DNA from: Lactiplantibacillus dongliensis
Lineage (GTDB): Bacteria; Bacillota; Bacilli; Lactobacillales; Lactobacillaceae
DNA length: 53,942 nt
Reading direction: 5' to 3'
NCBI RefSeq assembly: GCF_005405105.1
Contig: NZ_BJDK01000024.1
Span: forward strand, 1-53,942
The notes under the pieces were generated by a model. The model was given only the letters and a program-made list of their open reading frames with translations, made no database searches and was not told the DNA's origin. This document shows, in pieces, positions 1-53,942 of the stretch. Every line of letters starts with the position of its first letter. Position 1 is the stretch's first letter. A program made the position numbers and the translations under genes.

Positions 1-94
1 TATACCTGTTCCCATGTCGAACACAGAAGTCAAGCTTCTTAGCGCCGAGAGTAGTTGGGGGATCGCTCCCTGCGAGGATAGGACGTTGCCATGC
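1..94 (+). rRNA. rrf: 5S ribosomal RNA, 3' part
   Basis: The first 94 bases read as the 3' three quarters of a Lactobacillales 5S rRNA: the CCCATGTCGAACACAGAAGT loop region, the AAGCTTCTTAGCGCC segment and the closing GGACGTTGCCATGC. The 5' end lies outside the window, so this is the end of an rRNA operon entering from the left. Confidence 0.93.
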
Positions 95-98
95 AAAC

Positions 99-129
99 GA
101 AGGGAATCGAGTAATCGATTCCCTTTTTT
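99..129 (+). terminator. rRNA operon terminator
   Basis: A 10-bp stem, AGGGAATCGA/TCGATTCCCT, with a GTAA loop is followed by a run of T. It sits directly behind the 5S rRNA and should end the rRNA transcript before the tRNA gene. Confidence 0.85.
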
Positions 130-143
130 AGTACCTAAAAGTC

Positions 144-172
144 CTTACATTTAAAGACAGGTTTGGTATACT
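144..172 (+). promoter_or_regulatory. probable tRNA-Thr promoter
   Basis: TATACT at 167-172 is a good -10 box. The matching -35 is only a weak CTTACA/TTACAT around 144-150. It lies between the rRNA terminator and the tRNA, suggesting the tRNA has its own promoter. Confidence 0.4.
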
Positions 173-189
173 ATTTAAGGAAAAGAAAT

Positions 190-262
190 GCCGTTTTAGC
201 TCAGCAGGTAGAGCGTTTCCATGGTAAGGAAGAGGTCAGCGGTTCAAATCCGCTAAACGGCT
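190..262 (+). tRNA. tRNA-Thr (anticodon GGT)
   Basis: Full cloverleaf: acceptor GCCGTTT (190-196) pairs with AAACGGC (255-261), with T262 as discriminator. The D arm is GCTC...GAGC. The anticodon stem TTTCC/GGAAG closes a seven-base loop ATGGTAA carrying GGT at 223-225. The T arm has the GGTTCAAATCC loop. Anticodon GGT reads ACC (Thr). CCA is not encoded. Confidence 0.95.
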
Positions 263-343
263 TAGATGAGATTAAAAGCGAGCGTGGCCGAGTCAATCGA
301 CTTGGTCACGTTTGTTTTTTCTAAAACTTTGGAGGCGCTTTTA

Positions 344-1279
344 TTGAAATATACGGGGATTAAGTGGGGGTTATTGCTAGCTGGGACCTTATTAGGTGGG
401 GGCTTGTTTAGTCTGACGCCTGCTCAGGCGAGTTATCAGACGATGTTTGCCCGAGAAGGACAATTAGCTTTACAGGAACGTCAAGATGCGACTCAGTCAT
501 TTGAACGCCGCGTGAGTCGATATAAATCGGTTTTTGTGACCAAGACGGCACAAGGCCAAGCGCGTAACGTTAGCCTAATGTTCTACCAGCAAGCACAGAC
601 GCAAAAATTCAATCATTATGCAAAACATTGGTTAAATGTCCGGCAACTAACTAATGGCCAGATCTATGTCTATAATGATCGAACGGTCTATGGGCCGTAT
701 CTAGTGGCTTATCATCAGCTCAAGAAAGGCCATGGCACACGGGTAATGGCCGGAAAGCGGTCGGTACGGGTTCACTATTCTAAAGCCAACAACGTTAGTT
801 TTTATTATCAAAAGCAGCGCTTGACGGTCCATTTAAAGACCAGTCGAGTGACATTAAACGGCAAAACCATCAGTGCCAAACACAACCGGCCATTTAAAGG
901 AAACATCCCGACCCATGGTAAACGGACCACGCGCTTGGTTGCGGATGCCAAATGCTATTTAGGTGTCCCGTATCGTTATGCGGGCCGGGATGCTTTTGGC
1001 GGCCTGGATTGTGCAAGTTTTGTGAACCAAGTGTACTTAGATGTCGAACAGCGCGACATTGGTGGGATGACCGGGGTACAAGAAAAACTAGGCAACCATC
1101 GGGCAGTTAGTGCTGCTCGAACCGGGGATCTGCTATTCTGGCGCCATCCAGGTGACCAATATACGTACCATGTTGCCATGGCAATCGGTCATGGGCAATT
1201 AATCGAAGAAGCGGGTAAAAGCGTTCACGTGAGCCGAATTAAGGCCCGTAAGCCCCAATTTAGTATTCGAATGCATTAG
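344..1279 (+). CDS. secreted NlpC/P60 cell-wall hydrolase
   Basis: Predicted secreted peptidoglycan endopeptidase of 311 aa. A TTG start at 344 is preferred over the longer open frame from 266, because GGAGG lies seven to eight bases upstream and the product then begins with a normal signal peptide: MKYTGIK, a hydrophobic stretch, and an AQA-S cleavage site near residue 29. The longer frame would begin just behind the tRNA without a ribosome binding site. The C-terminal third is the NlpC/P60 domain: GLDCASFV carries the nucleophilic Cys and YHVAMAIGHG the catalytic His. The middle part is basic, Tyr-rich and not assigned; it may bind the wall. No operon partner. Confidence 0.85.
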   Translation: MKYTGIKWGLLLAGTLLGGGLFSLTPAQASYQTMFAREGQLALQERQDATQSFERRVSRYKSVFVTKTAQGQARNVSLMFYQQAQTQKFNHYAKHWLNVRQLTNGQIYVYNDRTVYGPYLVAYHQLKKGHGTRVMAGKRSVRVHYSKANNVSFYYQKQRLTVHLKTSRVTLNGKTISAKHNRPFKGNIPTHGKRTTRLVADAKCYLGVPYRYAGRDAFGGLDCASFVNQVYLDVEQRDIGGMTGVQEKLGNHRAVSAARTGDLLFWRHPGDQYTYHVAMAIGHGQLIEEAGKSVHVSRIKARKPQFSIRMH

Positions 1280-1284
1280 AACAG

Positions 1285-1331
1285 AAAATCCCAGTCATGA
1301 TTAGCTAGACTAGTCATGACTGGGATTTTTT
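1285..1331. terminator. bidirectional terminator
   Basis: A long inverted repeat, AAAATCCCAGTCATGA with TCATGACTGGGATTTT, has A runs on the left and T runs on the right. It serves the NlpC/P60 gene and the convergent MarR gene, whose stop overlaps the right arm. Confidence 0.85.
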
Positions 1332-1782
1332 AGTCCTTAGATTTGGACGCAATGACTTGATGAGTAAAGTCATCAAAGAAAGTTAACATGGTTTTAATAC
1401 GATCGCGACCTAGTTGATCAATCCACTGGTCGAATACGAGTTGAATGTCTTGAATCAACTGTTTATCGGTTGCTTGGCCCTTTTCGGTTAATAACAGACT
1501 CTTTTGCCGCCGGTCTGCGGGATTAGCAACTTGGTAGACGTAGTCATATTTAAGCAGAGTACTGATTTGGCGGGAAATGGCACTCCGTGAGACATGATGA
1601 CTGTCAGCGATATCCATCAATAAAATCGGCTTGGTACTTGTTCCAATTTCATGCATGATTAGAAAGGCATCGAAGGTCATATGATAACGACTAATCGGTT
1701 CGGAAATAAAGTCATCCATGTAGCGCAAGACCGTAGCGTAATACTTTAAAAAATCATCTAACATTTTAGGCGATCCGTTCAT
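1330..1782 (-). CDS. MarR-family transcriptional regulator
   Basis: A 150-aa winged-helix protein of normal MarR length. Helices around residues 55-75 (LLMDIADSHHVSRSAISRQISTL, split by one turn) form the DNA-recognition part. The wing has the family Asp-Arg-Arg signature NPADRRQKSL followed by LTEKG. The ATG start at 1782 has GAGGAGG upstream. The gene is transcribed in the same direction as the APC permease at 1978-3408 but has its own upstream region, with a terminator at 1924-1964 in between. The ligand and targets cannot be read from the sequence. Confidence 0.85.
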   Translation of the reverse strand: MNGSPKMLDDFLKYYATVLRYMDDFISEPISRYHMTFDAFLIMHEIGTSTKPILLMDIADSHHVSRSAISRQISTLLKYDYVYQVANPADRRQKSLLLTEKGQATDKQLIQDIQLVFDQWIDQLGRDRIKTMLTFFDDFTHQVIASKSKD

Positions 1783-1923
1783 CCTATATCCTCCTCGTAT
1801 TTCGAAGTTCCTGATAGAACATTTAATTGCATAAAATTAATTATAACATTAGTCAATTTATATCTACATAGTGAATGATAACGCCAAATGACTCTAAAGT
1901 ATAAAAATTCAACTCCAAACTAG

Positions 1924-1964
1924 CAAAAAACGACCGAATCCTTAAAATCTAAGGTTTCGGTCGT
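1924..1964 (-). terminator. terminator of the APC permease gene
   Basis: Inverted repeat CGACCGAAACCTTAG/ CTAAGGTTTCGGTCG-like (1931-1963) followed, on the minus strand, by six T. It lies just behind the permease stop codon. Confidence 0.8.
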
Positions 1965-1977
1965 TACTTATTTTAGA

Positions 1978-3408
1978 TTATGCAGTTTGATGACGCCGAG
2001 CAATCAATGGTAAAATCATGCCCAAGCCAACAAAGATAATCGGTGTGGCAATGTTTAAAGCTAATTGGAACCACCAGCCGCTAGGGTTAGCTGCGAGGGA
2101 AGTTTTTGGCACCATCCCTAAGATACAAGCGAAGGCGGTAAAGAAGAAGCACCAAGCGCCGACTAGCTTACCCGTAAGTGGGTTCTTTAAGAACATGTAA
2201 TCGCTCTTGAATTGTTTGAGATGTTGGTTCAAGAGAATGTAAGCCAAGAAGACCCAGAGATAACGCATTGGCATCACAATGGAATTTAAGTTTAGTAGCC
2301 AGTTATAAAGCTCATTCATATTACCAATTCCAAGCGCGGGAATGATAATTAAAATGCTGACTAGGATCCCAGTCATAATATAGCCATTGACGGGGACATC
2401 TTTTTTGTTCATCTTGCTTAACTTCTTTGGGACGAATTCGGGATCGGCATCACCTAATAAAATCTTTAATGGGGCATCGATTGAGAAAGCCAACGCTGAA
2501 ATCTGCGCTAAGACATTGGCGATTGCATAAAGAATTAAGAAGAGGTTCCCAACGTGATAGAAGGTACCTAACCGTTGGAAAGCATAGTAGGCACCGTTAG
2601 CCATCAGGTCCTTAGGAATGTGGTTGGCATTAAACAACATCCCCATTGCAAATGACCCTAACAACGCACAAACGGCAACCATCCCAGCTAAGATCAGCAT
2701 TCCAAGTGGAAATTCACGCCCGGGGTTCTTGGTCTTATTGACATAGGGTGAAATCTTTTCGGAACCGCCGACCGCGAAAACTAACATGGAAATCGTGGTG
2801 AAGTAGGCGAAATCGAACTTTGGTAAGTAGGATTTAAACGAGAGCATGTTCGGTGTCTGCACCGTGGCCGTTGTCATCATGGGCGCTGAGACCGCTAAGA
2901 TGATGAAAAGAATCGACATGATGAACATCCCGGTCCCAGCAACACTCCCAATCCGTTTCAGGGTGGTTAAGCCAAGCGACGCAATCCATAAGAAGAATAA
3001 AAATAGCGCTAAACAAATCGCTTGGACGACCATGGCGGGCGTATTGTTGACAAAGTTCCCGTTGCCCTTGAATAGCCAACTAAAGGCGATGAGAATTCCT
3101 TGTGGCTTTTGAGCTAAGTAAGGAATGTGGACGATCCAGTACGTCCAGGCGGCGTAATAAGCCAGCCGTTTTGTACTGGTCGCTCGGATCCACGAAGAAA
3201 CGCCCCCTTCGGCTTCTTTAAACGTTGAGCCTAATTGCCCCACGATTAACGTATAGGGGACGAAGTAGATGATCATGATGAGGACCCAGGAGGTGACGAC
3301 GGATAACCCTTGCAACGCAAAGTTGTTAACAACGTTACCCAAGCCCCAAACGGCCACAAACGCAATTAAGGCGATGTTTGACCATCGTAACTGCTTTTCA
3401 GTTTTCAT
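1978..3408 (-). CDS. APC-superfamily amino acid permease (YjeM-like)
   Basis: Integral membrane transporter of 476 aa with about 12 hydrophobic segments, the usual size for the amino acid-polyamine-organocation superfamily. The N-terminal helix contains VWGLGNVVNNFALQG, in the position of the glycine-rich unwound TM1, and the segment AEGGVSSWI is typical of the glutamate/GABA-type branch. From memory it most resembles the YjeM group; the substrate is unknown. The ATG at 3408 follows a GGAG site. The downstream terminator indicates a monocistronic gene. The MarR gene next to it could control it, but nothing in the sequence shows that. Confidence 0.8.
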   Translation of the reverse strand: MKTEKQLRWSNIALIAFVAVWGLGNVVNNFALQGLSVVTSWVLIMIIYFVPYTLIVGQLGSTFKEAEGGVSSWIRATSTKRLAYYAAWTYWIVHIPYLAQKPQGILIAFSWLFKGNGNFVNNTPAMVVQAICLALFLFFLWIASLGLTTLKRIGSVAGTGMFIMSILFIILAVSAPMMTTATVQTPNMLSFKSYLPKFDFAYFTTISMLVFAVGGSEKISPYVNKTKNPGREFPLGMLILAGMVAVCALLGSFAMGMLFNANHIPKDLMANGAYYAFQRLGTFYHVGNLFLILYAIANVLAQISALAFSIDAPLKILLGDADPEFVPKKLSKMNKKDVPVNGYIMTGILVSILIIIPALGIGNMNELYNWLLNLNSIVMPMRYLWVFLAYILLNQHLKQFKSDYMFLKNPLTGKLVGAWCFFFTAFACILGMVPKTSLAANPSGWWFQLALNIATPIIFVGLGMILPLIARRHQTA

Positions 3409-3551
3409 AGCTTGAACTCCTTTTTTTAGATTATAGACAACTTAATTTTAAATCGGAAATGGAAGCGGTGACAAGCTTATTTTTTCAATATTAAAAGCGC
3501 TTTACAAAGTCATTAATAAAATGAGCAATTGGTGTCAGTTTGGCGAAAGTT

Positions 3552-3560
3552 TGCTATTAT
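3552..3560 (+). promoter_or_regulatory. extended -10 promoter of the AroD-like gene
   Basis: TG-C-TATTAT forms an extended -10 about 60 bases before the start codon. No strong -35 is visible. Confidence 0.4.
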
Positions 3561-3617
3561 TAAGGTATGAGATACGGCCGGTAGTGATTTAACCGGACTG
3601 GAAGCGGGGAAGAAAGC

Positions 3618-4370
3618 ATGCAAACGGTAACAATTGGAACGATGACGTTGGGCACTGGTTTACCAAAGATTGGCGTCACTTTGACGGGGAGTACCCGGGC
3701 CATTTTATTAGGACAAGCAGCACAAGTCTTGACGTCAGCAGCGCAAATCGTCGAATGGCGGTTAGATCAATACACGGAATTAGATAATCGCGCCGAGCTG
3801 ATTAATACGGCGACTCAATTGCGTCAAGTGTTAGGAACGATTCCGGTCATTGCCAAGTTGACCGCATCGACCGTAGCTGATGCTGACGCGTATTACCAAC
3901 TTTATCAGACGTTGGTTAATAATCGGGCGGTTGATGCGGTCGATATTGACTTATCGATGGTCAATGCGGCTGCGTTTATGCCGTTGACCAAGCAAATGCG
4001 GGCGACGCAGATTCGGTTGATTTTGAGTCAAACGACGACGGCTGCTACGCCAGAACTTGCCGATTTAGTCGCCACTTATCAAGCAATGGCGGCCGCTGGG
4101 GCGGATATTGCCCGGGTCACGATTAATGCCCAGACCGCTTTAGATGTCTTGACCTTGATGACGGCGACGGCGCAAGCCCGGACCAAGGTGACGCTACCCC
4201 TGATTGCTACTGCTAATGGGGCCTGGGGGCGTTATAGCAGCGTTAGCGGGCAACTCATCGGCTCGGCGTTGACATTTGGTCAAGTTGGGCATGGCGATGG
4301 TCGTGGTCAGTTACCAGTCAGTCAATTAAAACAAACGTTACAGACCTTATCATCAGCGGGAAGGGGTTAG
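3618..4370 (+). CDS. type I 3-dehydroquinate dehydratase-like protein lacking the catalytic His/Lys
   Basis: At 250 aa it is colinear with E. coli AroD (252 aa): GTGLPKIGVTLTG, VEWRLDQY, GADIARVTINAQTALDVLTLM and IGSALTFGQ all line up. AroD uses a Schiff-base Lys and a general His for dehydration of 3-dehydroquinate in the shikimate pathway. Here the His segment (SNHDFHKTP in E. coli) reads SQTTTAATP, and the Lys segment (ADIPKIA) reads ADIARVT, so His became Thr and Lys became Arg. The substrate-binding Glu and Arg of EWR, the Arg of WGR and the Gln of RGQ remain. It is therefore either non-catalytic (binding or regulatory) or works differently. It is probably co-transcribed with the small membrane protein four bases downstream. 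Confidence 0.8.
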   Translation: MQTVTIGTMTLGTGLPKIGVTLTGSTRAILLGQAAQVLTSAAQIVEWRLDQYTELDNRAELINTATQLRQVLGTIPVIAKLTASTVADADAYYQLYQTLVNNRAVDAVDIDLSMVNAAAFMPLTKQMRATQIRLILSQTTTAATPELADLVATYQAMAAAGADIARVTINAQTALDVLTLMTATAQARTKVTLPLIATANGAWGRYSSVSGQLIGSALTFGQVGHGDGRGQLPVSQLKQTLQTLSSAGRG

Positions 4371-4374
4371 CGGC

Positions 4375-4599
4375 ATGCAAATGCGTTCGATATGGCGCCA
4401 TACGAGTACGATTATTCAGACACTGGCGATTTACTTTTTATTAATCCAGGGTCCTTATGATCTGTGGATTGCCAAGGTCGGTTACCATTGGCAGATGTAT
4501 CTGACGAATATTTTTGGGATCACTGCGTTATTCTTAGTGGTGGACTTAAGCTATAACTACTTACGTCAGCGGTTATTAAAACGACGGTCAAAAAAATAA
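4375..4599 (+). CDS. small membrane protein, unknown function
   Basis: A 74-aa protein with two predicted membrane helices (about residues 12-31 and 43-61) and a strongly basic tail ending LLKRRSKK, placing both ends probably in the cytoplasm. It starts four bases after the AroD-like stop codon, behind AAGGGG, so it is likely translationally coupled to it. The family is not recognised. The conserved spacing suggests a functional link with the AroD-like protein, but that is inference. Confidence 0.6.
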   Translation: MQMRSIWRHTSTIIQTLAIYFLLIQGPYDLWIAKVGYHWQMYLTNIFGITALFLVVDLSYNYLRQRLLKRRSKK

Positions 4600-4626
4600 G
4601 CTAGCCGGCAGCTAGCTTATTTTTTA
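4594..4626. terminator. bidirectional terminator
   Basis: ATAAGCTAGC/GCTAGCTTAT stem flanked by A and T runs, placed between the convergent small membrane protein gene and the flavodoxin gene. Confidence 0.8.
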
Positions 4627-4632
4627 ACGTCA

Positions 4633-5082
4633 TTATTCAGCTTGTTTTGCGACTAACTTTTCTGCGAAAGCATCGAGGTGTTTAACGTCATCAGCTTCTG
4701 GGGCTAAGTTAACGAAGACATCGTCGGCACCTTGGGTCGCACCGGCTTTTTTAAAGGCATTGCTAAAGTCAGTGACGGCCCGGCAGTAATCGTCGTCATA
4801 GAACGTATCACCGGAGCCCGCGCAGCCATAGACTTTACCATGAAGGTCCACTTCTGGTAAGTCGTCAAAGAAGTCGAGGCCTTCTTCTGGTAGAGCGCCT
4901 TCATCATAAGTGTAAGGCACGACGATACAAATATCGAAATTCTTAAAATCGTTGGCATCAGCTTGTGAGATTTCTTCTTTAGTGACATCAACCCCCAGTT
5001 GTTCTAACTTTTCGATGATGATATCAGCGACGTCTTCATTATTACCTGTAATTGTCGCAAAAATTACTTTAGCAGTTGCCAT
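4633..5082 (-). CDS. flavodoxin
   Basis: A 149-aa short-chain flavodoxin, an FMN electron carrier. The N-terminal strand VIFATITGNNEDVAD is the phosphate-binding loop, in which the family usually has S/T-x-T-G-N-T. The acidic stretch YTYDEGALPEEGLDFFDDL and the motif CAGSGDTFYDDDYCRAV supply the isoalloxazine-stacking loops. The protein is very acidic, as usual for flavodoxins. It is monocistronic, divergent from the MapZ-like gene. The redox partner is not visible nearby. Confidence 0.9.
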   Translation of the reverse strand: MATAKVIFATITGNNEDVADIIIEKLEQLGVDVTKEEISQADANDFKNFDICIVVPYTYDEGALPEEGLDFFDDLPEVDLHGKVYGCAGSGDTFYDDDYCRAVTDFSNAFKKAGATQGADDVFVNLAPEADDVKHLDAFAEKLVAKQAE

Positions 5083-5205
5083 ATAAACCCCTCGCTTTCA
5101 ACTAATCTTTATGCTGATTATAACAGAATTTAAAGCTGAAATTAAGGGGCGGGGGATTTATTCGTGATAACCAAGCCGAGTGCGGTTTCTCGCAATGCCA
5201 ATCCA

Positions 5206-5214
5206 TGCTATAAT
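5206..5214 (+). promoter_or_regulatory. extended -10 promoter of the MapZ-like gene
   Basis: TG-C-TATAAT is a consensus extended -10 about 98 bases upstream of the TTG start. The -35 is weak. Confidence 0.6.
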
Positions 5215-5311
5215 TTAACTATTAATACACCTTAAAGTCCCCGTCTTATTGAATGAATCAGTCATAAGACGTCATCTAAAAAAATTAAACTTGAAGCTAG
5301 GAGAAATAAAA

Positions 5312-7012
5312 TTGCCAAAGAAAAATAATCGTCAAAAGAAAGGGCTTGCCAAGCGGTTATGGCACTCGATTACGGAACCAATTCCTGATGAAAATGATGA
5401 TCAGGCTAATGAACAGATTCCATTAGCTTATGATTTGAAAGATCCTGATAGTTCGAGTAGTCAAGCGGCAAGTGCTGACAGTCAACCGACTTCGGAAGTC
5501 TCGGAACAACCAGTAATTAATATGGACTCAGAAGCGACGGAAGCCCCATTACCAACCCGTCGCAGTCGCTTAGCGGCACAATCAACGGCAGCTGAAGACT
5601 TGGATGAGACGCCTCATTCAGTTGCGGCTTCACAAGCGGCACAACCAACTAGTGAAGCCACTAGTACCGTGGCTTCTGCGACATCGGCACCGTCTTCAGC
5701 CAGTTGGCGGCAGATGCCAACAATGGATACGACCACGAGTGCCGCTACTGGCAATGGCCAACCAGTGATCTCAATCAATGCTTCAGAAGCGGCCTCGGCG
5801 GATGATGAACCTCAGATTCCGTTATCTCGTGAAGAATTATTTGAAGATCAACAACCTAATGCGGGGAGCGCCGCTAACACCGAAGATGCGTCAGCTGAAC
5901 CGATGTCACGAATGGCGCGACATAACGAGACCGATGAGTCAGCGACAACTGATACCGGCGCGACTAACGAAAATCCGCATTTGAAGAAGAAACAAAAGCC
6001 GGCTAAACCACATCAAAAGCCGAAGTCGCATCGTAGCGGCAAGTTAGTGGCGGCTGGAGTCGGCATCTTAATCGTGGCAGCTTTAGGTTTTATGTTCATG
6101 TGGACGCATGCGAAGACGACCCAGGCCCAAGCGAAGGCTAATGCTGAAGAAATCGTCAAAGAGATCTATACGACCGATGCGCAACGGGACTTACGTAGTG
6201 GGGCCTCAAGTGATAAGTTGGCTCAATTACAAACTTATATTGATGAATTATCGAAATCCGATGAGAAGGCTAGCTTACAAAGTCAACACGATACTGCAGC
6301 CAAGATGTTGAAGTTACGGTCACGGGTTGAAGGCCTGTATACGGGCAAGTTAATTAAGGCAGCGGTAACGACGAAGACGGTCAAAGCTGCCCAAGCAACG
6401 ATTAAAGATTCAGGATTAACGTCAAAGAAGGCTTACTTTACCAAGAAGTTGACTACTCAACTGGTAGCGACTGGCAAAACGGTTAAAAAGGTCCAAAGCG
6501 ATCATAAAGATTTTAAAGCTTTGTATACCAAGAAAGATAAGCTAAAATCAACGGTTTCAACCCTTGAAGTTGATGGCGTCTTGAAACAGTTGAAGAAGTA
6601 TCGGACGAAGTCACAATTGGCTGCCGACGACTATACGACCTTAAAAGCTGATCGGAAAGCCTTGGCTAAGTCAGAGAGTTCAGCGGCTGCGGCTAGTGCG
6701 AGTGCTTATTCGGATTCAGTTGCCAGCAGCTCAATGAGTGAATCAGCAGCATCAAGTTCCGCCGCTGATGAAAGCTCAAGTTCCGATGATTCGACTTACT
6801 CGAGTTCGGATGATACTAGCTCAACTGGGACCACTGGTACGGGTAATGATACAACCACCAGCTCAGCTAAGCATAGTTCTAGCACCACGACTAGCACTGA
6901 TAACAGTCAGACGACTGGCACTGGTACCGGTAATGGGACGAGTGATAATACCACGACTGGTAATGATACGACCGGGACGACCGGTGATACCACGACCACG
7001 ACGACTAATTAA
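5312..7012 (+). CDS. MapZ-like single-pass membrane protein with Ser/Thr-rich extracellular tail
   Basis: 566 aa from a TTG at 5312, chosen because TAGGAGAA lies just upstream; the longer frame from 5249 has no site. Residues 1-235 are a hydrophilic, Ser/Thr/Ala/Gln-rich cytoplasmic part that starts basic (PKKNNRQKKGLAKR). One membrane helix follows near 250-270 (VAAGVGILIVAALGFMFMW). Residues 280-460 are Lys/Ala-rich and probably helical, and the last 100 residues are a low-complexity Ser/Thr/Gly tail. Cytoplasmic phosphorylatable tail, single helix and helical extracellular domain match MapZ, the FtsZ-ring positioning protein of Lactobacillales. MapZ usually carries a second folded domain after the Ser-rich linker, which is absent here. 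A general stress or wall-sensing protein is the alternative. Confidence 0.5.
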   Translation: MPKKNNRQKKGLAKRLWHSITEPIPDENDDQANEQIPLAYDLKDPDSSSSQAASADSQPTSEVSEQPVINMDSEATEAPLPTRRSRLAAQSTAAEDLDETPHSVAASQAAQPTSEATSTVASATSAPSSASWRQMPTMDTTTSAATGNGQPVISINASEAASADDEPQIPLSREELFEDQQPNAGSAANTEDASAEPMSRMARHNETDESATTDTGATNENPHLKKKQKPAKPHQKPKSHRSGKLVAAGVGILIVAALGFMFMWTHAKTTQAQAKANAEEIVKEIYTTDAQRDLRSGASSDKLAQLQTYIDELSKSDEKASLQSQHDTAAKMLKLRSRVEGLYTGKLIKAAVTTKTVKAAQATIKDSGLTSKKAYFTKKLTTQLVATGKTVKKVQSDHKDFKALYTKKDKLKSTVSTLEVDGVLKQLKKYRTKSQLAADDYTTLKADRKALAKSESSAAAASASAYSDSVASSSMSESAASSSAADESSSSDDSTYSSSDDTSSTGTTGTGNDTTTSSAKHSSSTTTSTDNSQTTGTGTGNGTSDNTTTGNDTTGTTGDTTTTTTN

Positions 7013-7024
7013 GGGTTAATTTAA

Positions 7025-7062
7025 ACAGGGCATAACGTGAGCTTAGCGTTGTGTCCTGTTGT
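7025..7062 (+). terminator. probable terminator
   Basis: Thirteen paired bases (ACAGGGCATAACG with CGTTGTGTCCTGT, two G-T pairs) followed by a broken T tract, TTGTGTTTT. It lies between the MapZ-like and dehydrogenase genes. Confidence 0.5.
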
Positions 7063-7084
7063 GTTTTAGAAGGGAAGAATAAAG

Positions 7085-8035
7085 ATGCCACTAGCTTTGA
7101 TGGTGCAAGCAACCAAACCAGCTCAATTACAGCGGTTGCAACAAAGGTATCCAGACTGGCAGTTTATGCCGGTGGCCGATCTCCAGCCGCAAGATTATGC
7201 ACAAGTTACGGTGATGTATGGTTATCATCCAGTTTTAAACGCTATTTTGGCACTGCCGGATAATCGGTTACGTTTTTTGCAAGTGATTTCCGCCGGCGTT
7301 GATTATTTGCCGCTGGCTGATTTGCAGGCGCAAGGGGTCTTGGTGGCGAATACGAGCGGTATTCACGCCGATGCCATCAGTGAATCGGTGCTTGGTGCGA
7401 TGCTAACAGTGACGCGCGGGTATCAAGCTGCTTGGCAAAATCAAAATGGCGCTCGGCAGTGGACCTTACCAATGACGACTAGTACGTTAACGGGTCAGCG
7501 GTTACTGGTCTTTGGCACGGGGCAAATTGGCCAAGCAATTGCGGCTAAAGCCGCGGTGTTTGGGCTACACTTGATTGGCGTTAATACCAGTGGTCACCCG
7601 GCACCTGGATTTGATGAAACGGTTGCGTTAACGGCGAGCGAGTCCGCGGTGGCAAGGGCCGACTTTATCGTTAATGCATTGCCATTGACCCCCGTCACGC
7701 ATCATTTCTTTAACGCTGCTTTATTTGCACAGACGCGACAACAGCCATTATTGATCAATATCGGTCGTGGACCAGCTGTCGACACGACGGCGTTAATGGC
7801 GGCGTTAGACCAACACCAGCTAAGCGGGGCGGTGTTAGATGTGACGGAACCAGAACCGTTGCCAGCTAATCATCCGTTATGGCAACGATCAGATGTAATC
7901 ATCACGCCGCATATCTCGGGTCAAATCAGTCACTTTCGAGCGACGGTCTTTCCAATCTTTGTAGCTAACTTCGCGGCTTGGATTAAGACCGGCCAGTTGG
8001 CTAATCACCAAGTTGACTTAACTCGCGGCTATTAG
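7085..8035 (+). CDS. D-isomer-specific 2-hydroxyacid dehydrogenase family protein
   Basis: A 316-aa NAD(P)-dependent oxidoreductase. The Rossmann motif GTGQIG sits near residue 143. The catalytic set of the family is present: Arg in NIGRGPAVD, Glu in DVTEPEPLP and His in TPHISG. It would reduce a 2-keto acid or oxidise a 2-hydroxy acid; the exact substrate cannot be predicted, and the sequence is of the CtbP/phosphoglycerate-dehydrogenase-like branch rather than D-lactate dehydrogenase. ATG at 7085 follows GAAGGGAAG. Two structured repeats lie directly downstream instead of a simple terminator. Confidence 0.85.
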   Translation: MPLALMVQATKPAQLQRLQQRYPDWQFMPVADLQPQDYAQVTVMYGYHPVLNAILALPDNRLRFLQVISAGVDYLPLADLQAQGVLVANTSGIHADAISESVLGAMLTVTRGYQAAWQNQNGARQWTLPMTTSTLTGQRLLVFGTGQIGQAIAAKAAVFGLHLIGVNTSGHPAPGFDETVALTASESAVARADFIVNALPLTPVTHHFFNAALFAQTRQQPLLINIGRGPAVDTTALMAALDQHQLSGAVLDVTEPEPLPANHPLWQRSDVIITPHISGQISHFRATVFPIFVANFAAWIKTGQLANHQVDLTRGY

Positions 8036-8042
8036 ATATGTT

Positions 8043-8217
8043 TGGTGCTAGTTAAAATTGCCGCCTGCCGGTTGGGTTCTAAAACGCTGGAACGCCATGG
8101 GTCATTTTGAAGCCTCAGCCCGGTCTTCAAAGCTGACCTTGGCCTAAGTCCGAGCAAACCACTCGCACTAAGGCCAACGACACGGCTGAGCATTTTAGAA
8201 CCCAACCTCTCGGCTAA
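8043..8217 (-). repeat. structured intergenic repeat, subfamily A (full copy)
   Basis: A 19-bp outer stem, 8070-8088 with 8189-8207 (GGTTGGGTTCTAAAACGCT pairing AGCATTTTAGAACCCAACC), encloses two further hairpins: TTTGAAG/CTTCAAA around a CCGGGCTGAGG-like loop, and TTGGCCTTAG/CTTAGGCCAA. The conserved GTGTCGTT block lies on the minus strand. The left edge carries the companion motif GGTGCTAGTT (8043-8055). With the next entry it fills the 484-base gap after the dehydrogenase gene. Confidence 0.85.
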
Positions 8218-8258
8218 AACTACAGCTTAAACAGTTTATAACTTGTCAATCAATTAAC

Positions 8259-8412
8259 GAACGCCGGGCGGGTCAGCATTGGCTCAGTGGTGTCGTTTGA
8301 CTTAGTTGAGTGGTCTGCTCAGCTTAGTCAAAGCCCGGCTTATGAGACCGTTCTTTGGCTCATAAACGCGGCCACCACGTTCCAGCCGATGCTGACCCAA
8401 CCAGAGTGGCAA
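8259..8412 (+). repeat. structured intergenic repeat, subfamily B (full copy)
   Basis: A 15-bp outer stem, 8270-8284 (GGGTCAGCATTGGCT) with 8384-8398 (AGCCGATGCTGACCC). Inside are hairpin 1, TTTGACT (8296-8302) with AGTCAAA (8326-8332) topped by TTGAG/CTCAG, and hairpin 2, TTATGAG/CTCATAA near 8340-8365. Edges read CGCCGGGCGG on the left and ACCAGAGTGGC on the right. Other B copies are at 22196, 27684, 34434 and 45624. Confidence 0.9.
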
Positions 8413-8465
8413 TCTAATCCAATTAGCCCTAAGCGTATCTAGCTAGCTTTTAATTAATCTGATAG

Positions 8466-8511
8466 TCAAAAAAGACGCTACTGCGTAATTATTGCAGTAG
8501 CGTCTTTTTGA
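8466..8511. terminator. bidirectional terminator
   Basis: AAAAAGACGCTACTGC/GCAGTAGCGTCTTTTT stem with a nine-base loop. It ends the EamA gene on the minus strand and any read-through from the left. Confidence 0.85.
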
Positions 8512-8519
8512 CGTTGAGG

Positions 8520-9467
8520 TTATGAATCATCATGTTGCCGTGCGGCGTGAAAGTCGGCGGCTGCCCGGTCATTGTGACGTTGACCAATGGCTAAAACGAA
8601 TACGGTACTAATAATTAAGAGACTACCGAACAAGTCGAGCCATTCGAATTGAACCCCGAGCCAAACGACCGCAATAATGGTGGCGGATAAGGGTTCAAAA
8701 GCATCTAATAGGCTGGCAACAGTCGGCTGAATGTCGTTCAAACTTTGTAAGAAAAAGAGAAAAGCCAGTAGGGTCCCGAATAAGATAACGAACCCTAATT
8801 TGCTGACATTAAGAACCGTTAGCGGGATTGAAATACTCCAGAACGGTTGAATCATGTTGAAGATTATCCCGCCTAACAGCATTGACCAAGTGTTTACCGT
8901 GACCGCGCTGTATTTGGTCAGTAACTTGGCTGGTAACAAGGTATTGGTTGCCGAACTAACGCCTGAGAGCAGCCCCCAAAGTAATGCCCAAGCTGAAATG
9001 ACGAGCGCAGCAGGATTGCCATGTGTAACTAGTAAGAATGAGCCTAATAGGGCTAAGAAGATGGCAATCCCTTCGCTCCTGGTTGGAAATTGGTGGTGCG
9101 CAACGACGAGCCAGAGGGCGATGAAGACGGGCCCCATGAACTGTAAGATCGTGGCGGTCGCAGCATTACTGGCTTCGACCGCTAGGAAATACGTAAACTG
9201 AACCGGCATTAAGCCGAGCAGCGTATAGGCGGCGACTTGTAGCAAATCCCCCGGATGGCGCCAGATCGACCAGAGATCGACTTTCATGATTAGACTGTAA
9301 ACGAGAAAGCCAATCCCCGCACCTAACATCCGAATTCCCGTCAGCCAGATTGAATTAATATCGGTGGTATCGAAGAGTGTCTGGGCGATGGCCCCAGAGA
9401 CACCCCAAAAGGTTGCACTAACACTAACTAAAATAATGCCGCGTAATTCATGTTGCGTCGTTTGCAT
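8520..9467 (-). CDS. EamA/DMT-family transporter
   Basis: 315-aa membrane protein of the drug/metabolite transporter superfamily, with ten hydrophobic segments arranged as two EamA repeats (residues about 10-145 and 155-290). The first repeat has the typical SATFWGVSGAIAQ helix and the second ALLWGLLSGVSSATNTLL. Such proteins export amino acids or other small metabolites; the substrate is not predictable. The ATG at 9467 is chosen over the TTG at 9482, because the longer version would translate the ribosome binding site GGGAG. The hydrophilic His/Asp-rich C-terminus is short. Monocistronic. Confidence 0.85.
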   Translation of the reverse strand: MQTTQHELRGIILVSVSATFWGVSGAIAQTLFDTTDINSIWLTGIRMLGAGIGFLVYSLIMKVDLWSIWRHPGDLLQVAAYTLLGLMPVQFTYFLAVEASNAATATILQFMGPVFIALWLVVAHHQFPTRSEGIAIFLALLGSFLLVTHGNPAALVISAWALLWGLLSGVSSATNTLLPAKLLTKYSAVTVNTWSMLLGGIIFNMIQPFWSISIPLTVLNVSKLGFVILFGTLLAFLFFLQSLNDIQPTVASLLDAFEPLSATIIAVVWLGVQFEWLDLFGSLLIISTVFVLAIGQRHNDRAAADFHAARQHDDS

Positions 9468-9543
9468 CAAGCTCACTCCCAAACTAAATAAATTGCTAAC
9501 TTACATTGTAACGTATTTAGCTGGGAAATAGGGGGCTAACGGT

Positions 9544-10536
9544 CTAAGCGGTAGCTTTAACTGACGCGTCGGTGGCTGCAGGTTGAGTAGCTGCCGTCTG
9601 CCGAGTGTGTTCAGCCAGATGCACGAGATGGGTCAAAAAGGCGTGGGTCTTGGCTTGATAGTGATATTTTTGTCCTAAGCGTACTAAGTAGCCGTTGATG
9701 TAGTCGACTTCGGTAGGACGGTCGTGTGACATATCTTGATACATGGACGGGTAGTGGAGCGGATTGGCGACTTGGCTGACGTAGTTGACCGAGGCCAGTT
9801 CTTCAGCTCGCGTATTTAACATCGTGACACCATCGCGTTCGCAGACATCGTAGGCTTCGTTGATGAGTTGTTTACTCAGCTCGTCAGCCCCGGCGTAGTC
9901 AGCAAATTCGCCCATTGTGATTTCAAATAACGTACATAAAGTATTCACCACGGAATTGAATACAACTTTAGCGAGCAAGGTCCCTTTAAAATTAGTCGTT
10001 AAGTTGGGATGAAACTGGCATTTTTCTAGTTCGGCCACGACCTGATGAGTCATAGCATCGGGTGTTTCGGTGTAATTGGCTAGATTCATCGTACCAGCCC
10101 CGCGTTGACCGATGAAGTCGACATCACCAGGACCATTTAAAACGGTGGCAACGAGAGCGGTTCCGGCGAGCAGCTTGTCCGGTTTGAAGTATTGCAATAG
10201 CTTTTCAACGTGGCCCATGCCATTCATACACGTCAAGACGTATTGCTGATCATTGAAGGCGTGGGCGGTGCGTTTAAGAAAGTCGGCGAGTTGCATCTGC
10301 TTCGTGAAGACGACCCAGAGATCAGGATTGCCGTGATAGTCTTCGGGATAGCAGACTTTAACGGGGACTAAATGCCGATTTTGATGATCGCGAGAAACGT
10401 AGACGCCACCTTGCTGGCGCATGGCTTCGACGTTTGGCTGCCAAGTATCAACGAATTCGACTTGATTTCCAGCGGCTTGTAATAAGACCCCGTAACGTAA
10501 TCCCATAGCACCAGCACCTAAAACTGTAACTTTCAT
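9544..10536 (-). CDS. panE: ketopantoate reductase-family 2-hydroxyacid dehydrogenase (PanE/ApbA)
   Basis: 330-aa NADP-dependent reductase. LGAGAMGLRYG at the N-terminus is the dinucleotide loop; AKVVFNSVVN carries the catalytic Lys and the Asn; the Asp/Glu signature QDMSHDRPTEVDYINGY closes the C-terminal helical domain. PanE proper reduces 2-dehydropantoate for CoA synthesis, but in lactic acid bacteria PanE-family enzymes also reduce branched-chain 2-keto acids (known for Lactococcus). The T-box leader directly upstream, read as Ile-specific, favours a link with branched-chain metabolism. ATG 10536 lies behind AAAGGATGG. A longer in-frame opening to 10764 only reads through the leader and is rejected. 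Confidence 0.8.
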   Translation of the reverse strand: MKVTVLGAGAMGLRYGVLLQAAGNQVEFVDTWQPNVEAMRQQGGVYVSRDHQNRHLVPVKVCYPEDYHGNPDLWVVFTKQMQLADFLKRTAHAFNDQQYVLTCMNGMGHVEKLLQYFKPDKLLAGTALVATVLNGPGDVDFIGQRGAGTMNLANYTETPDAMTHQVVAELEKCQFHPNLTTNFKGTLLAKVVFNSVVNTLCTLFEITMGEFADYAGADELSKQLINEAYDVCERDGVTMLNTRAEELASVNYVSQVANPLHYPSMYQDMSHDRPTEVDYINGYLVRLGQKYHYQAKTHAFLTHLVHLAEHTRQTAATQPAATDASVKATA

Positions 10537-10577
10537 ATGTATTGACCATCCTTTGAGCTGAATTATTAACAAAGATA

Positions 10578-10858
10578 AGAAAAAGCGTCCGCCTGACAAA
10601 AACTTGTCAAACGGACGCTTTGAGCGTGTTACCACCGTGAATTTATCAGCAAGTCGCCTCACTGACCTTAACGTACCCGAAACTAGCGATACGCGGCACG
10701 ATAATGGGTGCGACCATTGAAGGTTAATGTTAGTTTGGCCTTCACGCTCACAGTCGATATTCAAATGACGCCACCGGTCTGCTTACACCAACTCAGACTC
10801 GCTGTAACGGCGGGGGGCATTCTACTGAACTGCTCATTGCTTTTCTCATCAAATATTA
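10578..10858 (-). promoter_or_regulatory. T-box leader (probable Ile specificity)
   Basis: On the minus strand, the leader of panE has the T-box core ACGGTGGTAACACGC at about 10629-10644, followed by a strong terminator (AAGCGTCCG...CGGACGCTT plus T run, 10579-10621). Stem I opens with AGTAGA (loop E side), has GGTGTAAGC, and its specifier side reads GAATATCGAC. Taking the codon after GAA plus one base gives ATC (Ile); the same spacing in the second T-box of this window gives ATG before a methionine gene. TAT (Tyr) is the alternative, one base earlier. Uncharged tRNA should stabilise the antiterminator and turn panE on. Confidence 0.85.
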
Positions 10859-10868
10859 ATTGACTCTT

Positions 10869-10897
10869 AATTTAAACGTTTGTTGGCAGCCTGTCAA
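10869..10897 (-). promoter_or_regulatory. promoter of the T-box/panE transcript
   Basis: Minus strand: TTGACA (10892-10897), 17-base spacer, TAAATT (10869-10874), just upstream of stem I of the T-box. The bases from here to the transglutaminase stop (10960) hold no other clear feature. Confidence 0.75.
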
Positions 10898-10959
10898 TCT
10901 TTTTTTCAAAACCTTAAGATTCTAAAGTCAGGCTTAATGCTCGTTTTTCAAAGATTTGA

Positions 10960-13146
10960 CTAGACCGGTATTGGTTTTCGATGTTGCCGTAAGGTGGTAA
11001 CTACGGCTTGCAGTTGCGCGGGTAAGGTATCAGCGGGATAGTCCCCAAAGGTAATGGCCAAATAAGTGGTCGTAGCGTTGGTGAATTGACCGGCTAATGC
11101 TGGCCAGAGTTGTTCGACGGTATCTGCATAATCGCTGAGCGTTTCGGCTGGTCGCCGGGCGTGCTGGTGTTCGAACCAGGCTTGCAAGTAACGATAGTGT
11201 TGGGTTGGCCGACCGAGATGCCAATGTAGCATGAGACTGAGCCCCATTAAACCTAGCCAGTAGCGGCCTAACCAAGCGAATAGGATGAGTAGTAAGCCCA
11301 GTATCCCGAGGCTAACGTGTAACCAAGTCGTTGTTAGCCGAAACTGGTGAGTGGGTTGTTTCGTGGTCGTGCTGGTACTGGTCTGGTTAGTGGGGCGCGG
11401 TTTAGATGAGCTAGCCGTTGCTTGACTAGTATGACTGCTGGTGCTGTTAGTCGTGGCACTACTGGAACTACTGCTGATACTGGCGGTTTTAGCGGCTTTT
11501 TCTTTGGCAGCTTTGGTTCCTGGATTTTGATACCCGGGGGTTGGGTCGAAGGGGACCCAGCCAATGCCGGCGAAATAAACTTCCGCCCACGAATGGGCAT
11601 CGGAATTGAGAATCTGATAGTGATATTGACCATCGCCCGCTTTTTTGCCACGAGTGCCCCCGCTAAAGCCATGTGCCCAGCGGGTTGGAATTCCTAATGT
11701 CCGCAACATTACGACCATGGTAGTCGAAAAGTTGTCGCAGTAACCGCGGCGACTAGTGAAGAGAAAGTAGTCGACGTAATCACGTTTGGCCGGGGTCGTT
11801 GGCGTATCAATCTTGGTATATTCAAACCGGTGATTGTTTTTCAGATAAGTCAAAATGGCGTGAACGCGCCCGTACTCAGTCGTTTGTGTTTTCGTTAGCT
11901 TTTGGCTGAGCGGCTTGATTCGTTTCGGTAAGTCTTCGGGCAATTGCGTATAAGTCTCGGTCAACTCAGCGTTAGCTCTGGCCGTGATTGCAGTTAGTTG
12001 GGCGGCGGTGTACTTTTGTGGTTGATAATGAACTTGTACACTAGTCAGCGGGCGTTTGCCAGTATTTAAATAAATGCGCCCACGTTCTGGTTCGTAGCTG
12101 ACGCCGATACGTTTTTGCTGGGCAGCGCTGACGGCCCAACTGGTGGCACCGTAGCCGACTGGTAGATAGGTGAGGGTCTTAGCAAAGGTCAGTTTTACGG
12201 CATCCTTTTTGCTAGTCGGGGTGGTTAGATAGCCGGTCGAAGTCGTGGTGGGCTTGCGAGTGGCATCTTGGTCACCGGCAATCGTCCAGCCTTTACCGGA
12301 ATACTCGTCTCGGGTATCGACTCGCCAATAATGATTACTGCGGCTGACGGCTTTAAATGCCACACTATTGTCATCTTGAATCGAGCCGCCTAGTGTGGCC
12401 GTATCTTCAGAGATACCGGTCTTCTTGGCAGCGGCAGACTTAGCTAAAAAGTTATAAAAGCCGCGACTGCTAAGTTGATTGCGCCAAGTCAGACTAGCCT
12501 TCGCAAGCTGATTAATTGCTGGTTGCGCCCAAGTATTAACGGTCGCACCGGCACCTAGTAGCCCTAGGGCCAGTAAACCGTAGCTTAGTGATAGCCATGA
12601 CCAGTGACTGTGACGGTAGGACAGCAACAATAGAGTTGCTAGCCCAATTGCCCCCGTTAGCGGCCAGACTTCATTACGGGTGGCGAATAACGTGACGGCC
12701 AGCAGATAGCCGATGCTGACAATCATACTGAGCAAGGGTTGCTGCCAACGCACGGCTAATAAGCTCAAGCCAATCGCTAAAGCCATAATCAACAACATAC
12801 TGAGTAAGACCGGCATGGCTTGGGTACTCGTGGATGCCCGAAAAGCGCTAGTTTGCTGGAATAATTTGGTGCTAAAATGTTGGAACCAAGTTAGCGACAG
12901 TGGCTCACCCAAAGGATAGCTGGCATAACTGCCACCGATTAGGCTGAGCAGATACAGCGGCCACCATAGCCCCCAAGCACGCGGCCATTGAGTGTGAGCA
13001 ACGACAACTAGACTGATAACGACTAAAAATAGCAGTAACGCGTTCGGTTGTCGAAAGTCGTTGACGGTCGTATAGGTGGCTAAGGGGATCGCCAGGAGTA
13101 GGCCGTTTAATAACGCAAGCCAACATGTTTTAAGTCCTTGACGCAT
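10960..13146 (-). CDS. membrane-anchored transglutaminase-like protein (TgpA family)
   Basis: 728 aa. About six membrane helices fill residues 8-185; a large extracellular part carries the transglutaminase-like core near 450-540 with Cys in SRRGYCDNFST, His in DAHSWAEVYF and Asp in WVPFDPTPGY; a Ser/Thr-rich linker and one more helix near residue 610 lead to a cytoplasmic tail. ATG 13146 has AAAGGAGGTGG upstream. It is the last gene of a MoxR-DUF58-TgpA operon, overlapping the DUF58 gene by 17 bases. In the TgpA family the extracellular core may cross-link or cleave envelope proteins; the role here is unknown. The frame open to 13392 is a false extension into the DUF58 gene. Confidence 0.85.
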   Translation of the reverse strand: MRQGLKTCWLALLNGLLLAIPLATYTTVNDFRQPNALLLFLVVISLVVVAHTQWPRAWGLWWPLYLLSLIGGSYASYPLGEPLSLTWFQHFSTKLFQQTSAFRASTSTQAMPVLLSMLLIMALAIGLSLLAVRWQQPLLSMIVSIGYLLAVTLFATRNEVWPLTGAIGLATLLLLSYRHSHWSWLSLSYGLLALGLLGAGATVNTWAQPAINQLAKASLTWRNQLSSRGFYNFLAKSAAAKKTGISEDTATLGGSIQDDNSVAFKAVSRSNHYWRVDTRDEYSGKGWTIAGDQDATRKPTTTSTGYLTTPTSKKDAVKLTFAKTLTYLPVGYGATSWAVSAAQQKRIGVSYEPERGRIYLNTGKRPLTSVQVHYQPQKYTAAQLTAITARANAELTETYTQLPEDLPKRIKPLSQKLTKTQTTEYGRVHAILTYLKNNHRFEYTKIDTPTTPAKRDYVDYFLFTSRRGYCDNFSTTMVVMLRTLGIPTRWAHGFSGGTRGKKAGDGQYHYQILNSDAHSWAEVYFAGIGWVPFDPTPGYQNPGTKAAKEKAAKTASISSSSSSATTNSTSSHTSQATASSSKPRPTNQTSTSTTTKQPTHQFRLTTTWLHVSLGILGLLLILFAWLGRYWLGLMGLSLMLHWHLGRPTQHYRYLQAWFEHQHARRPAETLSDYADTVEQLWPALAGQFTNATTTYLAITFGDYPADTLPAQLQAVVTTLRQHRKPIPV

Positions 13147-14131
13147 CTGGACCACCTCCTTTAGCTGCCCAATCGAACCGGGTGACTTGTAAGTTTTGTG
13201 CTTGTAGTTGGTCGAAAAGCGCCCGTGCTTGGGCACTGTGGTCGGCAAATAAGACGATGCGATGCTGTCGTAGCGCGGTCGCTGGCACAGCGGTAGTGTT
13301 GGCGGGTTGATAACTGGCAAAGGCGTCTGGCAACACGTTAGCACTGAGTTGTTGTGTTGCTCCAAGCAACAGAATGTTGGCTGGTAAGTCACTGACTAGT
13401 TGAACAAAGGTATAAAAGGCAGCTAGGTGTGCTTCTAAGTCAGTATCAGACGTGGCGAAGAAGACCCAACCCCAAGGCGCGGGTTCGTCATTAGCTAAGA
13501 CCCGTAGCATGGGCGTCTGTTGTTTTGCTGAAAGTTTCCAATCAATTTGGTTACTCGGATCGCCTGGGTGATACGGCCGAAAGTCTTGAGTCTCAAAGCC
13601 ACTAGCGTCACTACTATTAGTCGGGGCAGCATGAATCAATGGGGCGAGTTGTTTAAAGATCGTGGCGGCGGCCGTTGAAGCTAAGACGGGTGGCACAATT
13701 AAAGCAGTTTTAAGCGTTTGGCGGCGTCGTTTTACGAGTAGATGTAATGGATCATTGAACCGTAAGTTAAGCGTGACTTGATCGTAGACGCCACGCGGTA
13801 AGGGGGTGGTCGTTTGCCATTGCTGTGGCTGTCCAGTTGGCTGTAAGGTCAACTCAGGATTCTGTAAGCTGAGTGTCACCCAAGTCAGCCATGGTTTAGC
13901 GGGGAGCGTCAGTTGCAAAAATTGACGGTTCTGTTGCTTTACCAAGGTCGCGTGGACAGTTAGTCGATGCAATGGGATTAACAGCGTCAGCGCGCTTAGC
14001 AGGCCAATGCCGGTGATACTAGCAGCGACGGCCCAACCGGTAGCGTTATTAAAGCTTAGGGCATAGCCCCAAAAGAGGGCGATCACTGCCACAAAAATGA
14101 GGTTATGGCCGATAGATTTCAAGCTGTTCAT
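13130..14131 (-). CDS. DUF58 domain protein
   Basis: 333 aa with two N-terminal membrane helices (residues about 10-52) and the DUF58 core, recognised by FETQDFRPYHPGDPSNQIDWKLSA (in two parts), i.e. the Arg-x-Tyr-x-x-Gly-Asp...Ile-Asp-Trp signature. DUF58 proteins have a von Willebrand factor A-like fold and pair with MoxR AAA ATPases. Start ATG overlaps the MoxR stop (ATGA), so translation is coupled. Middle gene of the operon. Confidence 0.88.
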   Translation of the reverse strand: MNSLKSIGHNLIFVAVIALFWGYALSFNNATGWAVAASITGIGLLSALTLLIPLHRLTVHATLVKQQNRQFLQLTLPAKPWLTWVTLSLQNPELTLQPTGQPQQWQTTTPLPRGVYDQVTLNLRFNDPLHLLVKRRRQTLKTALIVPPVLASTAAATIFKQLAPLIHAAPTNSSDASGFETQDFRPYHPGDPSNQIDWKLSAKQQTPMLRVLANDEPAPWGWVFFATSDTDLEAHLAAFYTFVQLVSDLPANILLLGATQQLSANVLPDAFASYQPANTTAVPATALRQHRIVLFADHSAQARALFDQLQAQNLQVTRFDWAAKGGGPDASRT

Positions 14132-15069
14132 TTGTCTGGCCCCTTTGTTGGTACCGGCAGACTGCTTTGCAAGTCGCGGACAACTTGTTGCTTAGCCGAT
14201 AGTGATTGGGCCCCGTTAGCGAGGACGAGCCGGTGACTGAACGTGGGAATCAAGAGGGCCTGGATATCAGCGGGTAAGACGTAATCACGACCATTCAGTA
14301 AGGCGTACGCCCGACTAGCTTGCATTAGAGCCAAGCCGCCCCGGGGACTAATACCTAAGCGAATGGCAGCATCTTGCCGGGTGGCAGTTACTAAATCTAA
14401 GGCATACTGAACCACGGTGGGACTGATTTTGACCTGAGTGACTTGTTGTTTTAGCGCGGTCAAAGTCTCTTCGGAAACGACCGCTTGAAGTTGGGCTAAT
14501 GTCTGTTGCCGGTCGTCACCACTATATAATGCCAGTTCATCTGGTGCGGTGGGATAGCCGACTTGCAAGCTGAACAAGAAACGGTCGAGTTGGGCTTCCG
14601 GTAATGGATAAGTGCCGGCATATTCACTAGGATTTTCGGTCGCAAGGACGAAGAAATTCGCGGGTAACGGATAAGTCGTGCCATCAATGGTGACTTGACG
14701 TTCGGCCATTGCCTGCAGTAGTGCTGATTGGGTTCGCGGCGTGGCCCGATTGATTTCATCTGCTAGTAGCATGGTCGTGAAGATGGGGCCAGCGTGAAAT
14801 TCAAAATCATTATGTTGTTGATTTAAGATTGAGACCCCCAAGATATCATTCGGTAAGAGGTCAGGGGTGAATTGGACCCGGTTAAAATCACCGGCCACAC
14901 TACGAGCTAAGGCCCGGGCCAAAGTGGTCTTGCCGACGCCCGGAACGTCTTCAAATAAGACGTGGCCGCCCGCTAATAGTGCGGTGATCGTGAGCTTGAT
15001 CACGTCGGGTTTACCGACGACGACTTGATTGATTTGCGCAGTTAAAGTTGCTAAAGCTGGATTTTCCAT
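14128..15069 (-). CDS. MoxR-family AAA+ ATPase
   Basis: 313 aa. Walker A is EDVPGVGKTTLAR (around residues 40-52), Walker B LLADEINRA, sensor 1 ATENPSEYAGTYPLPEAQLDRF, and the C-terminal lid contains GISPRGGLAL. MoxR ATPases act as chaperones that mature or assemble partner complexes, here presumably the DUF58 and transglutaminase proteins encoded downstream. Start ATG 15069 follows GAGGTGG; the TTG/ATG at 15126 has no site. First gene of the three-gene operon. Confidence 0.92.
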   Translation of the reverse strand: MENPALATLTAQINQVVVGKPDVIKLTITALLAGGHVLFEDVPGVGKTTLARALARSVAGDFNRVQFTPDLLPNDILGVSILNQQHNDFEFHAGPIFTTMLLADEINRATPRTQSALLQAMAERQVTIDGTTYPLPANFFVLATENPSEYAGTYPLPEAQLDRFLFSLQVGYPTAPDELALYSGDDRQQTLAQLQAVVSEETLTALKQQVTQVKISPTVVQYALDLVTATRQDAAIRLGISPRGGLALMQASRAYALLNGRDYVLPADIQALLIPTFSHRLVLANGAQSLSAKQQVVRDLQSSLPVPTKGPDK

Positions 15070-15233
15070 GATGCCACCTCTAAGGATAATGTTTTTGTTG
15101 AGAACTGGGTTCGTTTTTAGGGTCATTTCAGTTGGCTACATTAAGCATAGCCGGTAAGTAACGGCTATGCCTAATGTTCTTGATACTATCAGAATACACT
15201 GTTCACCAATAAAAGGGGAGTAGCAGGCTCGTT

Positions 15234-15248
15234 TTGAAAGCGATTTCC
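15234..15248 (+). promoter_or_regulatory. candidate cre (CcpA) site
   Basis: TTGAAAGCGATTTCC matches the consensus WTGNAANCGNWNNCW at all but the last position. It lies about 60 bases before the HAD gene, between it and the divergent MoxR operon, so either could be under catabolite control. Confidence 0.55.
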
Positions 15249-15306
15249 TTTCTGATACCGAATAGCGTACAATTAGAAGTGTAATCATGTAAAAGGAGTG
15301 GAAAAT

Positions 15307-16131
15307 ATGCCAAAATATCTAGTTTTCATGGACATTGATGGCACCTTGCTGACTGAGCATCAATATGTTTCGGACCATACGAAGGCCACGATTGCGCGTT
15401 TGCAGCAACAAGATGTGCTGTTTTACATTGCAACTGGGCGGATGTATGAATTAGCGAAGTTAGTTCGCCAGAAGGTCAACCCGGATGTGCGGTTAGTCAC
15501 CTCGAATGGGGCGGTTTTTGATGGTCAAAACGGACGTGAGGTTACCAAGTTAGGCGGCGCGGCGGTCGAATTGGCCTACTTGATTGCCCGGCGTGACAAC
15601 TTACCGATGCTGTTATTTACCCCAGAGATGGCGTATTACACGGAACAGATTCCCCGATTTGTAGCGCGCAATGCCGCCAACTTTGAAGCTGGCGATACGA
15701 CGATTGGGTATCAAGAAATCAAGAGTTTCGCTGAACTGGCCGCAGTTGAAGATCAAATCACCAATGGCGTTATTCTAAGTCGCGAAGATATGGCGCGCCT
15801 AGATTCTGCCCGTGAAAAGTTGACGAATAGCAAGTTGTTACGGCTATCATCTTCTAATCCGAATAATATCGAAATGATTCCGTTACATACGGATAAAGGA
15901 ACGGCCGTCAAACAAATTCAAACTGAGCAAGGCGTCGATGCCGCGCATACATTTGTCTTTGGCGATGGGCTCAATGATGTCGGCATGATGGCTGAAGCGG
16001 ATCTGTCAGTGGCGATGGGCAATGCGTTACCACAAGTCAAATCAGCGGCTAATTATGTGACTGATACGAATTATAATGATGGCTTGGCTAAGTTCTTGGA
16101 TGATTATTTTGCCAAGCAACTCCAATCCTAA
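15307..16131 (+). CDS. Cof-type HAD-superfamily phosphatase
   Basis: 274 aa. HAD motif I FMDIDGTLLT, motif II ATGR, motif III Lys near DKGTAVK, and motif IV FGDGLNDVGMM are all in place, with the large C2 cap between them typical of Cof-type (sugar) phosphatases. The ATG at 15307 is used since a GTG at 15298 lies within the AAGGAG binding site. Substrates of this family are usually sugar phosphates or nucleotides and cannot be predicted. Followed by its own terminator. Confidence 0.88.
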   Translation: MPKYLVFMDIDGTLLTEHQYVSDHTKATIARLQQQDVLFYIATGRMYELAKLVRQKVNPDVRLVTSNGAVFDGQNGREVTKLGGAAVELAYLIARRDNLPMLLFTPEMAYYTEQIPRFVARNAANFEAGDTTIGYQEIKSFAELAAVEDQITNGVILSREDMARLDSAREKLTNSKLLRLSSSNPNNIEMIPLHTDKGTAVKQIQTEQGVDAAHTFVFGDGLNDVGMMAEADLSVAMGNALPQVKSAANYVTDTNYNDGLAKFLDDYFAKQLQS

Positions 16132-16133
16132 CC

Positions 16134-16164
16134 AAAAAACTTCACCTTAGCGTGAAGTTTTTTA
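16134..16164 (+). terminator. terminator
   Basis: AAAAAACTTCAC/GTGAAGTTTTTT with a six-base loop behind the HAD gene. Confidence 0.85.
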
Positions 16165-16312
16165 ATTGACCTAACAGTTTGGCATGACTAGGGAGCCATT
16201 GTCCTGGCCGTTTAATTATTAAATTTTCGGTATTAGCACGCCAAGGATAATTGACTTTTTCGTCAAATTTGGCAAACTTAAGATGGAATGTGTTTTTAGG
16301 AAGTGAAGTCTG

Positions 16313-16795
16313 TTGGAAATTAAGTTATTACCGGCCAACCAACCGGTCCCACTAGCAATCTTGTCAATGACGGGTCTAGATAATCGCGAATTAAATCCTG
16401 CGGTGGAAAAACAATTAAGTGAACGCCACCTCGTGCCGGCGCAACCGCAGAGCGCCCTAGGTGACCTCTTACAAGTGATTGGTGATCGTCATCAAGTGGC
16501 GATGCAAGCTTGGGATGCCGCCCTCATTGGTGAGCGGCCCGTTGACGTTCAGCTAACGGCTGATCAAGTCACCTTACGATTAGCCGCGACACCGTTACCA
16601 CCTGATTTAGATAGTAAAAGTAGTCAGGTGCTTGTGTTGATTGGCGCCCCGCAGGTCACAGATGAAGTCGTGCATGCCACGGGTCAAGAATTACAACGGA
16701 AGCTCAAGGCGTTCTTTGGCATTCAAGCGCGGTTACAATTTCGCACGTTGGGCCCAGTCAGCCAGGTGTTGGATACGATTAAGCCCGTTTCTTAG
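16313..16795 (+). CDS. hypothetical protein
   Basis: 160 aa from a TTG behind AGGAAGTG. No family recognised and no membrane segment or signal peptide; the second half alternates predicted strand and helix (VDVQLTADQVTLRLAATPL ... VLVLIGAPQ ... ELQRKLKAFFGI). It is soluble and probably cytoplasmic. Its last 17 bases overlap the 3' end of the convergent phosphatase gene, so there is no room for a terminator and the two transcripts must be antisense at their ends. Confidence 0.6.
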   Translation: MEIKLLPANQPVPLAILSMTGLDNRELNPAVEKQLSERHLVPAQPQSALGDLLQVIGDRHQVAMQAWDAALIGERPVDVQLTADQVTLRLAATPLPPDLDSKSSQVLVLIGAPQVTDEVVHATGQELQRKLKAFFGIQARLQFRTLGPVSQVLDTIKPVS

Positions 16796-17453
16796 GGGTG
16801 ACATTGATATCGACCAGTTTAAAGTGACCAGCGGTATAATCGACCCGCGAAACACTCGTGTTTTTCAGTAAGCGTGTGGGCAACTCCCGCGGGCTGAGCT
16901 GATACAAAAAGGCGCTGAGGACCAACCCGTGTGAGACGATTAAAATGTTTTTGTCACCACTAGCGGATTTAGATTCATAGAGGCTGATGCGTCGCAATGT
17001 ACGGCTAATGCGATTGGTGACCCCGACTAGCGTTTCAGCAGTCCGTGTTTTATCCAAGGAGTTAAAGACCCAGAGTAAGGTTGCAAAGCGTTCTTTACTG
17101 AGCATTAGCTTGAGAAAGGTCCCAAGACCAAGTTGTTGGCGGACTTGTTGAACAATCCAAAGATTCTTGGTCCCTTCAAGACCACCAAAGTTGAATTCTC
17201 TTAAACCGACGTCAATCGTCGGTTTTTTTATTTCGGGATGTAAAGCGGTGATGATCCGGGCGGTTTGTTGGGCCCGGCCAAGATCACTCACGTAGGCGCC
17301 ATCAAAGGAGACGTCGGCCAGCATTCGGGCTAACCGTTGGGCAGAACGAATGCCTTGCCGGGTCAAGTCGGAATCATAAATGCCTTGTAAACGGCTGGCG
17401 GCGTTGAGCTTGGTTTGACCATGCCGGACTAGGTAGAGATGAATTGTGGTCAT
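16779..17453 (-). CDS. histidine phosphatase family protein (phosphoglycerate mutase-like)
   Basis: 224 aa. LVRHGQTKLNAASRLQG contains the phosphorylated His in RHG; the second Arg is in YVSDLGRAQQTA; the C-terminal His is in ILIVSHGLVL; the acid Glu is in LREFNFGGLEG. The order is that of the histidine phosphatase superfamily, which includes cofactor-dependent phosphoglycerate mutases and broad phosphatases; the 224-aa size and the divergent middle favour a phosphatase. ATG 17453 has AAGGAGG upstream. Converges on and overlaps the 16313 gene. Confidence 0.88.
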   Translation of the reverse strand: MTTIHLYLVRHGQTKLNAASRLQGIYDSDLTRQGIRSAQRLARMLADVSFDGAYVSDLGRAQQTARIITALHPEIKKPTIDVGLREFNFGGLEGTKNLWIVQQVRQQLGLGTFLKLMLSKERFATLLWVFNSLDKTRTAETLVGVTNRISRTLRRISLYESKSASGDKNILIVSHGLVLSAFLYQLSPRELPTRLLKNTSVSRVDYTAGHFKLVDINVTPKKRA

Positions 17454-17677
17454 TGCGAAGCCTCCTTGATTAGTTAACATAGCTTCATTGTACGGCGCGA
17501 TGGGGGTGAGAACAAGCATTTTGTTGGGACCGTTTCCACTAAATGATTGCAGCTGAATCGTTAGCAGGCATAATGGTCTTGAACGAGGGAGACAATTAAT
17601 TTAAAGATATTTTTATGATAAATGACGCCAACAAAATAATTATTAGATTTTTCATATGATTTACATAAGATTTAAGC

Positions 17678-17706
17678 TTGCAATCTAAAATTGTATCTGC
17701 TAGGAT
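17678..17706 (+). promoter_or_regulatory. promoter of the small WxL protein gene
   Basis: TTGCAA (17678-17683), 17-base spacer, TAGGAT (17701-17706), about 60 bases before the start codon. The rest of 17454-17764 is AT-rich and shows no other feature. Confidence 0.55.
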
Positions 17707-17764
17707 ATTGGCATGGATAACTGAGGCCCAGTAAAAAAACATCCAATGCAAAGGAGCACAACCG

Positions 17765-18436
17765 ATGAAAAAATTAGCGAAACAAGTCTTTATGATGAGT
17801 GCCACGTTGAGTATGGGAATTAGTGTTTGTACAATTCTGGTTAACGCAGATAAAGCTGACTCGACACGACCGACGCCAGAAAGTTCAACCTCCGCCCAGA
17901 CCGATGCCAACGTTAATTTGACCTTGGGTAAAGATAATACGGTAGAGCTAGCACAAGTGCCAACTTTAAACTTTGAAGGCTTAGAAATGAAAGCTGAAGG
18001 TTTGAATGAGGTGGCGGTGACGGAACTCCCTAATCCAATAAAAGTTAAGAATCCTGGATTAGAAGGCGGTTGGGTAGTTACGGCGAATATCGGTAGCTTT
18101 GTTCGTCATGATCGTAAAACGAAACCAGCTGGTCCAGTAACATGGGGAAATGGAAAGCCAGAACCGGCTAAGGAAGAATTAAAAGGGGCTACGGTGACTT
18201 TATATCAAGGAACGGTTTCTGGTAATGATGTTTCCAAGAAACCGACTGCACCTGAAAAAGTGACTTTAAGTCAAAGTGACAGTCCGGTACTTCAAGCGCA
18301 TCCCAAGGCGGGGTTAGGTCAGTCGAGCCATGCTTATGGTAAGGATCATGTCCGTATTTCAATACCGGAAGGGAACCGGTTGGGTGCGTATACTGCGAAA
18401 ATTACCTGGACGATGAACATGGTACCGGCTAGCTAA
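17765..18436 (+). CDS. small WxL-domain cell-surface protein
   Basis: 223 aa. The N-terminal signal peptide runs MKKLAKQ...ILVNADKA, with cleavage near residue 29. The remainder is the WxL domain: the first block GGWVVTANIGSF and the closing block YTAKITWTM. WxL domains bind peptidoglycan non-covalently and keep the protein on the wall. AAAGGAG precedes the ATG. It is followed after 158 bases by a larger WxL protein. Typical WxL clusters also encode a membrane-anchored DUF916/DUF3324 protein, and none is present here. Codon use is plainer and more AT-rich than in neighbouring metabolic genes. Confidence 0.85.
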   Translation: MKKLAKQVFMMSATLSMGISVCTILVNADKADSTRPTPESSTSAQTDANVNLTLGKDNTVELAQVPTLNFEGLEMKAEGLNEVAVTELPNPIKVKNPGLEGGWVVTANIGSFVRHDRKTKPAGPVTWGNGKPEPAKEELKGATVTLYQGTVSGNDVSKKPTAPEKVTLSQSDSPVLQAHPKAGLGQSSHAYGKDHVRISIPEGNRLGAYTAKITWTMNMVPAS

Positions 18437-18594
18437 TCTTGATTTAATGACTAAGTCGTGATGCAAGCGACTCAGTTATACATAGCTGAGAGTGGTGTTT
18501 CAGCAAATGCCTGCAACCGCTACACTGAATAAATGAAAGTGGTTACAGTTGTTACTTAGTTAGAGACAATGACGATAGATTTGGAGGAAATGTG

Positions 18595-20208
18595 ATGTGG
18601 CGATGGGTCATGGTAGTGGGATTATGTCTTAGTTTAATTCAGGATTGGGGATTGACCGCACAGGCTATCACCACACCAACAGCTGAAAGTAGTCAGATTG
18701 ATGAAACAACTAAGCAATCGGAAAGTCAGGCAGCTGTGAGCAGTTCAGCAGCCGATTTAAGTAGTCATGTAGAAAGTTCAAGTAGCTCAGAATCTCAAGT
18801 TAGTTCAAGTTCAGCTAGTAGTGTAGAGAGTCATGCTGGACGTGAAAGTAGTTCAGAAAGTAGTGTTAGTCAGAACAGTGCAGTTTCAAGTAGTCGCGAA
18901 TTACAGGAGACCAGTTCTAGTTCAAGTAAGACTGGGAGTGAACATTCAAGTGATTCAAGTGTCTCAACTAGCGGCGAGAGTACTAGTAGTAGTAGCAGTG
19001 AACCGTCAGTGGTGGCTGAAGGTGGTTCAGATACAGCGACGTCACATGCTAATGATGCCATGCCGAATGCAGTTGTCGACACTTCGGTAGATATTATTGA
19101 TGCGCATGGTCAAGAGGTTAGCGCTGGGTCAGTATTGGGGGATCATTCAGAGTTGACCTATCGATTCAAATTTAAACATCGAACTGGGACTGCGACAGCA
19201 AAAAAAGTTAAGCTGTATTTTAGGGCACCGGAAGCAATCACGTTTAGAAGTGCTGAGTTTTTAAGTAGTCAAGGTGTGCCGGAAACTATTTCAGTAGATA
19301 AAAAACGACTGTTATATGAACTTCCAATTAAGTTGAGTGACCAGGATGATTGGGCAATGGTTGAAGTAAAAGTTATTGCTAATCATGTAAAGGATAATAT
19401 TATTGTTGGTAATAAGAAAGATGATGGTGAAGCTAAATATTATATCGGTAGTCATGATCATAACCTTGTCCTGCCAAGATATATGCTATTAGCTGATTTA
19501 CCAATGCACCTAGAATTGGCAAAAACTGAGTTTAGAATTAAACATCATGAAAAGCTAAAACTAACTGGTACAATTAAACGTGAAAGTAGCATGGAAGATC
19601 ATAATGTTCGAATTATGGTCGTGCGGAAAGGTGATCGGTTGGCAAGCTTAAAATTGAATGATGAAGAGATTGCAACTGGTAAATTTGAATTTGATTTAGA
19701 TGAAAAAAACTTAAAGCCTGGTACCCACGAATTGGAAGTCTTTTCGATTGATAGACATAATATGACTTCGCAGAAATTATCAGTGTCTGTCCATGTTCAG
19801 GGTAATCTAGCCTTCAAAAAAGTCCCAGACCAAGTGAAATTCAAAGATGTCGTCTTAAACGGGCACTCACAATTAACGGAGCGCACCGATGATTGGCAAG
19901 TTAAGGTCAACGATGAGCGGGGCGATGTCAAGCAAAGCTGGCGTCTCTTGGCTGCAGTGACACCGTTTAAAGATCCAAAAAAAGGTGAACTGGCGGGTCA
20001 ACTCGAATATCATCAAGGCCAAAATGCAGTGCCCTTAACGAGCAAAGGGACAGTGATTGCGACGGCGCAAGGTCAGGCGGCCTTTGACAGTAATCAAGCT
20101 TGGAAAAACGATACGGGAATTTTATTGAAGACGCGTCCCGATGCGGTTCCCGGAACGTATCAAGGTAAGATTACATGGACCTTAGAGGATGTGCCCAGTG
20201 ATCAATAG
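18595..20208 (+). CDS. large Ser-rich WxL-domain cell-surface protein
   Basis: 537 aa. Signal peptide with an AQA-I site near residue 24; residues 30-150 are a Ser-rich stalk (SSSSSESQVSSSSASS type); residues 160-280 hold a beta-rich DUF11-like domain (VDIIDAHGQEV...); a second beta domain spans about 295-395; the C-terminal WxL domain shows SWRLLAAVTPF and GKITWTLEDVP. It is presumably a surface adhesin or matrix component held by its WxL domain, working with the small WxL protein upstream. ATG 18595 is preferred over GTG 18592 for spacing from GGAGG. A TGAAAGTGGTTACA sequence at about 18535 resembles a cre site with one mismatch. Confidence 0.85.
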   Translation: MWRWVMVVGLCLSLIQDWGLTAQAITTPTAESSQIDETTKQSESQAAVSSSAADLSSHVESSSSSESQVSSSSASSVESHAGRESSSESSVSQNSAVSSSRELQETSSSSSKTGSEHSSDSSVSTSGESTSSSSSEPSVVAEGGSDTATSHANDAMPNAVVDTSVDIIDAHGQEVSAGSVLGDHSELTYRFKFKHRTGTATAKKVKLYFRAPEAITFRSAEFLSSQGVPETISVDKKRLLYELPIKLSDQDDWAMVEVKVIANHVKDNIIVGNKKDDGEAKYYIGSHDHNLVLPRYMLLADLPMHLELAKTEFRIKHHEKLKLTGTIKRESSMEDHNVRIMVVRKGDRLASLKLNDEEIATGKFEFDLDEKNLKPGTHELEVFSIDRHNMTSQKLSVSVHVQGNLAFKKVPDQVKFKDVVLNGHSQLTERTDDWQVKVNDERGDVKQSWRLLAAVTPFKDPKKGELAGQLEYHQGQNAVPLTSKGTVIATAQGQAAFDSNQAWKNDTGILLKTRPDAVPGTYQGKITWTLEDVPSDQ

Positions 20209-20217
20209 TATCGAGAT

Positions 20218-20254
20218 AGTCAAAAGGCGTTCAGAATTTTTCTGAACGCCTTTT
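20218..20254. terminator. bidirectional terminator
   Basis: AAAAGGCGTTCAGA/TCTGAACGCCTTTT stem between the convergent WxL and glycosyltransferase genes. Confidence 0.88.
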
Positions 20255-20257
20255 AAG

Positions 20258-20992
20258 TTACTGATTATTCAAATCTTCACGCAACGTTTGCTTACTTTCT
20301 TGCTTTAATAACTTGATCATCTTGCGCCGCGCCGCAAAGAACGGAATCCCGATATGGGATAGGTTGCTACGGAAACGCCAGCGGTAATGATAGGTCTTTT
20401 CAGGCATGTAGGCTGTCGATTGGACATAGTTGGCATACTGAAAAGCAAATAATTGATCTTCAAGAAAATCAATTTCTTCGTTGAATTTTAAATGATGCGC
20501 CGTAATGATGGCGCGGACGAAACATTTATTCCACGAAAAGCCGCCCACGGTCCCAAAATTAATATTGGCAATTAATTCTTTTTGATCGTATGTTTTCTGC
20601 GGGCCGGGTACGGATAAATAGCCGTAGTGGCCGCAAACAACCAATTGTGATTTGGGAGCAGCTTGGTAAGCCTGCAAGAAATATTCAAGAAAGTTTGGTT
20701 CCACCCAGTCGTCCCCGTCGACGAAACACAAGTACTGACCGGTCGCGGCCGCCATACCTGAATTGCGCGCTGCCGAAACACCGCGATTGTGCGTATGGGT
20801 GATGACGTGGAACCGGTCATCATCTTTGATTAACGTCGCAATCTGAGCTGCAGTATCATCGGTTGAACAGTCATCCACCACGATCACTTCGAAGTCTGTA
20901 ATCGTTTGTTGGCGGAGGCTGGTCAGGCAACTGTTGATAAATTTATGTTGATTGTACGCAGGTACAACCACTGAAAAAAGGGGTGCAGACAC
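20258..20992 (-). CDS. family 2 glycosyltransferase
   Basis: 244 aa GT-A fold enzyme. Nucleotide-sugar binding strand FSVVVPAYNQHKFINSCL, VVDDCSTDDT with the first Asp, NRGVSAARNSG, and the metal-binding CFVDGDDWVEPNF. The short C-terminal part has no membrane helix, unlike GtrB-type enzymes. It starts with GTG at 20992 behind GGAGG. It could add a sugar to wall polysaccharide or surface protein; the adjoining WxL genes make surface glycosylation attractive, but they are transcribed convergently and no partner is shown. Confidence 0.88.
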   Translation of the reverse strand: MSAPLFSVVVPAYNQHKFINSCLTSLRQQTITDFEVIVVDDCSTDDTAAQIATLIKDDDRFHVITHTHNRGVSAARNSGMAAATGQYLCFVDGDDWVEPNFLEYFLQAYQAAPKSQLVVCGHYGYLSVPGPQKTYDQKELIANINFGTVGGFSWNKCFVRAIITAHHLKFNEEIDFLEDQLFAFQYANYVQSTAYMPEKTYHYRWRFRSNLSHIGIPFFAARRKMIKLLKQESKQTLREDLNNQ

Positions 20993-21083
20993 GCTAATTC
21001 CTCCATCATATTTTTGTATACTATACCATTATAGCCGTAAAATGTGATGAAATTACAGTGATTCGTCAATATTTGAAGATAAA

Positions 21084-21791
21084 TTAATTATTTGCTAAGT
21101 TAGTTGTGTGGAAATACAGCGCCAAATCAGGGTAGGCGAAGACTGTATGCGAAAAATTAAATAAACCATTATTTTTGTAATAATTGCTAGAATCTAAAGT
21201 CAAATAAGTTTTGCCATGGTCCGCTTGCATTAAACTCGCTTCTTCTTCGTTTAGATTAGTCAGCGATAAATAATCATCACTATTCGCTACTCGAATGCCG
21301 TAGACCTCTTCCAGAAAGCTGAAAATAGAACTATTAACCGCTTCGACGGAAATAAAGCGTACTACTGATTTTAAGTAGTAGGATGTTTCCAAGCTGTAAA
21401 GTTGATGATGCCAATAACGCAACCGGATGACGCGATAAAGTTCTTCTTCAACCGGAATCCCGAATTGCTTAGCAAGGGCGGCGTCACTTTTAATGGTGTC
21501 GAAGGTGACGACTTTTGATTCGAGGTTATGCGGTTGATTCTCGCCACCTTGAATTGAACGGGCGGACAAGTTTACGACTGTTTTATGGCGGAGTTCAATC
21601 TTACTAATAAAGTAACCACTACCTTGGACGCGTCGAAGCAAGCCTTGTTGGTAGACAAGGTCAATGGCTTTGCGAATGGTGTTGCGACTAACGTTATACC
21701 GGTCCATTAATTGGGCTTCGGTGGGGAGCTTGGTGACAAAGATACCGTCGCGAATCGCTTTGACGATACTAGCTGCAATGTCACGATACAT
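21084..21791 (-). CDS. GntR/HutC-family transcriptional regulator (UTRA domain)
   Basis: 235 aa. The winged helix is at residues 1-65 (KLPTEAQLMDRYNVSRNTIRKAIDLVYQQGLLRRVQGSGYF, split over two helices); residues 85-230 form the UTRA ligand domain, with EEELYRVIRLRYWH and YLTLDSSNYYKNNG. ATG 21791 is chosen, although the upstream AAGAAAG site is weak; GTG 21800 is possible. It diverges from the PTS EIIB-EIIA-GH1 operon across a 720-base gap and, like BglR/LicR-type relatives, probably senses a phosphorylated glucoside and controls that operon (inference). Confidence 0.88.
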   Translation of the reverse strand: MYRDIAASIVKAIRDGIFVTKLPTEAQLMDRYNVSRNTIRKAIDLVYQQGLLRRVQGSGYFISKIELRHKTVVNLSARSIQGGENQPHNLESKVVTFDTIKSDAALAKQFGIPVEEELYRVIRLRYWHHQLYSLETSYYLKSVVRFISVEAVNSSIFSFLEEVYGIRVANSDDYLSLTNLNEEEASLMQADHGKTYLTLDSSNYYKNNGLFNFSHTVFAYPDLALYFHTTNLANN

Positions 21792-21837
21792 AAAAATCAC
21801 TGCTTTCTTGGTTGATTGTGTTTTTGATTAGTGGTGC

Positions 21838-22018
21838 CTTACTCGTCTTCGTTGACCAAGATAGTCACGGTGGGACGAGCCTTGAAGCCTGAGGAACGGT
21901 CTTCGAGGTGCTTCCAAGCCGATAACCCACGTTTTTAAAGGCGGCCCAGTCACTAAATTTGGAAAATCACCCAGTTAAGTGACTCAACACGGCGACTATC
22001 TTGGTCACTACAACTGTT
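21838..22018 (-). repeat. structured intergenic repeat, subfamily C
   Basis: A 14-bp perfect outer stem, TGACCAAGATAGTC (21853-21866) with GACTATCTTGGTCA (21994-22007). Inside are AGTCACT/AGTGACT (around 21949-21983) and CTTGAAG/CTTCGAG carrying GAACGGT, the minus-strand form of the GAAGACCG loop seen in subfamilies A and B. The sequence differs from A and B but the order of hairpins is the same. Confidence 0.75.
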
Positions 22019-22195
22019 AATTTTTAAAAGTTGCTTTTAAAAAATGAATCAGTCACCTGGGTGTTAGTCTGATATGGCGATAATTAGTGATGGACTAATT
22101 GTCTCAATAATAAGTTATTTTAGGTGGTGCTGGGTGCTAGTTAAAATGCTGCCAAGTTCTCGGCTAAGTTACCGGATTAATCATGACTAGTCGTT

Positions 22196-22354
22196 AATTA
22201 ACGTCGGGCGGGCCAGAATTGGCTCAGTGGTGTCGTTTATCTTAGTCGTGGTTTTTCGACTTAGATAAAGCCCGGCTTGGAAGACCGCCCTTTGGCTTCC
22301 AAACGCGGCCACCACGTTCCAGCCGATTCTGGACCAACCAGAGCGGCAAACTAT
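22196..22354 (+). repeat. structured intergenic repeat, subfamily B
   Basis: Outer stem GGGCCAGAATTGGCT (22210-22224) with AGCCGATTCTGGACC (22321-22335). Hairpin 1 is TTTATCT/AGATAAA and hairpin 2 TTGGAAG/CTTCCAA. Compared with the 8259 copy, the outer stem GCATT/GATGC has become GAATT/GATTC, a paired change. The companion motif GGTGCTAGTTAAAAT is at about 22133-22147. Confidence 0.88.
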
Positions 22355-22403
22355 ATCCAACTCGTACCAAACGAAAATTTTTGCTAAAAGTATTTATTCA
22401 GAC

Positions 22404-22432
22404 TTGTTTAATTTGTACCCATGACTTATAAT
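22404..22432 (+). promoter_or_regulatory. promoter of the PTS operon
   Basis: TTGTTT (22404-22409), 17-base spacer, TATAAT (22427-22432). Confidence 0.75.
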
Positions 22433-22442
22433 CTTAATTGTA

Positions 22443-22457
22443 ATGAAAGCGGTTTAA
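22443..22457 (+). promoter_or_regulatory. cre (CcpA) site of the PTS operon
   Basis: ATGAAAGCGGTTTAA fits WTGNAANCGNWNNCW with one mismatch. It lies just after the expected transcription start, a position where CcpA blocks elongation, as expected for a beta-glucoside operon. Confidence 0.65.
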
Positions 22458-22511
22458 AATGCAACCGTTAAAAGTAATAAAAACAAAAAAGAATTTAGGA
22501 GCGTGTTGATT

Positions 22512-22835
22512 ATGGCTGAAAAAACAATTATGTTGGTCTGTTCTGCCGGAATGTCGACCTCATTATTAGTTTCAAAGATGCAAAAAGCAGCGGAAGCTGA
22601 CGGGATTGATGCAGATATTTTTGCAACCGCTGCCAGTGATGCCGATAACAAGCTAAAAGAAAAGAACCCCGATATCTTAATGCTTGGACCACAGATTCGT
22701 TATATGTTAAGTGACTTCCAAAAGAAAGTCACTGACATTCCCGTTGAAGTCATCAACATGCAAGATTATGGCATGATGAATGGTGAAAAAGTCTTAAAAG
22801 AAGCCGAAGCCTCAATGGCTAAAGCCGCAAAATAG
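22512..22835 (+). CDS. PTS lactose/cellobiose-family EIIB component
   Basis: 107 aa phosphocarrier. The P-loop IMLVCSAGMSTSLLV holds the phosphorylated Cys near residue 11; the rest (DILMLGPQIRYML...VINMQDYGMMNGEKVL) is typical of the lactose/cellobiose EIIB fold. It takes phosphate from EIIA and passes it to the sugar at EIIC. ATG 22512 lies ten bases from AGGAG; the GTG at 22503 overlaps the site. First gene of a three-gene operon with EIIA and a phospho-beta-glucosidase. The EIIC membrane subunit is missing and must come from elsewhere in the genome. Confidence 0.93.
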   Translation: MAEKTIMLVCSAGMSTSLLVSKMQKAAEADGIDADIFATAASDADNKLKEKNPDILMLGPQIRYMLSDFQKKVTDIPVEVINMQDYGMMNGEKVLKEAEASMAKAAK

Positions 22836-22928
22836 TTATCAATTAACTTAGCAAGTTCCAATCAACGTGATCGTCCAAATCCGGCGGTGACGGTTGAACT
22901 AAAAAAATTTAAAAGGATGTATAAATTA

Positions 22929-23273
22929 ATGGCAGAAGAAAATCAAGCAACAGAAACCGATGCAAGTTTAGAAACAATCATGGGATTGATCGTCAATGGC
23001 GGGAACGCTAAAAGTTCCGCTTTTGAAGCCATCCGGGCCGCTAAGGAAGGCGACTTTGACAAAGCTGATGCCAAGTTAAAAGAAGCCGATAACTTCTTGA
23101 CGGAAGCACACAACGCCCAAACGTCAATGTTAACTGATGAAGCCGCTGGCAAGCATACCCATGTGTCATTGCTCCTTGTTCATTCACAAGATCATATTAT
23201 GAACGCGATTACGTTCCGCGACTTAGCTGGTGAAATTATTGATTTATACCGGCGTTTAGACGCTAAAAAGTAA
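22929..23273 (+). CDS. PTS lactose/cellobiose-family EIIA component
   Basis: 114 aa, all-helical EIIA of the lactose class. Helices ETIMGLIVNGGNAKSSAFEAI and VSLLLVHSQDHIMNAI, the latter with the phosphorylated His of LVHSQDH, are family hallmarks. It transfers phosphate from HPr to EIIB. The ATG at 22929 follows AAAAGGATG. It lies 93 bases after EIIB and 149 before the GH1 gene. Confidence 0.93.
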   Translation: MAEENQATETDASLETIMGLIVNGGNAKSSAFEAIRAAKEGDFDKADAKLKEADNFLTEAHNAQTSMLTDEAAGKHTHVSLLLVHSQDHIMNAITFRDLAGEIIDLYRRLDAKK

Positions 23274-23323
23274 TCATTAGAACTGCCGTTAATTTTGGAC
23301 CGCGACTAGTGCTACGGGATTAG

Positions 23324-24868
<1,545 letters not shown>

Positions 24869-24887
24869 TTATTAGAAGCTGAAATTG

Positions 24888-24946
24888 TAAGTAGCAGTCG
24901 TCAGCCAGCCTGATTTTCAGGTTGGTTAGCGGCTGCTTTTGCGTTA
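24888..24946 (+). terminator. terminator of the PTS/GH1 operon
   Basis: Long stem, AGCAGTCG...CAGCCAGCCTG with CAGGTTGG...CGGCTGCT, loop ATTTT, followed by TTTTG. Confidence 0.8.
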
Positions 24947-24982
24947 TTCTAAAGGTAAGTCAAAACCTTGGAGGACAATGCG

Positions 24983-25087
24983 ATGAACGGAATCTTTTAC
25001 GGGGATTTATTGTTTCTGGGTGTGACGGCGTTAGTGATTCTAGCGCTGGCAGCGGTGATTTTCTTACTATTTAAATTACGACGTTAA
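24983..25087 (+). CDS. 34-aa single-helix membrane protein
   Basis: A small open frame with a strong TTGGAGG site seven to eight bases before ATG. The product, MNGIFYGDLLFL... ending KLRR, is one hydrophobic helix with a basic C-terminal tail, i.e. inside-facing. A hairpin with a T run follows at about 25106-25130. It looks like a real membrane microprotein. Function unknown. Confidence 0.6.
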   Translation: MNGIFYGDLLFLGVTALVILALAAVIFLLFKLRR

Positions 25088-25176
25088 AATTAATGATTAA
25101 AGCGGCCCAACTAGTGAGCCACTTTTTTTATCGTTCTGCTACATTTGGTGTTAGCTAAAAACTGCTGTTGTCACTA

Positions 25177-25217
25177 AAAACCACCGACCGCGTAATCAAC
25201 GTGAGTCGGTGGTTTTT
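25177..25217. terminator. bidirectional terminator
   Basis: AAAAACCACCGAC/GTCGGTGGTTTTT stem, directly behind the GNAT gene on the minus strand. Confidence 0.85.
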
Positions 25218-25220
25218 GAA

Positions 25221-26402
25221 TTAGAAGTAATCGATTAAAGCCGGTTTGTCGTGAACCAGACTAGCATCTAATCGTTGGGCCGCAGCGTGGTCACCAGTGA
25301 GTTGACCATAGTGCCAAGCACTGGCTAAGGTCCGGGCGCCAAAGAGCGCTTTAGTGAACTGTTGAATCGTTAGTTGTAAGTCGCTCTTACCGGTTAGGTC
25401 GGCAGTCACGCGGTTGCAAGTCACTTGACCGTGCGTGACTTGTAGTTGCCAGATACCTTGGTTAGCGGGCAAGGTGGCGTCCGTCACGGCTAGGCGGATT
25501 GAGACTAGGTCACTGGTAAATGGATATTGTTTTAAGAAGTCATGTAATAAGACGATCCGGGCCATCATATACGGGGTCGTGGTGACGTGGACGGCGTATG
25601 GATTTTCGAACAGGTCAGCCAATGGTGTTTCACTCGGCGCTTCGTAACTAAACGTCTGAAACGTCGTGCCGTGCTTGGTGACAAAGTTAGCCAACCGTTG
25701 TTGTGCAGTCGGGGTGCTGGCCCCCCATTCTTGAATCGCAAAAGTAGTGGCTTGGCGGTCATAGATCAGATAGCCTTCAATCTGTTGATCGGCATTGCGA
25801 TAAATTGCGACGGACCAAGCATGCTTTAACGTTAAATAATGTAGCCACCACTCAGAACGAATTACTCCCCCACGCTGGTTAATCGGTTGAGCCGCATAAA
25901 AATCATTAACAAGTGCCAAGCCTTCATTACCGTAGCGAGTGATGGTCCCGGATAAGTCATGAGGCTTAATAACCGGTAGATCGTGCGCCGCGATAGTGTG
26001 TTGCGTGTGGTTAAAGACTTGTTCGTAACCGAATTTACGATAATAAGCGTAAGAAAACGGTGCGAGATAGGATAACGGAATCTGTTTAGCCGCCATTTCT
26101 TGTAACGCTGCGGTTAACAGCTTACCAGCACCACCGCGGCCGGAATATTCGGGCGCACTCATGACGTCGCCGATGCCGTTCATCGGATAGGTGACCCCAT
26201 GAAAGTTGACGTGAAACGGTAGGCTGTACAGGCCACTGACGAGTTGCTGATTGGCGTGCAAACCATAAATCCAACCGTGTTGATAACGATCCATAAAAAA
26301 GGCCCGCCGTGCAGGACTATCATGATTATTGAAGGCATATTGATACAGGTGATAGAATGCCTCCCGATCGGCGTCACTAGTTAAACGTAAATTTTCAGCC
26401 AT
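25221..26402 (-). CDS. Eis-like GNAT N-acetyltransferase with sterol-carrier-like C-terminal domain
   Basis: 393 aa. The first GNAT domain has the acetyl-CoA loop, with VMSAPEYSGRGGAGKLLTAAL in the position of the Q/RxxGxG/A motif and LAPFSYAYYRKFGYE after it. A second GNAT-like domain and a C-terminal SCP2-like domain give the Eis family length of about 400. Such enzymes acetylate amines at several positions; substrate unknown. Transcribed as the second gene after the MupG-like gene, with only 15 bases between. Confidence 0.85.
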   Translation of the reverse strand: MAENLRLTSDADREAFYHLYQYAFNNHDSPARRAFFMDRYQHGWIYGLHANQQLVSGLYSLPFHVNFHGVTYPMNGIGDVMSAPEYSGRGGAGKLLTAALQEMAAKQIPLSYLAPFSYAYYRKFGYEQVFNHTQHTIAAHDLPVIKPHDLSGTITRYGNEGLALVNDFYAAQPINQRGGVIRSEWWLHYLTLKHAWSVAIYRNADQQIEGYLIYDRQATTFAIQEWGASTPTAQQRLANFVTKHGTTFQTFSYEAPSETPLADLFENPYAVHVTTTPYMMARIVLLHDFLKQYPFTSDLVSIRLAVTDATLPANQGIWQLQVTHGQVTCNRVTADLTGKSDLQLTIQQFTKALFGARTLASAWHYGQLTGDHAAAQRLDASLVHDKPALIDYF

Positions 26403-26417
26403 CCGTCATTCCCCCTT

Positions 26418-27509
26418 TTACTTAACGGCGACAAGTTTGAAATCAGCCCAAGGTGCTAATAAGTCTAAGCATTGGGCGTCACTGGCGACGACATGGCCGA
26501 CGACATTGATCCGACCGGTATTTTTAAAGTCGCGCCGGGCAATCTGGAGTTCTCCTTTGTATTGACCGAAGTCGTCATTGTCGATTAACAAGTCGCCACG
26601 CTTAACGTCGGTCGTGGCATGCGCTGGAAAGTCGCGATCTTTATAGATCACCCGCGTTTCGGAGGAGCGAATCACGTAATCCGAAAAGTCACCCCGATAC
26701 GTTTGGGGTTGATCGAACAGTACCGCTTTTTCAACCGGTGTGATATCGCTGACTGTTTCAACGTGTAAGACCGGGTAGGGACTAAAGAAGACGTCACTGG
26801 CCGCTTTGAGTTCAGCTTCACTGGCATAGGCATTCGCAATAAGCACATCGTCAATGAGCCCCGTTAGTTTCAAATGTTGAACTTGCGCGGCAAGCGGTAA
26901 GCCCCGGTGTTGTTCTAATGTGCAGAGGCCATCTTGCATTGGCCAAGGCCCATAAGTCGCGTCGTTTGATGAGACAAAGGCGGCCGTGTTTAAGCCGTAT
27001 TGCCGATATTGGGTCGAGGTCTGGACGAAGTAATCGTAACCGAGACCGGTATATTGTTGTGGATAAAAGTTATGTGATCCCAGTAAATTATCTTTAACGG
27101 GTGAATAATCCATGATCGTGTCAACATAGTGCGTCCCTTTCGACATGTTGACTTCAATCTTGATGCCGTATGGATTATGCGTCATGCGAGATTCTTCAGC
27201 GCCAGTAAAACCAAGGTCTAAGCGCACGCCCCAAGCACCGAGGTCATGGAAAAAGGATAAGTCATCGTAAGAAACGCCGAGTTGTTTGAATAAGCCCGGG
27301 TTCACGTCGACCATGACTTGTAACCCTAATTTATTCGCATAAGTGATGACACGTTTGAAGTTAGCGACAACTTCATCGGCGTCGCCTTTGATTTCTAGTA
27401 AAGAAGTGAAGACACGTTGGTAGCCATACTTGGCAGCTAAGTCCAAATAAGCAGCATCCTTTTCAAAAGTTGACCGTTCCGGATAAACGGATACTCCAAG
27501 TTTACTCAT
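26418..27509 (-). CDS. mupG: MupG/DUF871-family TIM-barrel protein (6-phospho-N-acetylmuramidase-like)
   Basis: 363 aa. N-terminal TIM barrel starting KLGVSVYPERSTFEKD, with VMVDVNPGLFKQLG and LGAWGVRLDLGFTG, and a small C-terminal beta domain (RGDLLIDNDDFGQYKGELQIA). This fits the DUF871 family, in which MupG cleaves MurNAc-6-phosphate disaccharides during wall recycling. ATG 27509 follows TGGAGG; the frame open to 27530 lacks a site. It heads a two-gene operon with the Eis-like acetyltransferase. No PTS gene sits directly next to it, so the phosphorylated substrate would be imported by a distant transporter. Confidence 0.8.
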   Translation of the reverse strand: MSKLGVSVYPERSTFEKDAAYLDLAAKYGYQRVFTSLLEIKGDADEVVANFKRVITYANKLGLQVMVDVNPGLFKQLGVSYDDLSFFHDLGAWGVRLDLGFTGAEESRMTHNPYGIKIEVNMSKGTHYVDTIMDYSPVKDNLLGSHNFYPQQYTGLGYDYFVQTSTQYRQYGLNTAAFVSSNDATYGPWPMQDGLCTLEQHRGLPLAAQVQHLKLTGLIDDVLIANAYASEAELKAASDVFFSPYPVLHVETVSDITPVEKAVLFDQPQTYRGDFSDYVIRSSETRVIYKDRDFPAHATTDVKRGDLLIDNDDFGQYKGELQIARRDFKNTGRINVVGHVVASDAQCLDLLAPWADFKLVAVK

Positions 27510-27562
27510 AATATAATTCCTCCATTGCAATTACTGTATTCGCTTACATTATCGCACAGATG

Positions 27563-27600
27563 ATTGGTCCATACCAGCAATTACGGTAAATTGGTACCAA
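27563..27600. promoter_or_regulatory. possible operator upstream of mupG
   Basis: Two related palindromic sequences, TTGGTCCATACCAG and the perfect TTGGTACCAA, stand about 20 bases apart, 55-90 bases before the mupG start. Their regulator is unknown. Besides these, 27510-28049 holds the repeat at 27684 and a companion motif at about 27921. Confidence 0.35.
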
Positions 27601-27683
27601 CAAATTTTAGACATGCAAGTTCGCTGTTAATCAGTGGGGGATTATGATACGATTTTGACATAAGTACTGTTGAATTTGCTTAA

Positions 27684-27838
27684 GTTGCCGCTCCGGTTGG
27701 TCTGGATTGATGCTGGAACGTGGTGGCCGCGTTTTTGAGCCGAAGGGCGGTCTCAAAAGCCGGGCTTTGACTAAGCTGAGAAAGTCACTCACCTAAGTCA
27801 AACGACACCACTGAGCATCAGCCAGACCAACCTGCGCT
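27684..27838 (-). repeat. structured intergenic repeat, subfamily B (inverted)
   Basis: Outer stem GGTCTGG-ATTGATGCT (27699-27714) with AGCATCAGCCAGACC (27814-27828) and one bulged base. Hairpins TTTGAG/CTCAAA and TTTGACT/AGTCAAA. The companion motif GGGTGCTAGTT follows at 27921. Confidence 0.85.
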
Positions 27839-28049
27839 AATTAGGGTGTATATTGGTAATCGACACGTTGATCAGCGTGTCCGCATCAGTCAACGATAAC
27901 TATATACAGAATGAGATTTTGGGTGCTAGTTGAGGCTGTGACTTGATGTTTGCTACTTAAAATAGCTGGTTAAAAGTCAATGCGAAACTCAGTTATAACT
28001 GGCAATATATTCGTGAAGAAATAAATTAAAAATTAACGGAGGAATCATC

Positions 28050-28271
28050 ATGACATTTGAAGCAATTTTACCTGAATTAAAGGCTGGCAAGAAAGCCGTA
28101 CGGACTGGTTGGGAAGGAACCGAATTATATGTGGTTCTACAACCAACGACCACGTACCAAGGTGATGTATTGAACCCCTACTTCTTGATTAAGACCGCTG
28201 ACGAGGCATTTAGTCTATGGTCACCGACCGATTGTGATATTTTAGCCGAAGATTGGCAGTTGGTTGCCTAA
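28050..28271 (+). CDS. DUF2829 / Tad2-family protein
   Basis: 73 aa. MTFEAILPELKAGKKAVRTGW and the C-terminal FSLWSPTDCDILAEDWQLV carry the two family hallmarks: a Gly-Lys-Lys-x-x-Arg-x-x-Trp block, and Trp-x-Pro-(S/T)-x-x-Asp-(I/L)-Leu-Ala-x-Asp-Trp. DUF2829 includes phage Tad2, which sequesters the cyclic ADP-ribose signal of Thoeris defence. Here the gene stands on the chromosome without phage neighbours. GGAGG precedes the ATG. Its TAA overlaps the start of the SDR gene (TAATG), indicating coupling. It may bind a nucleotide ligand of housekeeping origin; an anti-defence role is only a possibility. Confidence 0.75.
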   Translation: MTFEAILPELKAGKKAVRTGWEGTELYVVLQPTTTYQGDVLNPYFLIKTADEAFSLWSPTDCDILAEDWQLVA

Positions 28272-29017
28272 TGCAATTCGATGAATTTACCGGGCAAACG
28301 GTGCTGGTAACGGGTGCGGCGTCTGGGATTGGCTTGGAACAGGTCCAGGCCTTTTTGGCGCAACATGCCCGGGTGATTGCGATTGATATTCAACCACGGC
28401 CTGGTGTTTTGGCTGCAACTGAGCAGTTAAGCTATCAAGTGGCGGATGTCACCGATGTTACAGCATTGACGGCAGCCATTCATGCGGGGGTGCAACAATT
28501 AGGGACGCCCGCAATCGTCTGCAATACCGCAGGAAAGTTGGATGGCTATCGGCCAACCCTTGAGACGAACTTAGCGGCGTGGCAGGACTTGTTAGCGACG
28601 GATTTGACGAGTCAATTTATTGTGACGAATACCGTTTTGCCAGCGATGCTGAAGCAACAACATGGCGTCTTTGTCAATATGGCTTCGATTGCTGGCTTAG
28701 TTGCTGGTGGCGGTGGCGCTGCTTATACGGCGGCCAAGCACGCTATTATCGGCTACACGAAGCAACTTGATTTGGACTATGCCGATCAAGGTATTCGCGC
28801 CAACTGTATTGCTCCGGGGGCGATTGAAACACCGATGAATGCAGCGGATTTTGCGGGCGACGGGCACATGGCGAAATGGGTTGCTGGTGAAACACCAGCT
28901 AAACGTTGGGCGAAACCCCATGAAGTGGCGGATTTGACATTGTTTTTAGCCAGCCGACATGCCGATTATATTCATGGGACTGTCATGCCGGTTGACGGCG
29001 GTTGGTTAGAAAAGTAG
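28271..29017 (+). CDS. short-chain dehydrogenase/reductase (FabG-like)
   Basis: 248 aa classical SDR. VLVTGAASGIG is the cofactor loop, CNTAG replaces NNAG, Ser sits in VNMASIAG, and YTAAKHA holds the catalytic Tyr and Lys; the C-terminus PVDGGWLEK is typical. Asp after the second strand (IAIDIQP) points to NAD rather than NADP. ATG 28271 overlaps the stop of the Tad2-like gene by one base, so the two are translated together. The HIT gene follows after eight bases. Substrate unknown. Confidence 0.9.
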   Translation: MQFDEFTGQTVLVTGAASGIGLEQVQAFLAQHARVIAIDIQPRPGVLAATEQLSYQVADVTDVTALTAAIHAGVQQLGTPAIVCNTAGKLDGYRPTLETNLAAWQDLLATDLTSQFIVTNTVLPAMLKQQHGVFVNMASIAGLVAGGGGAAYTAAKHAIIGYTKQLDLDYADQGIRANCIAPGAIETPMNAADFAGDGHMAKWVAGETPAKRWAKPHEVADLTLFLASRHADYIHGTVMPVDGGWLEK

Positions 29018-29025
29018 GGGAAAAA

Positions 29026-29388
29026 ATGAAAGCGTGTTTGTTTTGTGCGCCGCGGCCGTATGTCTTGGAAAACGACTTGGCAGCGGCTTTTTTCGATATT
29101 CATCCAGTGAGTCGTGGTCATTTGTTGATTATTCCCAAGCACCATTATGCGACTTATTTTGATGTGCCCACTGCAGATCAGCAGGCAATGATGGCTTTAC
29201 TAAAACAAGCGAAAGGCTATTTAGATGCCCGTTATCAGCCAGATGGTTATAACATTGGCATCAATGTTGGCGCGGCAGCCGGTCAGACGGTGATGCATTG
29301 TCATTTGCATTTGATTCCGCGGTATCATGGCGATGTGCCTGATCCAACGGGCGGTATTCGCAAGATGTTGCCGGCTGATCAAGGATAG
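29026..29388 (+). CDS. HIT-family nucleotide hydrolase (paralogue 1)
   Basis: 120 aa. N-terminal CLFC half of the zinc site, PVSRGHLLIIPKHH, and the HIT triad HCHLHLIPR at the C-terminus. Family members hydrolyse AMP conjugates or dinucleoside polyphosphates. Strongly similar to the HIT protein at 43280 over its whole length (for example ENDLAAAFFDIHPVSRGH against ENDVAGMLYDTHPVTPGH). Probably in one transcript from the Tad2-like gene through to the acyltransferase. Confidence 0.92.
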   Translation: MKACLFCAPRPYVLENDLAAAFFDIHPVSRGHLLIIPKHHYATYFDVPTADQQAMMALLKQAKGYLDARYQPDGYNIGINVGAAAGQTVMHCHLHLIPRYHGDVPDPTGGIRKMLPADQG

Positions 29389-29423
29389 CGGGGACTAATT
29401 TTAAATTAGATGGGAATACGAAC

Positions 29424-30755
29424 ATGCGTAAACGACGAATTTGGTGGGTATTAGGAATTAGTTTGATTGGGTTAGGCTTGTTGATTGGGATTGGGACAGT
29501 TTGGGCGCGGCAAATAGCGACAACTGCAACCGTCACAGCGCCCAAACGGAAAAAGCATGTTAAGGTGGCGACTAAACCGGCGAAACCCAAGCCGTTAACG
29601 GCCGCTCAAAAGCGTCGACGGGCCGCGGATCGGACTGATGGTGTGGGAAAAGTTTTAGCCACCTGGGCTGGCAATAGTCGGGTGCCTTATCAGCTCGCCA
29701 ATGACCATGTGAAATTATACGATAGTTTGAAACACGTGAATAATCGGTATCATGTGACGGTTGATGGTGATGAAGAAGAGATTTCGGCGCCGATTAAAGT
29801 CGTGATTGCTAAGTTGTTCGATACTGAAAAAGGCACGTATTGTTTGATTCAGAATGTGCGTCATGTGGCTGTTAACCGACCATTTAAGGATTATACCAAG
29901 CAAACGTGGACGAACTTAAAGCCGAATTATGACTGGGGTTATATTGCGTTAAAAGATTTACGACGGACGACTTATCAGCGCTCGGTAACGACATTGCCGA
30001 AGGTGCCGTATTATTTAACGTCGTTTGAAGGTAAAAATCCGTCAAATCTGGCAATGAATCTAGGGAATACGATTGTCCATGCTTGGTCGAATGTACCCGG
30101 GACGGTTTTTCGCGCGTTTGCCCATGATACGGATACGTTATTGAACCAGCAATTCTATGCGGTGAAACGCCTAGTGCGGACAGATGGTCGCCGATACTTG
30201 TTACTGAAGACAGCAAGCAGTCGGACTATTGGTTGGTTGCCGGAAGAATCCCAGTTAGTGCAAGGCCAGTATCACGACCCAGCGACAGTGCTATTGAGGC
30301 CTAAGTCGACTGAAACGGTGACACAGGCTGTTCAGCACCCAATCAAACGAACTGAAAGTAGTGGTTATCTCAGTCGCAGTCGCGTGACTTGGGTGACGGA
30401 TCGGCAACATCAGCTTAAGCGAGCTTTAATCTTGACGGCAATGAATACGCCGATTAAAGTGACGTTTAGAGCCGGCCAAGCGCAACAAGTGGCCTTTTAT
30501 CAGCCGAATCGGCGTCGGAATCGCGTGATTAAGGTGCATTTCAAAAAGCAGTCTAACCAGCGGACTTATGATCGTGAAAATGAATATGGCGATGCTGGCA
30601 GTGTTACGGTTTACCGAAATCATAAGCGGCGTTTGGTATCGTTTAGTGATGGCGATGATCCGACTGATGAAGAAGGGTATACGGCAAGTGGTGTCTTATA
30701 TCGCAATCGGACGGCCACGTTTAAGAGTGGTATTTGGTCTAATCAAGATGATTAA
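29424..30755 (+). CDS. membrane-anchored extracellular protein, unknown
   Basis: 443 aa. A basic start, MRKRRIWW, and one hydrophobic helix (residues 8-27) make an uncleaved signal anchor; a Lys/Pro-rich linker follows (residues 40-65). The rest is extracellular and probably beta-rich, with segments like YLLLKTASSRTIGWLPEESQL that resemble GW/SH3-type wall-binding repeats. Very basic, as many wall-binding proteins are. No catalytic motif seen. It lies between the HIT and Nudix genes, in the same direction. Confidence 0.65.
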   Translation: MRKRRIWWVLGISLIGLGLLIGIGTVWARQIATTATVTAPKRKKHVKVATKPAKPKPLTAAQKRRRAADRTDGVGKVLATWAGNSRVPYQLANDHVKLYDSLKHVNNRYHVTVDGDEEEISAPIKVVIAKLFDTEKGTYCLIQNVRHVAVNRPFKDYTKQTWTNLKPNYDWGYIALKDLRRTTYQRSVTTLPKVPYYLTSFEGKNPSNLAMNLGNTIVHAWSNVPGTVFRAFAHDTDTLLNQQFYAVKRLVRTDGRRYLLLKTASSRTIGWLPEESQLVQGQYHDPATVLLRPKSTETVTQAVQHPIKRTESSGYLSRSRVTWVTDRQHQLKRALILTAMNTPIKVTFRAGQAQQVAFYQPNRRRNRVIKVHFKKQSNQRTYDRENEYGDAGSVTVYRNHKRRLVSFSDGDDPTDEEGYTASGVLYRNRTATFKSGIWSNQDD

Positions 30756-30773
30756 AAAGTGAGGTCAATAAAA

Positions 30774-31337
30774 ATGGATGCATTAGATAAAGCCGGGCGG
30801 ACCGGTCAGATTTTAGATGAGCAACCGGTGTATCAGGGACCAATTTTTGATTTGGTTAAGCAAACCATCAAAACACCGGATGGGTTAACGGTTGATCGAG
30901 ATTTAATCAAGCATGGCGATGCGGTTACGATTTTAGCGATTACCGATGATGACCAAGTTGTCGTGAATACGGAATATCGGGTCGGCTTGAATGCCGAAAC
31001 GATTAGCTTACCGGCGGGATTGATTAATGCTGGTGAAGCACCGTTAGCGGCGGCGACACGCGAATTACAAGAAGAAACGGGTTACATTGCCCATGATAGC
31101 CAAGTGATGACGGCGATTACGTCTTCTGAAGGCTTTACGAGTGAAACGGTGAACTTGATTTTAACCCATATTGATCCAACTGAGCATGGCGAACGCCACT
31201 TCGATGCCGATGAATTTGTGAATAATCAGTTGGTGCCGTTGCGCCAAGTGATTGATTTATTGCGGGCTGGTAAGATTCGGTCGGCTCAGGCGGTCTGTGC
31301 GTTAACTTGGTATTTGAACTTTTTGCGCGAGGCGTAG
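30774..31337 (+). CDS. Nudix hydrolase, ADP-ribose pyrophosphatase type
   Basis: 187 aa. The complete Nudix box is AGEAPLAAATRELQEETGY, preceded by the strand SLPAGLI as in ADP-ribose pyrophosphatases (NudF-like), and the 187-aa length with an N-terminal beta extension also agrees. It would split ADP-ribose to AMP and ribose 5-phosphate. ATG 30774 follows GAGG. Next gene starts four bases after its stop. Confidence 0.88.
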   Translation: MDALDKAGRTGQILDEQPVYQGPIFDLVKQTIKTPDGLTVDRDLIKHGDAVTILAITDDDQVVVNTEYRVGLNAETISLPAGLINAGEAPLAAATRELQEETGYIAHDSQVMTAITSSEGFTSETVNLILTHIDPTEHGERHFDADEFVNNQLVPLRQVIDLLRAGKIRSAQAVCALTWYLNFLREA

Positions 31338-31340
31338 CGG

Positions 31341-31940
31341 ATGAACTTAGCTGAAAAATTTGCTTATATGGCGACTGGTCAGCCGTATTTAGATTTGGAT
31401 GCTGATTTGATTGCCGCGCGTCATACGGCAACGACCGTGACGACTCACTTGAATGCCATCACTGATCCCATAAAGCAAGGGCCGATTTTTCGGCAGTTAG
31501 TAGGCAGTGCGGGACAGCAGCCGTTTGTTAACCCTAACTTCCGGGTTGAATTCGGGCGTAATATTCATGTGGGTGACCAGTTTTACGCTAATTATGATTG
31601 TGTGATGCTGGATGGCGCCCCGATTACGATTGGTGATCACGTCTTGTTTGGTCCGAAAGTTGGCTTGTATACGAGTAATCATTTATTTGATGCAACGGAA
31701 CGGCAAAATGGCGGTTGTATTGCCAAACCGATTACAATTGGTGATCGTTGCTGGTTAGCGGCCAAAGTCAGTGTTTTACCAGGTGTGACGATTGGTGATA
31801 ATACGATTGTCGGTGCAGGTAGTGTGGTGACCCATGATCTGCCGAGCAATGTCTTAGCAGCTGGAAATCCGTGTCGGGTTTTGCGGCCAATTACGGCGGC
31901 AGATCGGACTGAATTTACGGGGATGCGGTTTACGGAATAA
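31341..31940 (+). CDS. maltose/galactoside O-acetyltransferase-family protein
   Basis: 199 aa left-handed beta-helix acyltransferase. N-terminal maltose-acetyltransferase domain (KFAYMATGQPYLDLDADLIAAR, in two parts), then hexapeptide repeats with NPNFRVEFGRNIHVGD, the catalytic His in TSNHLFDA, and VTIGDNTIVGAGSVVTHDLP. Acetylates a sugar with acetyl-CoA. Four bases after the Nudix gene and ending at a strong terminator. Confidence 0.9.
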   Translation: MNLAEKFAYMATGQPYLDLDADLIAARHTATTVTTHLNAITDPIKQGPIFRQLVGSAGQQPFVNPNFRVEFGRNIHVGDQFYANYDCVMLDGAPITIGDHVLFGPKVGLYTSNHLFDATERQNGGCIAKPITIGDRCWLAAKVSVLPGVTIGDNTIVGAGSVVTHDLPSNVLAAGNPCRVLRPITAADRTEFTGMRFTE

Positions 31941-31943
31941 TAT

Positions 31944-31986
31944 AAAAACTGGTCAGACTTCTTTGAAAAAGTCTGACCAGTTTTTT
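31944..31986. terminator. bidirectional terminator
   Basis: AAAAACTGGTCAGACTT/AAGTCTGACCAGTTTTTT stem between convergent genes. Confidence 0.88.
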
Positions 31987-32000
31987 GTTACAGTAGTGAT

Positions 32001-32798
32001 CTACTTAAAATAATTCTCTAAGAAAACAGCCACCCCATCGTCATCGTTACTCAAGGTTTCGTCGGTTGTCGCGGCTTTCACCTTTGGAATGGCATTAGCC
32101 ATCGCCACGCCGACTTTGGCCGCTTTGAGCATACCGAGGTCATTTTCTTCATCACCAAAGGCCATCAAGTTACTGAAGTCTTCGTTGGAGTGTGCTAACA
32201 AGGCCTTTAAACCGGCTGATTTATCGGTACCAGCCGGTAAATATTCTAACAAGTTACGGCGTGAAGGTACGACGTGGAACTTATCAGTGACTGCTTGTGG
32301 CAAGTTGGCTTGGATACTGGCCACATCTTCATAAGCACTCACGACTTTACCGAATTGATCATCGGCGGGTAAGTCGTTGAAATGAACGTCTTTAAAGGGC
32401 ATTAAGCCGCGCATAAAGTCTTCATATGGCGATTTGCCAAGTTCGACTAATGAATAGACTTGCTTTAAGTCGATGACATCAAGTGGGAATTGTTGGGCCT
32501 GCGCGTAGTCGTATAGTGGCTGAATATCAGTTTTTGTAACGCTATTACGAGCTAAGACATCCCCAGTCGTATTTTGTTGAACGAGGCCGCCATTGAACGT
32601 AATGGCGAAGTCCGTCGATTGTTCCAAATCCAATTGCTTTAAAAAAGGTTGGATGGCCTTAATTGGCCGCCCCGTACAGAGTACGATCCGTTTACCAGCA
32701 GTGTGGAGTTGCTTTAACACGGCTTCGGTCTTCGGTGAAATCGTTTTGTCAGACGTTAATAACGTATTATCTAAATCCAATGCAATTGTCGTAATCAT
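32001..32798 (-). CDS. Cof-type HAD-superfamily phosphatase
   Basis: 265 aa. Motif I ALDLDNTLLTSDK, motif II CTGRPIK, motif IV AFGDEENDLGMLK and the C2 cap in between. It starts 14 bases after the thrC stop, so it is the second gene of a thrC operon. A role in threonine or homoserine phosphate metabolism is possible by position only; the motif pattern is that of broad sugar-phosphate phosphatases. Confidence 0.88.
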   Translation of the reverse strand: MITTIALDLDNTLLTSDKTISPKTEAVLKQLHTAGKRIVLCTGRPIKAIQPFLKQLDLEQSTDFAITFNGGLVQQNTTGDVLARNSVTKTDIQPLYDYAQAQQFPLDVIDLKQVYSLVELGKSPYEDFMRGLMPFKDVHFNDLPADDQFGKVVSAYEDVASIQANLPQAVTDKFHVVPSRRNLLEYLPAGTDKSAGLKALLAHSNEDFSNLMAFGDEENDLGMLKAAKVGVAMANAIPKVKAATTDETLSNDDDGVAVFLENYFK

Positions 32799-32812
32799 CC
32801 TAAAAATCCTTT

Positions 32813-34306
32813 CTAGTTAAGTTTTAAAATGGTCTTGATGGCAGCGGCCATGGCATCAGGTTCCGTGACTTGATGGTGACGTACCGGCGCTGTCCGCAAG
32901 TTGTCAACGGTCGCTGGGATGGGCGTCTTAATCAAGGCGTGTAACTGGTCGACGGCTGCTAAGCCATCAACATCGTGATCTTGCCCAGTAATGGCTGCCA
33001 AGACGGCTTTCGGGAACTTATACGGGCTAGCGGTTGAAACGACCACCATCGGCCGCTGATCCTTCGTGGCGGCTTGATATTGCTTAGCGACGGCGGAGGC
33101 AACGGCCGTATGCGGATCAATCGTGTAATGATGATGCGCATACAAGTGGTGGATCTCGTGTTGGTCTTGGCCTTCAGTGACGAAGCCGGCCCAGAATTCC
33201 GTGACGGCTTGGCGCATGGCTGGGGTTAAGGTATAAGACCCTTTCGTTTGTAAATCAGTCATCAAACTAGCCGTTTGCTTTGGGTCTTCACCAGTTAGAT
33301 AGAAGATTAAGCGTTCCAAGTTACTGGAAACTAAAATATCCATGGATGGTGAACTGGTTAAGAAGAATTCTCGGTTCTTGTTATAGACGCCGGTATTAAA
33401 GAAATCAGTCAGCACGTTATTGCGGTTTGACGCACAAATTAGCTTATGAATCGGCACGCCTAATTGTTTGGCATAGTAGCCGGCTAAGATGTCGCCGAAG
33501 TTCCCGGTTGGCACACTAAAGTTGACTTCATCACCATTTTTAATCTGGCCTTGCTTGATCAATTGGGCGTACGCATAGACGTAGTAAGCCACTTGTGGGA
33601 ATAGGCGGCCAATATTGATCGAGTTGGCACTTGAAAATTGGAATTGGTTGGCTGCTAATTGGGCGTGTAACTCGCGGTCATTAAGCAGTTCTTTGACTTT
33701 AGTCTGAGCATCATCAAAGTTCCCATTAATCGCGACCACGTAAGTATTTTCACCAACTTGGGTTACCATCTGTTGTTTCTGAATAGCGCTGACCCCAGCT
33801 TGTGGGTAGAAGACGATGATCTTGGTTTGGTCGACATCCGCAAAGCCAGCCATGGCCGCTTTACCGGTGTCACCCGAGGTCGCCGTTAAAATCACGACTT
33901 CGGCTTGTAACTGGTTCTTTTTAGCAGCAGTCGTCATTAAATGCGGTAAGATTTGTAAGGCTAAATCTTTGAAGGCGATTGTGGGGCCGTGGAAGAGTTC
34001 CAAGTAGTACTGCTTGCCATGCTTCGTGACGGGGGCAATGGCGGGATCATCGAACTGGGTGCCGTAAGCGGCTTGGATACAGCTTTTAAGTTCGGCTTCG
34101 GTGTAGTCGGTGAAGAAGAGCTTTAAAACCTCGTAAGCGACTGTTTGATAATCGGCCTGAGCTAATTGGTCAAAATCAAAGTCGGCTTGTGGCAAGGTAA
34201 CGGGGACAAACAAACCACCATCGGGAGTTAAGCCTTGTAATACGGCTTGTGAACTCGTCATGGTCTGGCTTGCAGATTCACGGGTACTGCGATAAAGTGT
34301 TTCCAT
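32813..34306 (-). CDS. thrC: threonine synthase
   Basis: 497 aa PLP enzyme converting O-phosphohomoserine to threonine. The N-terminal YRSTRE...PDGGLFVP, the PLP Lys in HGPTIAFKDLALQ, the phosphate-binding TATSGDTGKAA and the C-terminal ASPYKFPKAV mark the fungal/bacterial long form. ATG 34306 lies behind AAAGGA. No T-box is seen upstream; a 12-bp perfect palindrome, GTAACCGGTTAC, stands at 34408-34419 and could be an operator. Forms an operon with the HAD phosphatase. Confidence 0.94.
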   Translation of the reverse strand: METLYRSTRESASQTMTSSQAVLQGLTPDGGLFVPVTLPQADFDFDQLAQADYQTVAYEVLKLFFTDYTEAELKSCIQAAYGTQFDDPAIAPVTKHGKQYYLELFHGPTIAFKDLALQILPHLMTTAAKKNQLQAEVVILTATSGDTGKAAMAGFADVDQTKIIVFYPQAGVSAIQKQQMVTQVGENTYVVAINGNFDDAQTKVKELLNDRELHAQLAANQFQFSSANSINIGRLFPQVAYYVYAYAQLIKQGQIKNGDEVNFSVPTGNFGDILAGYYAKQLGVPIHKLICASNRNNVLTDFFNTGVYNKNREFFLTSSPSMDILVSSNLERLIFYLTGEDPKQTASLMTDLQTKGSYTLTPAMRQAVTEFWAGFVTEGQDQHEIHHLYAHHHYTIDPHTAVASAVAKQYQAATKDQRPMVVVSTASPYKFPKAVLAAITGQDHDVDGLAAVDQLHALIKTPIPATVDNLRTAPVRHHQVTEPDAMAAAIKTILKLN

Positions 34307-34433
34307 AGATGAACGTCCTTTCACTTAGTTTGCTTTAAATGATACACTAATTTACGAGTCAGCGGGGGCGTTTCCACGAAAATAACCGGGAATCTTGGTT
34401 GCAAAATGTAACCGGTTACTGTTTCGATAGTTA

Positions 34434-34600
34434 TTGCCGCTTCGGTTGGGCTGGACTGACGCTGGAACGTGGTGGCCACGTTTGGAAGCCAAAGGGCGGT
34501 CTTCCAAGCCGGGCTTTATCTAAGTCGGAAAATCACCGACTAAGATAAACGACACCACTGAGCCAATTCTGGTCCGCCCGGCGTTAATAAACGGGAACTA
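34434..34600 (-). repeat. structured intergenic repeat, subfamily B (inverted, chimeric arms)
   Basis: Both inner hairpins are intact (TTGGAAG/CTTCCAA; TTTATCT/AGATAAA topped by AGTCGG/CCGACT). The outer arms, GGGCTGGACTGACGCT on the left and AGCCAATTCTGGTCC on the right, pair poorly: the left resembles the 27684 copy and the right the 22196 copy. Confidence 0.85.
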
Positions 34601-34625
34601 ATGACTATTTATTGTCGGCCCCAGA

Positions 34626-34729
34626 TATAGCCGAGAGGTTGGTTCCTAAAATGCTCAGCCGTGTCGTTGGCCTTGGCGTTCCAGCGTTTTAGGAACCAAC
34701 CGGCAGGCGGTGCGTTCAACTAGCACCAA
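34626..34729 (+). repeat. structured intergenic repeat, subfamily A (internal deletion)
   Basis: Keeps the 19-bp outer stem, GGTTGGTTCCTAAAATGCT (34637-34655) with AGCGTTTTAGGAACCAACC (34683-34701), but only about 27 bases remain between the arms, GTGTCGTTGGCC joined to GGCGTTCCA. The companion motif AACTAGCACC follows at 34718-34729. Confidence 0.85.
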
Positions 34730-34903
34730 GCGTGAATGGATTAATGTTGATAGCGTAATCGTGTTTGTCCAATGAAAATAAAAATTGTGGCCAATTTAAG
34801 ATTCAAGAAACACGTGTTAGTTGGCTTCTATAATTATTGGTGTGTCGCGGTTGAAAGATTTTGAAATTAATGGTTTAGGCAAAGTAAAGTGAATCTCAAT
34901 TAA

Positions 34904-34955
34904 TGCCGGTTGGGCCACCACGTTCCAGCCGATGCTGGCCCAACCAGAGTGGCAC
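34904..34955 (+). repeat. structured intergenic repeat, subfamily B (minimal derivative)
   Basis: The right end of a B copy (CCACCACGTTCCAGCCGATG...ACCAGAGTGGC) joined to GCCGGTTGGGCCA, giving a simple hairpin with stem GGTTGGGCCA/TGGCCCAACC. Lies 47 bases before the GH13 start. With the two copies above it accounts for most of 34307-35001. Confidence 0.75.
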
Positions 34956-35001
34956 TTTTAAATTAACTAACAATAAACATAACTAAAAGGGGTATCATAA
35001 T

Positions 35002-36723
35002 ATGCAATTAGCAGGTATTTCACATCGAGCTGAGAGTGCGGACACCGCGATTCTAGCGGATCATCAGTTATTGATGCGGTTGCGCACGGCCTTAGATGAT
35101 GTGCAACAAGTAGAATTGATTTATGGCGATATGTATTTGTGGCAGGCAGGTACACCGTTGCAACACGCGCAGTTACGGCCAACGTTAGCGACGCAAGCCC
35201 AACAATATTGGACATTACCCGTGACGGTACCGACGAATCGGTTAATTTATGCTTTTAAGTTGACTGATTTGAATGGTGCGACGATTGGTTACGGTGATGA
35301 TGGGTTCTTTGAGGATACTGCCACTAACTGGGCCACGACTGGGCATTATTTCCATCTGCCATATTTACATGTTAGTGATGCTGAGTTGCCACCCGCTTGG
35401 GTCAAATCGACCGTCTGGTATCAGATTTTTCCAGAACGGTTTGCCAATGGTGATGCTGGCAATGACCCGGCCGATACCCAACCTTGGGGGCAGGGGCCAG
35501 TTAAGCCGGACTCGTTTTATGGTGGTGATTTACGTGGTATTATTGACCACTTAGATGACTTGGCGGATTTGGGAATCAACGGGTTGTATCTCTGTCCAAT
35601 CTTCACGTCACCCTCTAATCATAAATATGACACTTTAGATCACTTTGAGATTGATCCGCATTTTGGAACCAAAAAGGATTTTCAAGAGTTGGTCGATGGC
35701 GCGCATGCACGTGGCATGCGTGTTATGTTGGATGCGGTCTTCAATCACTTTGGAGCGGCGTCACCGCAATGGCAGGATGTCGTGAAAAATGGGGCGAAAT
35801 CGCGATTTGCCGATTGGTTCCATATCCATGATTGGCCAGTGGGGCGCGACCAACAAACGGGGGCGCTAAATTATGAAACCTTTGGCACCACGGCGAGCAT
35901 GCCGAAATTAAATACGCAAAACCCAGCCGTTCGGGACTATTTGATTGAAATCACCACTTATTGGTTATCACAATTGGATATCGATGCTTGGCGCTTTGAC
36001 GTGGCCGATGAAGTTGACCACGGCACGTGGCGCGCCATTTGCGCAGCCTTGCGCGCGGTCAAACCCGACGTTTACTTGCTGGGTGAGGCTTGGCATAGTA
36101 GTCCCTCGTTAATTGGTAATGGCCAGTTTGATGCGGTCATGAACTATCCTTTGACCCAGCCAATCTTAGCGTTATTCAATCATGAACTGACGCTTAAAGA
36201 TTATGTTGGTAAGACAAATCTTCAGTTGACCCAGTATCCACGACCGAATCAACAAGTGATGCTCAATGCGCTGGATACGCATGATACGGCGCGGGCCATC
36301 ACGGTAATGGGAGGGCAACCACAGCGCTTGCAGGCAGCACTAACGTTAATGATGCTATTGCCAGGGAGTCCGTGCCTTTATTATGGCACTGAAGTTGGCC
36401 TACCAGGTGGTCCTGACCCGGATAATCGGCGTTGTATGCCTTGGCAGCCAGCACCAGCCACCACGAAAATGTATGGCTTTGTCCGTGCGCTATTAGTTTG
36501 GCGGCGGCAACAGGCCGAATTCTTAGCGACGAGTGCGCTGAGCTGGCAGATTGAGGGTAATTGTTTAGTCTTGATTCGGCAGCATGCTGATCAGACGGTC
36601 ACGGGGACCTTCAATCTGGGTAAGTCGGCCCAAACGATGGCTAATGATGGGATGACGGTCTTGGCGGTTGGTCAGCAAGGGCAACAGTTGGCGGCCGGCG
36701 GATTTAGCTTGCAAGTTCAATAG
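35002..36723 (+). CDS. GH13 alpha-glycosidase (neopullulanase/cyclomaltodextrinase-like)
   Basis: 573 aa cytoplasmic enzyme. An N-terminal beta domain (residues 1-115, CBM34-like) precedes VWYQIFPERFANGD. The four GH13 regions are present: DAVFNHFG, the nucleophile Asp in WRFDVADEV, the acid Glu in LLGEAWH and the Asp of LDTHDTAR. The neopullulanase-type signature around YGGDLRGIIDHLDDL is clear. No signal peptide, so it would act on imported maltodextrins or cyclodextrins. AAAAGGGG precedes the ATG. Monocistronic. Confidence 0.9.
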   Translation: MQLAGISHRAESADTAILADHQLLMRLRTALDDVQQVELIYGDMYLWQAGTPLQHAQLRPTLATQAQQYWTLPVTVPTNRLIYAFKLTDLNGATIGYGDDGFFEDTATNWATTGHYFHLPYLHVSDAELPPAWVKSTVWYQIFPERFANGDAGNDPADTQPWGQGPVKPDSFYGGDLRGIIDHLDDLADLGINGLYLCPIFTSPSNHKYDTLDHFEIDPHFGTKKDFQELVDGAHARGMRVMLDAVFNHFGAASPQWQDVVKNGAKSRFADWFHIHDWPVGRDQQTGALNYETFGTTASMPKLNTQNPAVRDYLIEITTYWLSQLDIDAWRFDVADEVDHGTWRAICAALRAVKPDVYLLGEAWHSSPSLIGNGQFDAVMNYPLTQPILALFNHELTLKDYVGKTNLQLTQYPRPNQQVMLNALDTHDTARAITVMGGQPQRLQAALTLMMLLPGSPCLYYGTEVGLPGGPDPDNRRCMPWQPAPATTKMYGFVRALLVWRRQQAEFLATSALSWQIEGNCLVLIRQHADQTVTGTFNLGKSAQTMANDGMTVLAVGQQGQQLAAGGFSLQVQ

Positions 36724-36817
36724 TTGGCAAGTTAAAAATGATAAATGCATACTGATTGCTTAGCAGTATTTGGACTAGTTGAGTTTAGCGAAAATTGGCT
36801 AGTCCATTTGATTACGG

Positions 36818-36910
36818 TGGGGGCTAGTTGCATCAGGTGTCACTCTGGTTGGGTTAGCGTTGCTTGGAATAGGGTGACCGCGTTTATGTGCTGAACGGGC
36901 TAGTGAGCAC
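36818..36910 (-). repeat. degenerate remnant of repeat subfamily B
   Basis: Begins with the companion GGGCTAGTTG (36821), then CACTCTGGTTGGGTTAGC and GGTGACCGCGTTTATGTG, recognisable as the left half of a B copy; the right half is missing. Confidence 0.55.
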
Positions 36911-36931
36911 TTATACTAAATCTCCGACAAC

Positions 36932-36964
36932 AAAAAAACTCGCCCATAAGTGGACGAGTTTTAA
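36932..36964 (-). terminator. terminator of the small membrane protein gene
   Basis: AAAACTCG/CGAGTTTT stem with the longer T run on the minus strand. Confidence 0.75.
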
Positions 36965-36973
36965 AGTCAATCT

Positions 36974-37291
36974 TTATTTAGCAGCAGCTGGTTTGATACC
37001 GCGGCCTTGAATGAATTCGATGACAATCAAAACAACGTAGCAGATTAGGACGATGCCTAATAAGTTGGTTGTTTGCACGGTACTGGATAACCAGTAGTAT
37101 TGCCAGTTCTGGTTGTTGAAAACCCACCATACTAACAAACCGGCGAGTAAACCTAAGGTATTCATAATTGCAATAAAGAAAATATTGCCGTTTTGCTTTT
37201 GACCAGCCCAGTAAGCTGACAGAATTGCCATCCAAACGCCCCAGACAATTAAGCCTACGACAACAACCCAATAAATAAGTGATGCGATCAT
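36974..37291 (-). CDS. membrane protein with three helices, unknown
   Basis: 105 aa. Hydrophobic segments at about residues 4-26, 38-60 and 75-93, separated by short polar loops; C-terminal tail RGIKPAAAK. AAGGAG precedes the ATG. Family not recognised. Divergent from the 37475 gene, which is also a membrane protein. Confidence 0.65.
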   Translation of the reverse strand: MIASLIYWVVVVGLIVWGVWMAILSAYWAGQKQNGNIFFIAIMNTLGLLAGLLVWWVFNNQNWQYYWLSSTVQTTNLLGIVLICYVVLIVIEFIQGRGIKPAAAK

Positions 37292-37474
37292 CGGTACTCC
37301 TTCTTTCTACAAGTTAATACCATTATTTTACCATGAATTCGATTACATTGGGAGCTTCAGTGAGAATTTTCACAATAGAAATCTTAAAGTTAGCGGGCAT
37401 TACTTGTTATTTGGAAGCGAATTATTTACAATTAGAGAATAATAACAAGGAAAATGGGAAAGGGTTGGCAATTG

Positions 37475-38110
37475 ATGACTTCTGCATGGAACTGGATTGG
37501 AATCATTGCTTGGATCGTTGTACTGGTATTGTTCGTGTGGGTATTTCATAATATTCGCGTGCGTCGCATTAAGATGATTGTCGAACGGAAACATACCTTT
37601 GAATGGCCAAGTTTATTTATCACGATTGGTGAATTAATTGTGAGTTTGGGATTAGTTGCTGGCATGTTTTTTGTCACGTTTAATCATCGGGTCAGTCTAG
37701 CGAAGAACGATGTCAGTGTCAGTTACGACTATGAACCGTTAGTTATGCAAGTTGGCAGCAATGGGTCAACTTATGTGGCCGTTGACCGTGGGAGTGCTAA
37801 CAAGCCGGTGCATATTTATAACTACTGGGTCAAAGGTGCTAAATATACGGTTTCAAGTAATAAAGCCACGGTGGTGACTAACTTGAATCAAGTTAAAGTT
37901 GCCGATGCGGGGATTCCGTGGCAGCAACACGCCTTATTAAAACAAGATAAGCAACATGAAAAAGCTTATGTTGCTAAGATGACGGCGACGTATAAGCCTA
38001 GTTTTTGGAATGGGTTAGGTGTCCACGTGGGGCATCAAGCAATGACGCGTTGGCTGATTCGAGTCCCAGCACAATCGTTTATTAACACAACTGATTTACA
38101 AGCTGAATAG
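37475..38110 (+). CDS. membrane protein, LVIS_2131-like
   Basis: 211 aa. Two N-terminal helices (about 6-26 and 44-66) followed by an extracellular beta-rich domain of about 140 residues. It resembles, from memory, an uncharacterised Lactobacillaceae family named after LVIS_2131. ATG 37475 is chosen because AAAGGG lies ten bases before it; an in-frame ATG at 37454 is closer to its own AAGGAAA. Function unknown. Confidence 0.6.
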   Translation: MTSAWNWIGIIAWIVVLVLFVWVFHNIRVRRIKMIVERKHTFEWPSLFITIGELIVSLGLVAGMFFVTFNHRVSLAKNDVSVSYDYEPLVMQVGSNGSTYVAVDRGSANKPVHIYNYWVKGAKYTVSSNKATVVTNLNQVKVADAGIPWQQHALLKQDKQHEKAYVAKMTATYKPSFWNGLGVHVGHQAMTRWLIRVPAQSFINTTDLQAE

Positions 38111-38113
38111 CCT

Positions 38114-38152
38114 AGTCAAAGGAACAATCCGTCTTGGATTGTTCCTTTTTGG
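38114..38152 (+). terminator. terminator
   Basis: AAAGGAACAATCC/GGATTGTTCCTTT stem followed by T. Confidence 0.85.
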
Positions 38153-38284
38153 TCATAAATGCTAAAAGTTATTAAATGTTTATATCAGAATGTTGTTTTT
38201 AGTTTTAGTTCACCGTATAAAGGAGTAGAATTAAGTAGTTACAAATTTTTGGATATTTACACATTATTTATCTAGTTAAAATAG

Positions 38285-38442
38285 CTTTGGGGTTAGCTGG
38301 CTGTAACGGATCACGCTAGTTGGTCCAGTATCGGCCGGGACACCGTGACCTACAATAATATGGTCTTGCAGGGGAAATCTAGGCAAGTGAAAGCACCGAC
38401 CTAGACAAATAACACCCGGCCGGCGGTAGTGTTAACTAGTCC
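38285..38442 (-). repeat. degenerate relative of the structured repeat
   Basis: Flanked by TCTAGTTAAAATAGC (38271) and AACTAG (38434). Inside, GGTCCAGTATCGGCCGGGAC, CACCGTGACC and ACACCCGGCCGGCGG echo the B-copy blocks, but the hairpins are mostly decayed. It fills the gap 38153-38505. Confidence 0.5.
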
Positions 38443-38505
38443 CAAATGTCGTTAAGATATCTGAAAGCAAGCAACTAATCGAAAAATAATGAAGGAAGCG
38501 AACCG

Positions 38506-39012
38506 ATGATAGTCGAACAAGTTAATCCACTATTGGTGTGTGGCATCATTGGCGATGAAACCACCTTAATCGTGAACAAATGTCTGACGGGCCCTTTCAC
38601 CAATCGCTATGATTTGGCAACGGCACCGGTCACGACAGATACCACGCTTAGCGAGACGGTGGCCAGGATCACTGCCATTGAGACCGGCTTACAAACAACG
38701 ATTGAAAAACAACTCGGCACTATTCGTTTTACTTTTCCAGCGGTCGAAGCTGATCAGCCACGCTGGGCAATGATCAGTACTTTTTATGTGTTACAACCGG
38801 TTGGCGGCCAGCTCCTTAGTGAACGGCCAGCCTTTACGGATGCTGTTTCGGCCGGGGCCGCCCGGGTACCGTTGAGTCAGTTGAACTGGGCCAACAGTTC
38901 ACCCTTGGTGATGCAGGCTAAACGTTATTTGGAAACGGGGGCGTTCCCGATTGCCGATCAACGGATTTCGCAATATGCCATTCCAAGTACGCCACAATTC
39001 AGTGAAGCTTAG
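38506..39012 (+). CDS. Nudix-like protein with degenerate Nudix box
   Basis: 168 aa. The layout follows a Nudix domain: an opening strand LLVCGIIGDETTLIVNK, then RYDLATAPVTTDTTLSETVARITAIETGL where an active enzyme has LPGG...GE...REVxEExG. The Gly-Glu and two of the three metal-binding Glu are gone (RE became RI, EE became IE), although ETG-Leu remains. It is probably inactive as a pyrophosphatase and could bind a nucleotide or act as a sensor. Assignment rests on pattern only. AAGGAAG precedes the ATG. Confidence 0.55.
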   Translation: MIVEQVNPLLVCGIIGDETTLIVNKCLTGPFTNRYDLATAPVTTDTTLSETVARITAIETGLQTTIEKQLGTIRFTFPAVEADQPRWAMISTFYVLQPVGGQLLSERPAFTDAVSAGAARVPLSQLNWANSSPLVMQAKRYLETGAFPIADQRISQYAIPSTPQFSEA

Positions 39013-39016
39013 CGGG

Positions 39017-39045
39017 TTGACAATTTAAAAGTAACGTTGTAAGTT
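39017..39045 (+). promoter_or_regulatory. promoter of the Met T-box transcript
   Basis: TTGACA (39017-39022), 17-base spacer, TAAGTT (39040-39045). Confidence 0.75.
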
Positions 39046-39051
39046 AGAAAC

Positions 39052-39324
39052 AGCTTAAAAAATGATACGTTGATGAGAAGAGTAGCAAAGTTGTGATGAC
39101 AGCGAGTCAATGGTTGGTGAAAATTGATGATTGCGGCTTAGTGAAGATGAACTCGGAGTTTAATTAATGGTGTGTTGGTGCTGTTGATTCGGATTAGTCG
39201 CCGTTATCCTGATGTCGTTTATGCAGTATGGTGAACGCAAGAGGCAGCATGAGCTGTGAACTTAGGTGGCACCTCGGAGTGATTAAACTTCGTCCTTATG
39301 AGAATTAAGGACGGAGTTTTTTTG
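39052..39324 (+). promoter_or_regulatory. T-box leader (probable Met specificity)
   Basis: Stem I begins GAGAAGAGTAGCAAAG and includes GGTTGGTGAAA; the specifier side reads GTGAAGATGAACTC, giving ATG (Met) after GAA plus one base. The T-box core AGGTGGCACCTCGG is at 39264-39277 and the terminator AACTTCGTCCTTA/TAAGGACGGAGTT with seven T at 39285-39324. Uncharged tRNA-Met should switch on the downstream malY gene, which makes homocysteine for methionine. GAT (Asp) is the reading one base earlier and does not fit the gene. Confidence 0.88.
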
Positions 39325-39358
39325 TGATTGAACGTTAAAGTTGGAAGGGGTTTTTAGC

Positions 39359-40555
39359 ATGGATCAAGCAGCATTTATTAAAAAGTACGCTACAAATCGG
39401 CAGCACACGAACTCGCTCAAATGGGACGCTTTAGATGAACGATATGGTAATCCGGATTTAATTGCGATGTGGGTTGCAGATATGGAATTTAAAGTGCCGG
39501 AAGCCGTTACGACTGCCCTAAATGCTCGAATTGCGCATGGCATTTATGGCTATTCCTATACACCTGATAGCTACTATCAAGCCTTTTTTAATTGGGAGCA
39601 ACAGCGGCACCAATTGCACTTGGAAAAAGACTGGATTCGCTTTGGAACCGGGGTAGTGAACTCGTTGTATGCGTTAGTGAATACGTATACCCGACCTGGA
39701 GATGCCGTCTTGATCTTAACGCCGGTCTACTACCCATTTTTTGATGCGGTCAAAGACAATCATCGGCAATTAGTGACATCGGAACTACACAATGATCAGG
39801 GTCACTACACGATTGACTTTGATGATGTGGAACGCCAGATTAAAGCCCATGAAGTTCGCTTATTTATCCAATGTTCACCGCATAATCCGGTCGGCCGTAT
39901 CTGGACGGAAGCCGAAGAAACCCGGTTATTGGCGCTATGTGAGCAATATGGCGTCTTAGTAGTTTCTGATGAGATTCATCAAGATCTAGAAATCGATCCA
40001 CAAAATCATCCGTTCAGGTCAGCCTTGACCGTTGCCAATCGGCGGTTTGAGGATAATGTGATTGTTGTGAATGCGCCATCCAAGACCTTTAATATGGCAG
40101 CCCTGTTGAATTCACATGTGATTATTCCTAATCCCAAGTTGCGGCAACAGTATGATGCTTATATGACGACGGTTAACCAAACGGAGACCAACGTCTTAGG
40201 TCAAACGGCGGGCCAAGCCGCCTACACAGACGGGGCCGACTGGTTAGATCACATCTTGGCGATTGTTCGAAGTAACTATCAGTATTTAAAGACGACTTTA
40301 GCACAAAAAGCACCGAAGATTGTGATTGCGGAGCTTCAAGGGACCTACTTGACTTGGCTAGATATTCGACCATACGTTAAACCAGAATATACCCGCGAAT
40401 TCATTGTCGACAAATGTGGGTTGGCGGTGGACTTTGGTGAATGGTTCAGTGCCAATGACCAAGGTTTTGTTCGCTTGAACTTGGCGACTGATCCGAAGTA
40501 TGTGCACCAAGCTGTCGCTAATATTACAGCATGTTTAGCACAGTTGGCTAAGTAA
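39359..40555 (+). CDS. malY: MalY/PatB-family cystathionine beta-lyase
   Basis: 398 aa fold-type I PLP enzyme. WVADMEFKVPEAV near the N-terminus, SPHNPVGRIWTEAE, VVSDEIHQDL and the PLP Lys in NAPSKTFNMA identify the MalY/PatB branch, which cleaves cystathionine (and other C-S bonds) to homocysteine, pyruvate and ammonia. The Met T-box in its leader supports a role in methionine supply. ATG 39359 follows GGAAGGGG. Confidence 0.9.
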   Translation: MDQAAFIKKYATNRQHTNSLKWDALDERYGNPDLIAMWVADMEFKVPEAVTTALNARIAHGIYGYSYTPDSYYQAFFNWEQQRHQLHLEKDWIRFGTGVVNSLYALVNTYTRPGDAVLILTPVYYPFFDAVKDNHRQLVTSELHNDQGHYTIDFDDVERQIKAHEVRLFIQCSPHNPVGRIWTEAEETRLLALCEQYGVLVVSDEIHQDLEIDPQNHPFRSALTVANRRFEDNVIVVNAPSKTFNMAALLNSHVIIPNPKLRQQYDAYMTTVNQTETNVLGQTAGQAAYTDGADWLDHILAIVRSNYQYLKTTLAQKAPKIVIAELQGTYLTWLDIRPYVKPEYTREFIVDKCGLAVDFGEWFSANDQGFVRLNLATDPKYVHQAVANITACLAQLAK

Positions 40556-40596
40556 GCTAACTGGTCAGGCAGTTCGATGGTTAAAGTTAATGATGA

Positions 40597-40624
40597 TGAA
40601 GTCCGCTACGGCGGGCTTTTTTGG
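40597..40624 (+). terminator. terminator of malY
   Basis: AAGTCCGC/GCGGGCTT stem with a TACG loop and six T. Confidence 0.8.
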
Positions 40625-40658
40625 TGTAAAAATGTTCTCGCAAGACAAGTTGGGTTAG

Positions 40659-40985
40659 CTAAGGTCGGTGCGTGTCACCCCACTGACACATCGACTGAAT
40701 AATTGGAAACAGGCTTTCACCATTGGCAGTTAGCTGGTATTCGACCCGTAACGGTATTTCAGGATACTGGGTGCGTAAGATTAAGCCATCGACTTCAAGT
40801 TCTTTTAGTGTGTGGCTCAGCGTTTTATGCGTGATATGGCCAAGCAGTCGATGGAGCTCGCCATAGCGTAGTGTCTGTTGATGATGTAAATAAAAGATAA
40901 TCAGCAGTTTCCATTTACCACTAATGAGACCCAGGGTGTAGCCAAACGAGGTACGGTCGTTGTCTTTGAATTTAGAAGTGCTCAT
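40659..40985 (-). CDS. HxlR-family transcriptional regulator
   Basis: 108 aa winged helix: YTLGLISGKWKLLIIFYL, RYGELHRLLGHITHKTLSHTLKELEVDGLI (in two parts) and YQLTANGESLFPII are the family pattern. Redox-sensing members such as YodB or HypR keep a Cys in a CPVEYTL segment; here the segment reads TSFGYTL, so that Cys is absent, although a Cys occurs near the C-terminus (SMCQW). Start overlaps the Rrf2 stop by four bases. The pair is divergent from the sirtuin operon. Confidence 0.88.
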   Translation of the reverse strand: MSTSKFKDNDRTSFGYTLGLISGKWKLLIIFYLHHQQTLRYGELHRLLGHITHKTLSHTLKELEVDGLILRTQYPEIPLRVEYQLTANGESLFPIIQSMCQWGDTHRP

Positions 40986-41413
40986 GATTGGGCTTCAACT
41001 TTTTGGACTTGGGCCATCACATCTGCCAAGGTGATGGCCTTTAAAGTTTGCTGGGCAGCTTGTTGGACTTGCTGATAGTAGGCATCTAAGACGATGGGCA
41101 TCGCTTGGCCAACTTGACAATCACTGGCGGTGTCCATATTTAAATGTAGCAATGGCCGTGCATCGACCGCTTCATAGATGTTGCAAAGCGAAATGTCAGT
41201 GGTTGGTCTAGTAAGTTGTGGCTGCGGGTGGCCAGTCGTACTACTTAACAAGTCAGCCCGTTTGAGTTGGCTCATTAATTGGCGGACTTGTGACGCATTT
41301 TTGTTCAGACTATGGGCAATGGCCGTGCTGGAAAGATCATGGTTGCCATTGCCGCCGAGTGCGATAAACGTTAGCACGTGGATGGCATCGCTTAGTTTAG
41401 TTGAGTATTTCAA
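40982..41413 (-). CDS. Rrf2-family transcriptional regulator
   Basis: 143 aa. KYSTKLSDAIHVLTFIAL, ASQVRQLMSQLKRADLLSSTTG and ISLCNIYEAVD form the Rrf2 winged helix and linker. Two Cys remain (SLCN and SDCQ), not the three of IscR-type cluster binders, so iron-sulfur binding is uncertain. It starts with TTG behind AAGGAG. First gene of a two-regulator operon facing the sirtuin locus, with which it shares a 165-base control region. Confidence 0.85.
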   Translation of the reverse strand: MKYSTKLSDAIHVLTFIALGGNGNHDLSSTAIAHSLNKNASQVRQLMSQLKRADLLSSTTGHPQPQLTRPTTDISLCNIYEAVDARPLLHLNMDTASDCQVGQAMPIVLDAYYQQVQQAAQQTLKAITLADVMAQVQKVEAQS

Positions 41414-41461
41414 AATTAAGGCTCCTTAAAAATAGTTGTTGCTGTTATTTTAAACCAAACA

Positions 41462-41507
41462 GGTATTTTTTGAAAGGCAGTATCTTTTAGGAAAGTAAGT
41501 ATCTTTA
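41462..41507. promoter_or_regulatory. iterated operator between the regulators and the sirtuin operon
   Basis: Three related sequences in direct order, GGTATTTTTT (41462), AGTATCTTTT (41479) and AGTATCTTTA (41498), spaced 17-19 bases, just upstream of the sirtuin -35 box. A likely binding region for the HxlR or Rrf2 protein. Confidence 0.45.
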
Positions 41508-41517
41508 AAGTGCGTTC

Positions 41518-41546
41518 TTGTCAGCACTTGCTGTTTAGTTTATATT
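41518..41546 (+). promoter_or_regulatory. promoter of the sirtuin operon
   Basis: TTGTCA (41518-41523), 17-base spacer, TATATT (41541-41546). Confidence 0.7.
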
Positions 41547-41578
41547 AACAACCAGATAATTTTTTAGGAGGTTACTTA

Positions 41579-42457
41579 ATGAAATTAGCAACGGATGAGG
41601 AACAAAGAACCTATGAACAAGCACTGCAAGTTACTTTGGATGAGATTGCGGCGGCGGATGCCGTCATTGTTGGTGGCGCTTCTGGCATGTCGACGGCCAA
41701 TGGGTGGGATTACTATTCAGCCAATGCGAATTTTCAAAAAGAATTTTCGCCTTGGTATGATAAATATCAAATTAATGGTATTTTTGATGGGACCTATCGT
41801 GATTGGCAAGATCCAGAAGAACGCTGGGGGTTTATGGCGCATTTCTTTTATTGGGTTAAGCACTTGCCGATTGGCGACACTTACCAGGACTTAAAGACGT
41901 TACTGGCTAACAAATCAGTCTTTGTTTGGACGACCAATCAGGATCGGCAATTTAATAAGATCTATCCAGCCAGTCAAATTGCACATCCGTAAGGTGATGA
42001 TGGTTATTTTCAGTGCTCAACTGGTCAGCACGATCGCGTTATTCCAGCAGATGAAATTATTGAACAAATGGCTGCTAACACGCAAGGGACTCGGCTGCCA
42101 CAGGCTGATTGGCCACGTTGTCGAATCTGTGGGGCACCGTTATCACCATGGTTCCGGTCGCCACAATTCATTGAAGGGACTTTTTGGAGTCAGGAATTAA
42201 AGAAGTACAGTGATTTCTTAAATGCGCATCAAAATCAAAAGGTCTTGTTTTTAGAGTTAGGTGTGGGTCAAATGACACCTAATATTATTAAGTATCCCTT
42301 CTGGGAAATGGTGAATGCGTGGCCACATGCTGAATTGGTTAGTATTGCACTGAAAAATACCAATGTCCCGGCACCCATTAAAACGAAGAGTTTGATTTTT
42401 AATGCTGATATCAAGGTGGTTTTAGACGACTTGGTGCAAGCACAAGGAGGCCGTTAA
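41579..42457 (+). pseudogene. class M-like sirtuin (Sir2 family), interrupted by an in-frame TAA
   Basis: The reading frame is continuous for 293 codons except for a TAA at 41990-41992. The first part has the NAD loop VGGASGMSTANGWDYYSANANF and the catalytic TTNQD; after the stop the frame goes on GDDGYFQCSTGQHD, then a CRIC zinc half-site and LGVGQMTPNII. Class M sirtuins (macrodomain-linked, protein ADP-ribosylating) read YTQGDYGLFQC here, so the stop falls on the Gln codon (CAA to TAA, one transition), taken from memory as a catalytic residue. A strong AGGAGG precedes the ATG. The downstream fragment has an internal ATG at 42068 with a poor site. Head of a three-gene operon. Confidence 0.8.
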
Positions 42458-42458
42458 G

Positions 42459-43283
42459 ATGCCAACTTTGACAACACAACAGCAATTTAAGTTGAGTCTG
42501 GATCAAGCTGACGCGGTGTTAATTGGTGTCAGTAATGGGTTATCGGTCGCGGAGGGCTACGATTATTATCGACCTGGGGCGTGGTTTCAAGCAAAACTAG
42601 GCGCTTTTAGTCAACGCTATGGGTTTAAAACCGTTTTGGAAGGGGCTAATTATCATTTTAAAACGGCCACTGATTACTGGTCTTTCCAAACGGCGGTGGC
42701 GATGGCTAGTACGTTTTCAGTGACTGAAGTGCCGGTTAGTCAGGCGTTATATCAATTAGTTCAAGCAAAACCACACTTTGTGTTGACGACGTTGGTGGAT
42801 GATCATTTGGAAAAAGGCGGGTTTGCGTCATCAATAATTTTTGAAGTTGAAGGCAATTATCAGCGGTTGCAGCGCGCTGATTTACAAGGTCCCCAAGCGT
42901 GGCCAGCTGAAACGGCCATTCGAGCTATGGCGACACAGCTGCAAAGCGGTGAGCTGTCAGCAGCAGACTTGCCCCATGACCCTAGTGATGGCGCACTGTT
43001 AGTGCCCGCAGTTGGGCAGGTTGTCCATGATGCCAATTTTGAGCGTCAGCAGCAAGCTTTACAAAACTTTATTCAAACGTATCAGCAACGACGGGTTGTC
43101 TTATTAGAAGTTGGCGTCGGACCACACCACCCCGTTATTCAATCACTATTTGGCCAGTTGCAACGTGGCCTAGCGCATGTTACGCGACTATCTTTGAATA
43201 TGACATTATTGCCGAGTGCTGATTGTGGCCTGACTGGTGATATTAAGACGAGTTTGGCTAGTTTGAATCGGTTATCAAAATGA
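42459..43283 (+). CDS. degenerate sirtuin-like protein (paralogue of the upstream gene)
   Basis: 274 aa. It aligns with the preceding sirtuin along its length: ADAVLIGVSNGLSVAEGYDYY with ADAVIVGGASGMSTANGWDYY, VLTTLVDDHLEKGGF with VWTTNQDRQFNKIY, LLEVGVGPHHPVI with FLELGVGQMTPNI. The Asn of TTN is replaced by Leu, the expected Gln by Glu (EVEGNY), and the Cys zinc sites are lost. It may bind NAD or ADP-ribose without catalysis. It starts one base after the previous stop, behind AAGGAGG, and its own stop overlaps the HIT start (ATGA). Confidence 0.7.
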   Translation: MPTLTTQQQFKLSLDQADAVLIGVSNGLSVAEGYDYYRPGAWFQAKLGAFSQRYGFKTVLEGANYHFKTATDYWSFQTAVAMASTFSVTEVPVSQALYQLVQAKPHFVLTTLVDDHLEKGGFASSIIFEVEGNYQRLQRADLQGPQAWPAETAIRAMATQLQSGELSAADLPHDPSDGALLVPAVGQVVHDANFERQQQALQNFIQTYQQRRVVLLEVGVGPHHPVIQSLFGQLQRGLAHVTRLSLNMTLLPSADCGLTGDIKTSLASLNRLSK

Positions 43284-43651
43284 CAGCCTGTGTCTTCTGC
43301 CAGCCAGCTAATCAGCACTACGTTGTTGAAAATGACGTGGCGGGGATGTTATATGATACCCATCCAGTGACACCCGGGCACGCACTGATTGTGACGAAGC
43401 AACATACTGCGACTTTTTTTAAAACGTCACTTGAGGTGCAAGTGGGCATGTTAGCTTTACTGCCAAAAGTAAAGGCCATCATTGATGCCAATTATCATCC
43501 AGCTGGTTATAATTTAGATGTGAATATCGGACGTGCCGGTGGTCAAGCCATTATGCATACTCATTTACATGTCATTCCGCGTTATCGGCATGACCAGCTA
43601 AGCACGAATCAGCCAATCCAGCGGCAGTTACCAGCTGGACTGCCAGGTTAA
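43280..43651 (+). CDS. HIT-family nucleotide hydrolase (paralogue 2)
   Basis: 123 aa. CVFCQ zinc half-site, PVTPGHALIVTKQH and the triad HTHLHVIPR. It is a close paralogue of the protein at 29026. Third gene of the sirtuin operon, coupled by a four-base overlap. HIT enzymes clear adenylated products; here it could process AMP or ADP-ribose derivatives linked to sirtuin chemistry (inference). Confidence 0.92.
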   Translation: MTACVFCQPANQHYVVENDVAGMLYDTHPVTPGHALIVTKQHTATFFKTSLEVQVGMLALLPKVKAIIDANYHPAGYNLDVNIGRAGGQAIMHTHLHVIPRYRHDQLSTNQPIQRQLPAGLPG

Positions 43652-43681
43652 GCTTTGTTCTAAGTGAGTGGAGGACTATTC

Positions 43682-43728
43682 AAAAAGCGCGATGCACCGT
43701 TTACTTTTAGGGGCATCGCGCTTTTTGA
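43682..43728. terminator. bidirectional terminator
   Basis: AAAAAGCGCGATGC/GCATCGCGCTTTTT stem, ending the sirtuin operon and the opposing small gene. Confidence 0.88.
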
Positions 43729-43737
43729 AATTAGTGA

Positions 43738-43923
43738 TTAGCCACGACTTTTAGTGGTCGTGGCGTTGTTTTTTAACGAGCGTTTACGGGCAAGTTGACG
43801 GCGAATGAAGGAGTACCCCATTAGCACCAGCGTCAGTAGGCCAACGATGATTGCCGCTTTCGTGAAACCAAAGATCCAAAAGAAAACCGCGATTGCGAGC
43901 GCACAATAGACTAGTAAAAACAT
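43738..43923 (-). CDS. 61-aa membrane protein, unknown
   Basis: Two hydrophobic helices (about 3-18 and 20-40) followed by a basic, Arg/Lys-rich tail. AAGGAGGG precedes ATG. Family not recognised. Confidence 0.6.
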   Translation of the reverse strand: MFLLVYCALAIAVFFWIFGFTKAAIIVGLLTLVLMGYSFIRRQLARKRSLKNNATTTKSRG

Positions 43924-44060
43924 GGGACCCTCCTTCTTTCATGTCGATAGGTTTTAAGTTTATAAGTCTATTGTAACGAGTAAAAATTGCTATCTCGTGA
44001 TTGAAATTTGAATTTTTTGTTAAGAGTGTGAGGACCAGCGGGTTGACCGTGAGCATTGAC

Positions 44061-44104
44061 TGGCCAAACAATGATCCGGTGTTTTTTCGGATGGTTGTTT
44101 GGTG
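44061..44104. other. inverted repeat without T run
   Basis: CCAAACAATGATCCG with CGGATGGTTGTTTGG around a GTGTTTTTT loop. It lies just past the 3' end of the 44121 gene on the minus strand. It could be a weak terminator or an RNA-stability hairpin. Confidence 0.45.
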
Positions 44105-44120
44105 CTGGCAAAAGTAAGAC

Positions 44121-44444
44121 CTACCGGCGATGCCGACTTAACCGTCGTTCATTAGCCATGGCCAATTGTTCAGGCGTGAGTTGATAAGTTTGGGCTGCAG
44201 CTAATTTTGTGAGACCAGCTTTTAAAGCCGCTAACTGTTCTTGATCACCAGCTGTGGCGGTTAATTTGGCCAATAAACTTTGTAACATTTTCACATTAGG
44301 CGTCAAAGTCTCACCGACTTGACGATCATATTGAGCTTGAGACAGACTATGAGTCTGCCAGCGCGTGACTCGACTGAGTAGTGTGAATAAGTGGGTCGTT
44401 AATAGTTCGATCAAGTAATCGCTTTCTTTAGCGGAAAATGCCAT
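44121..44444 (-). CDS. hypothetical cytoplasmic protein
   Basis: 107 aa, all-helical by eye, rich in Leu, Ala and Gln, with a basic end RRLSRHRR. No signal or membrane segment. TGGAGGG precedes ATG. Family not recognised. Confidence 0.6.
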   Translation of the reverse strand: MAFSAKESDYLIELLTTHLFTLLSRVTRWQTHSLSQAQYDRQVGETLTPNVKMLQSLLAKLTATAGDQEQLAALKAGLTKLAAAQTYQLTPEQLAMANERRLSRHRR

Positions 44445-44625
44445 TAAAATCCCTCCAGATTAGGTTTTGTTAAGTCTTAGTGTAGCACAATTAGGTGATT
44501 GGTTAGTTCGCCGAAACAATCATTATTAACAAGCTGCTCAAAAGCATGTGAATTCAGGGAAATCGTGAGAACTTGATCAAGAATCGTGGTAGATTATCGG
44601 TAATCGGTGAAGGGAGGAGATTAGG

Positions 44626-45099
44626 ATGATTGGTCATGTCACAAAAATAAATATTAGCCTGAATCAAGGCATCTTAACCGATTTTCATGGACGGCATTTT
44701 AAGTTTGCGTTATCGGCGGCACCACCAGTTGGGCCAGTGCAATTAGGCGAAGAATTTTACTTCACGCCCGAACTAACCGCAGCTGGGTTAACGGCGATAA
44801 AAATCAAGCGGCATCATCACGATGGGACTCGGATGGTCGTTCCGGTTGCGAATACTCCAGGGGGACCCCGGTTTGTGCGGATTGGCGAAATCGTCGTTAA
44901 TCTGGCGCAAATTCAGTATTATGAGATGTCAACGACTCAAAATGAACTTCGGAATGGTTATGAAACGACGGCGCGGCATTTGCTGATTCAAATGAAAGGC
45001 GGGCGCCAATTCAACTTTTATAACTGGGATAGTATTAACATTGATGAAGTCTTACAGACGTTAGAGATGCTACATACTGAAAATAAGAAGCTCGGCTAG
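44626..45099 (+). CDS. hypothetical protein
   Basis: 157 aa. The N-terminal half forms a small beta barrel-like pattern (GHVTKINISLNQGILTDFHGRHFKF), the C-terminal half a beta-rich segment with FVRIGEIVVNLAQIQYYEMS and FNFYNWDSINIDEVLQTLEML. No catalytic motif. AGGGAGGAG precedes the ATG. Function unknown. Confidence 0.6.
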   Translation: MIGHVTKINISLNQGILTDFHGRHFKFALSAAPPVGPVQLGEEFYFTPELTAAGLTAIKIKRHHHDGTRMVVPVANTPGGPRFVRIGEIVVNLAQIQYYEMSTTQNELRNGYETTARHLLIQMKGGRQFNFYNWDSINIDEVLQTLEMLHTENKKLG

Positions 45100-45121
45100 T
45101 GTTCACGTTACTCAGGGCATA

Positions 45122-45154
45122 CAAAAAGGTCTACGCTAAACCGCAGACCTTTAT
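45122..45154. terminator. bidirectional terminator
   Basis: AAAGGTCT/AGACCTTT stem between the convergent 44626 and GtrA genes. Confidence 0.7.
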
Positions 45155-45156
45155 TT

Positions 45157-45579
45157 TTATTCAGTTTGTTTTTTGAAAATGAATAGCTTACTAAAGAACC
45201 AATTAATGACCACAATGACGACTTGATCGATTAACTTAACTAGTAAGGGATTACCATGTAAGACGGAAATCCCAATGACCATAATGGCTTCATCGACCCC
45301 TAAGCTTAATAAGCGAAAGCCGAAAAATGAACCAGCTTCTCTGATGAGACTGCTTAAGGTCGGTGTCTTAGCGTCAAAGACCCACAGTTTATTCGTGATA
45401 TAGGCGAATAGAACGGATAATAGCCAGGCAATGACGTTGCTGAGCCAATAGGGCCATTGGATGAGATCATTAAATAACCAGAAAACCACAAAGTTTACGA
45501 CGGTCGTCAGACCACCAAAAATTAGATAGGCTAAAACGCTGCGATAGCGTTGCCACAGCTGTGTGATTAATTTTATCAT
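45157..45579 (-). CDS. GtrA-family membrane protein
   Basis: 140 aa with four membrane helices; FGGLTTVVNFVVFWLF, AWLLSVLFAYITNKLWVF and FSKLFIFKK are GtrA signatures. GtrA-like proteins flip or help flip undecaprenyl-linked sugars for surface glycosylation. ATG 45579 is preferred for its GGGGT site; 45597 has none. No adjacent glycosyltransferase. Confidence 0.88.
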   Translation of the reverse strand: MIKLITQLWQRYRSVLAYLIFGGLTTVVNFVVFWLFNDLIQWPYWLSNVIAWLLSVLFAYITNKLWVFDAKTPTLSSLIREAGSFFGFRLLSLGVDEAIMVIGISVLHGNPLLVKLIDQVVIVVINWFFSKLFIFKKQTE

Positions 45580-45623
45580 GTCGTTACCCCAACTCATTTA
45601 GTCACGGTTAGTTTGCCGTTGGT

Positions 45624-45776
45624 AGCCACTCTGGTTGGGCCAGCATCGGCTGGAACGTGGTGGCCACGTTTGTGAGCCACAAAGCGGTCTCACAAGCCGG
45701 GCTTTATCTAAGTCGGAAAACCACCGACCAAGATAAACGACACCACTGAGCCAATGCTGACCCGCCCGGCGTTAGT
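45624..45776 (-). repeat. structured intergenic repeat, subfamily B (inverted, full copy)
   Basis: Outer stem GGGCCAGCATCGGCT (45637-45651) with AGCCAATGCTGACCC (45749-45763), paired throughout if G-T pairs are allowed. Hairpins TTGTGAG/CTCACAA and TTTATCT/AGATAAA. The companion AACTAGCACTAA is at 45856. Together they account for the 45580-45926 gap. Confidence 0.88.
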
Positions 45777-45926
45777 CTAGGCCTAATTTATGAGGTACTT
45801 GTTAATCATAATTTAGAATGGCTAGGTGAACGAGCCTGGTTCCAAGCTGGCTGCCAACTAGCACTAACCGTCTTTATTAATATTTTAATCCTAGCACAAT
45901 TTGAGTGGGATAAAAGCAGCGAATGA

Positions 45927-46166
45927 TTACTTTTCGGCTAAATCGTTGAAATAAGCTTCAAAAGTGGCTTGGGCATCACTTAATTCAGTAAAGTGTTCGA
46001 CGGCAACGGTCGTGTGGCCGAGCGTGGTTAAGGCTTGAACCTTAACGCTGAATGGCCGTGTGCGATGCCGTTTTAATGCCAGAATGATTTGATAGGTGAC
46101 TTCACCATTAATAACGATGGTTTGACTAACAATAACGCCGTTGGGTACTTTAAGCGTTGCTAACAT
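45927..46166 (-). CDS. small hypothetical protein
   Basis: 79 aa from ATG 46166, which has GAGGAGGCGG upstream; the frame open to 46265 is an upstream extension without a site. A beta-rich N-terminal half and helical C-terminus (SDAQATFEAYFNDLAE). No known family. Confidence 0.6.
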   Translation of the reverse strand: MLATLKVPNGVIVSQTIVINGEVTYQIILALKRHRTRPFSVKVQALTTLGHTTVAVEHFTELSDAQATFEAYFNDLAEK

Positions 46167-46361
46167 GGGAACCGCCTCCTCATGGAATACCCCCATTGTA
46201 GCCGTTAGATGTAAATTAACCACTTTGTTTGTGTAAATGTTGTGTAAAAGCGGTGGTTCGGCCACTTAACTGTTGGTAACTAGCAAATCTAACATTTGAG
46301 AACGCATTCATGAACGATAAATGTTAAAATAAAGATAGTAGATTGAAAGGGTGTGGCGCAC

Positions 46362-46832
46362 ATGTTACAAGAATATACGAATATTTTAGTTCCCATGGAT
46401 GGTTCCAAGCAGGCGGAGACCGCGTTGAACAAGGCGGTTGAAGTTGCCAAGCGTAACCAAGCCCATATTGACGTTTTATCAGTGATCGATCCCGGTCAGT
46501 TCGGTTACAATTTAGCCGGTTTAGCTGATGGTGATATTACGTATCAACTCGTTCAAGACTCAGAAGCCTATTTACAAAAAACGGTTGACCAGATAAAAAA
46601 AGATGGCTTTGATGATGTTGAATTCCATATCCGGATGGGGAGTCCTAAACCCATCATTTCGCAAGACTTTATTCGCGATCATCACAATGACTTAATCATG
46701 ATGGGGGCTACCGGATTGAATGCGATGGAACGGGTCTTAGAAGGCTCCGTTACGACTTATGTTCAACGCAATGCCTTAACCGATGTTATTGTTGTTAAAA
46801 CTGATTTAAATAATACGCAATTAGCAAAATAG
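46362..46832 (+). CDS. universal stress protein (UspA family)
   Basis: 156 aa. ILVPMDGSKQAETALNKAV at the N-terminus and the ATP-binding signature MMGATGLNAMERVLEGSVTTYV (Gly-2x-Gly-9x-Gly-Ser) place it in the ATP-binding Usp subgroup. ATG 46362 is preferred over GTG 46353, which lies within AAAGGGTG. Confidence 0.93.
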   Translation: MLQEYTNILVPMDGSKQAETALNKAVEVAKRNQAHIDVLSVIDPGQFGYNLAGLADGDITYQLVQDSEAYLQKTVDQIKKDGFDDVEFHIRMGSPKPIISQDFIRDHHNDLIMMGATGLNAMERVLEGSVTTYVQRNALTDVIVVKTDLNNTQLAK

Positions 46833-46834
46833 CC

Positions 46835-46876
46835 TTAAAAAAGTTCTGACCATTGGTGGCCAGAACTTTTTTTAAG
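46835..46876. terminator. bidirectional terminator
   Basis: AAAAAAGTTCTG/CAGAACTTTTTT stem between the UspA gene and the convergent ABC permease gene. Confidence 0.88.
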
Positions 46877-46877
46877 G

Positions 46878-47678
46878 CTATTTTTTAAGCTTGAGTTTCT
46901 GATTAAAGTAGTAGGCAATTCCCCCCATGATGACACAACCAATAATCATGGTGAGCATCGGCACGGTTGGGTTAAAGTAGCCCGGCTGCGCATTAGCGTG
47001 GTAGCCCATTAAGAACTTCAGAAAATTGACGAGCCCATCTAAATTATAGCTGTGTTGGTTAAGCGATGAATTGGAAAGAAAGACCAGCAAGAAAAAGCCT
47101 AAGACTGGGATCGCGATAAGCGCAATATTACGAGTAAACTTGGTTAATAAGCTGAAAATACTGCCAACTGCCATTCCGGTTAAGCCAAGCCCAATGAAGA
47201 AGAGCCAGTTAAAGACCATATAGCCTAAAATGTTGACGAATAAGTTTGAACCGAGAAAGTGGTCGTATAAGCTGTAAAGGGTTGAGCCGAGAAAAGCTTG
47301 ACCGCTGTGACCACGAGCCGGTGCGGTGACTAGGAAGTTGTATAGGGTCGCAATGATTTCCATGCCAAAGCTCAAGCCAATCAGACTGATGACTCGGGCT
47401 TGCCAATAAGTCTTACGCGAGATGCCGTTTTGAATCAACAATTTGAAGTTGTCATAAGTCAAAGACATCGTGATTGAAATAAAGAAGCCAAAGGCGACCC
47501 CGATACCGAGGTCCGTTAACGTACTGGTGAATGAATAGTGCCCTAAATTACCAGTCAAAATAGCAAATAATAAAGGTAGGACCACAAAAGCGATTAAGAT
47601 AATGGCATAGGCCCGCCATAATAATTGAAGTTGCTCCATCAAGATATAGCGGGTTACCGCCCAGCGTTTAGTTGACAT
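46878..47678 (-). CDS. ABC transporter permease
   Basis: 266 aa with six membrane helices. The N-terminal helix is followed by a hydrophilic turn and two glycine-rich helices as in ABC-2 type exporters. ATG 47678 follows AAGGAGG and lies 11 bases inside the ATPase gene. Last gene of a GntR-ATPase-permease operon, the YtrA/YtrB layout in which the regulator represses its own transporter. Substrate not predictable. Confidence 0.82.
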   Translation of the reverse strand: MSTKRWAVTRYILMEQLQLLWRAYAIILIAFVVLPLLFAILTGNLGHYSFTSTLTDLGIGVAFGFFISITMSLTYDNFKLLIQNGISRKTYWQARVISLIGLSFGMEIIATLYNFLVTAPARGHSGQAFLGSTLYSLYDHFLGSNLFVNILGYMVFNWLFFIGLGLTGMAVGSIFSLLTKFTRNIALIAIPVLGFFLLVFLSNSSLNQHSYNLDGLVNFLKFLMGYHANAQPGYFNPTVPMLTMIIGCVIMGGIAYYFNQKLKLKK

Positions 47679-48543
47679 GGGTTGTGGCCTCCTTAGCATT
47701 AGTTAAGTTGACGAAGAGCTTCTGTAAGTCGAGGCGTTCGATCGTAACCGTGTCAGGAATCGGACGGTCATCTTCCAAAGCCCCATAGACATAGTTCGCC
47801 GTAATCCCGCCAAGATGATCTTGACCGATGACATTCAGACCAGCTGTATAGCCGGTCACATCGGTATCGGGACCCGTAATCATGTAGGCCCGGTCTAAAA
47901 TATCACTGACACTACCATTCACAATAATTTGGTGTTGATCCAAGATAAAGACGTGTTCGATCAAGTTGGCGATTTCTTCGATTAAGTGGGTTGAAATCAC
48001 AAAGGTTCGGGGCCGTTCCGTATAGCTATCAATTAATGCTTGATAGAAAAGCTCACGATGATTGGCATCCAAACCTAAGACGGGTTCATCTAAAAAGATA
48101 TAATCGGCGGGGACGCACAAGGCAACGATCAGCTTAAAGATGGTGCGATAGCCGGTTGACAGCTTACCAAAACGCTGATTCAAATTCAGGTCGAATTTAG
48201 CGGCTAATTGGGTGGCATAGTCACGGTCAAAGGCACCATAGAATAAAGCCGTACTGTTAAGCAATCTTTTTAAACGACTGCGGTCATTATACATGTTCAC
48301 TTCACTCATCAAGTATAGTCGGCCCAAGGTGTGGTCATTGTCGTGCAACGTTTCACCGTCGAGTGTCGCGGTGCCGCTAGTCGGGAAGAGCCGATCGCTG
48401 ATAATGTTCAGCAACGTACTCTTACCCGCACCGTTGCGGCCTAAGAGCCCATAAATCTTTTTCGGTTCGATAGTCAGGTTAAGGTTATCAAGGACTGACT
48501 GCCCGTGGAACTGCTGAGTGATGGCTTGCAGTTGAATACTCAT
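47668..48543 (-). CDS. ABC transporter ATP-binding protein
   Basis: 291 aa. Walker A GLLGRNGAGKST, signature LSTGYRT (LSGGQ position), Walker B YIFLDEPVLGLD and switch His in VISTHLIEE. The C-terminal 70 residues are an accessory domain. Start ATGA overlaps the GntR stop. Confidence 0.92.
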   Translation of the reverse strand: MSIQLQAITQQFHGQSVLDNLNLTIEPKKIYGLLGRNGAGKSTLLNIISDRLFPTSGTATLDGETLHDNDHTLGRLYLMSEVNMYNDRSRLKRLLNSTALFYGAFDRDYATQLAAKFDLNLNQRFGKLSTGYRTIFKLIVALCVPADYIFLDEPVLGLDANHRELFYQALIDSYTERPRTFVISTHLIEEIANLIEHVFILDQHQIIVNGSVSDILDRAYMITGPDTDVTGYTAGLNVIGQDHLGGITANYVYGALEDDRPIPDTVTIERLDLQKLFVNLTNAKEATTHVN

Positions 48544-48911
48544 TGTGTGGTAAACCCCCGTTCGATTAATTGTGCTAATTCTTGTTTCGTAATGTGAAGC
48601 TTGCGGGCCTCACTGACTAGGTTCTTCACGTAGTCGTCATAAAATTGATTGCGTCGTTTTTCAACGATTTTGGCTTGAGCGCCAGGGACGACGAACATGC
48701 CTACCCCGCGCCGCTTTTCAATCAACTGGGCATCGACGAGAATGTTCATGCCCTTTAAAACGGTGGCGGGATTAATATGGAATTCTTTAGAAATTTCGGT
48801 CGTCGAAGGGACCTGTTCACCTTCCGCAAAGCTTTGGGCGAAGATGGCTTCTTCGATTTGATCGGCAACTTGCAAGTAAATCGGTTCGGTACTATTAAAA
48901 TTGAACTGCAT
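48540..48911 (-). CDS. GntR-family regulator, YtrA subfamily
   Basis: 123 aa. Winged helix with EPIYLQVADQIEEAIF, VPSTTEISKEFHINPATVLKGM and EKRRGVGMFV, and only a short helical tail, as in YtrA regulators of ABC operons. It is first in the operon with the ATPase and permease and overlaps the ATPase gene by four bases. Probably represses this operon. Confidence 0.92.
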   Translation of the reverse strand: MQFNFNSTEPIYLQVADQIEEAIFAQSFAEGEQVPSTTEISKEFHINPATVLKGMNILVDAQLIEKRRGVGMFVVPGAQAKIVEKRRNQFYDDYVKNLVSEARKLHITKQELAQLIERGFTTQ

Positions 48912-48940
48912 ATTTTCACCTCATTGCAGTGGGATAACCG

Positions 48941-49219
48941 TTATTTAGCTGCCAGCTTGTGGTGGTGCGGGTTGGTTAATTGCCGTTCGGCGCGATCGAT
49001 GCGGGCGGCGACCCAGCTTGATAGTAAGAGTAACAACCCTAAGACGGCTAATAAGCTGTCTTGGTGTTCAAAAACGGTCAAACTGGCTAATAGCCCATTA
49101 GCGCCTAGCCAAAGCAACGGCATCAGGCTCCCCAGCCAAAATGCATGCCGATTCGCTAAACCATAGCGATGCAGCGGGGTAATAACGATTAATAACGCGA
49201 CTAATCCAAAGTATACCAT
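48941..49219 (-). CDS. small membrane protein, unknown
   Basis: 92 aa with three hydrophobic segments (about 3-16, 28-48, 58-73) and a basic, His-rich end. GGAGGAG precedes ATG. It lies between the BceB-like permease and the YtrA-type operon, in the same direction, 22 bases after the permease stop, so it may be part of the BceAB transcript. Confidence 0.6.
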   Translation of the reverse strand: MVYFGLVALLIVITPLHRYGLANRHAFWLGSLMPLLWLGANGLLASLTVFEHQDSLLAVLGLLLLLSSWVAARIDRAERQLTNPHHHKLAAK

Positions 49220-49241
49220 GATTCATCCCTCCTCCAAAAGG

Positions 49242-51035
49242 TTATTGCAAGACGATTCGTTGATAGATCTTGACGGTAATCAGATAGTAAATTAAATACA
49301 GACCAGCAAAAATGAGGAATGGTAACCAGATGCCGGTATAAGGTGAGGTGACCATTAAAAACTTAAACATTTGTAAGCCGAACAACACATGAATGACGCC
49401 GACAATACCTGGCAAGATAAACAAGACGGCGATTTCTTTGCGAATCGCACCGGTCAGTTGTCGCTGCGTTGTGCCCAGCTTGTCGAGCATCTGGTAACGA
49501 TGCTGGTCAGCGGCGGCACCGGACAAAATCTTGAACATTAAGCAGCTGGCTAACATTGCAAGGAAAGCCACGCCTAAGAAGAAGCCCATAAATTGCAAGC
49601 CGGAATACATACTGTTGATTTGCAAGTAAGCGCCGTAACGACCGCCTAAATTAGTGGCGACTTTGTAGCTGGCGTCGTGTTTAGCAGCCGTTTTCACCAA
49701 GCGTTTGATGGCTGGTAAGTTGGCGGTGACGTCTTTGGTTGCAAAGACTGTTAATGTTTTTTCAGGTTGCGCTAGTTTTTGATACGCACTAGGCGTTAAG
49801 AAGACGGCAGCTTTCATTTGATTGCCATTGGTCTGCAATTGGCCTAATTGATAGCTGTATTGACTCTTTTGCAATTGTTTAGCCGAGTTAGTGACCGCTT
49901 TAAAGGCCAACTGGTTCTTCCCGTGCATATTTAAGGTAGTAAATGGGTGTGTATTGAATTCACTAGCTTGGTAATAGACGGCTTTTTTAGCCACTTTAAA
50001 GTGGTAATTGGTTTGAGTCTTAGGTTTTAAAGCCTTGATCTGGTTTTGTTCAGTCTTAGTTGGATTGACCAAAGCGAGATCATAGGCGTTGCTGGCATTA
50101 GCCATCATTGGCACTTGACGATGGAAGCCCATCCCCGTTGTGATGGCCCCTAAAGCTAAGGCAAATAACAACGCCACGATTGAGAGAATCTTCGTATAGT
50201 TATGAATCCGGAAGCTCAATTGTGACAACGTAAAGTTATTCAAGCCACGATGAGCAATGGCAAAGTGTTTCAGCCAAACGATCAAACCGACAAAGATGGC
50301 GTTGAAGAGGAAGTAAGTTCCCATAACGATCGTGACTAACGCTATTGCAATCCCGAGCATTTGTAACTTATCTAAGTTCGCCATAGACCAGTAGCCAACC
50401 GCGATAAGTAAAGTGCCGCCAATAATTTGAATCCCTTGCCACACCGGCTTGAGTTGTGGCCGGTTCGGCTGGTCGTTACTGTGAAGCAACTTTAAGGCGG
50501 GAGTCTTGGTTAGCGCGATTAAGTTAAAGAGGCCAGCAAGTAAGAATAAGCCTACATATAGAAGCAAGGTCTTTAAAGCTGCTGGGAAGTACCAGGCGGC
50601 CAAGTGGTGCAAGGTTAGCCCGAGACTGCTAATCAACAACTGGCTAATGCCCATCGTCAAGAGGGTCCCAAACAAAATGCCGGCTAAGGTGGCCACAATT
50701 CCCACAAGTAGGGTTTCGAGCCAAATTAATTGGCCAATCTTACCCTTACGTGCGCCAACAAGCATGAAGAGGCCATAATCGCGTTTGCGCATGCTGAGTA
50801 AGAATGAATTGGCATAGCCGATGTAGACTAAGGTGATGATGGTTAGTAGTACGGAACCAAATTGAAAAATAATGCCGACTAAGCCGATGCCGGTATTTTC
50901 TTTTAAAAAGCTTTGATTAGTGGCTAGGGCTTCGAACATATAGAAGATGGCGCTGGACATGATTAAGCCGGAAAAAAGGACTAAGTAGTCGCGCCAGCGG
51001 TTCTTGAAGCCGGTCATGGCAAGTTTAGTTAACAT
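49242..51035 (-). CDS. BceB-type ABC permease (FtsX family)
   Basis: 597 aa. Ten membrane helices and a large extracellular domain (about residues 305-470) between helices 7 and 8, the layout of peptide-antibiotic resistance permeases such as BceB or VraG. The helix MRKRDYGLFMLVGARKGKIG is typical. It forms an operon with the ATPase 14 bases upstream. BceAB modules usually pair with a BceRS two-component system; none is present here. Confidence 0.85.
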   Translation of the reverse strand: MLTKLAMTGFKNRWRDYLVLFSGLIMSSAIFYMFEALATNQSFLKENTGIGLVGIIFQFGSVLLTIITLVYIGYANSFLLSMRKRDYGLFMLVGARKGKIGQLIWLETLLVGIVATLAGILFGTLLTMGISQLLISSLGLTLHHLAAWYFPAALKTLLLYVGLFLLAGLFNLIALTKTPALKLLHSNDQPNRPQLKPVWQGIQIIGGTLLIAVGYWSMANLDKLQMLGIAIALVTIVMGTYFLFNAIFVGLIVWLKHFAIAHRGLNNFTLSQLSFRIHNYTKILSIVALLFALALGAITTGMGFHRQVPMMANASNAYDLALVNPTKTEQNQIKALKPKTQTNYHFKVAKKAVYYQASEFNTHPFTTLNMHGKNQLAFKAVTNSAKQLQKSQYSYQLGQLQTNGNQMKAAVFLTPSAYQKLAQPEKTLTVFATKDVTANLPAIKRLVKTAAKHDASYKVATNLGGRYGAYLQINSMYSGLQFMGFFLGVAFLAMLASCLMFKILSGAAADQHRYQMLDKLGTTQRQLTGAIRKEIAVLFILPGIVGVIHVLFGLQMFKFLMVTSPYTGIWLPFLIFAGLYLIYYLITVKIYQRIVLQ

Positions 51036-51049
51036 GGAAGGGCTCCTTT

Positions 51050-51808
51050 CTATTGTTCAAATGTCCCTAAAGTGTCAAGAATTTGTTGATAAAAGTCTTT
51101 ACGCGGCAAGTCACCACGTTTTAATTCTTGCCCGATCCGGCCGTCTTTAATGAATAAGATACGTTGGCAGTAACTGGCTGAAAAGGGATCGTGGGTAACT
51201 AGCAAGATTGATACGGCTTGTTCGCGATTGATTTTACTGAATAAGTCGAGTAATTCGCGGGCTGAACTAGAATCTAGCGCCCCAGTAGGTTCATCACCGA
51301 ATAACATGGCCGGTTGGTTAATGAGCGCGCGTGCAGCGGCAACCCGTTGCTTTTGACCACCAGAAAGCTCATTTGGATAGTTGGTCAAGAATTCAGCGAT
51401 GCCCAGTTGACGCGCCACATTTTCTACGGCGGGCTTGATTCGTTTCATGGCCACGTTTTGTAATGTTAACGGCAGGGCGATATTTTCGTAAGCAGTCATC
51501 GTTTCGAGTAAGTTGAAATCTTGGAAGATAAAGCCGATTTCTTTTGCTCGGAAGTCCGCTAATTGGTTGCCTTTTAAATGGGTAATCGGTTGTCGATGAA
51601 TGGTGACCTCACCGCTAGTTGGTTGGTCCAAAGTTGCTAACATATTTAGCAAGGTCGTCTTCCCAGAACCGGAGGCCCCCATGATGCCAACGAATTCCCC
51701 TTCGTTGACTGTGAAATCAATGCCCTTTAAGGCTTCATATTGTTTGCTGCCGGCTTTCCCGTAAGTCTTGTGTAGATCGGCAACCGTCATAATTGGTGTG
51801 TTAGGCAT
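51050..51808 (-). CDS. BceA-type ABC transporter ATP-binding protein
   Basis: 252 aa MacB/BceA-type ATPase. Walker A GIMGASGSGKTTLLN, Q-loop FIFQDFNLL, signature LSGGQKQRVAAARAL, Walker B AMLFGDEPTGALD. AAAAGGAG precedes ATG. First gene of the BceAB-like operon. Confidence 0.93.
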   Translation of the reverse strand: MPNTPIMTVADLHKTYGKAGSKQYEALKGIDFTVNEGEFVGIMGASGSGKTTLLNMLATLDQPTSGEVTIHRQPITHLKGNQLADFRAKEIGFIFQDFNLLETMTAYENIALPLTLQNVAMKRIKPAVENVARQLGIAEFLTNYPNELSGGQKQRVAAARALINQPAMLFGDEPTGALDSSSARELLDLFSKINREQAVSILLVTHDPFSASYCQRILFIKDGRIGQELKRGDLPRKDFYQQILDTLGTFEQ

Positions 51809-51842
51809 AATCAGTTCTCCTTTTAACGCTTCGTTTGTTATT

Positions 51843-51893
51843 TAGTTAATTACTTATGTAACTAACTATAAAGGCGACTAGCTACTTTGTCAA
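51843..51893 (-). promoter_or_regulatory. promoter and operator of the BceAB-like operon
   Basis: Minus strand: TTGACA (51888-51893), 17-base spacer, TATAGT (51865-51870). A near-perfect 26-base palindrome, TAGTTA...TAACTAACTA (51843-51868), overlaps the -10 box and start region, a typical repressor site. Its regulator is not encoded beside it. From here to the terminator at 52141 I see nothing else. Confidence 0.7.
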
Positions 51894-52140
51894 TGTTATC
51901 CGTTTTATTTTGGCTGCGGTTAAGGTGGTAAAGTCAATGATATCAAGCACTTTACTGATTAATAATTTTATTTTTGGGGGCTGCTTTTGTGGGTAATGTG
52001 GTTAGTTAGTGGGGGTGTTTTTGAGTGCAAGTAACTAAGCTGTGTGCAAGCTTAGTCATGGACTTTATAGCATGATAGTCAAGTTAGATAAGCGTCTTTG
52101 CGTGGGGGCGACAACATGTCTGGGCAAGACTGAAAACAAA

Positions 52141-52175
52141 AAACGGTGCTACCAAGTTAATTGGTAACACCATTG
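52141..52175 (-). terminator. terminator of the 3D-domain gene
   Basis: ATGGTGTTACCAA/TTGGTAGCACCGT stem followed on the minus strand by TTTTTTG. Confidence 0.8.
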
Positions 52176-52226
52176 GAATAGATTGATCAGCGGCTAAGCG
52201 GGGGGCCTAGCCGTTGTTGACAATTG

Positions 52227-52625
52227 TTATTTAATGACCGTTACTTTAACGGTCCGATACCCAAAGCGAATGGCTTTGGTGGTACTCATGTTCAGGTCAA
52301 TGCGACGACCTTTGATTAGGCCGCCCGTATCAGCAGCAATCGCCGTCCCATAACCCTTGACCTTGACTTTAGACCCCAGCTTGATCACGCGTGGATCGAC
52401 CGCAATCACTTTTTTCTTCTTACTATTGACGAAATAACCAGAAGCCGTCCGCCCGCCTAAGCGTACCGCGTCATAACCGGTTGCTTTAACATGGTAGGTC
52501 TTGCCCTTTTTTAACCGACTGGCCGCGGCGACTGATGGGGTGAGTTGGTTTGAAAAGTTCTGGACCGTGATGCAGCCAACCGTTGCAAAGAACGCGATAA
52601 CGAAGATTTTAACGAGTGATTTCAT
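52227..52625 (-). CDS. secreted 3D-domain protein
   Basis: 132 aa. Signal peptide with cleavage near VAAAS (residue 34), then the 3D domain with its three Asp in VIAVDPRVI, IAADTGG and RRIDLNMS. The domain is a double-psi barrel related to MltA lytic transglycosylases; here it stands alone, without LysM or G5. A cell-wall-remodelling role is likely. Confidence 0.88.
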   Translation of the reverse strand: MKSLVKIFVIAFFATVGCITVQNFSNQLTPSVAAASRLKKGKTYHVKATGYDAVRLGGRTASGYFVNSKKKKVIAVDPRVIKLGSKVKVKGYGTAIAADTGGLIKGRRIDLNMSTTKAIRFGYRTVKVTVIK

Positions 52626-52779
52626 AAAAAGTTATTTCCTCCAAAGTAAGTTATGCCGAATTAATAATTGTTTCTAGTATATCGTGCACAAGTTGCAGAC
52701 CCACGACAGGCAGGTAACAATTTCTGTACAAATGTTACAACGGGGTTACGGTGAATTAATGATTAAGTGGTTTTAGTGA

Positions 52780-52808
52780 TTGCAATCACCGTGGCGGTAC
52801 CCTAAAAT
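52780..52808 (+). promoter_or_regulatory. promoter of the asparaginase gene
   Basis: TTGCAA (52780-52785), 17-base spacer, TAAAAT (52803-52808). Confidence 0.7.
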
Positions 52809-52850
52809 GAAGCTTACTGATGTTAGGTTGCTCAATATAGGAGGAAATGC

Positions 52851-53828
52851 ATGTTGAAAAAGATTTTAGTGTTGCATACGGGTGGGACCATTGCGATGTC
52901 CGCCGACGAAGCTGGCAATATGGCGCCCGGTGCTCAAAATCCACTGGATGATTATAACTATCCCTTTGCGGATGAAATTGAATTAACCACTGAAGATATT
53001 TTTAACTTGCCGTCACCACATATTACCCCGGTGCAAATGTTAGCCTTGAAGCAACGGATTGCTAAGGCCGCCCATGAAGGGATTGATGGCGTCGTGGTCA
53101 CCCATGGAACAGATACATTGGAAGAAACGGCGTACTTTTTAGACCTGACCTTGCCCAATGAATTACCCGTCGTCGTCACTGGGGCGATGCGTTCCGCTAA
53201 TGAGATCGGTTCGGACGGCTTGCATAACTTGGAAACGGCAATCCAGACGGCTAGTACCCCAGATGCCGCGGACAAAGGCGTCTTAGTTGTGATGAACGAT
53301 GAGATTCACTCCGCCCGTTATGTGACGAAGACCCACACGACTAACGTGGCCACATTTCGGACACCGACATTTGGTCCAATCGGCTTAGTGGCGAAACAGG
53401 GCGTCGTCTTCTTTGAATCCTTGTTACGCTCGACCGTCTGCCCAATTCAAACGGTTGCTGACAATGTCTTCTTAGTGAAGGCTTACGCAGGGATGGGACC
53501 AGAACTATTGACAGCTATCGCCCAACCGTCAACCAATGGGGTCGTTATTGAAGCATTAGGGGCCGGTAACTTACCGCCAGTGACTTTGCCAGCGGTCCAG
53601 GCGTTGCTAGATATGGGGATTCCCGTAGTTTTAGTGTCACGGTGCTTCAATGGGATCGCTCAAGATGTCTACGATTATGAAGGCGGCGGCGTCCAATTGA
53701 AACAAATGGGCGTGATCTTCTGCCAAGGCTTGAACGGCCAAAAAGCCCGAATTAAGCTATTAGTCGGGGTTAGTGCTGGGATGTCAGCCGATGAATTAGC
53801 CCGCTTTGTCGGGACTGCTAATTCTTAA
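52851..53828 (+). CDS. L-asparaginase
   Basis: 325 aa. The N-terminal LVLHTGGTIAMS carries the nucleophilic Thr, and VVVTHGTDTLEETAYFL the second Thr/Asp pair; TGAMRSANEIGSDG follows. Hydrolyses asparagine to aspartate and ammonia. No signal peptide, so cytoplasmic. AGGAGG precedes ATG. After the stop there is only a short hairpin (GGAGCC/GGCTCC, 53859-53877) without a T run before the window ends. Confidence 0.93.
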   Translation: MLKKILVLHTGGTIAMSADEAGNMAPGAQNPLDDYNYPFADEIELTTEDIFNLPSPHITPVQMLALKQRIAKAAHEGIDGVVVTHGTDTLEETAYFLDLTLPNELPVVVTGAMRSANEIGSDGLHNLETAIQTASTPDAADKGVLVVMNDEIHSARYVTKTHTTNVATFRTPTFGPIGLVAKQGVVFFESLLRSTVCPIQTVADNVFLVKAYAGMGPELLTAIAQPSTNGVVIEALGAGNLPPVTLPAVQALLDMGIPVVLVSRCFNGIAQDVYDYEGGGVQLKQMGVIFCQGLNGQKARIKLLVGVSAGMSADELARFVGTANS

Positions 53829-53942
53829 TTAGTAAACATAATGGACCAATCATAAAAGGAGCCAAGGCGCGGCTCCGTGTCAAGTAGACAATCAAATAAT
53901 TAAAATTGTTATGCAATTTTCTTGACGGCATGATTTCGGTAT

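Follow-up and report, generated by a model that had tools for sequence, protein, structure and literature searches.

The window analysed here, a whole stretch of 53,942 nucleotides that makes up contig C24 of the source genome of Lactiplantibacillus dongliensis (G000; 3.1 Mb in 71 contigs), holds members of a real and abundant MITE-like family with mirrored junction arms whose stems covary. As far as the consulted portions of PMC3733652 and PMC2267715 go, this kind of element is known from bcr1, RUP, NEMIS and BOX, among others. A preliminary description of the window had reported a dispersed intergenic repeat in copies named A, B and C. Their positions held, with A at 8043 and 34626, C at 21838 and the shortened copies all lying between ORFs. 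The three letters do not stand for independent repeats: all of them denote arms of a single kind of element, and among 46 neighbouring matches located within 400 nt of each other 41 were divergent and 5 tandem.

Architecture of the element and its copies in the window

The full unit measures about 384-404 bp and is composed of a terminal inverted repeat (TIR) ACGCTTGGTGCTAGTTG, a left-facing arm, some 50 nt, a right-facing arm and the TIR again. Exact or with 1 mismatch, this TIR was found at 129 places, against 0 for a control pattern. The TIR pairs of G000 and its sister genome G017 are 16-17 bp long; 19 of them are spaced 384-404 bp apart. The remainder include units shortened by deletion, and those with the widest spacing have probably been paired by chance. 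Searches with a B profile in nhmmer identified the A modules as inverted relatives adjoining B, the clear cases having E values from 3e-9 to 7e-16. C represents a related arm type with a four-way-junction fold; in 1.22 Mb taken from G000 and G017, nhmmer located this family at 19 places, the C copy of the window among them, and several C-type arms lie directly left of a B arm. No long open frame was present in the forms examined, that is, the short form of 384-404 bp and eight loci of the longer form described below.

Direct reading of the window located the five full B copies that had been reported at 8259, 22196, 27684, 34434 and 45624, all of them between ORFs (Table 1). These copies score 146-172.5 bits with R1, a covariance model built from 34 copies, although the five are themselves among those 34 sequences and therefore match by construction. 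On direct reading, the B arm at 34434 appears chimeric, combining two subfamilies of B, and the A copy at 34626 is an A arm that lacks the two inner hairpins.

Table 1. Arms, terminal inverted repeats and units of the family located in the window (R1, covariance model;., no strand assigned)
Feature	Position	Strand	Evidence or remark
Full element (left TIR, A arm, linker, B arm, right TIR)	8038..8436	+	TIR pair 8039-8435, 3 and 3 mismatches
TIRs of the full element	left ~8038-8054, right ~8420-8436	.	
A arm, left, outward-facing three-way junction; inverted relative of B	8058..8215	-	R1 99.9 bits; nhmmer 9.5e-14
B arm, right, outward-facing three-way junction	8260..8412	+	R1 172.5 bits
C arm, four-way-junction type	21825..22024	-	nhmmer family, 19 places; RNAalifold structure
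TIR-bounded unit, short remnant replacing the left arm	22128..22373	+	TIR pair, 3 and 3 mismatches
B arm inside the unit 22128..22373	22200-22349	+	R1 163.6 bits
B arm	27685..27838	-	R1 150.1 bits
B arm, lower outer stem mispaired	34434..34585	-	R1 146.0 bits; fold
Shortened A arm and TIR	34620..34733	+	TIR CAACTAGCACCAAGCG at 34717-34732
B arm, internal deletion	34900..34956	+	nhmmer 1.4e-9; G017 site holds full B
Decayed partial arm (36818 in the preliminary description)	36838..36922	-	nhmmer 2e-7
Separate ~165 nt unit, diverged TIRs	38286..38451	.	G017 without the unit at the same site
B arm	45623..45773	-	R1 170.1 bits
Other-arm remnant, TIR-like end CCAACTAGCACTAACC	45800..45870	.	direct reading

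Abundance, gene surroundings and distribution

A DNA search of the genome with a single B copy gave at least 42 matches, with 40 of 300 candidates scored, while all 150 candidates scored with R1, out of 1676 obtained at first look, matched the full length of the model at 130-187 bits. A covariance-model search of the kind that the preliminary description had proposed as a check was run with R1 on 813,549 bases of G000 and returned 119 matches at E ≤0.001. Extrapolation from these figures leads to about 450 arms per genome, equivalent to some 70 kb or 2% of the genome. The 119 matches form 73 clusters, and 3 of the 73 lie mostly within an ORF of at least 100 aa. For 69 clusters a gene was present on each flank; by simple ORF calls, these flanking pairs were tandem in 35 cases, divergent in 19 and convergent in 15, compared with 217 tandem, 92 divergent and 74 convergent for 383 background pairs with gaps of at least 80 nt, so that flanking-gene orientation at the copies is near background. 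One recent duplication or chance was rejected as an explanation, the copies listed by BLAST being 74-100% identical and many genomes carrying the module.

In a first survey, the module was detected in 18 of 20 congeners and in 3 of 16 Lactobacillaceae genomes from outside the genus, with none in 23 genomes from other families of the order; the congeners G001 and G002 had no module at E ≤0.001. Two larger surveys employed stricter filters, and weak matches may be missed in them: the search extended to related species found the arm in 48 of 221 Lactobacillaceae genomes, belonging to 10 of 40 genera, and an order-wide sample gave 3 of 148 genomes, all three of them Lactobacillaceae. Among 80 named loci, 7 matches occurred in 4, corresponding to L. 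nangangensis, L. herbarum, L. fabifermentans and Lapidilactobacillus wuchangensis. The searches of plasmids and phages gave no DNA similar to one full element. R1 could serve to annotate further Lactobacillaceae genomes, in which copies differ even between sister species.

Target duplications, empty sites and a longer form

Comparison with the sister genome G017, which shows 93% identity over a 1512-base query, revealed sites that lack the element. At C8:66123-66506 of G000 a full element is flanked by TTACTCAAT and TTAATCAAT, and the site in G017 carries TTAATCAAT just once; the unit at 38286-38451 of the window, which also faces an empty site in G017, is flanked by AGTTAAAAT and CGTTAAGAT (7/9 alike). 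Differences of other types were observed as well. The copy at 34900 is a deletion form in G000 and a full B in G017, position 28000 of the window is ambiguous between an insertion and a deletion between short repeats, and C8:17795 is ambiguous, with a remnant still present in the shorter allele.

With ACGC..GCGT taken as the ends of every unit, at least 8 of the 9 flanking bases matched in 6 of the 37 units bounded by TIRs, where 0.16 were expected, and the mean identity of the 9-bp flanks reached 0.45 versus 0.30. Since the 8-bp register was raised as well (0.44 versus 0.31), we give the length of the duplication as 8-9 bp. Most of the 37 units showed no clear duplication, nor did the full element at 8038. 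The flanking duplications of 8-9 bp in some units, together with the empty sites in a relative of 93% identity, indicate a MITE-like non-autonomous transposon. The earlier statement that the copies reflect selection on folding and not simple duplication holds in part: the covariation is upheld, but the copies do multiply by inserting at new sites, in the form of units that are bounded by TIRs and produce short duplications of the target.

Four other Lactiplantibacillus genomes (G003, G005, G015 and G019) carry a longer unit that again contains two inverted arms and, at the places fetched in G003 and G019, spans about 730-1080 nt between TIRs. The inner part of its TIR is ATGAATCATGATTAAAACGTGCC, whereas its outermost ends are ACGCATTGTGCTAGTT, similar to the ends of the short form. 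Target duplications in this longer form are weak: among 32 loci, 15 allowed the two ends to be located, several of them poorly, and there the 9-bp flanks had a mean identity of 0.46 versus 0.28, a single unit agreeing in at least 8 of the 9 positions. Taking the inner TIR as the end gave no duplication signal. Among the stop-to-stop frames listed for eight of these loci, none exceeded 123 codons.

Search for a mobilising enzyme and for known families

A TIR pair around a transposase did not appear among the places looked at and the matches listed, from a total of 129 TIR places. The search for transposases between TIRs covered 20 places in G003 and G019, and ten ORFs from five arm-less places were compared with Pfam. 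Six of them matched thymidylate kinase, cyclic-di-AMP receptor, DNA polymerase III delta subunit, L,D-transpeptidase, LytTR response regulator and TetR; among the remaining ORFs, three were integrase-core or transposase HTH proteins (L288, L301) and one had no match. These three proteins may be linked to the element; no left TIR with ≤4 mismatches occurred within the 3.2 kb fetched around them. Two candidate mobilisers were rejected, namely IS256, for which G000 gave no PF00872 match, and a resident multi-copy IS, a self-BLAST of 813.5 kb having yielded just two repeats longer than 700 bp.

At the Rfam gathering score, three matches were obtained in the window and none of them at the repeats, while the full element at E ≤10 gave two sub-threshold matches only. 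Literature searches, conducted mostly at the level of titles and abstracts, found no description of the element. Judged from these literature searches and Rfam only, the element appears undescribed, and its MITE-like kind is already known.

Covariation of the junction arms

The multi-hairpin fold and the compensatory changes proposed from the window were upheld far beyond it, in 46 diverse arms. Direct reading of the copies in the window had already established that the paired changes are real, with the outer stem passing from GCATT/GATGC to GAATT/GATTC, the inner stem from TTTGACT/AGTCAAA to TTTATCT/AGATAAA, and hairpin 2 occurring as TTATGAG, TTGTGAG or TTGGAAG with their complements. The 46 arms were hand-picked across genomes and arm types and aligned on sequence alone. 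Changes on both sides that preserve pairing were seen at 43 of 47 pairs, although the 46 rows are related and not independent, some elements contributing both arms. Standard pairs occupied 94.6% of cells, compared with 68.7% after shuffling and 31-45% in slid controls; the covariation score was 0.675, a value reached by 0 of 500 shuffles, the best slid control scoring 0.104.

Not only the stems but also their irregularities are conserved. The unpaired or mismatched motifs GCTCAG, GTTCCAGC, CTTAG/TTAG and GAGAC persist across genera, with GCTCAG set against GTTCCAGC, a mismatch at CTTAG/TTAG and a bulged A in GAGAC. Within one subfamily, the majority of the paired changes are common to many copies, and they are consequently markers of the source lineages rather than of individual loci for the most part.

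Proposed explanation and alternatives

The explanation that we favour, with somewhat better than even confidence, is a non-autonomous MITE-like transposon whose ends are cut by an enzyme acting in trans and whose propagation requires the fold of its arms in cis. Such an enzyme would cut at the ACGC(T/A)T(G/T)GTGCTAGTT ends and, with less certainty, the junction fold of each arm would be needed in cis for the propagation of the element. In its simplest version, a folded single strand, either of DNA, with hairpins next to each of the 3' ends, or of the matching RNA, might be recognised by the mobilising machinery or by a host partner. A requirement for the fold in cis would explain both why source lineages keep it and why inserted copies exhibit little or mixed constraint. 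Private changes per column in the B copies of G000 amounted to 0.29 in stems and 0.34 outside, and the corresponding values in the longer form were 0.09 versus 0.26 and 0.21 versus 0.32 (pooled, 58/306 versus 48/155, p 0.019), in copies selected by model or profile score, a choice that favours intact stems. The lower frequency in the stems of the longer form could reflect constraint at single loci, the evidence for constraint on single copies being weak or mixed as a whole. With low certainty, selection would act mainly on the spreading lineages, and we infer that the fold serves the spread of the element more than host regulation.

A more ambitious proposal, which we put forward tentatively and regard as rather doubtful, is that these elements represent a class of transposons in which an enzyme recognises the ends by the three- or four-way junction fold of one strand, and not mainly by its sequence, beside TIRs that give 8-9-bp duplications. 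It is suggested by the drift of the sequence of the arms across ten genera, in which the fold and the motifs GCTCAG, GTTCCAGC, CTTAG/TTAG and GAGAC stay.

That the arms act as RNA, stabilising, cutting or insulating transcripts in such a way that insertions become harmless, either for the benefit of the element or for its tolerance by the host, seems unlikely to us. G-U pairs exceed A-C on the outward strand, with ratios of 46:3 in 37 right arms and 142:6 in 39 left arms of the longer form and of 80:18 in 62 B arms of G000; furthermore, mirrored arms would provide one sense arm in the folding orientation whichever the direction of transcription. However, the core helices contain just 13 G-U and 7 A-C in 1284 cells, helix P2a having 0 of each in 322 cells, against 5.7% G-U in 41 distinct tRNAs of the genome, for which ARAGORN chooses the pairs. 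In addition, the excess in the B arms of G000 drops to 23:18 without two hairpin-tip pairs, and private changes comprise 19 G-U and 13 A-C (p 0.38). Because G-U prevails over A-C on the outward strand while the core helices are nearly free of G-U, it is probably one strand that folds, its core helices being almost strictly Watson-Crick paired. Between RNA and single-stranded DNA, there are observations in favour of each.

Host cis-regulatory RNAs, maintained locus by locus, would fit the intergenic siting, the strong covariation and the fewer private stem changes of the longer form, but we consider them very unlikely in view of the hundreds of copies, an orientation mix near background, a presence or absence that differs between sister genomes and the lack of a match to an Rfam family. 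Template switching, in which one hairpin arm is copied onto the other, might generate covariation without any selection on folding, and the core helices do change Watson-Crick pair type with very few G-U or A-C intermediates. Such a process should nevertheless erase the mismatches and bulges that are kept across genera, and it does not predict a G-U excess on one strand, which makes it highly improbable. A REP/RAYT system, in which a Y1 (HUH) transposase mobilises REPIN-like doublets, called to mind by intergenic inverted doublets of a folding unit, has a next to negligible likelihood, given that PF01797 (Y1 transposase) had 0 matches in G000 and none in the module-rich G003, G005, G013 and G020, was present in the module-free G001 (3) and G002 (7), and that matching TIRs and target duplication are not known as HUH hallmarks.

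Returning to the transposon with arms that fold in cis, the hundreds of natural variants of one fold offer a means to test DNA versus RNA folding in the spread of the element.

Comparison with known systems

The consulted part of PMC3733652 lists RUP, NEMIS, ERIC, YPAL, Nezha, EFAR and bcr1 of the Bacillus cereus group as bacterial MITEs, and the title of a reference therein presents bcr1 as mobile-element-like. Like our element, bcr1 and the other MITEs are intergenic, non-coding, small and bounded by TIRs. Folding is also a property of bcr1. Compared by description, the element studied here differs from bcr1 and other MITEs in its two mirrored, covarying arms with three- or four-way junctions, in its diverged sequence and in its occurrence in ten genera. 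BOX elements have a modular composition (boxA-B-C). In the consulted part of PMC2267715, BOX of Streptococcus pneumoniae is listed as a stem-loop family. By description, both BOX and our element are modular, abundant and folding intergenic repeats, and R1 had 0 matches in the Streptococcus loci fetched. REP/REPIN sequences consist of an inverted doublet of a folding unit, whereas the element is much larger, possesses TIRs and target duplication, and resides in a genome, G000, without a Y1 transposase. Integron attC sites drift in sequence but preserve a folded single strand in which certain unpaired bases are conserved; our element, by contrast, has transposon-like ends, and its likeness to attC is an analogy only.

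Variant copies and distribution of the module

The outer stem of the B arm, the right-hand, outward-facing three-way junction, at window 34434-34588 combines a left half from one subfamily with a right half from another, as at 27684, and this arm appears to be the product of recombination between copies. In the congeneric genome G003, a miniature of the longer form has lost most of its arms and is accompanied by an 8-bp duplication, TACTGAAT. The 93% identical sister genome carries ~970 additional bases (locus L194, 8905-9875, versus window 31939-31996).

The T-box leader lies upstream of a minus-strand ORF. The terminal part of a 5S rRNA gene, together with a tRNA-Thr, occupies the window edge, so an rRNA operon is probably where the contig breaks off.

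Coordinates of annotated features
Feature	Location	Strand	Remarks
Miniature longer-form element	L286 (locus from G003), about 138-380		Both ends present
5S rRNA gene end and tRNA-Thr	Window 1-262		Contig edge
T-box leader	Window 10608-10846	-	Rfam gathering score reached, 93.3 bits

Whole-genome searches showed that the module is absent from the congeners G001 and G002 (2.6 Mb each), which contain three and seven matches, respectively, to the Y1 transposase (PF01797) sought as a REP/RAYT-type mobiliser.
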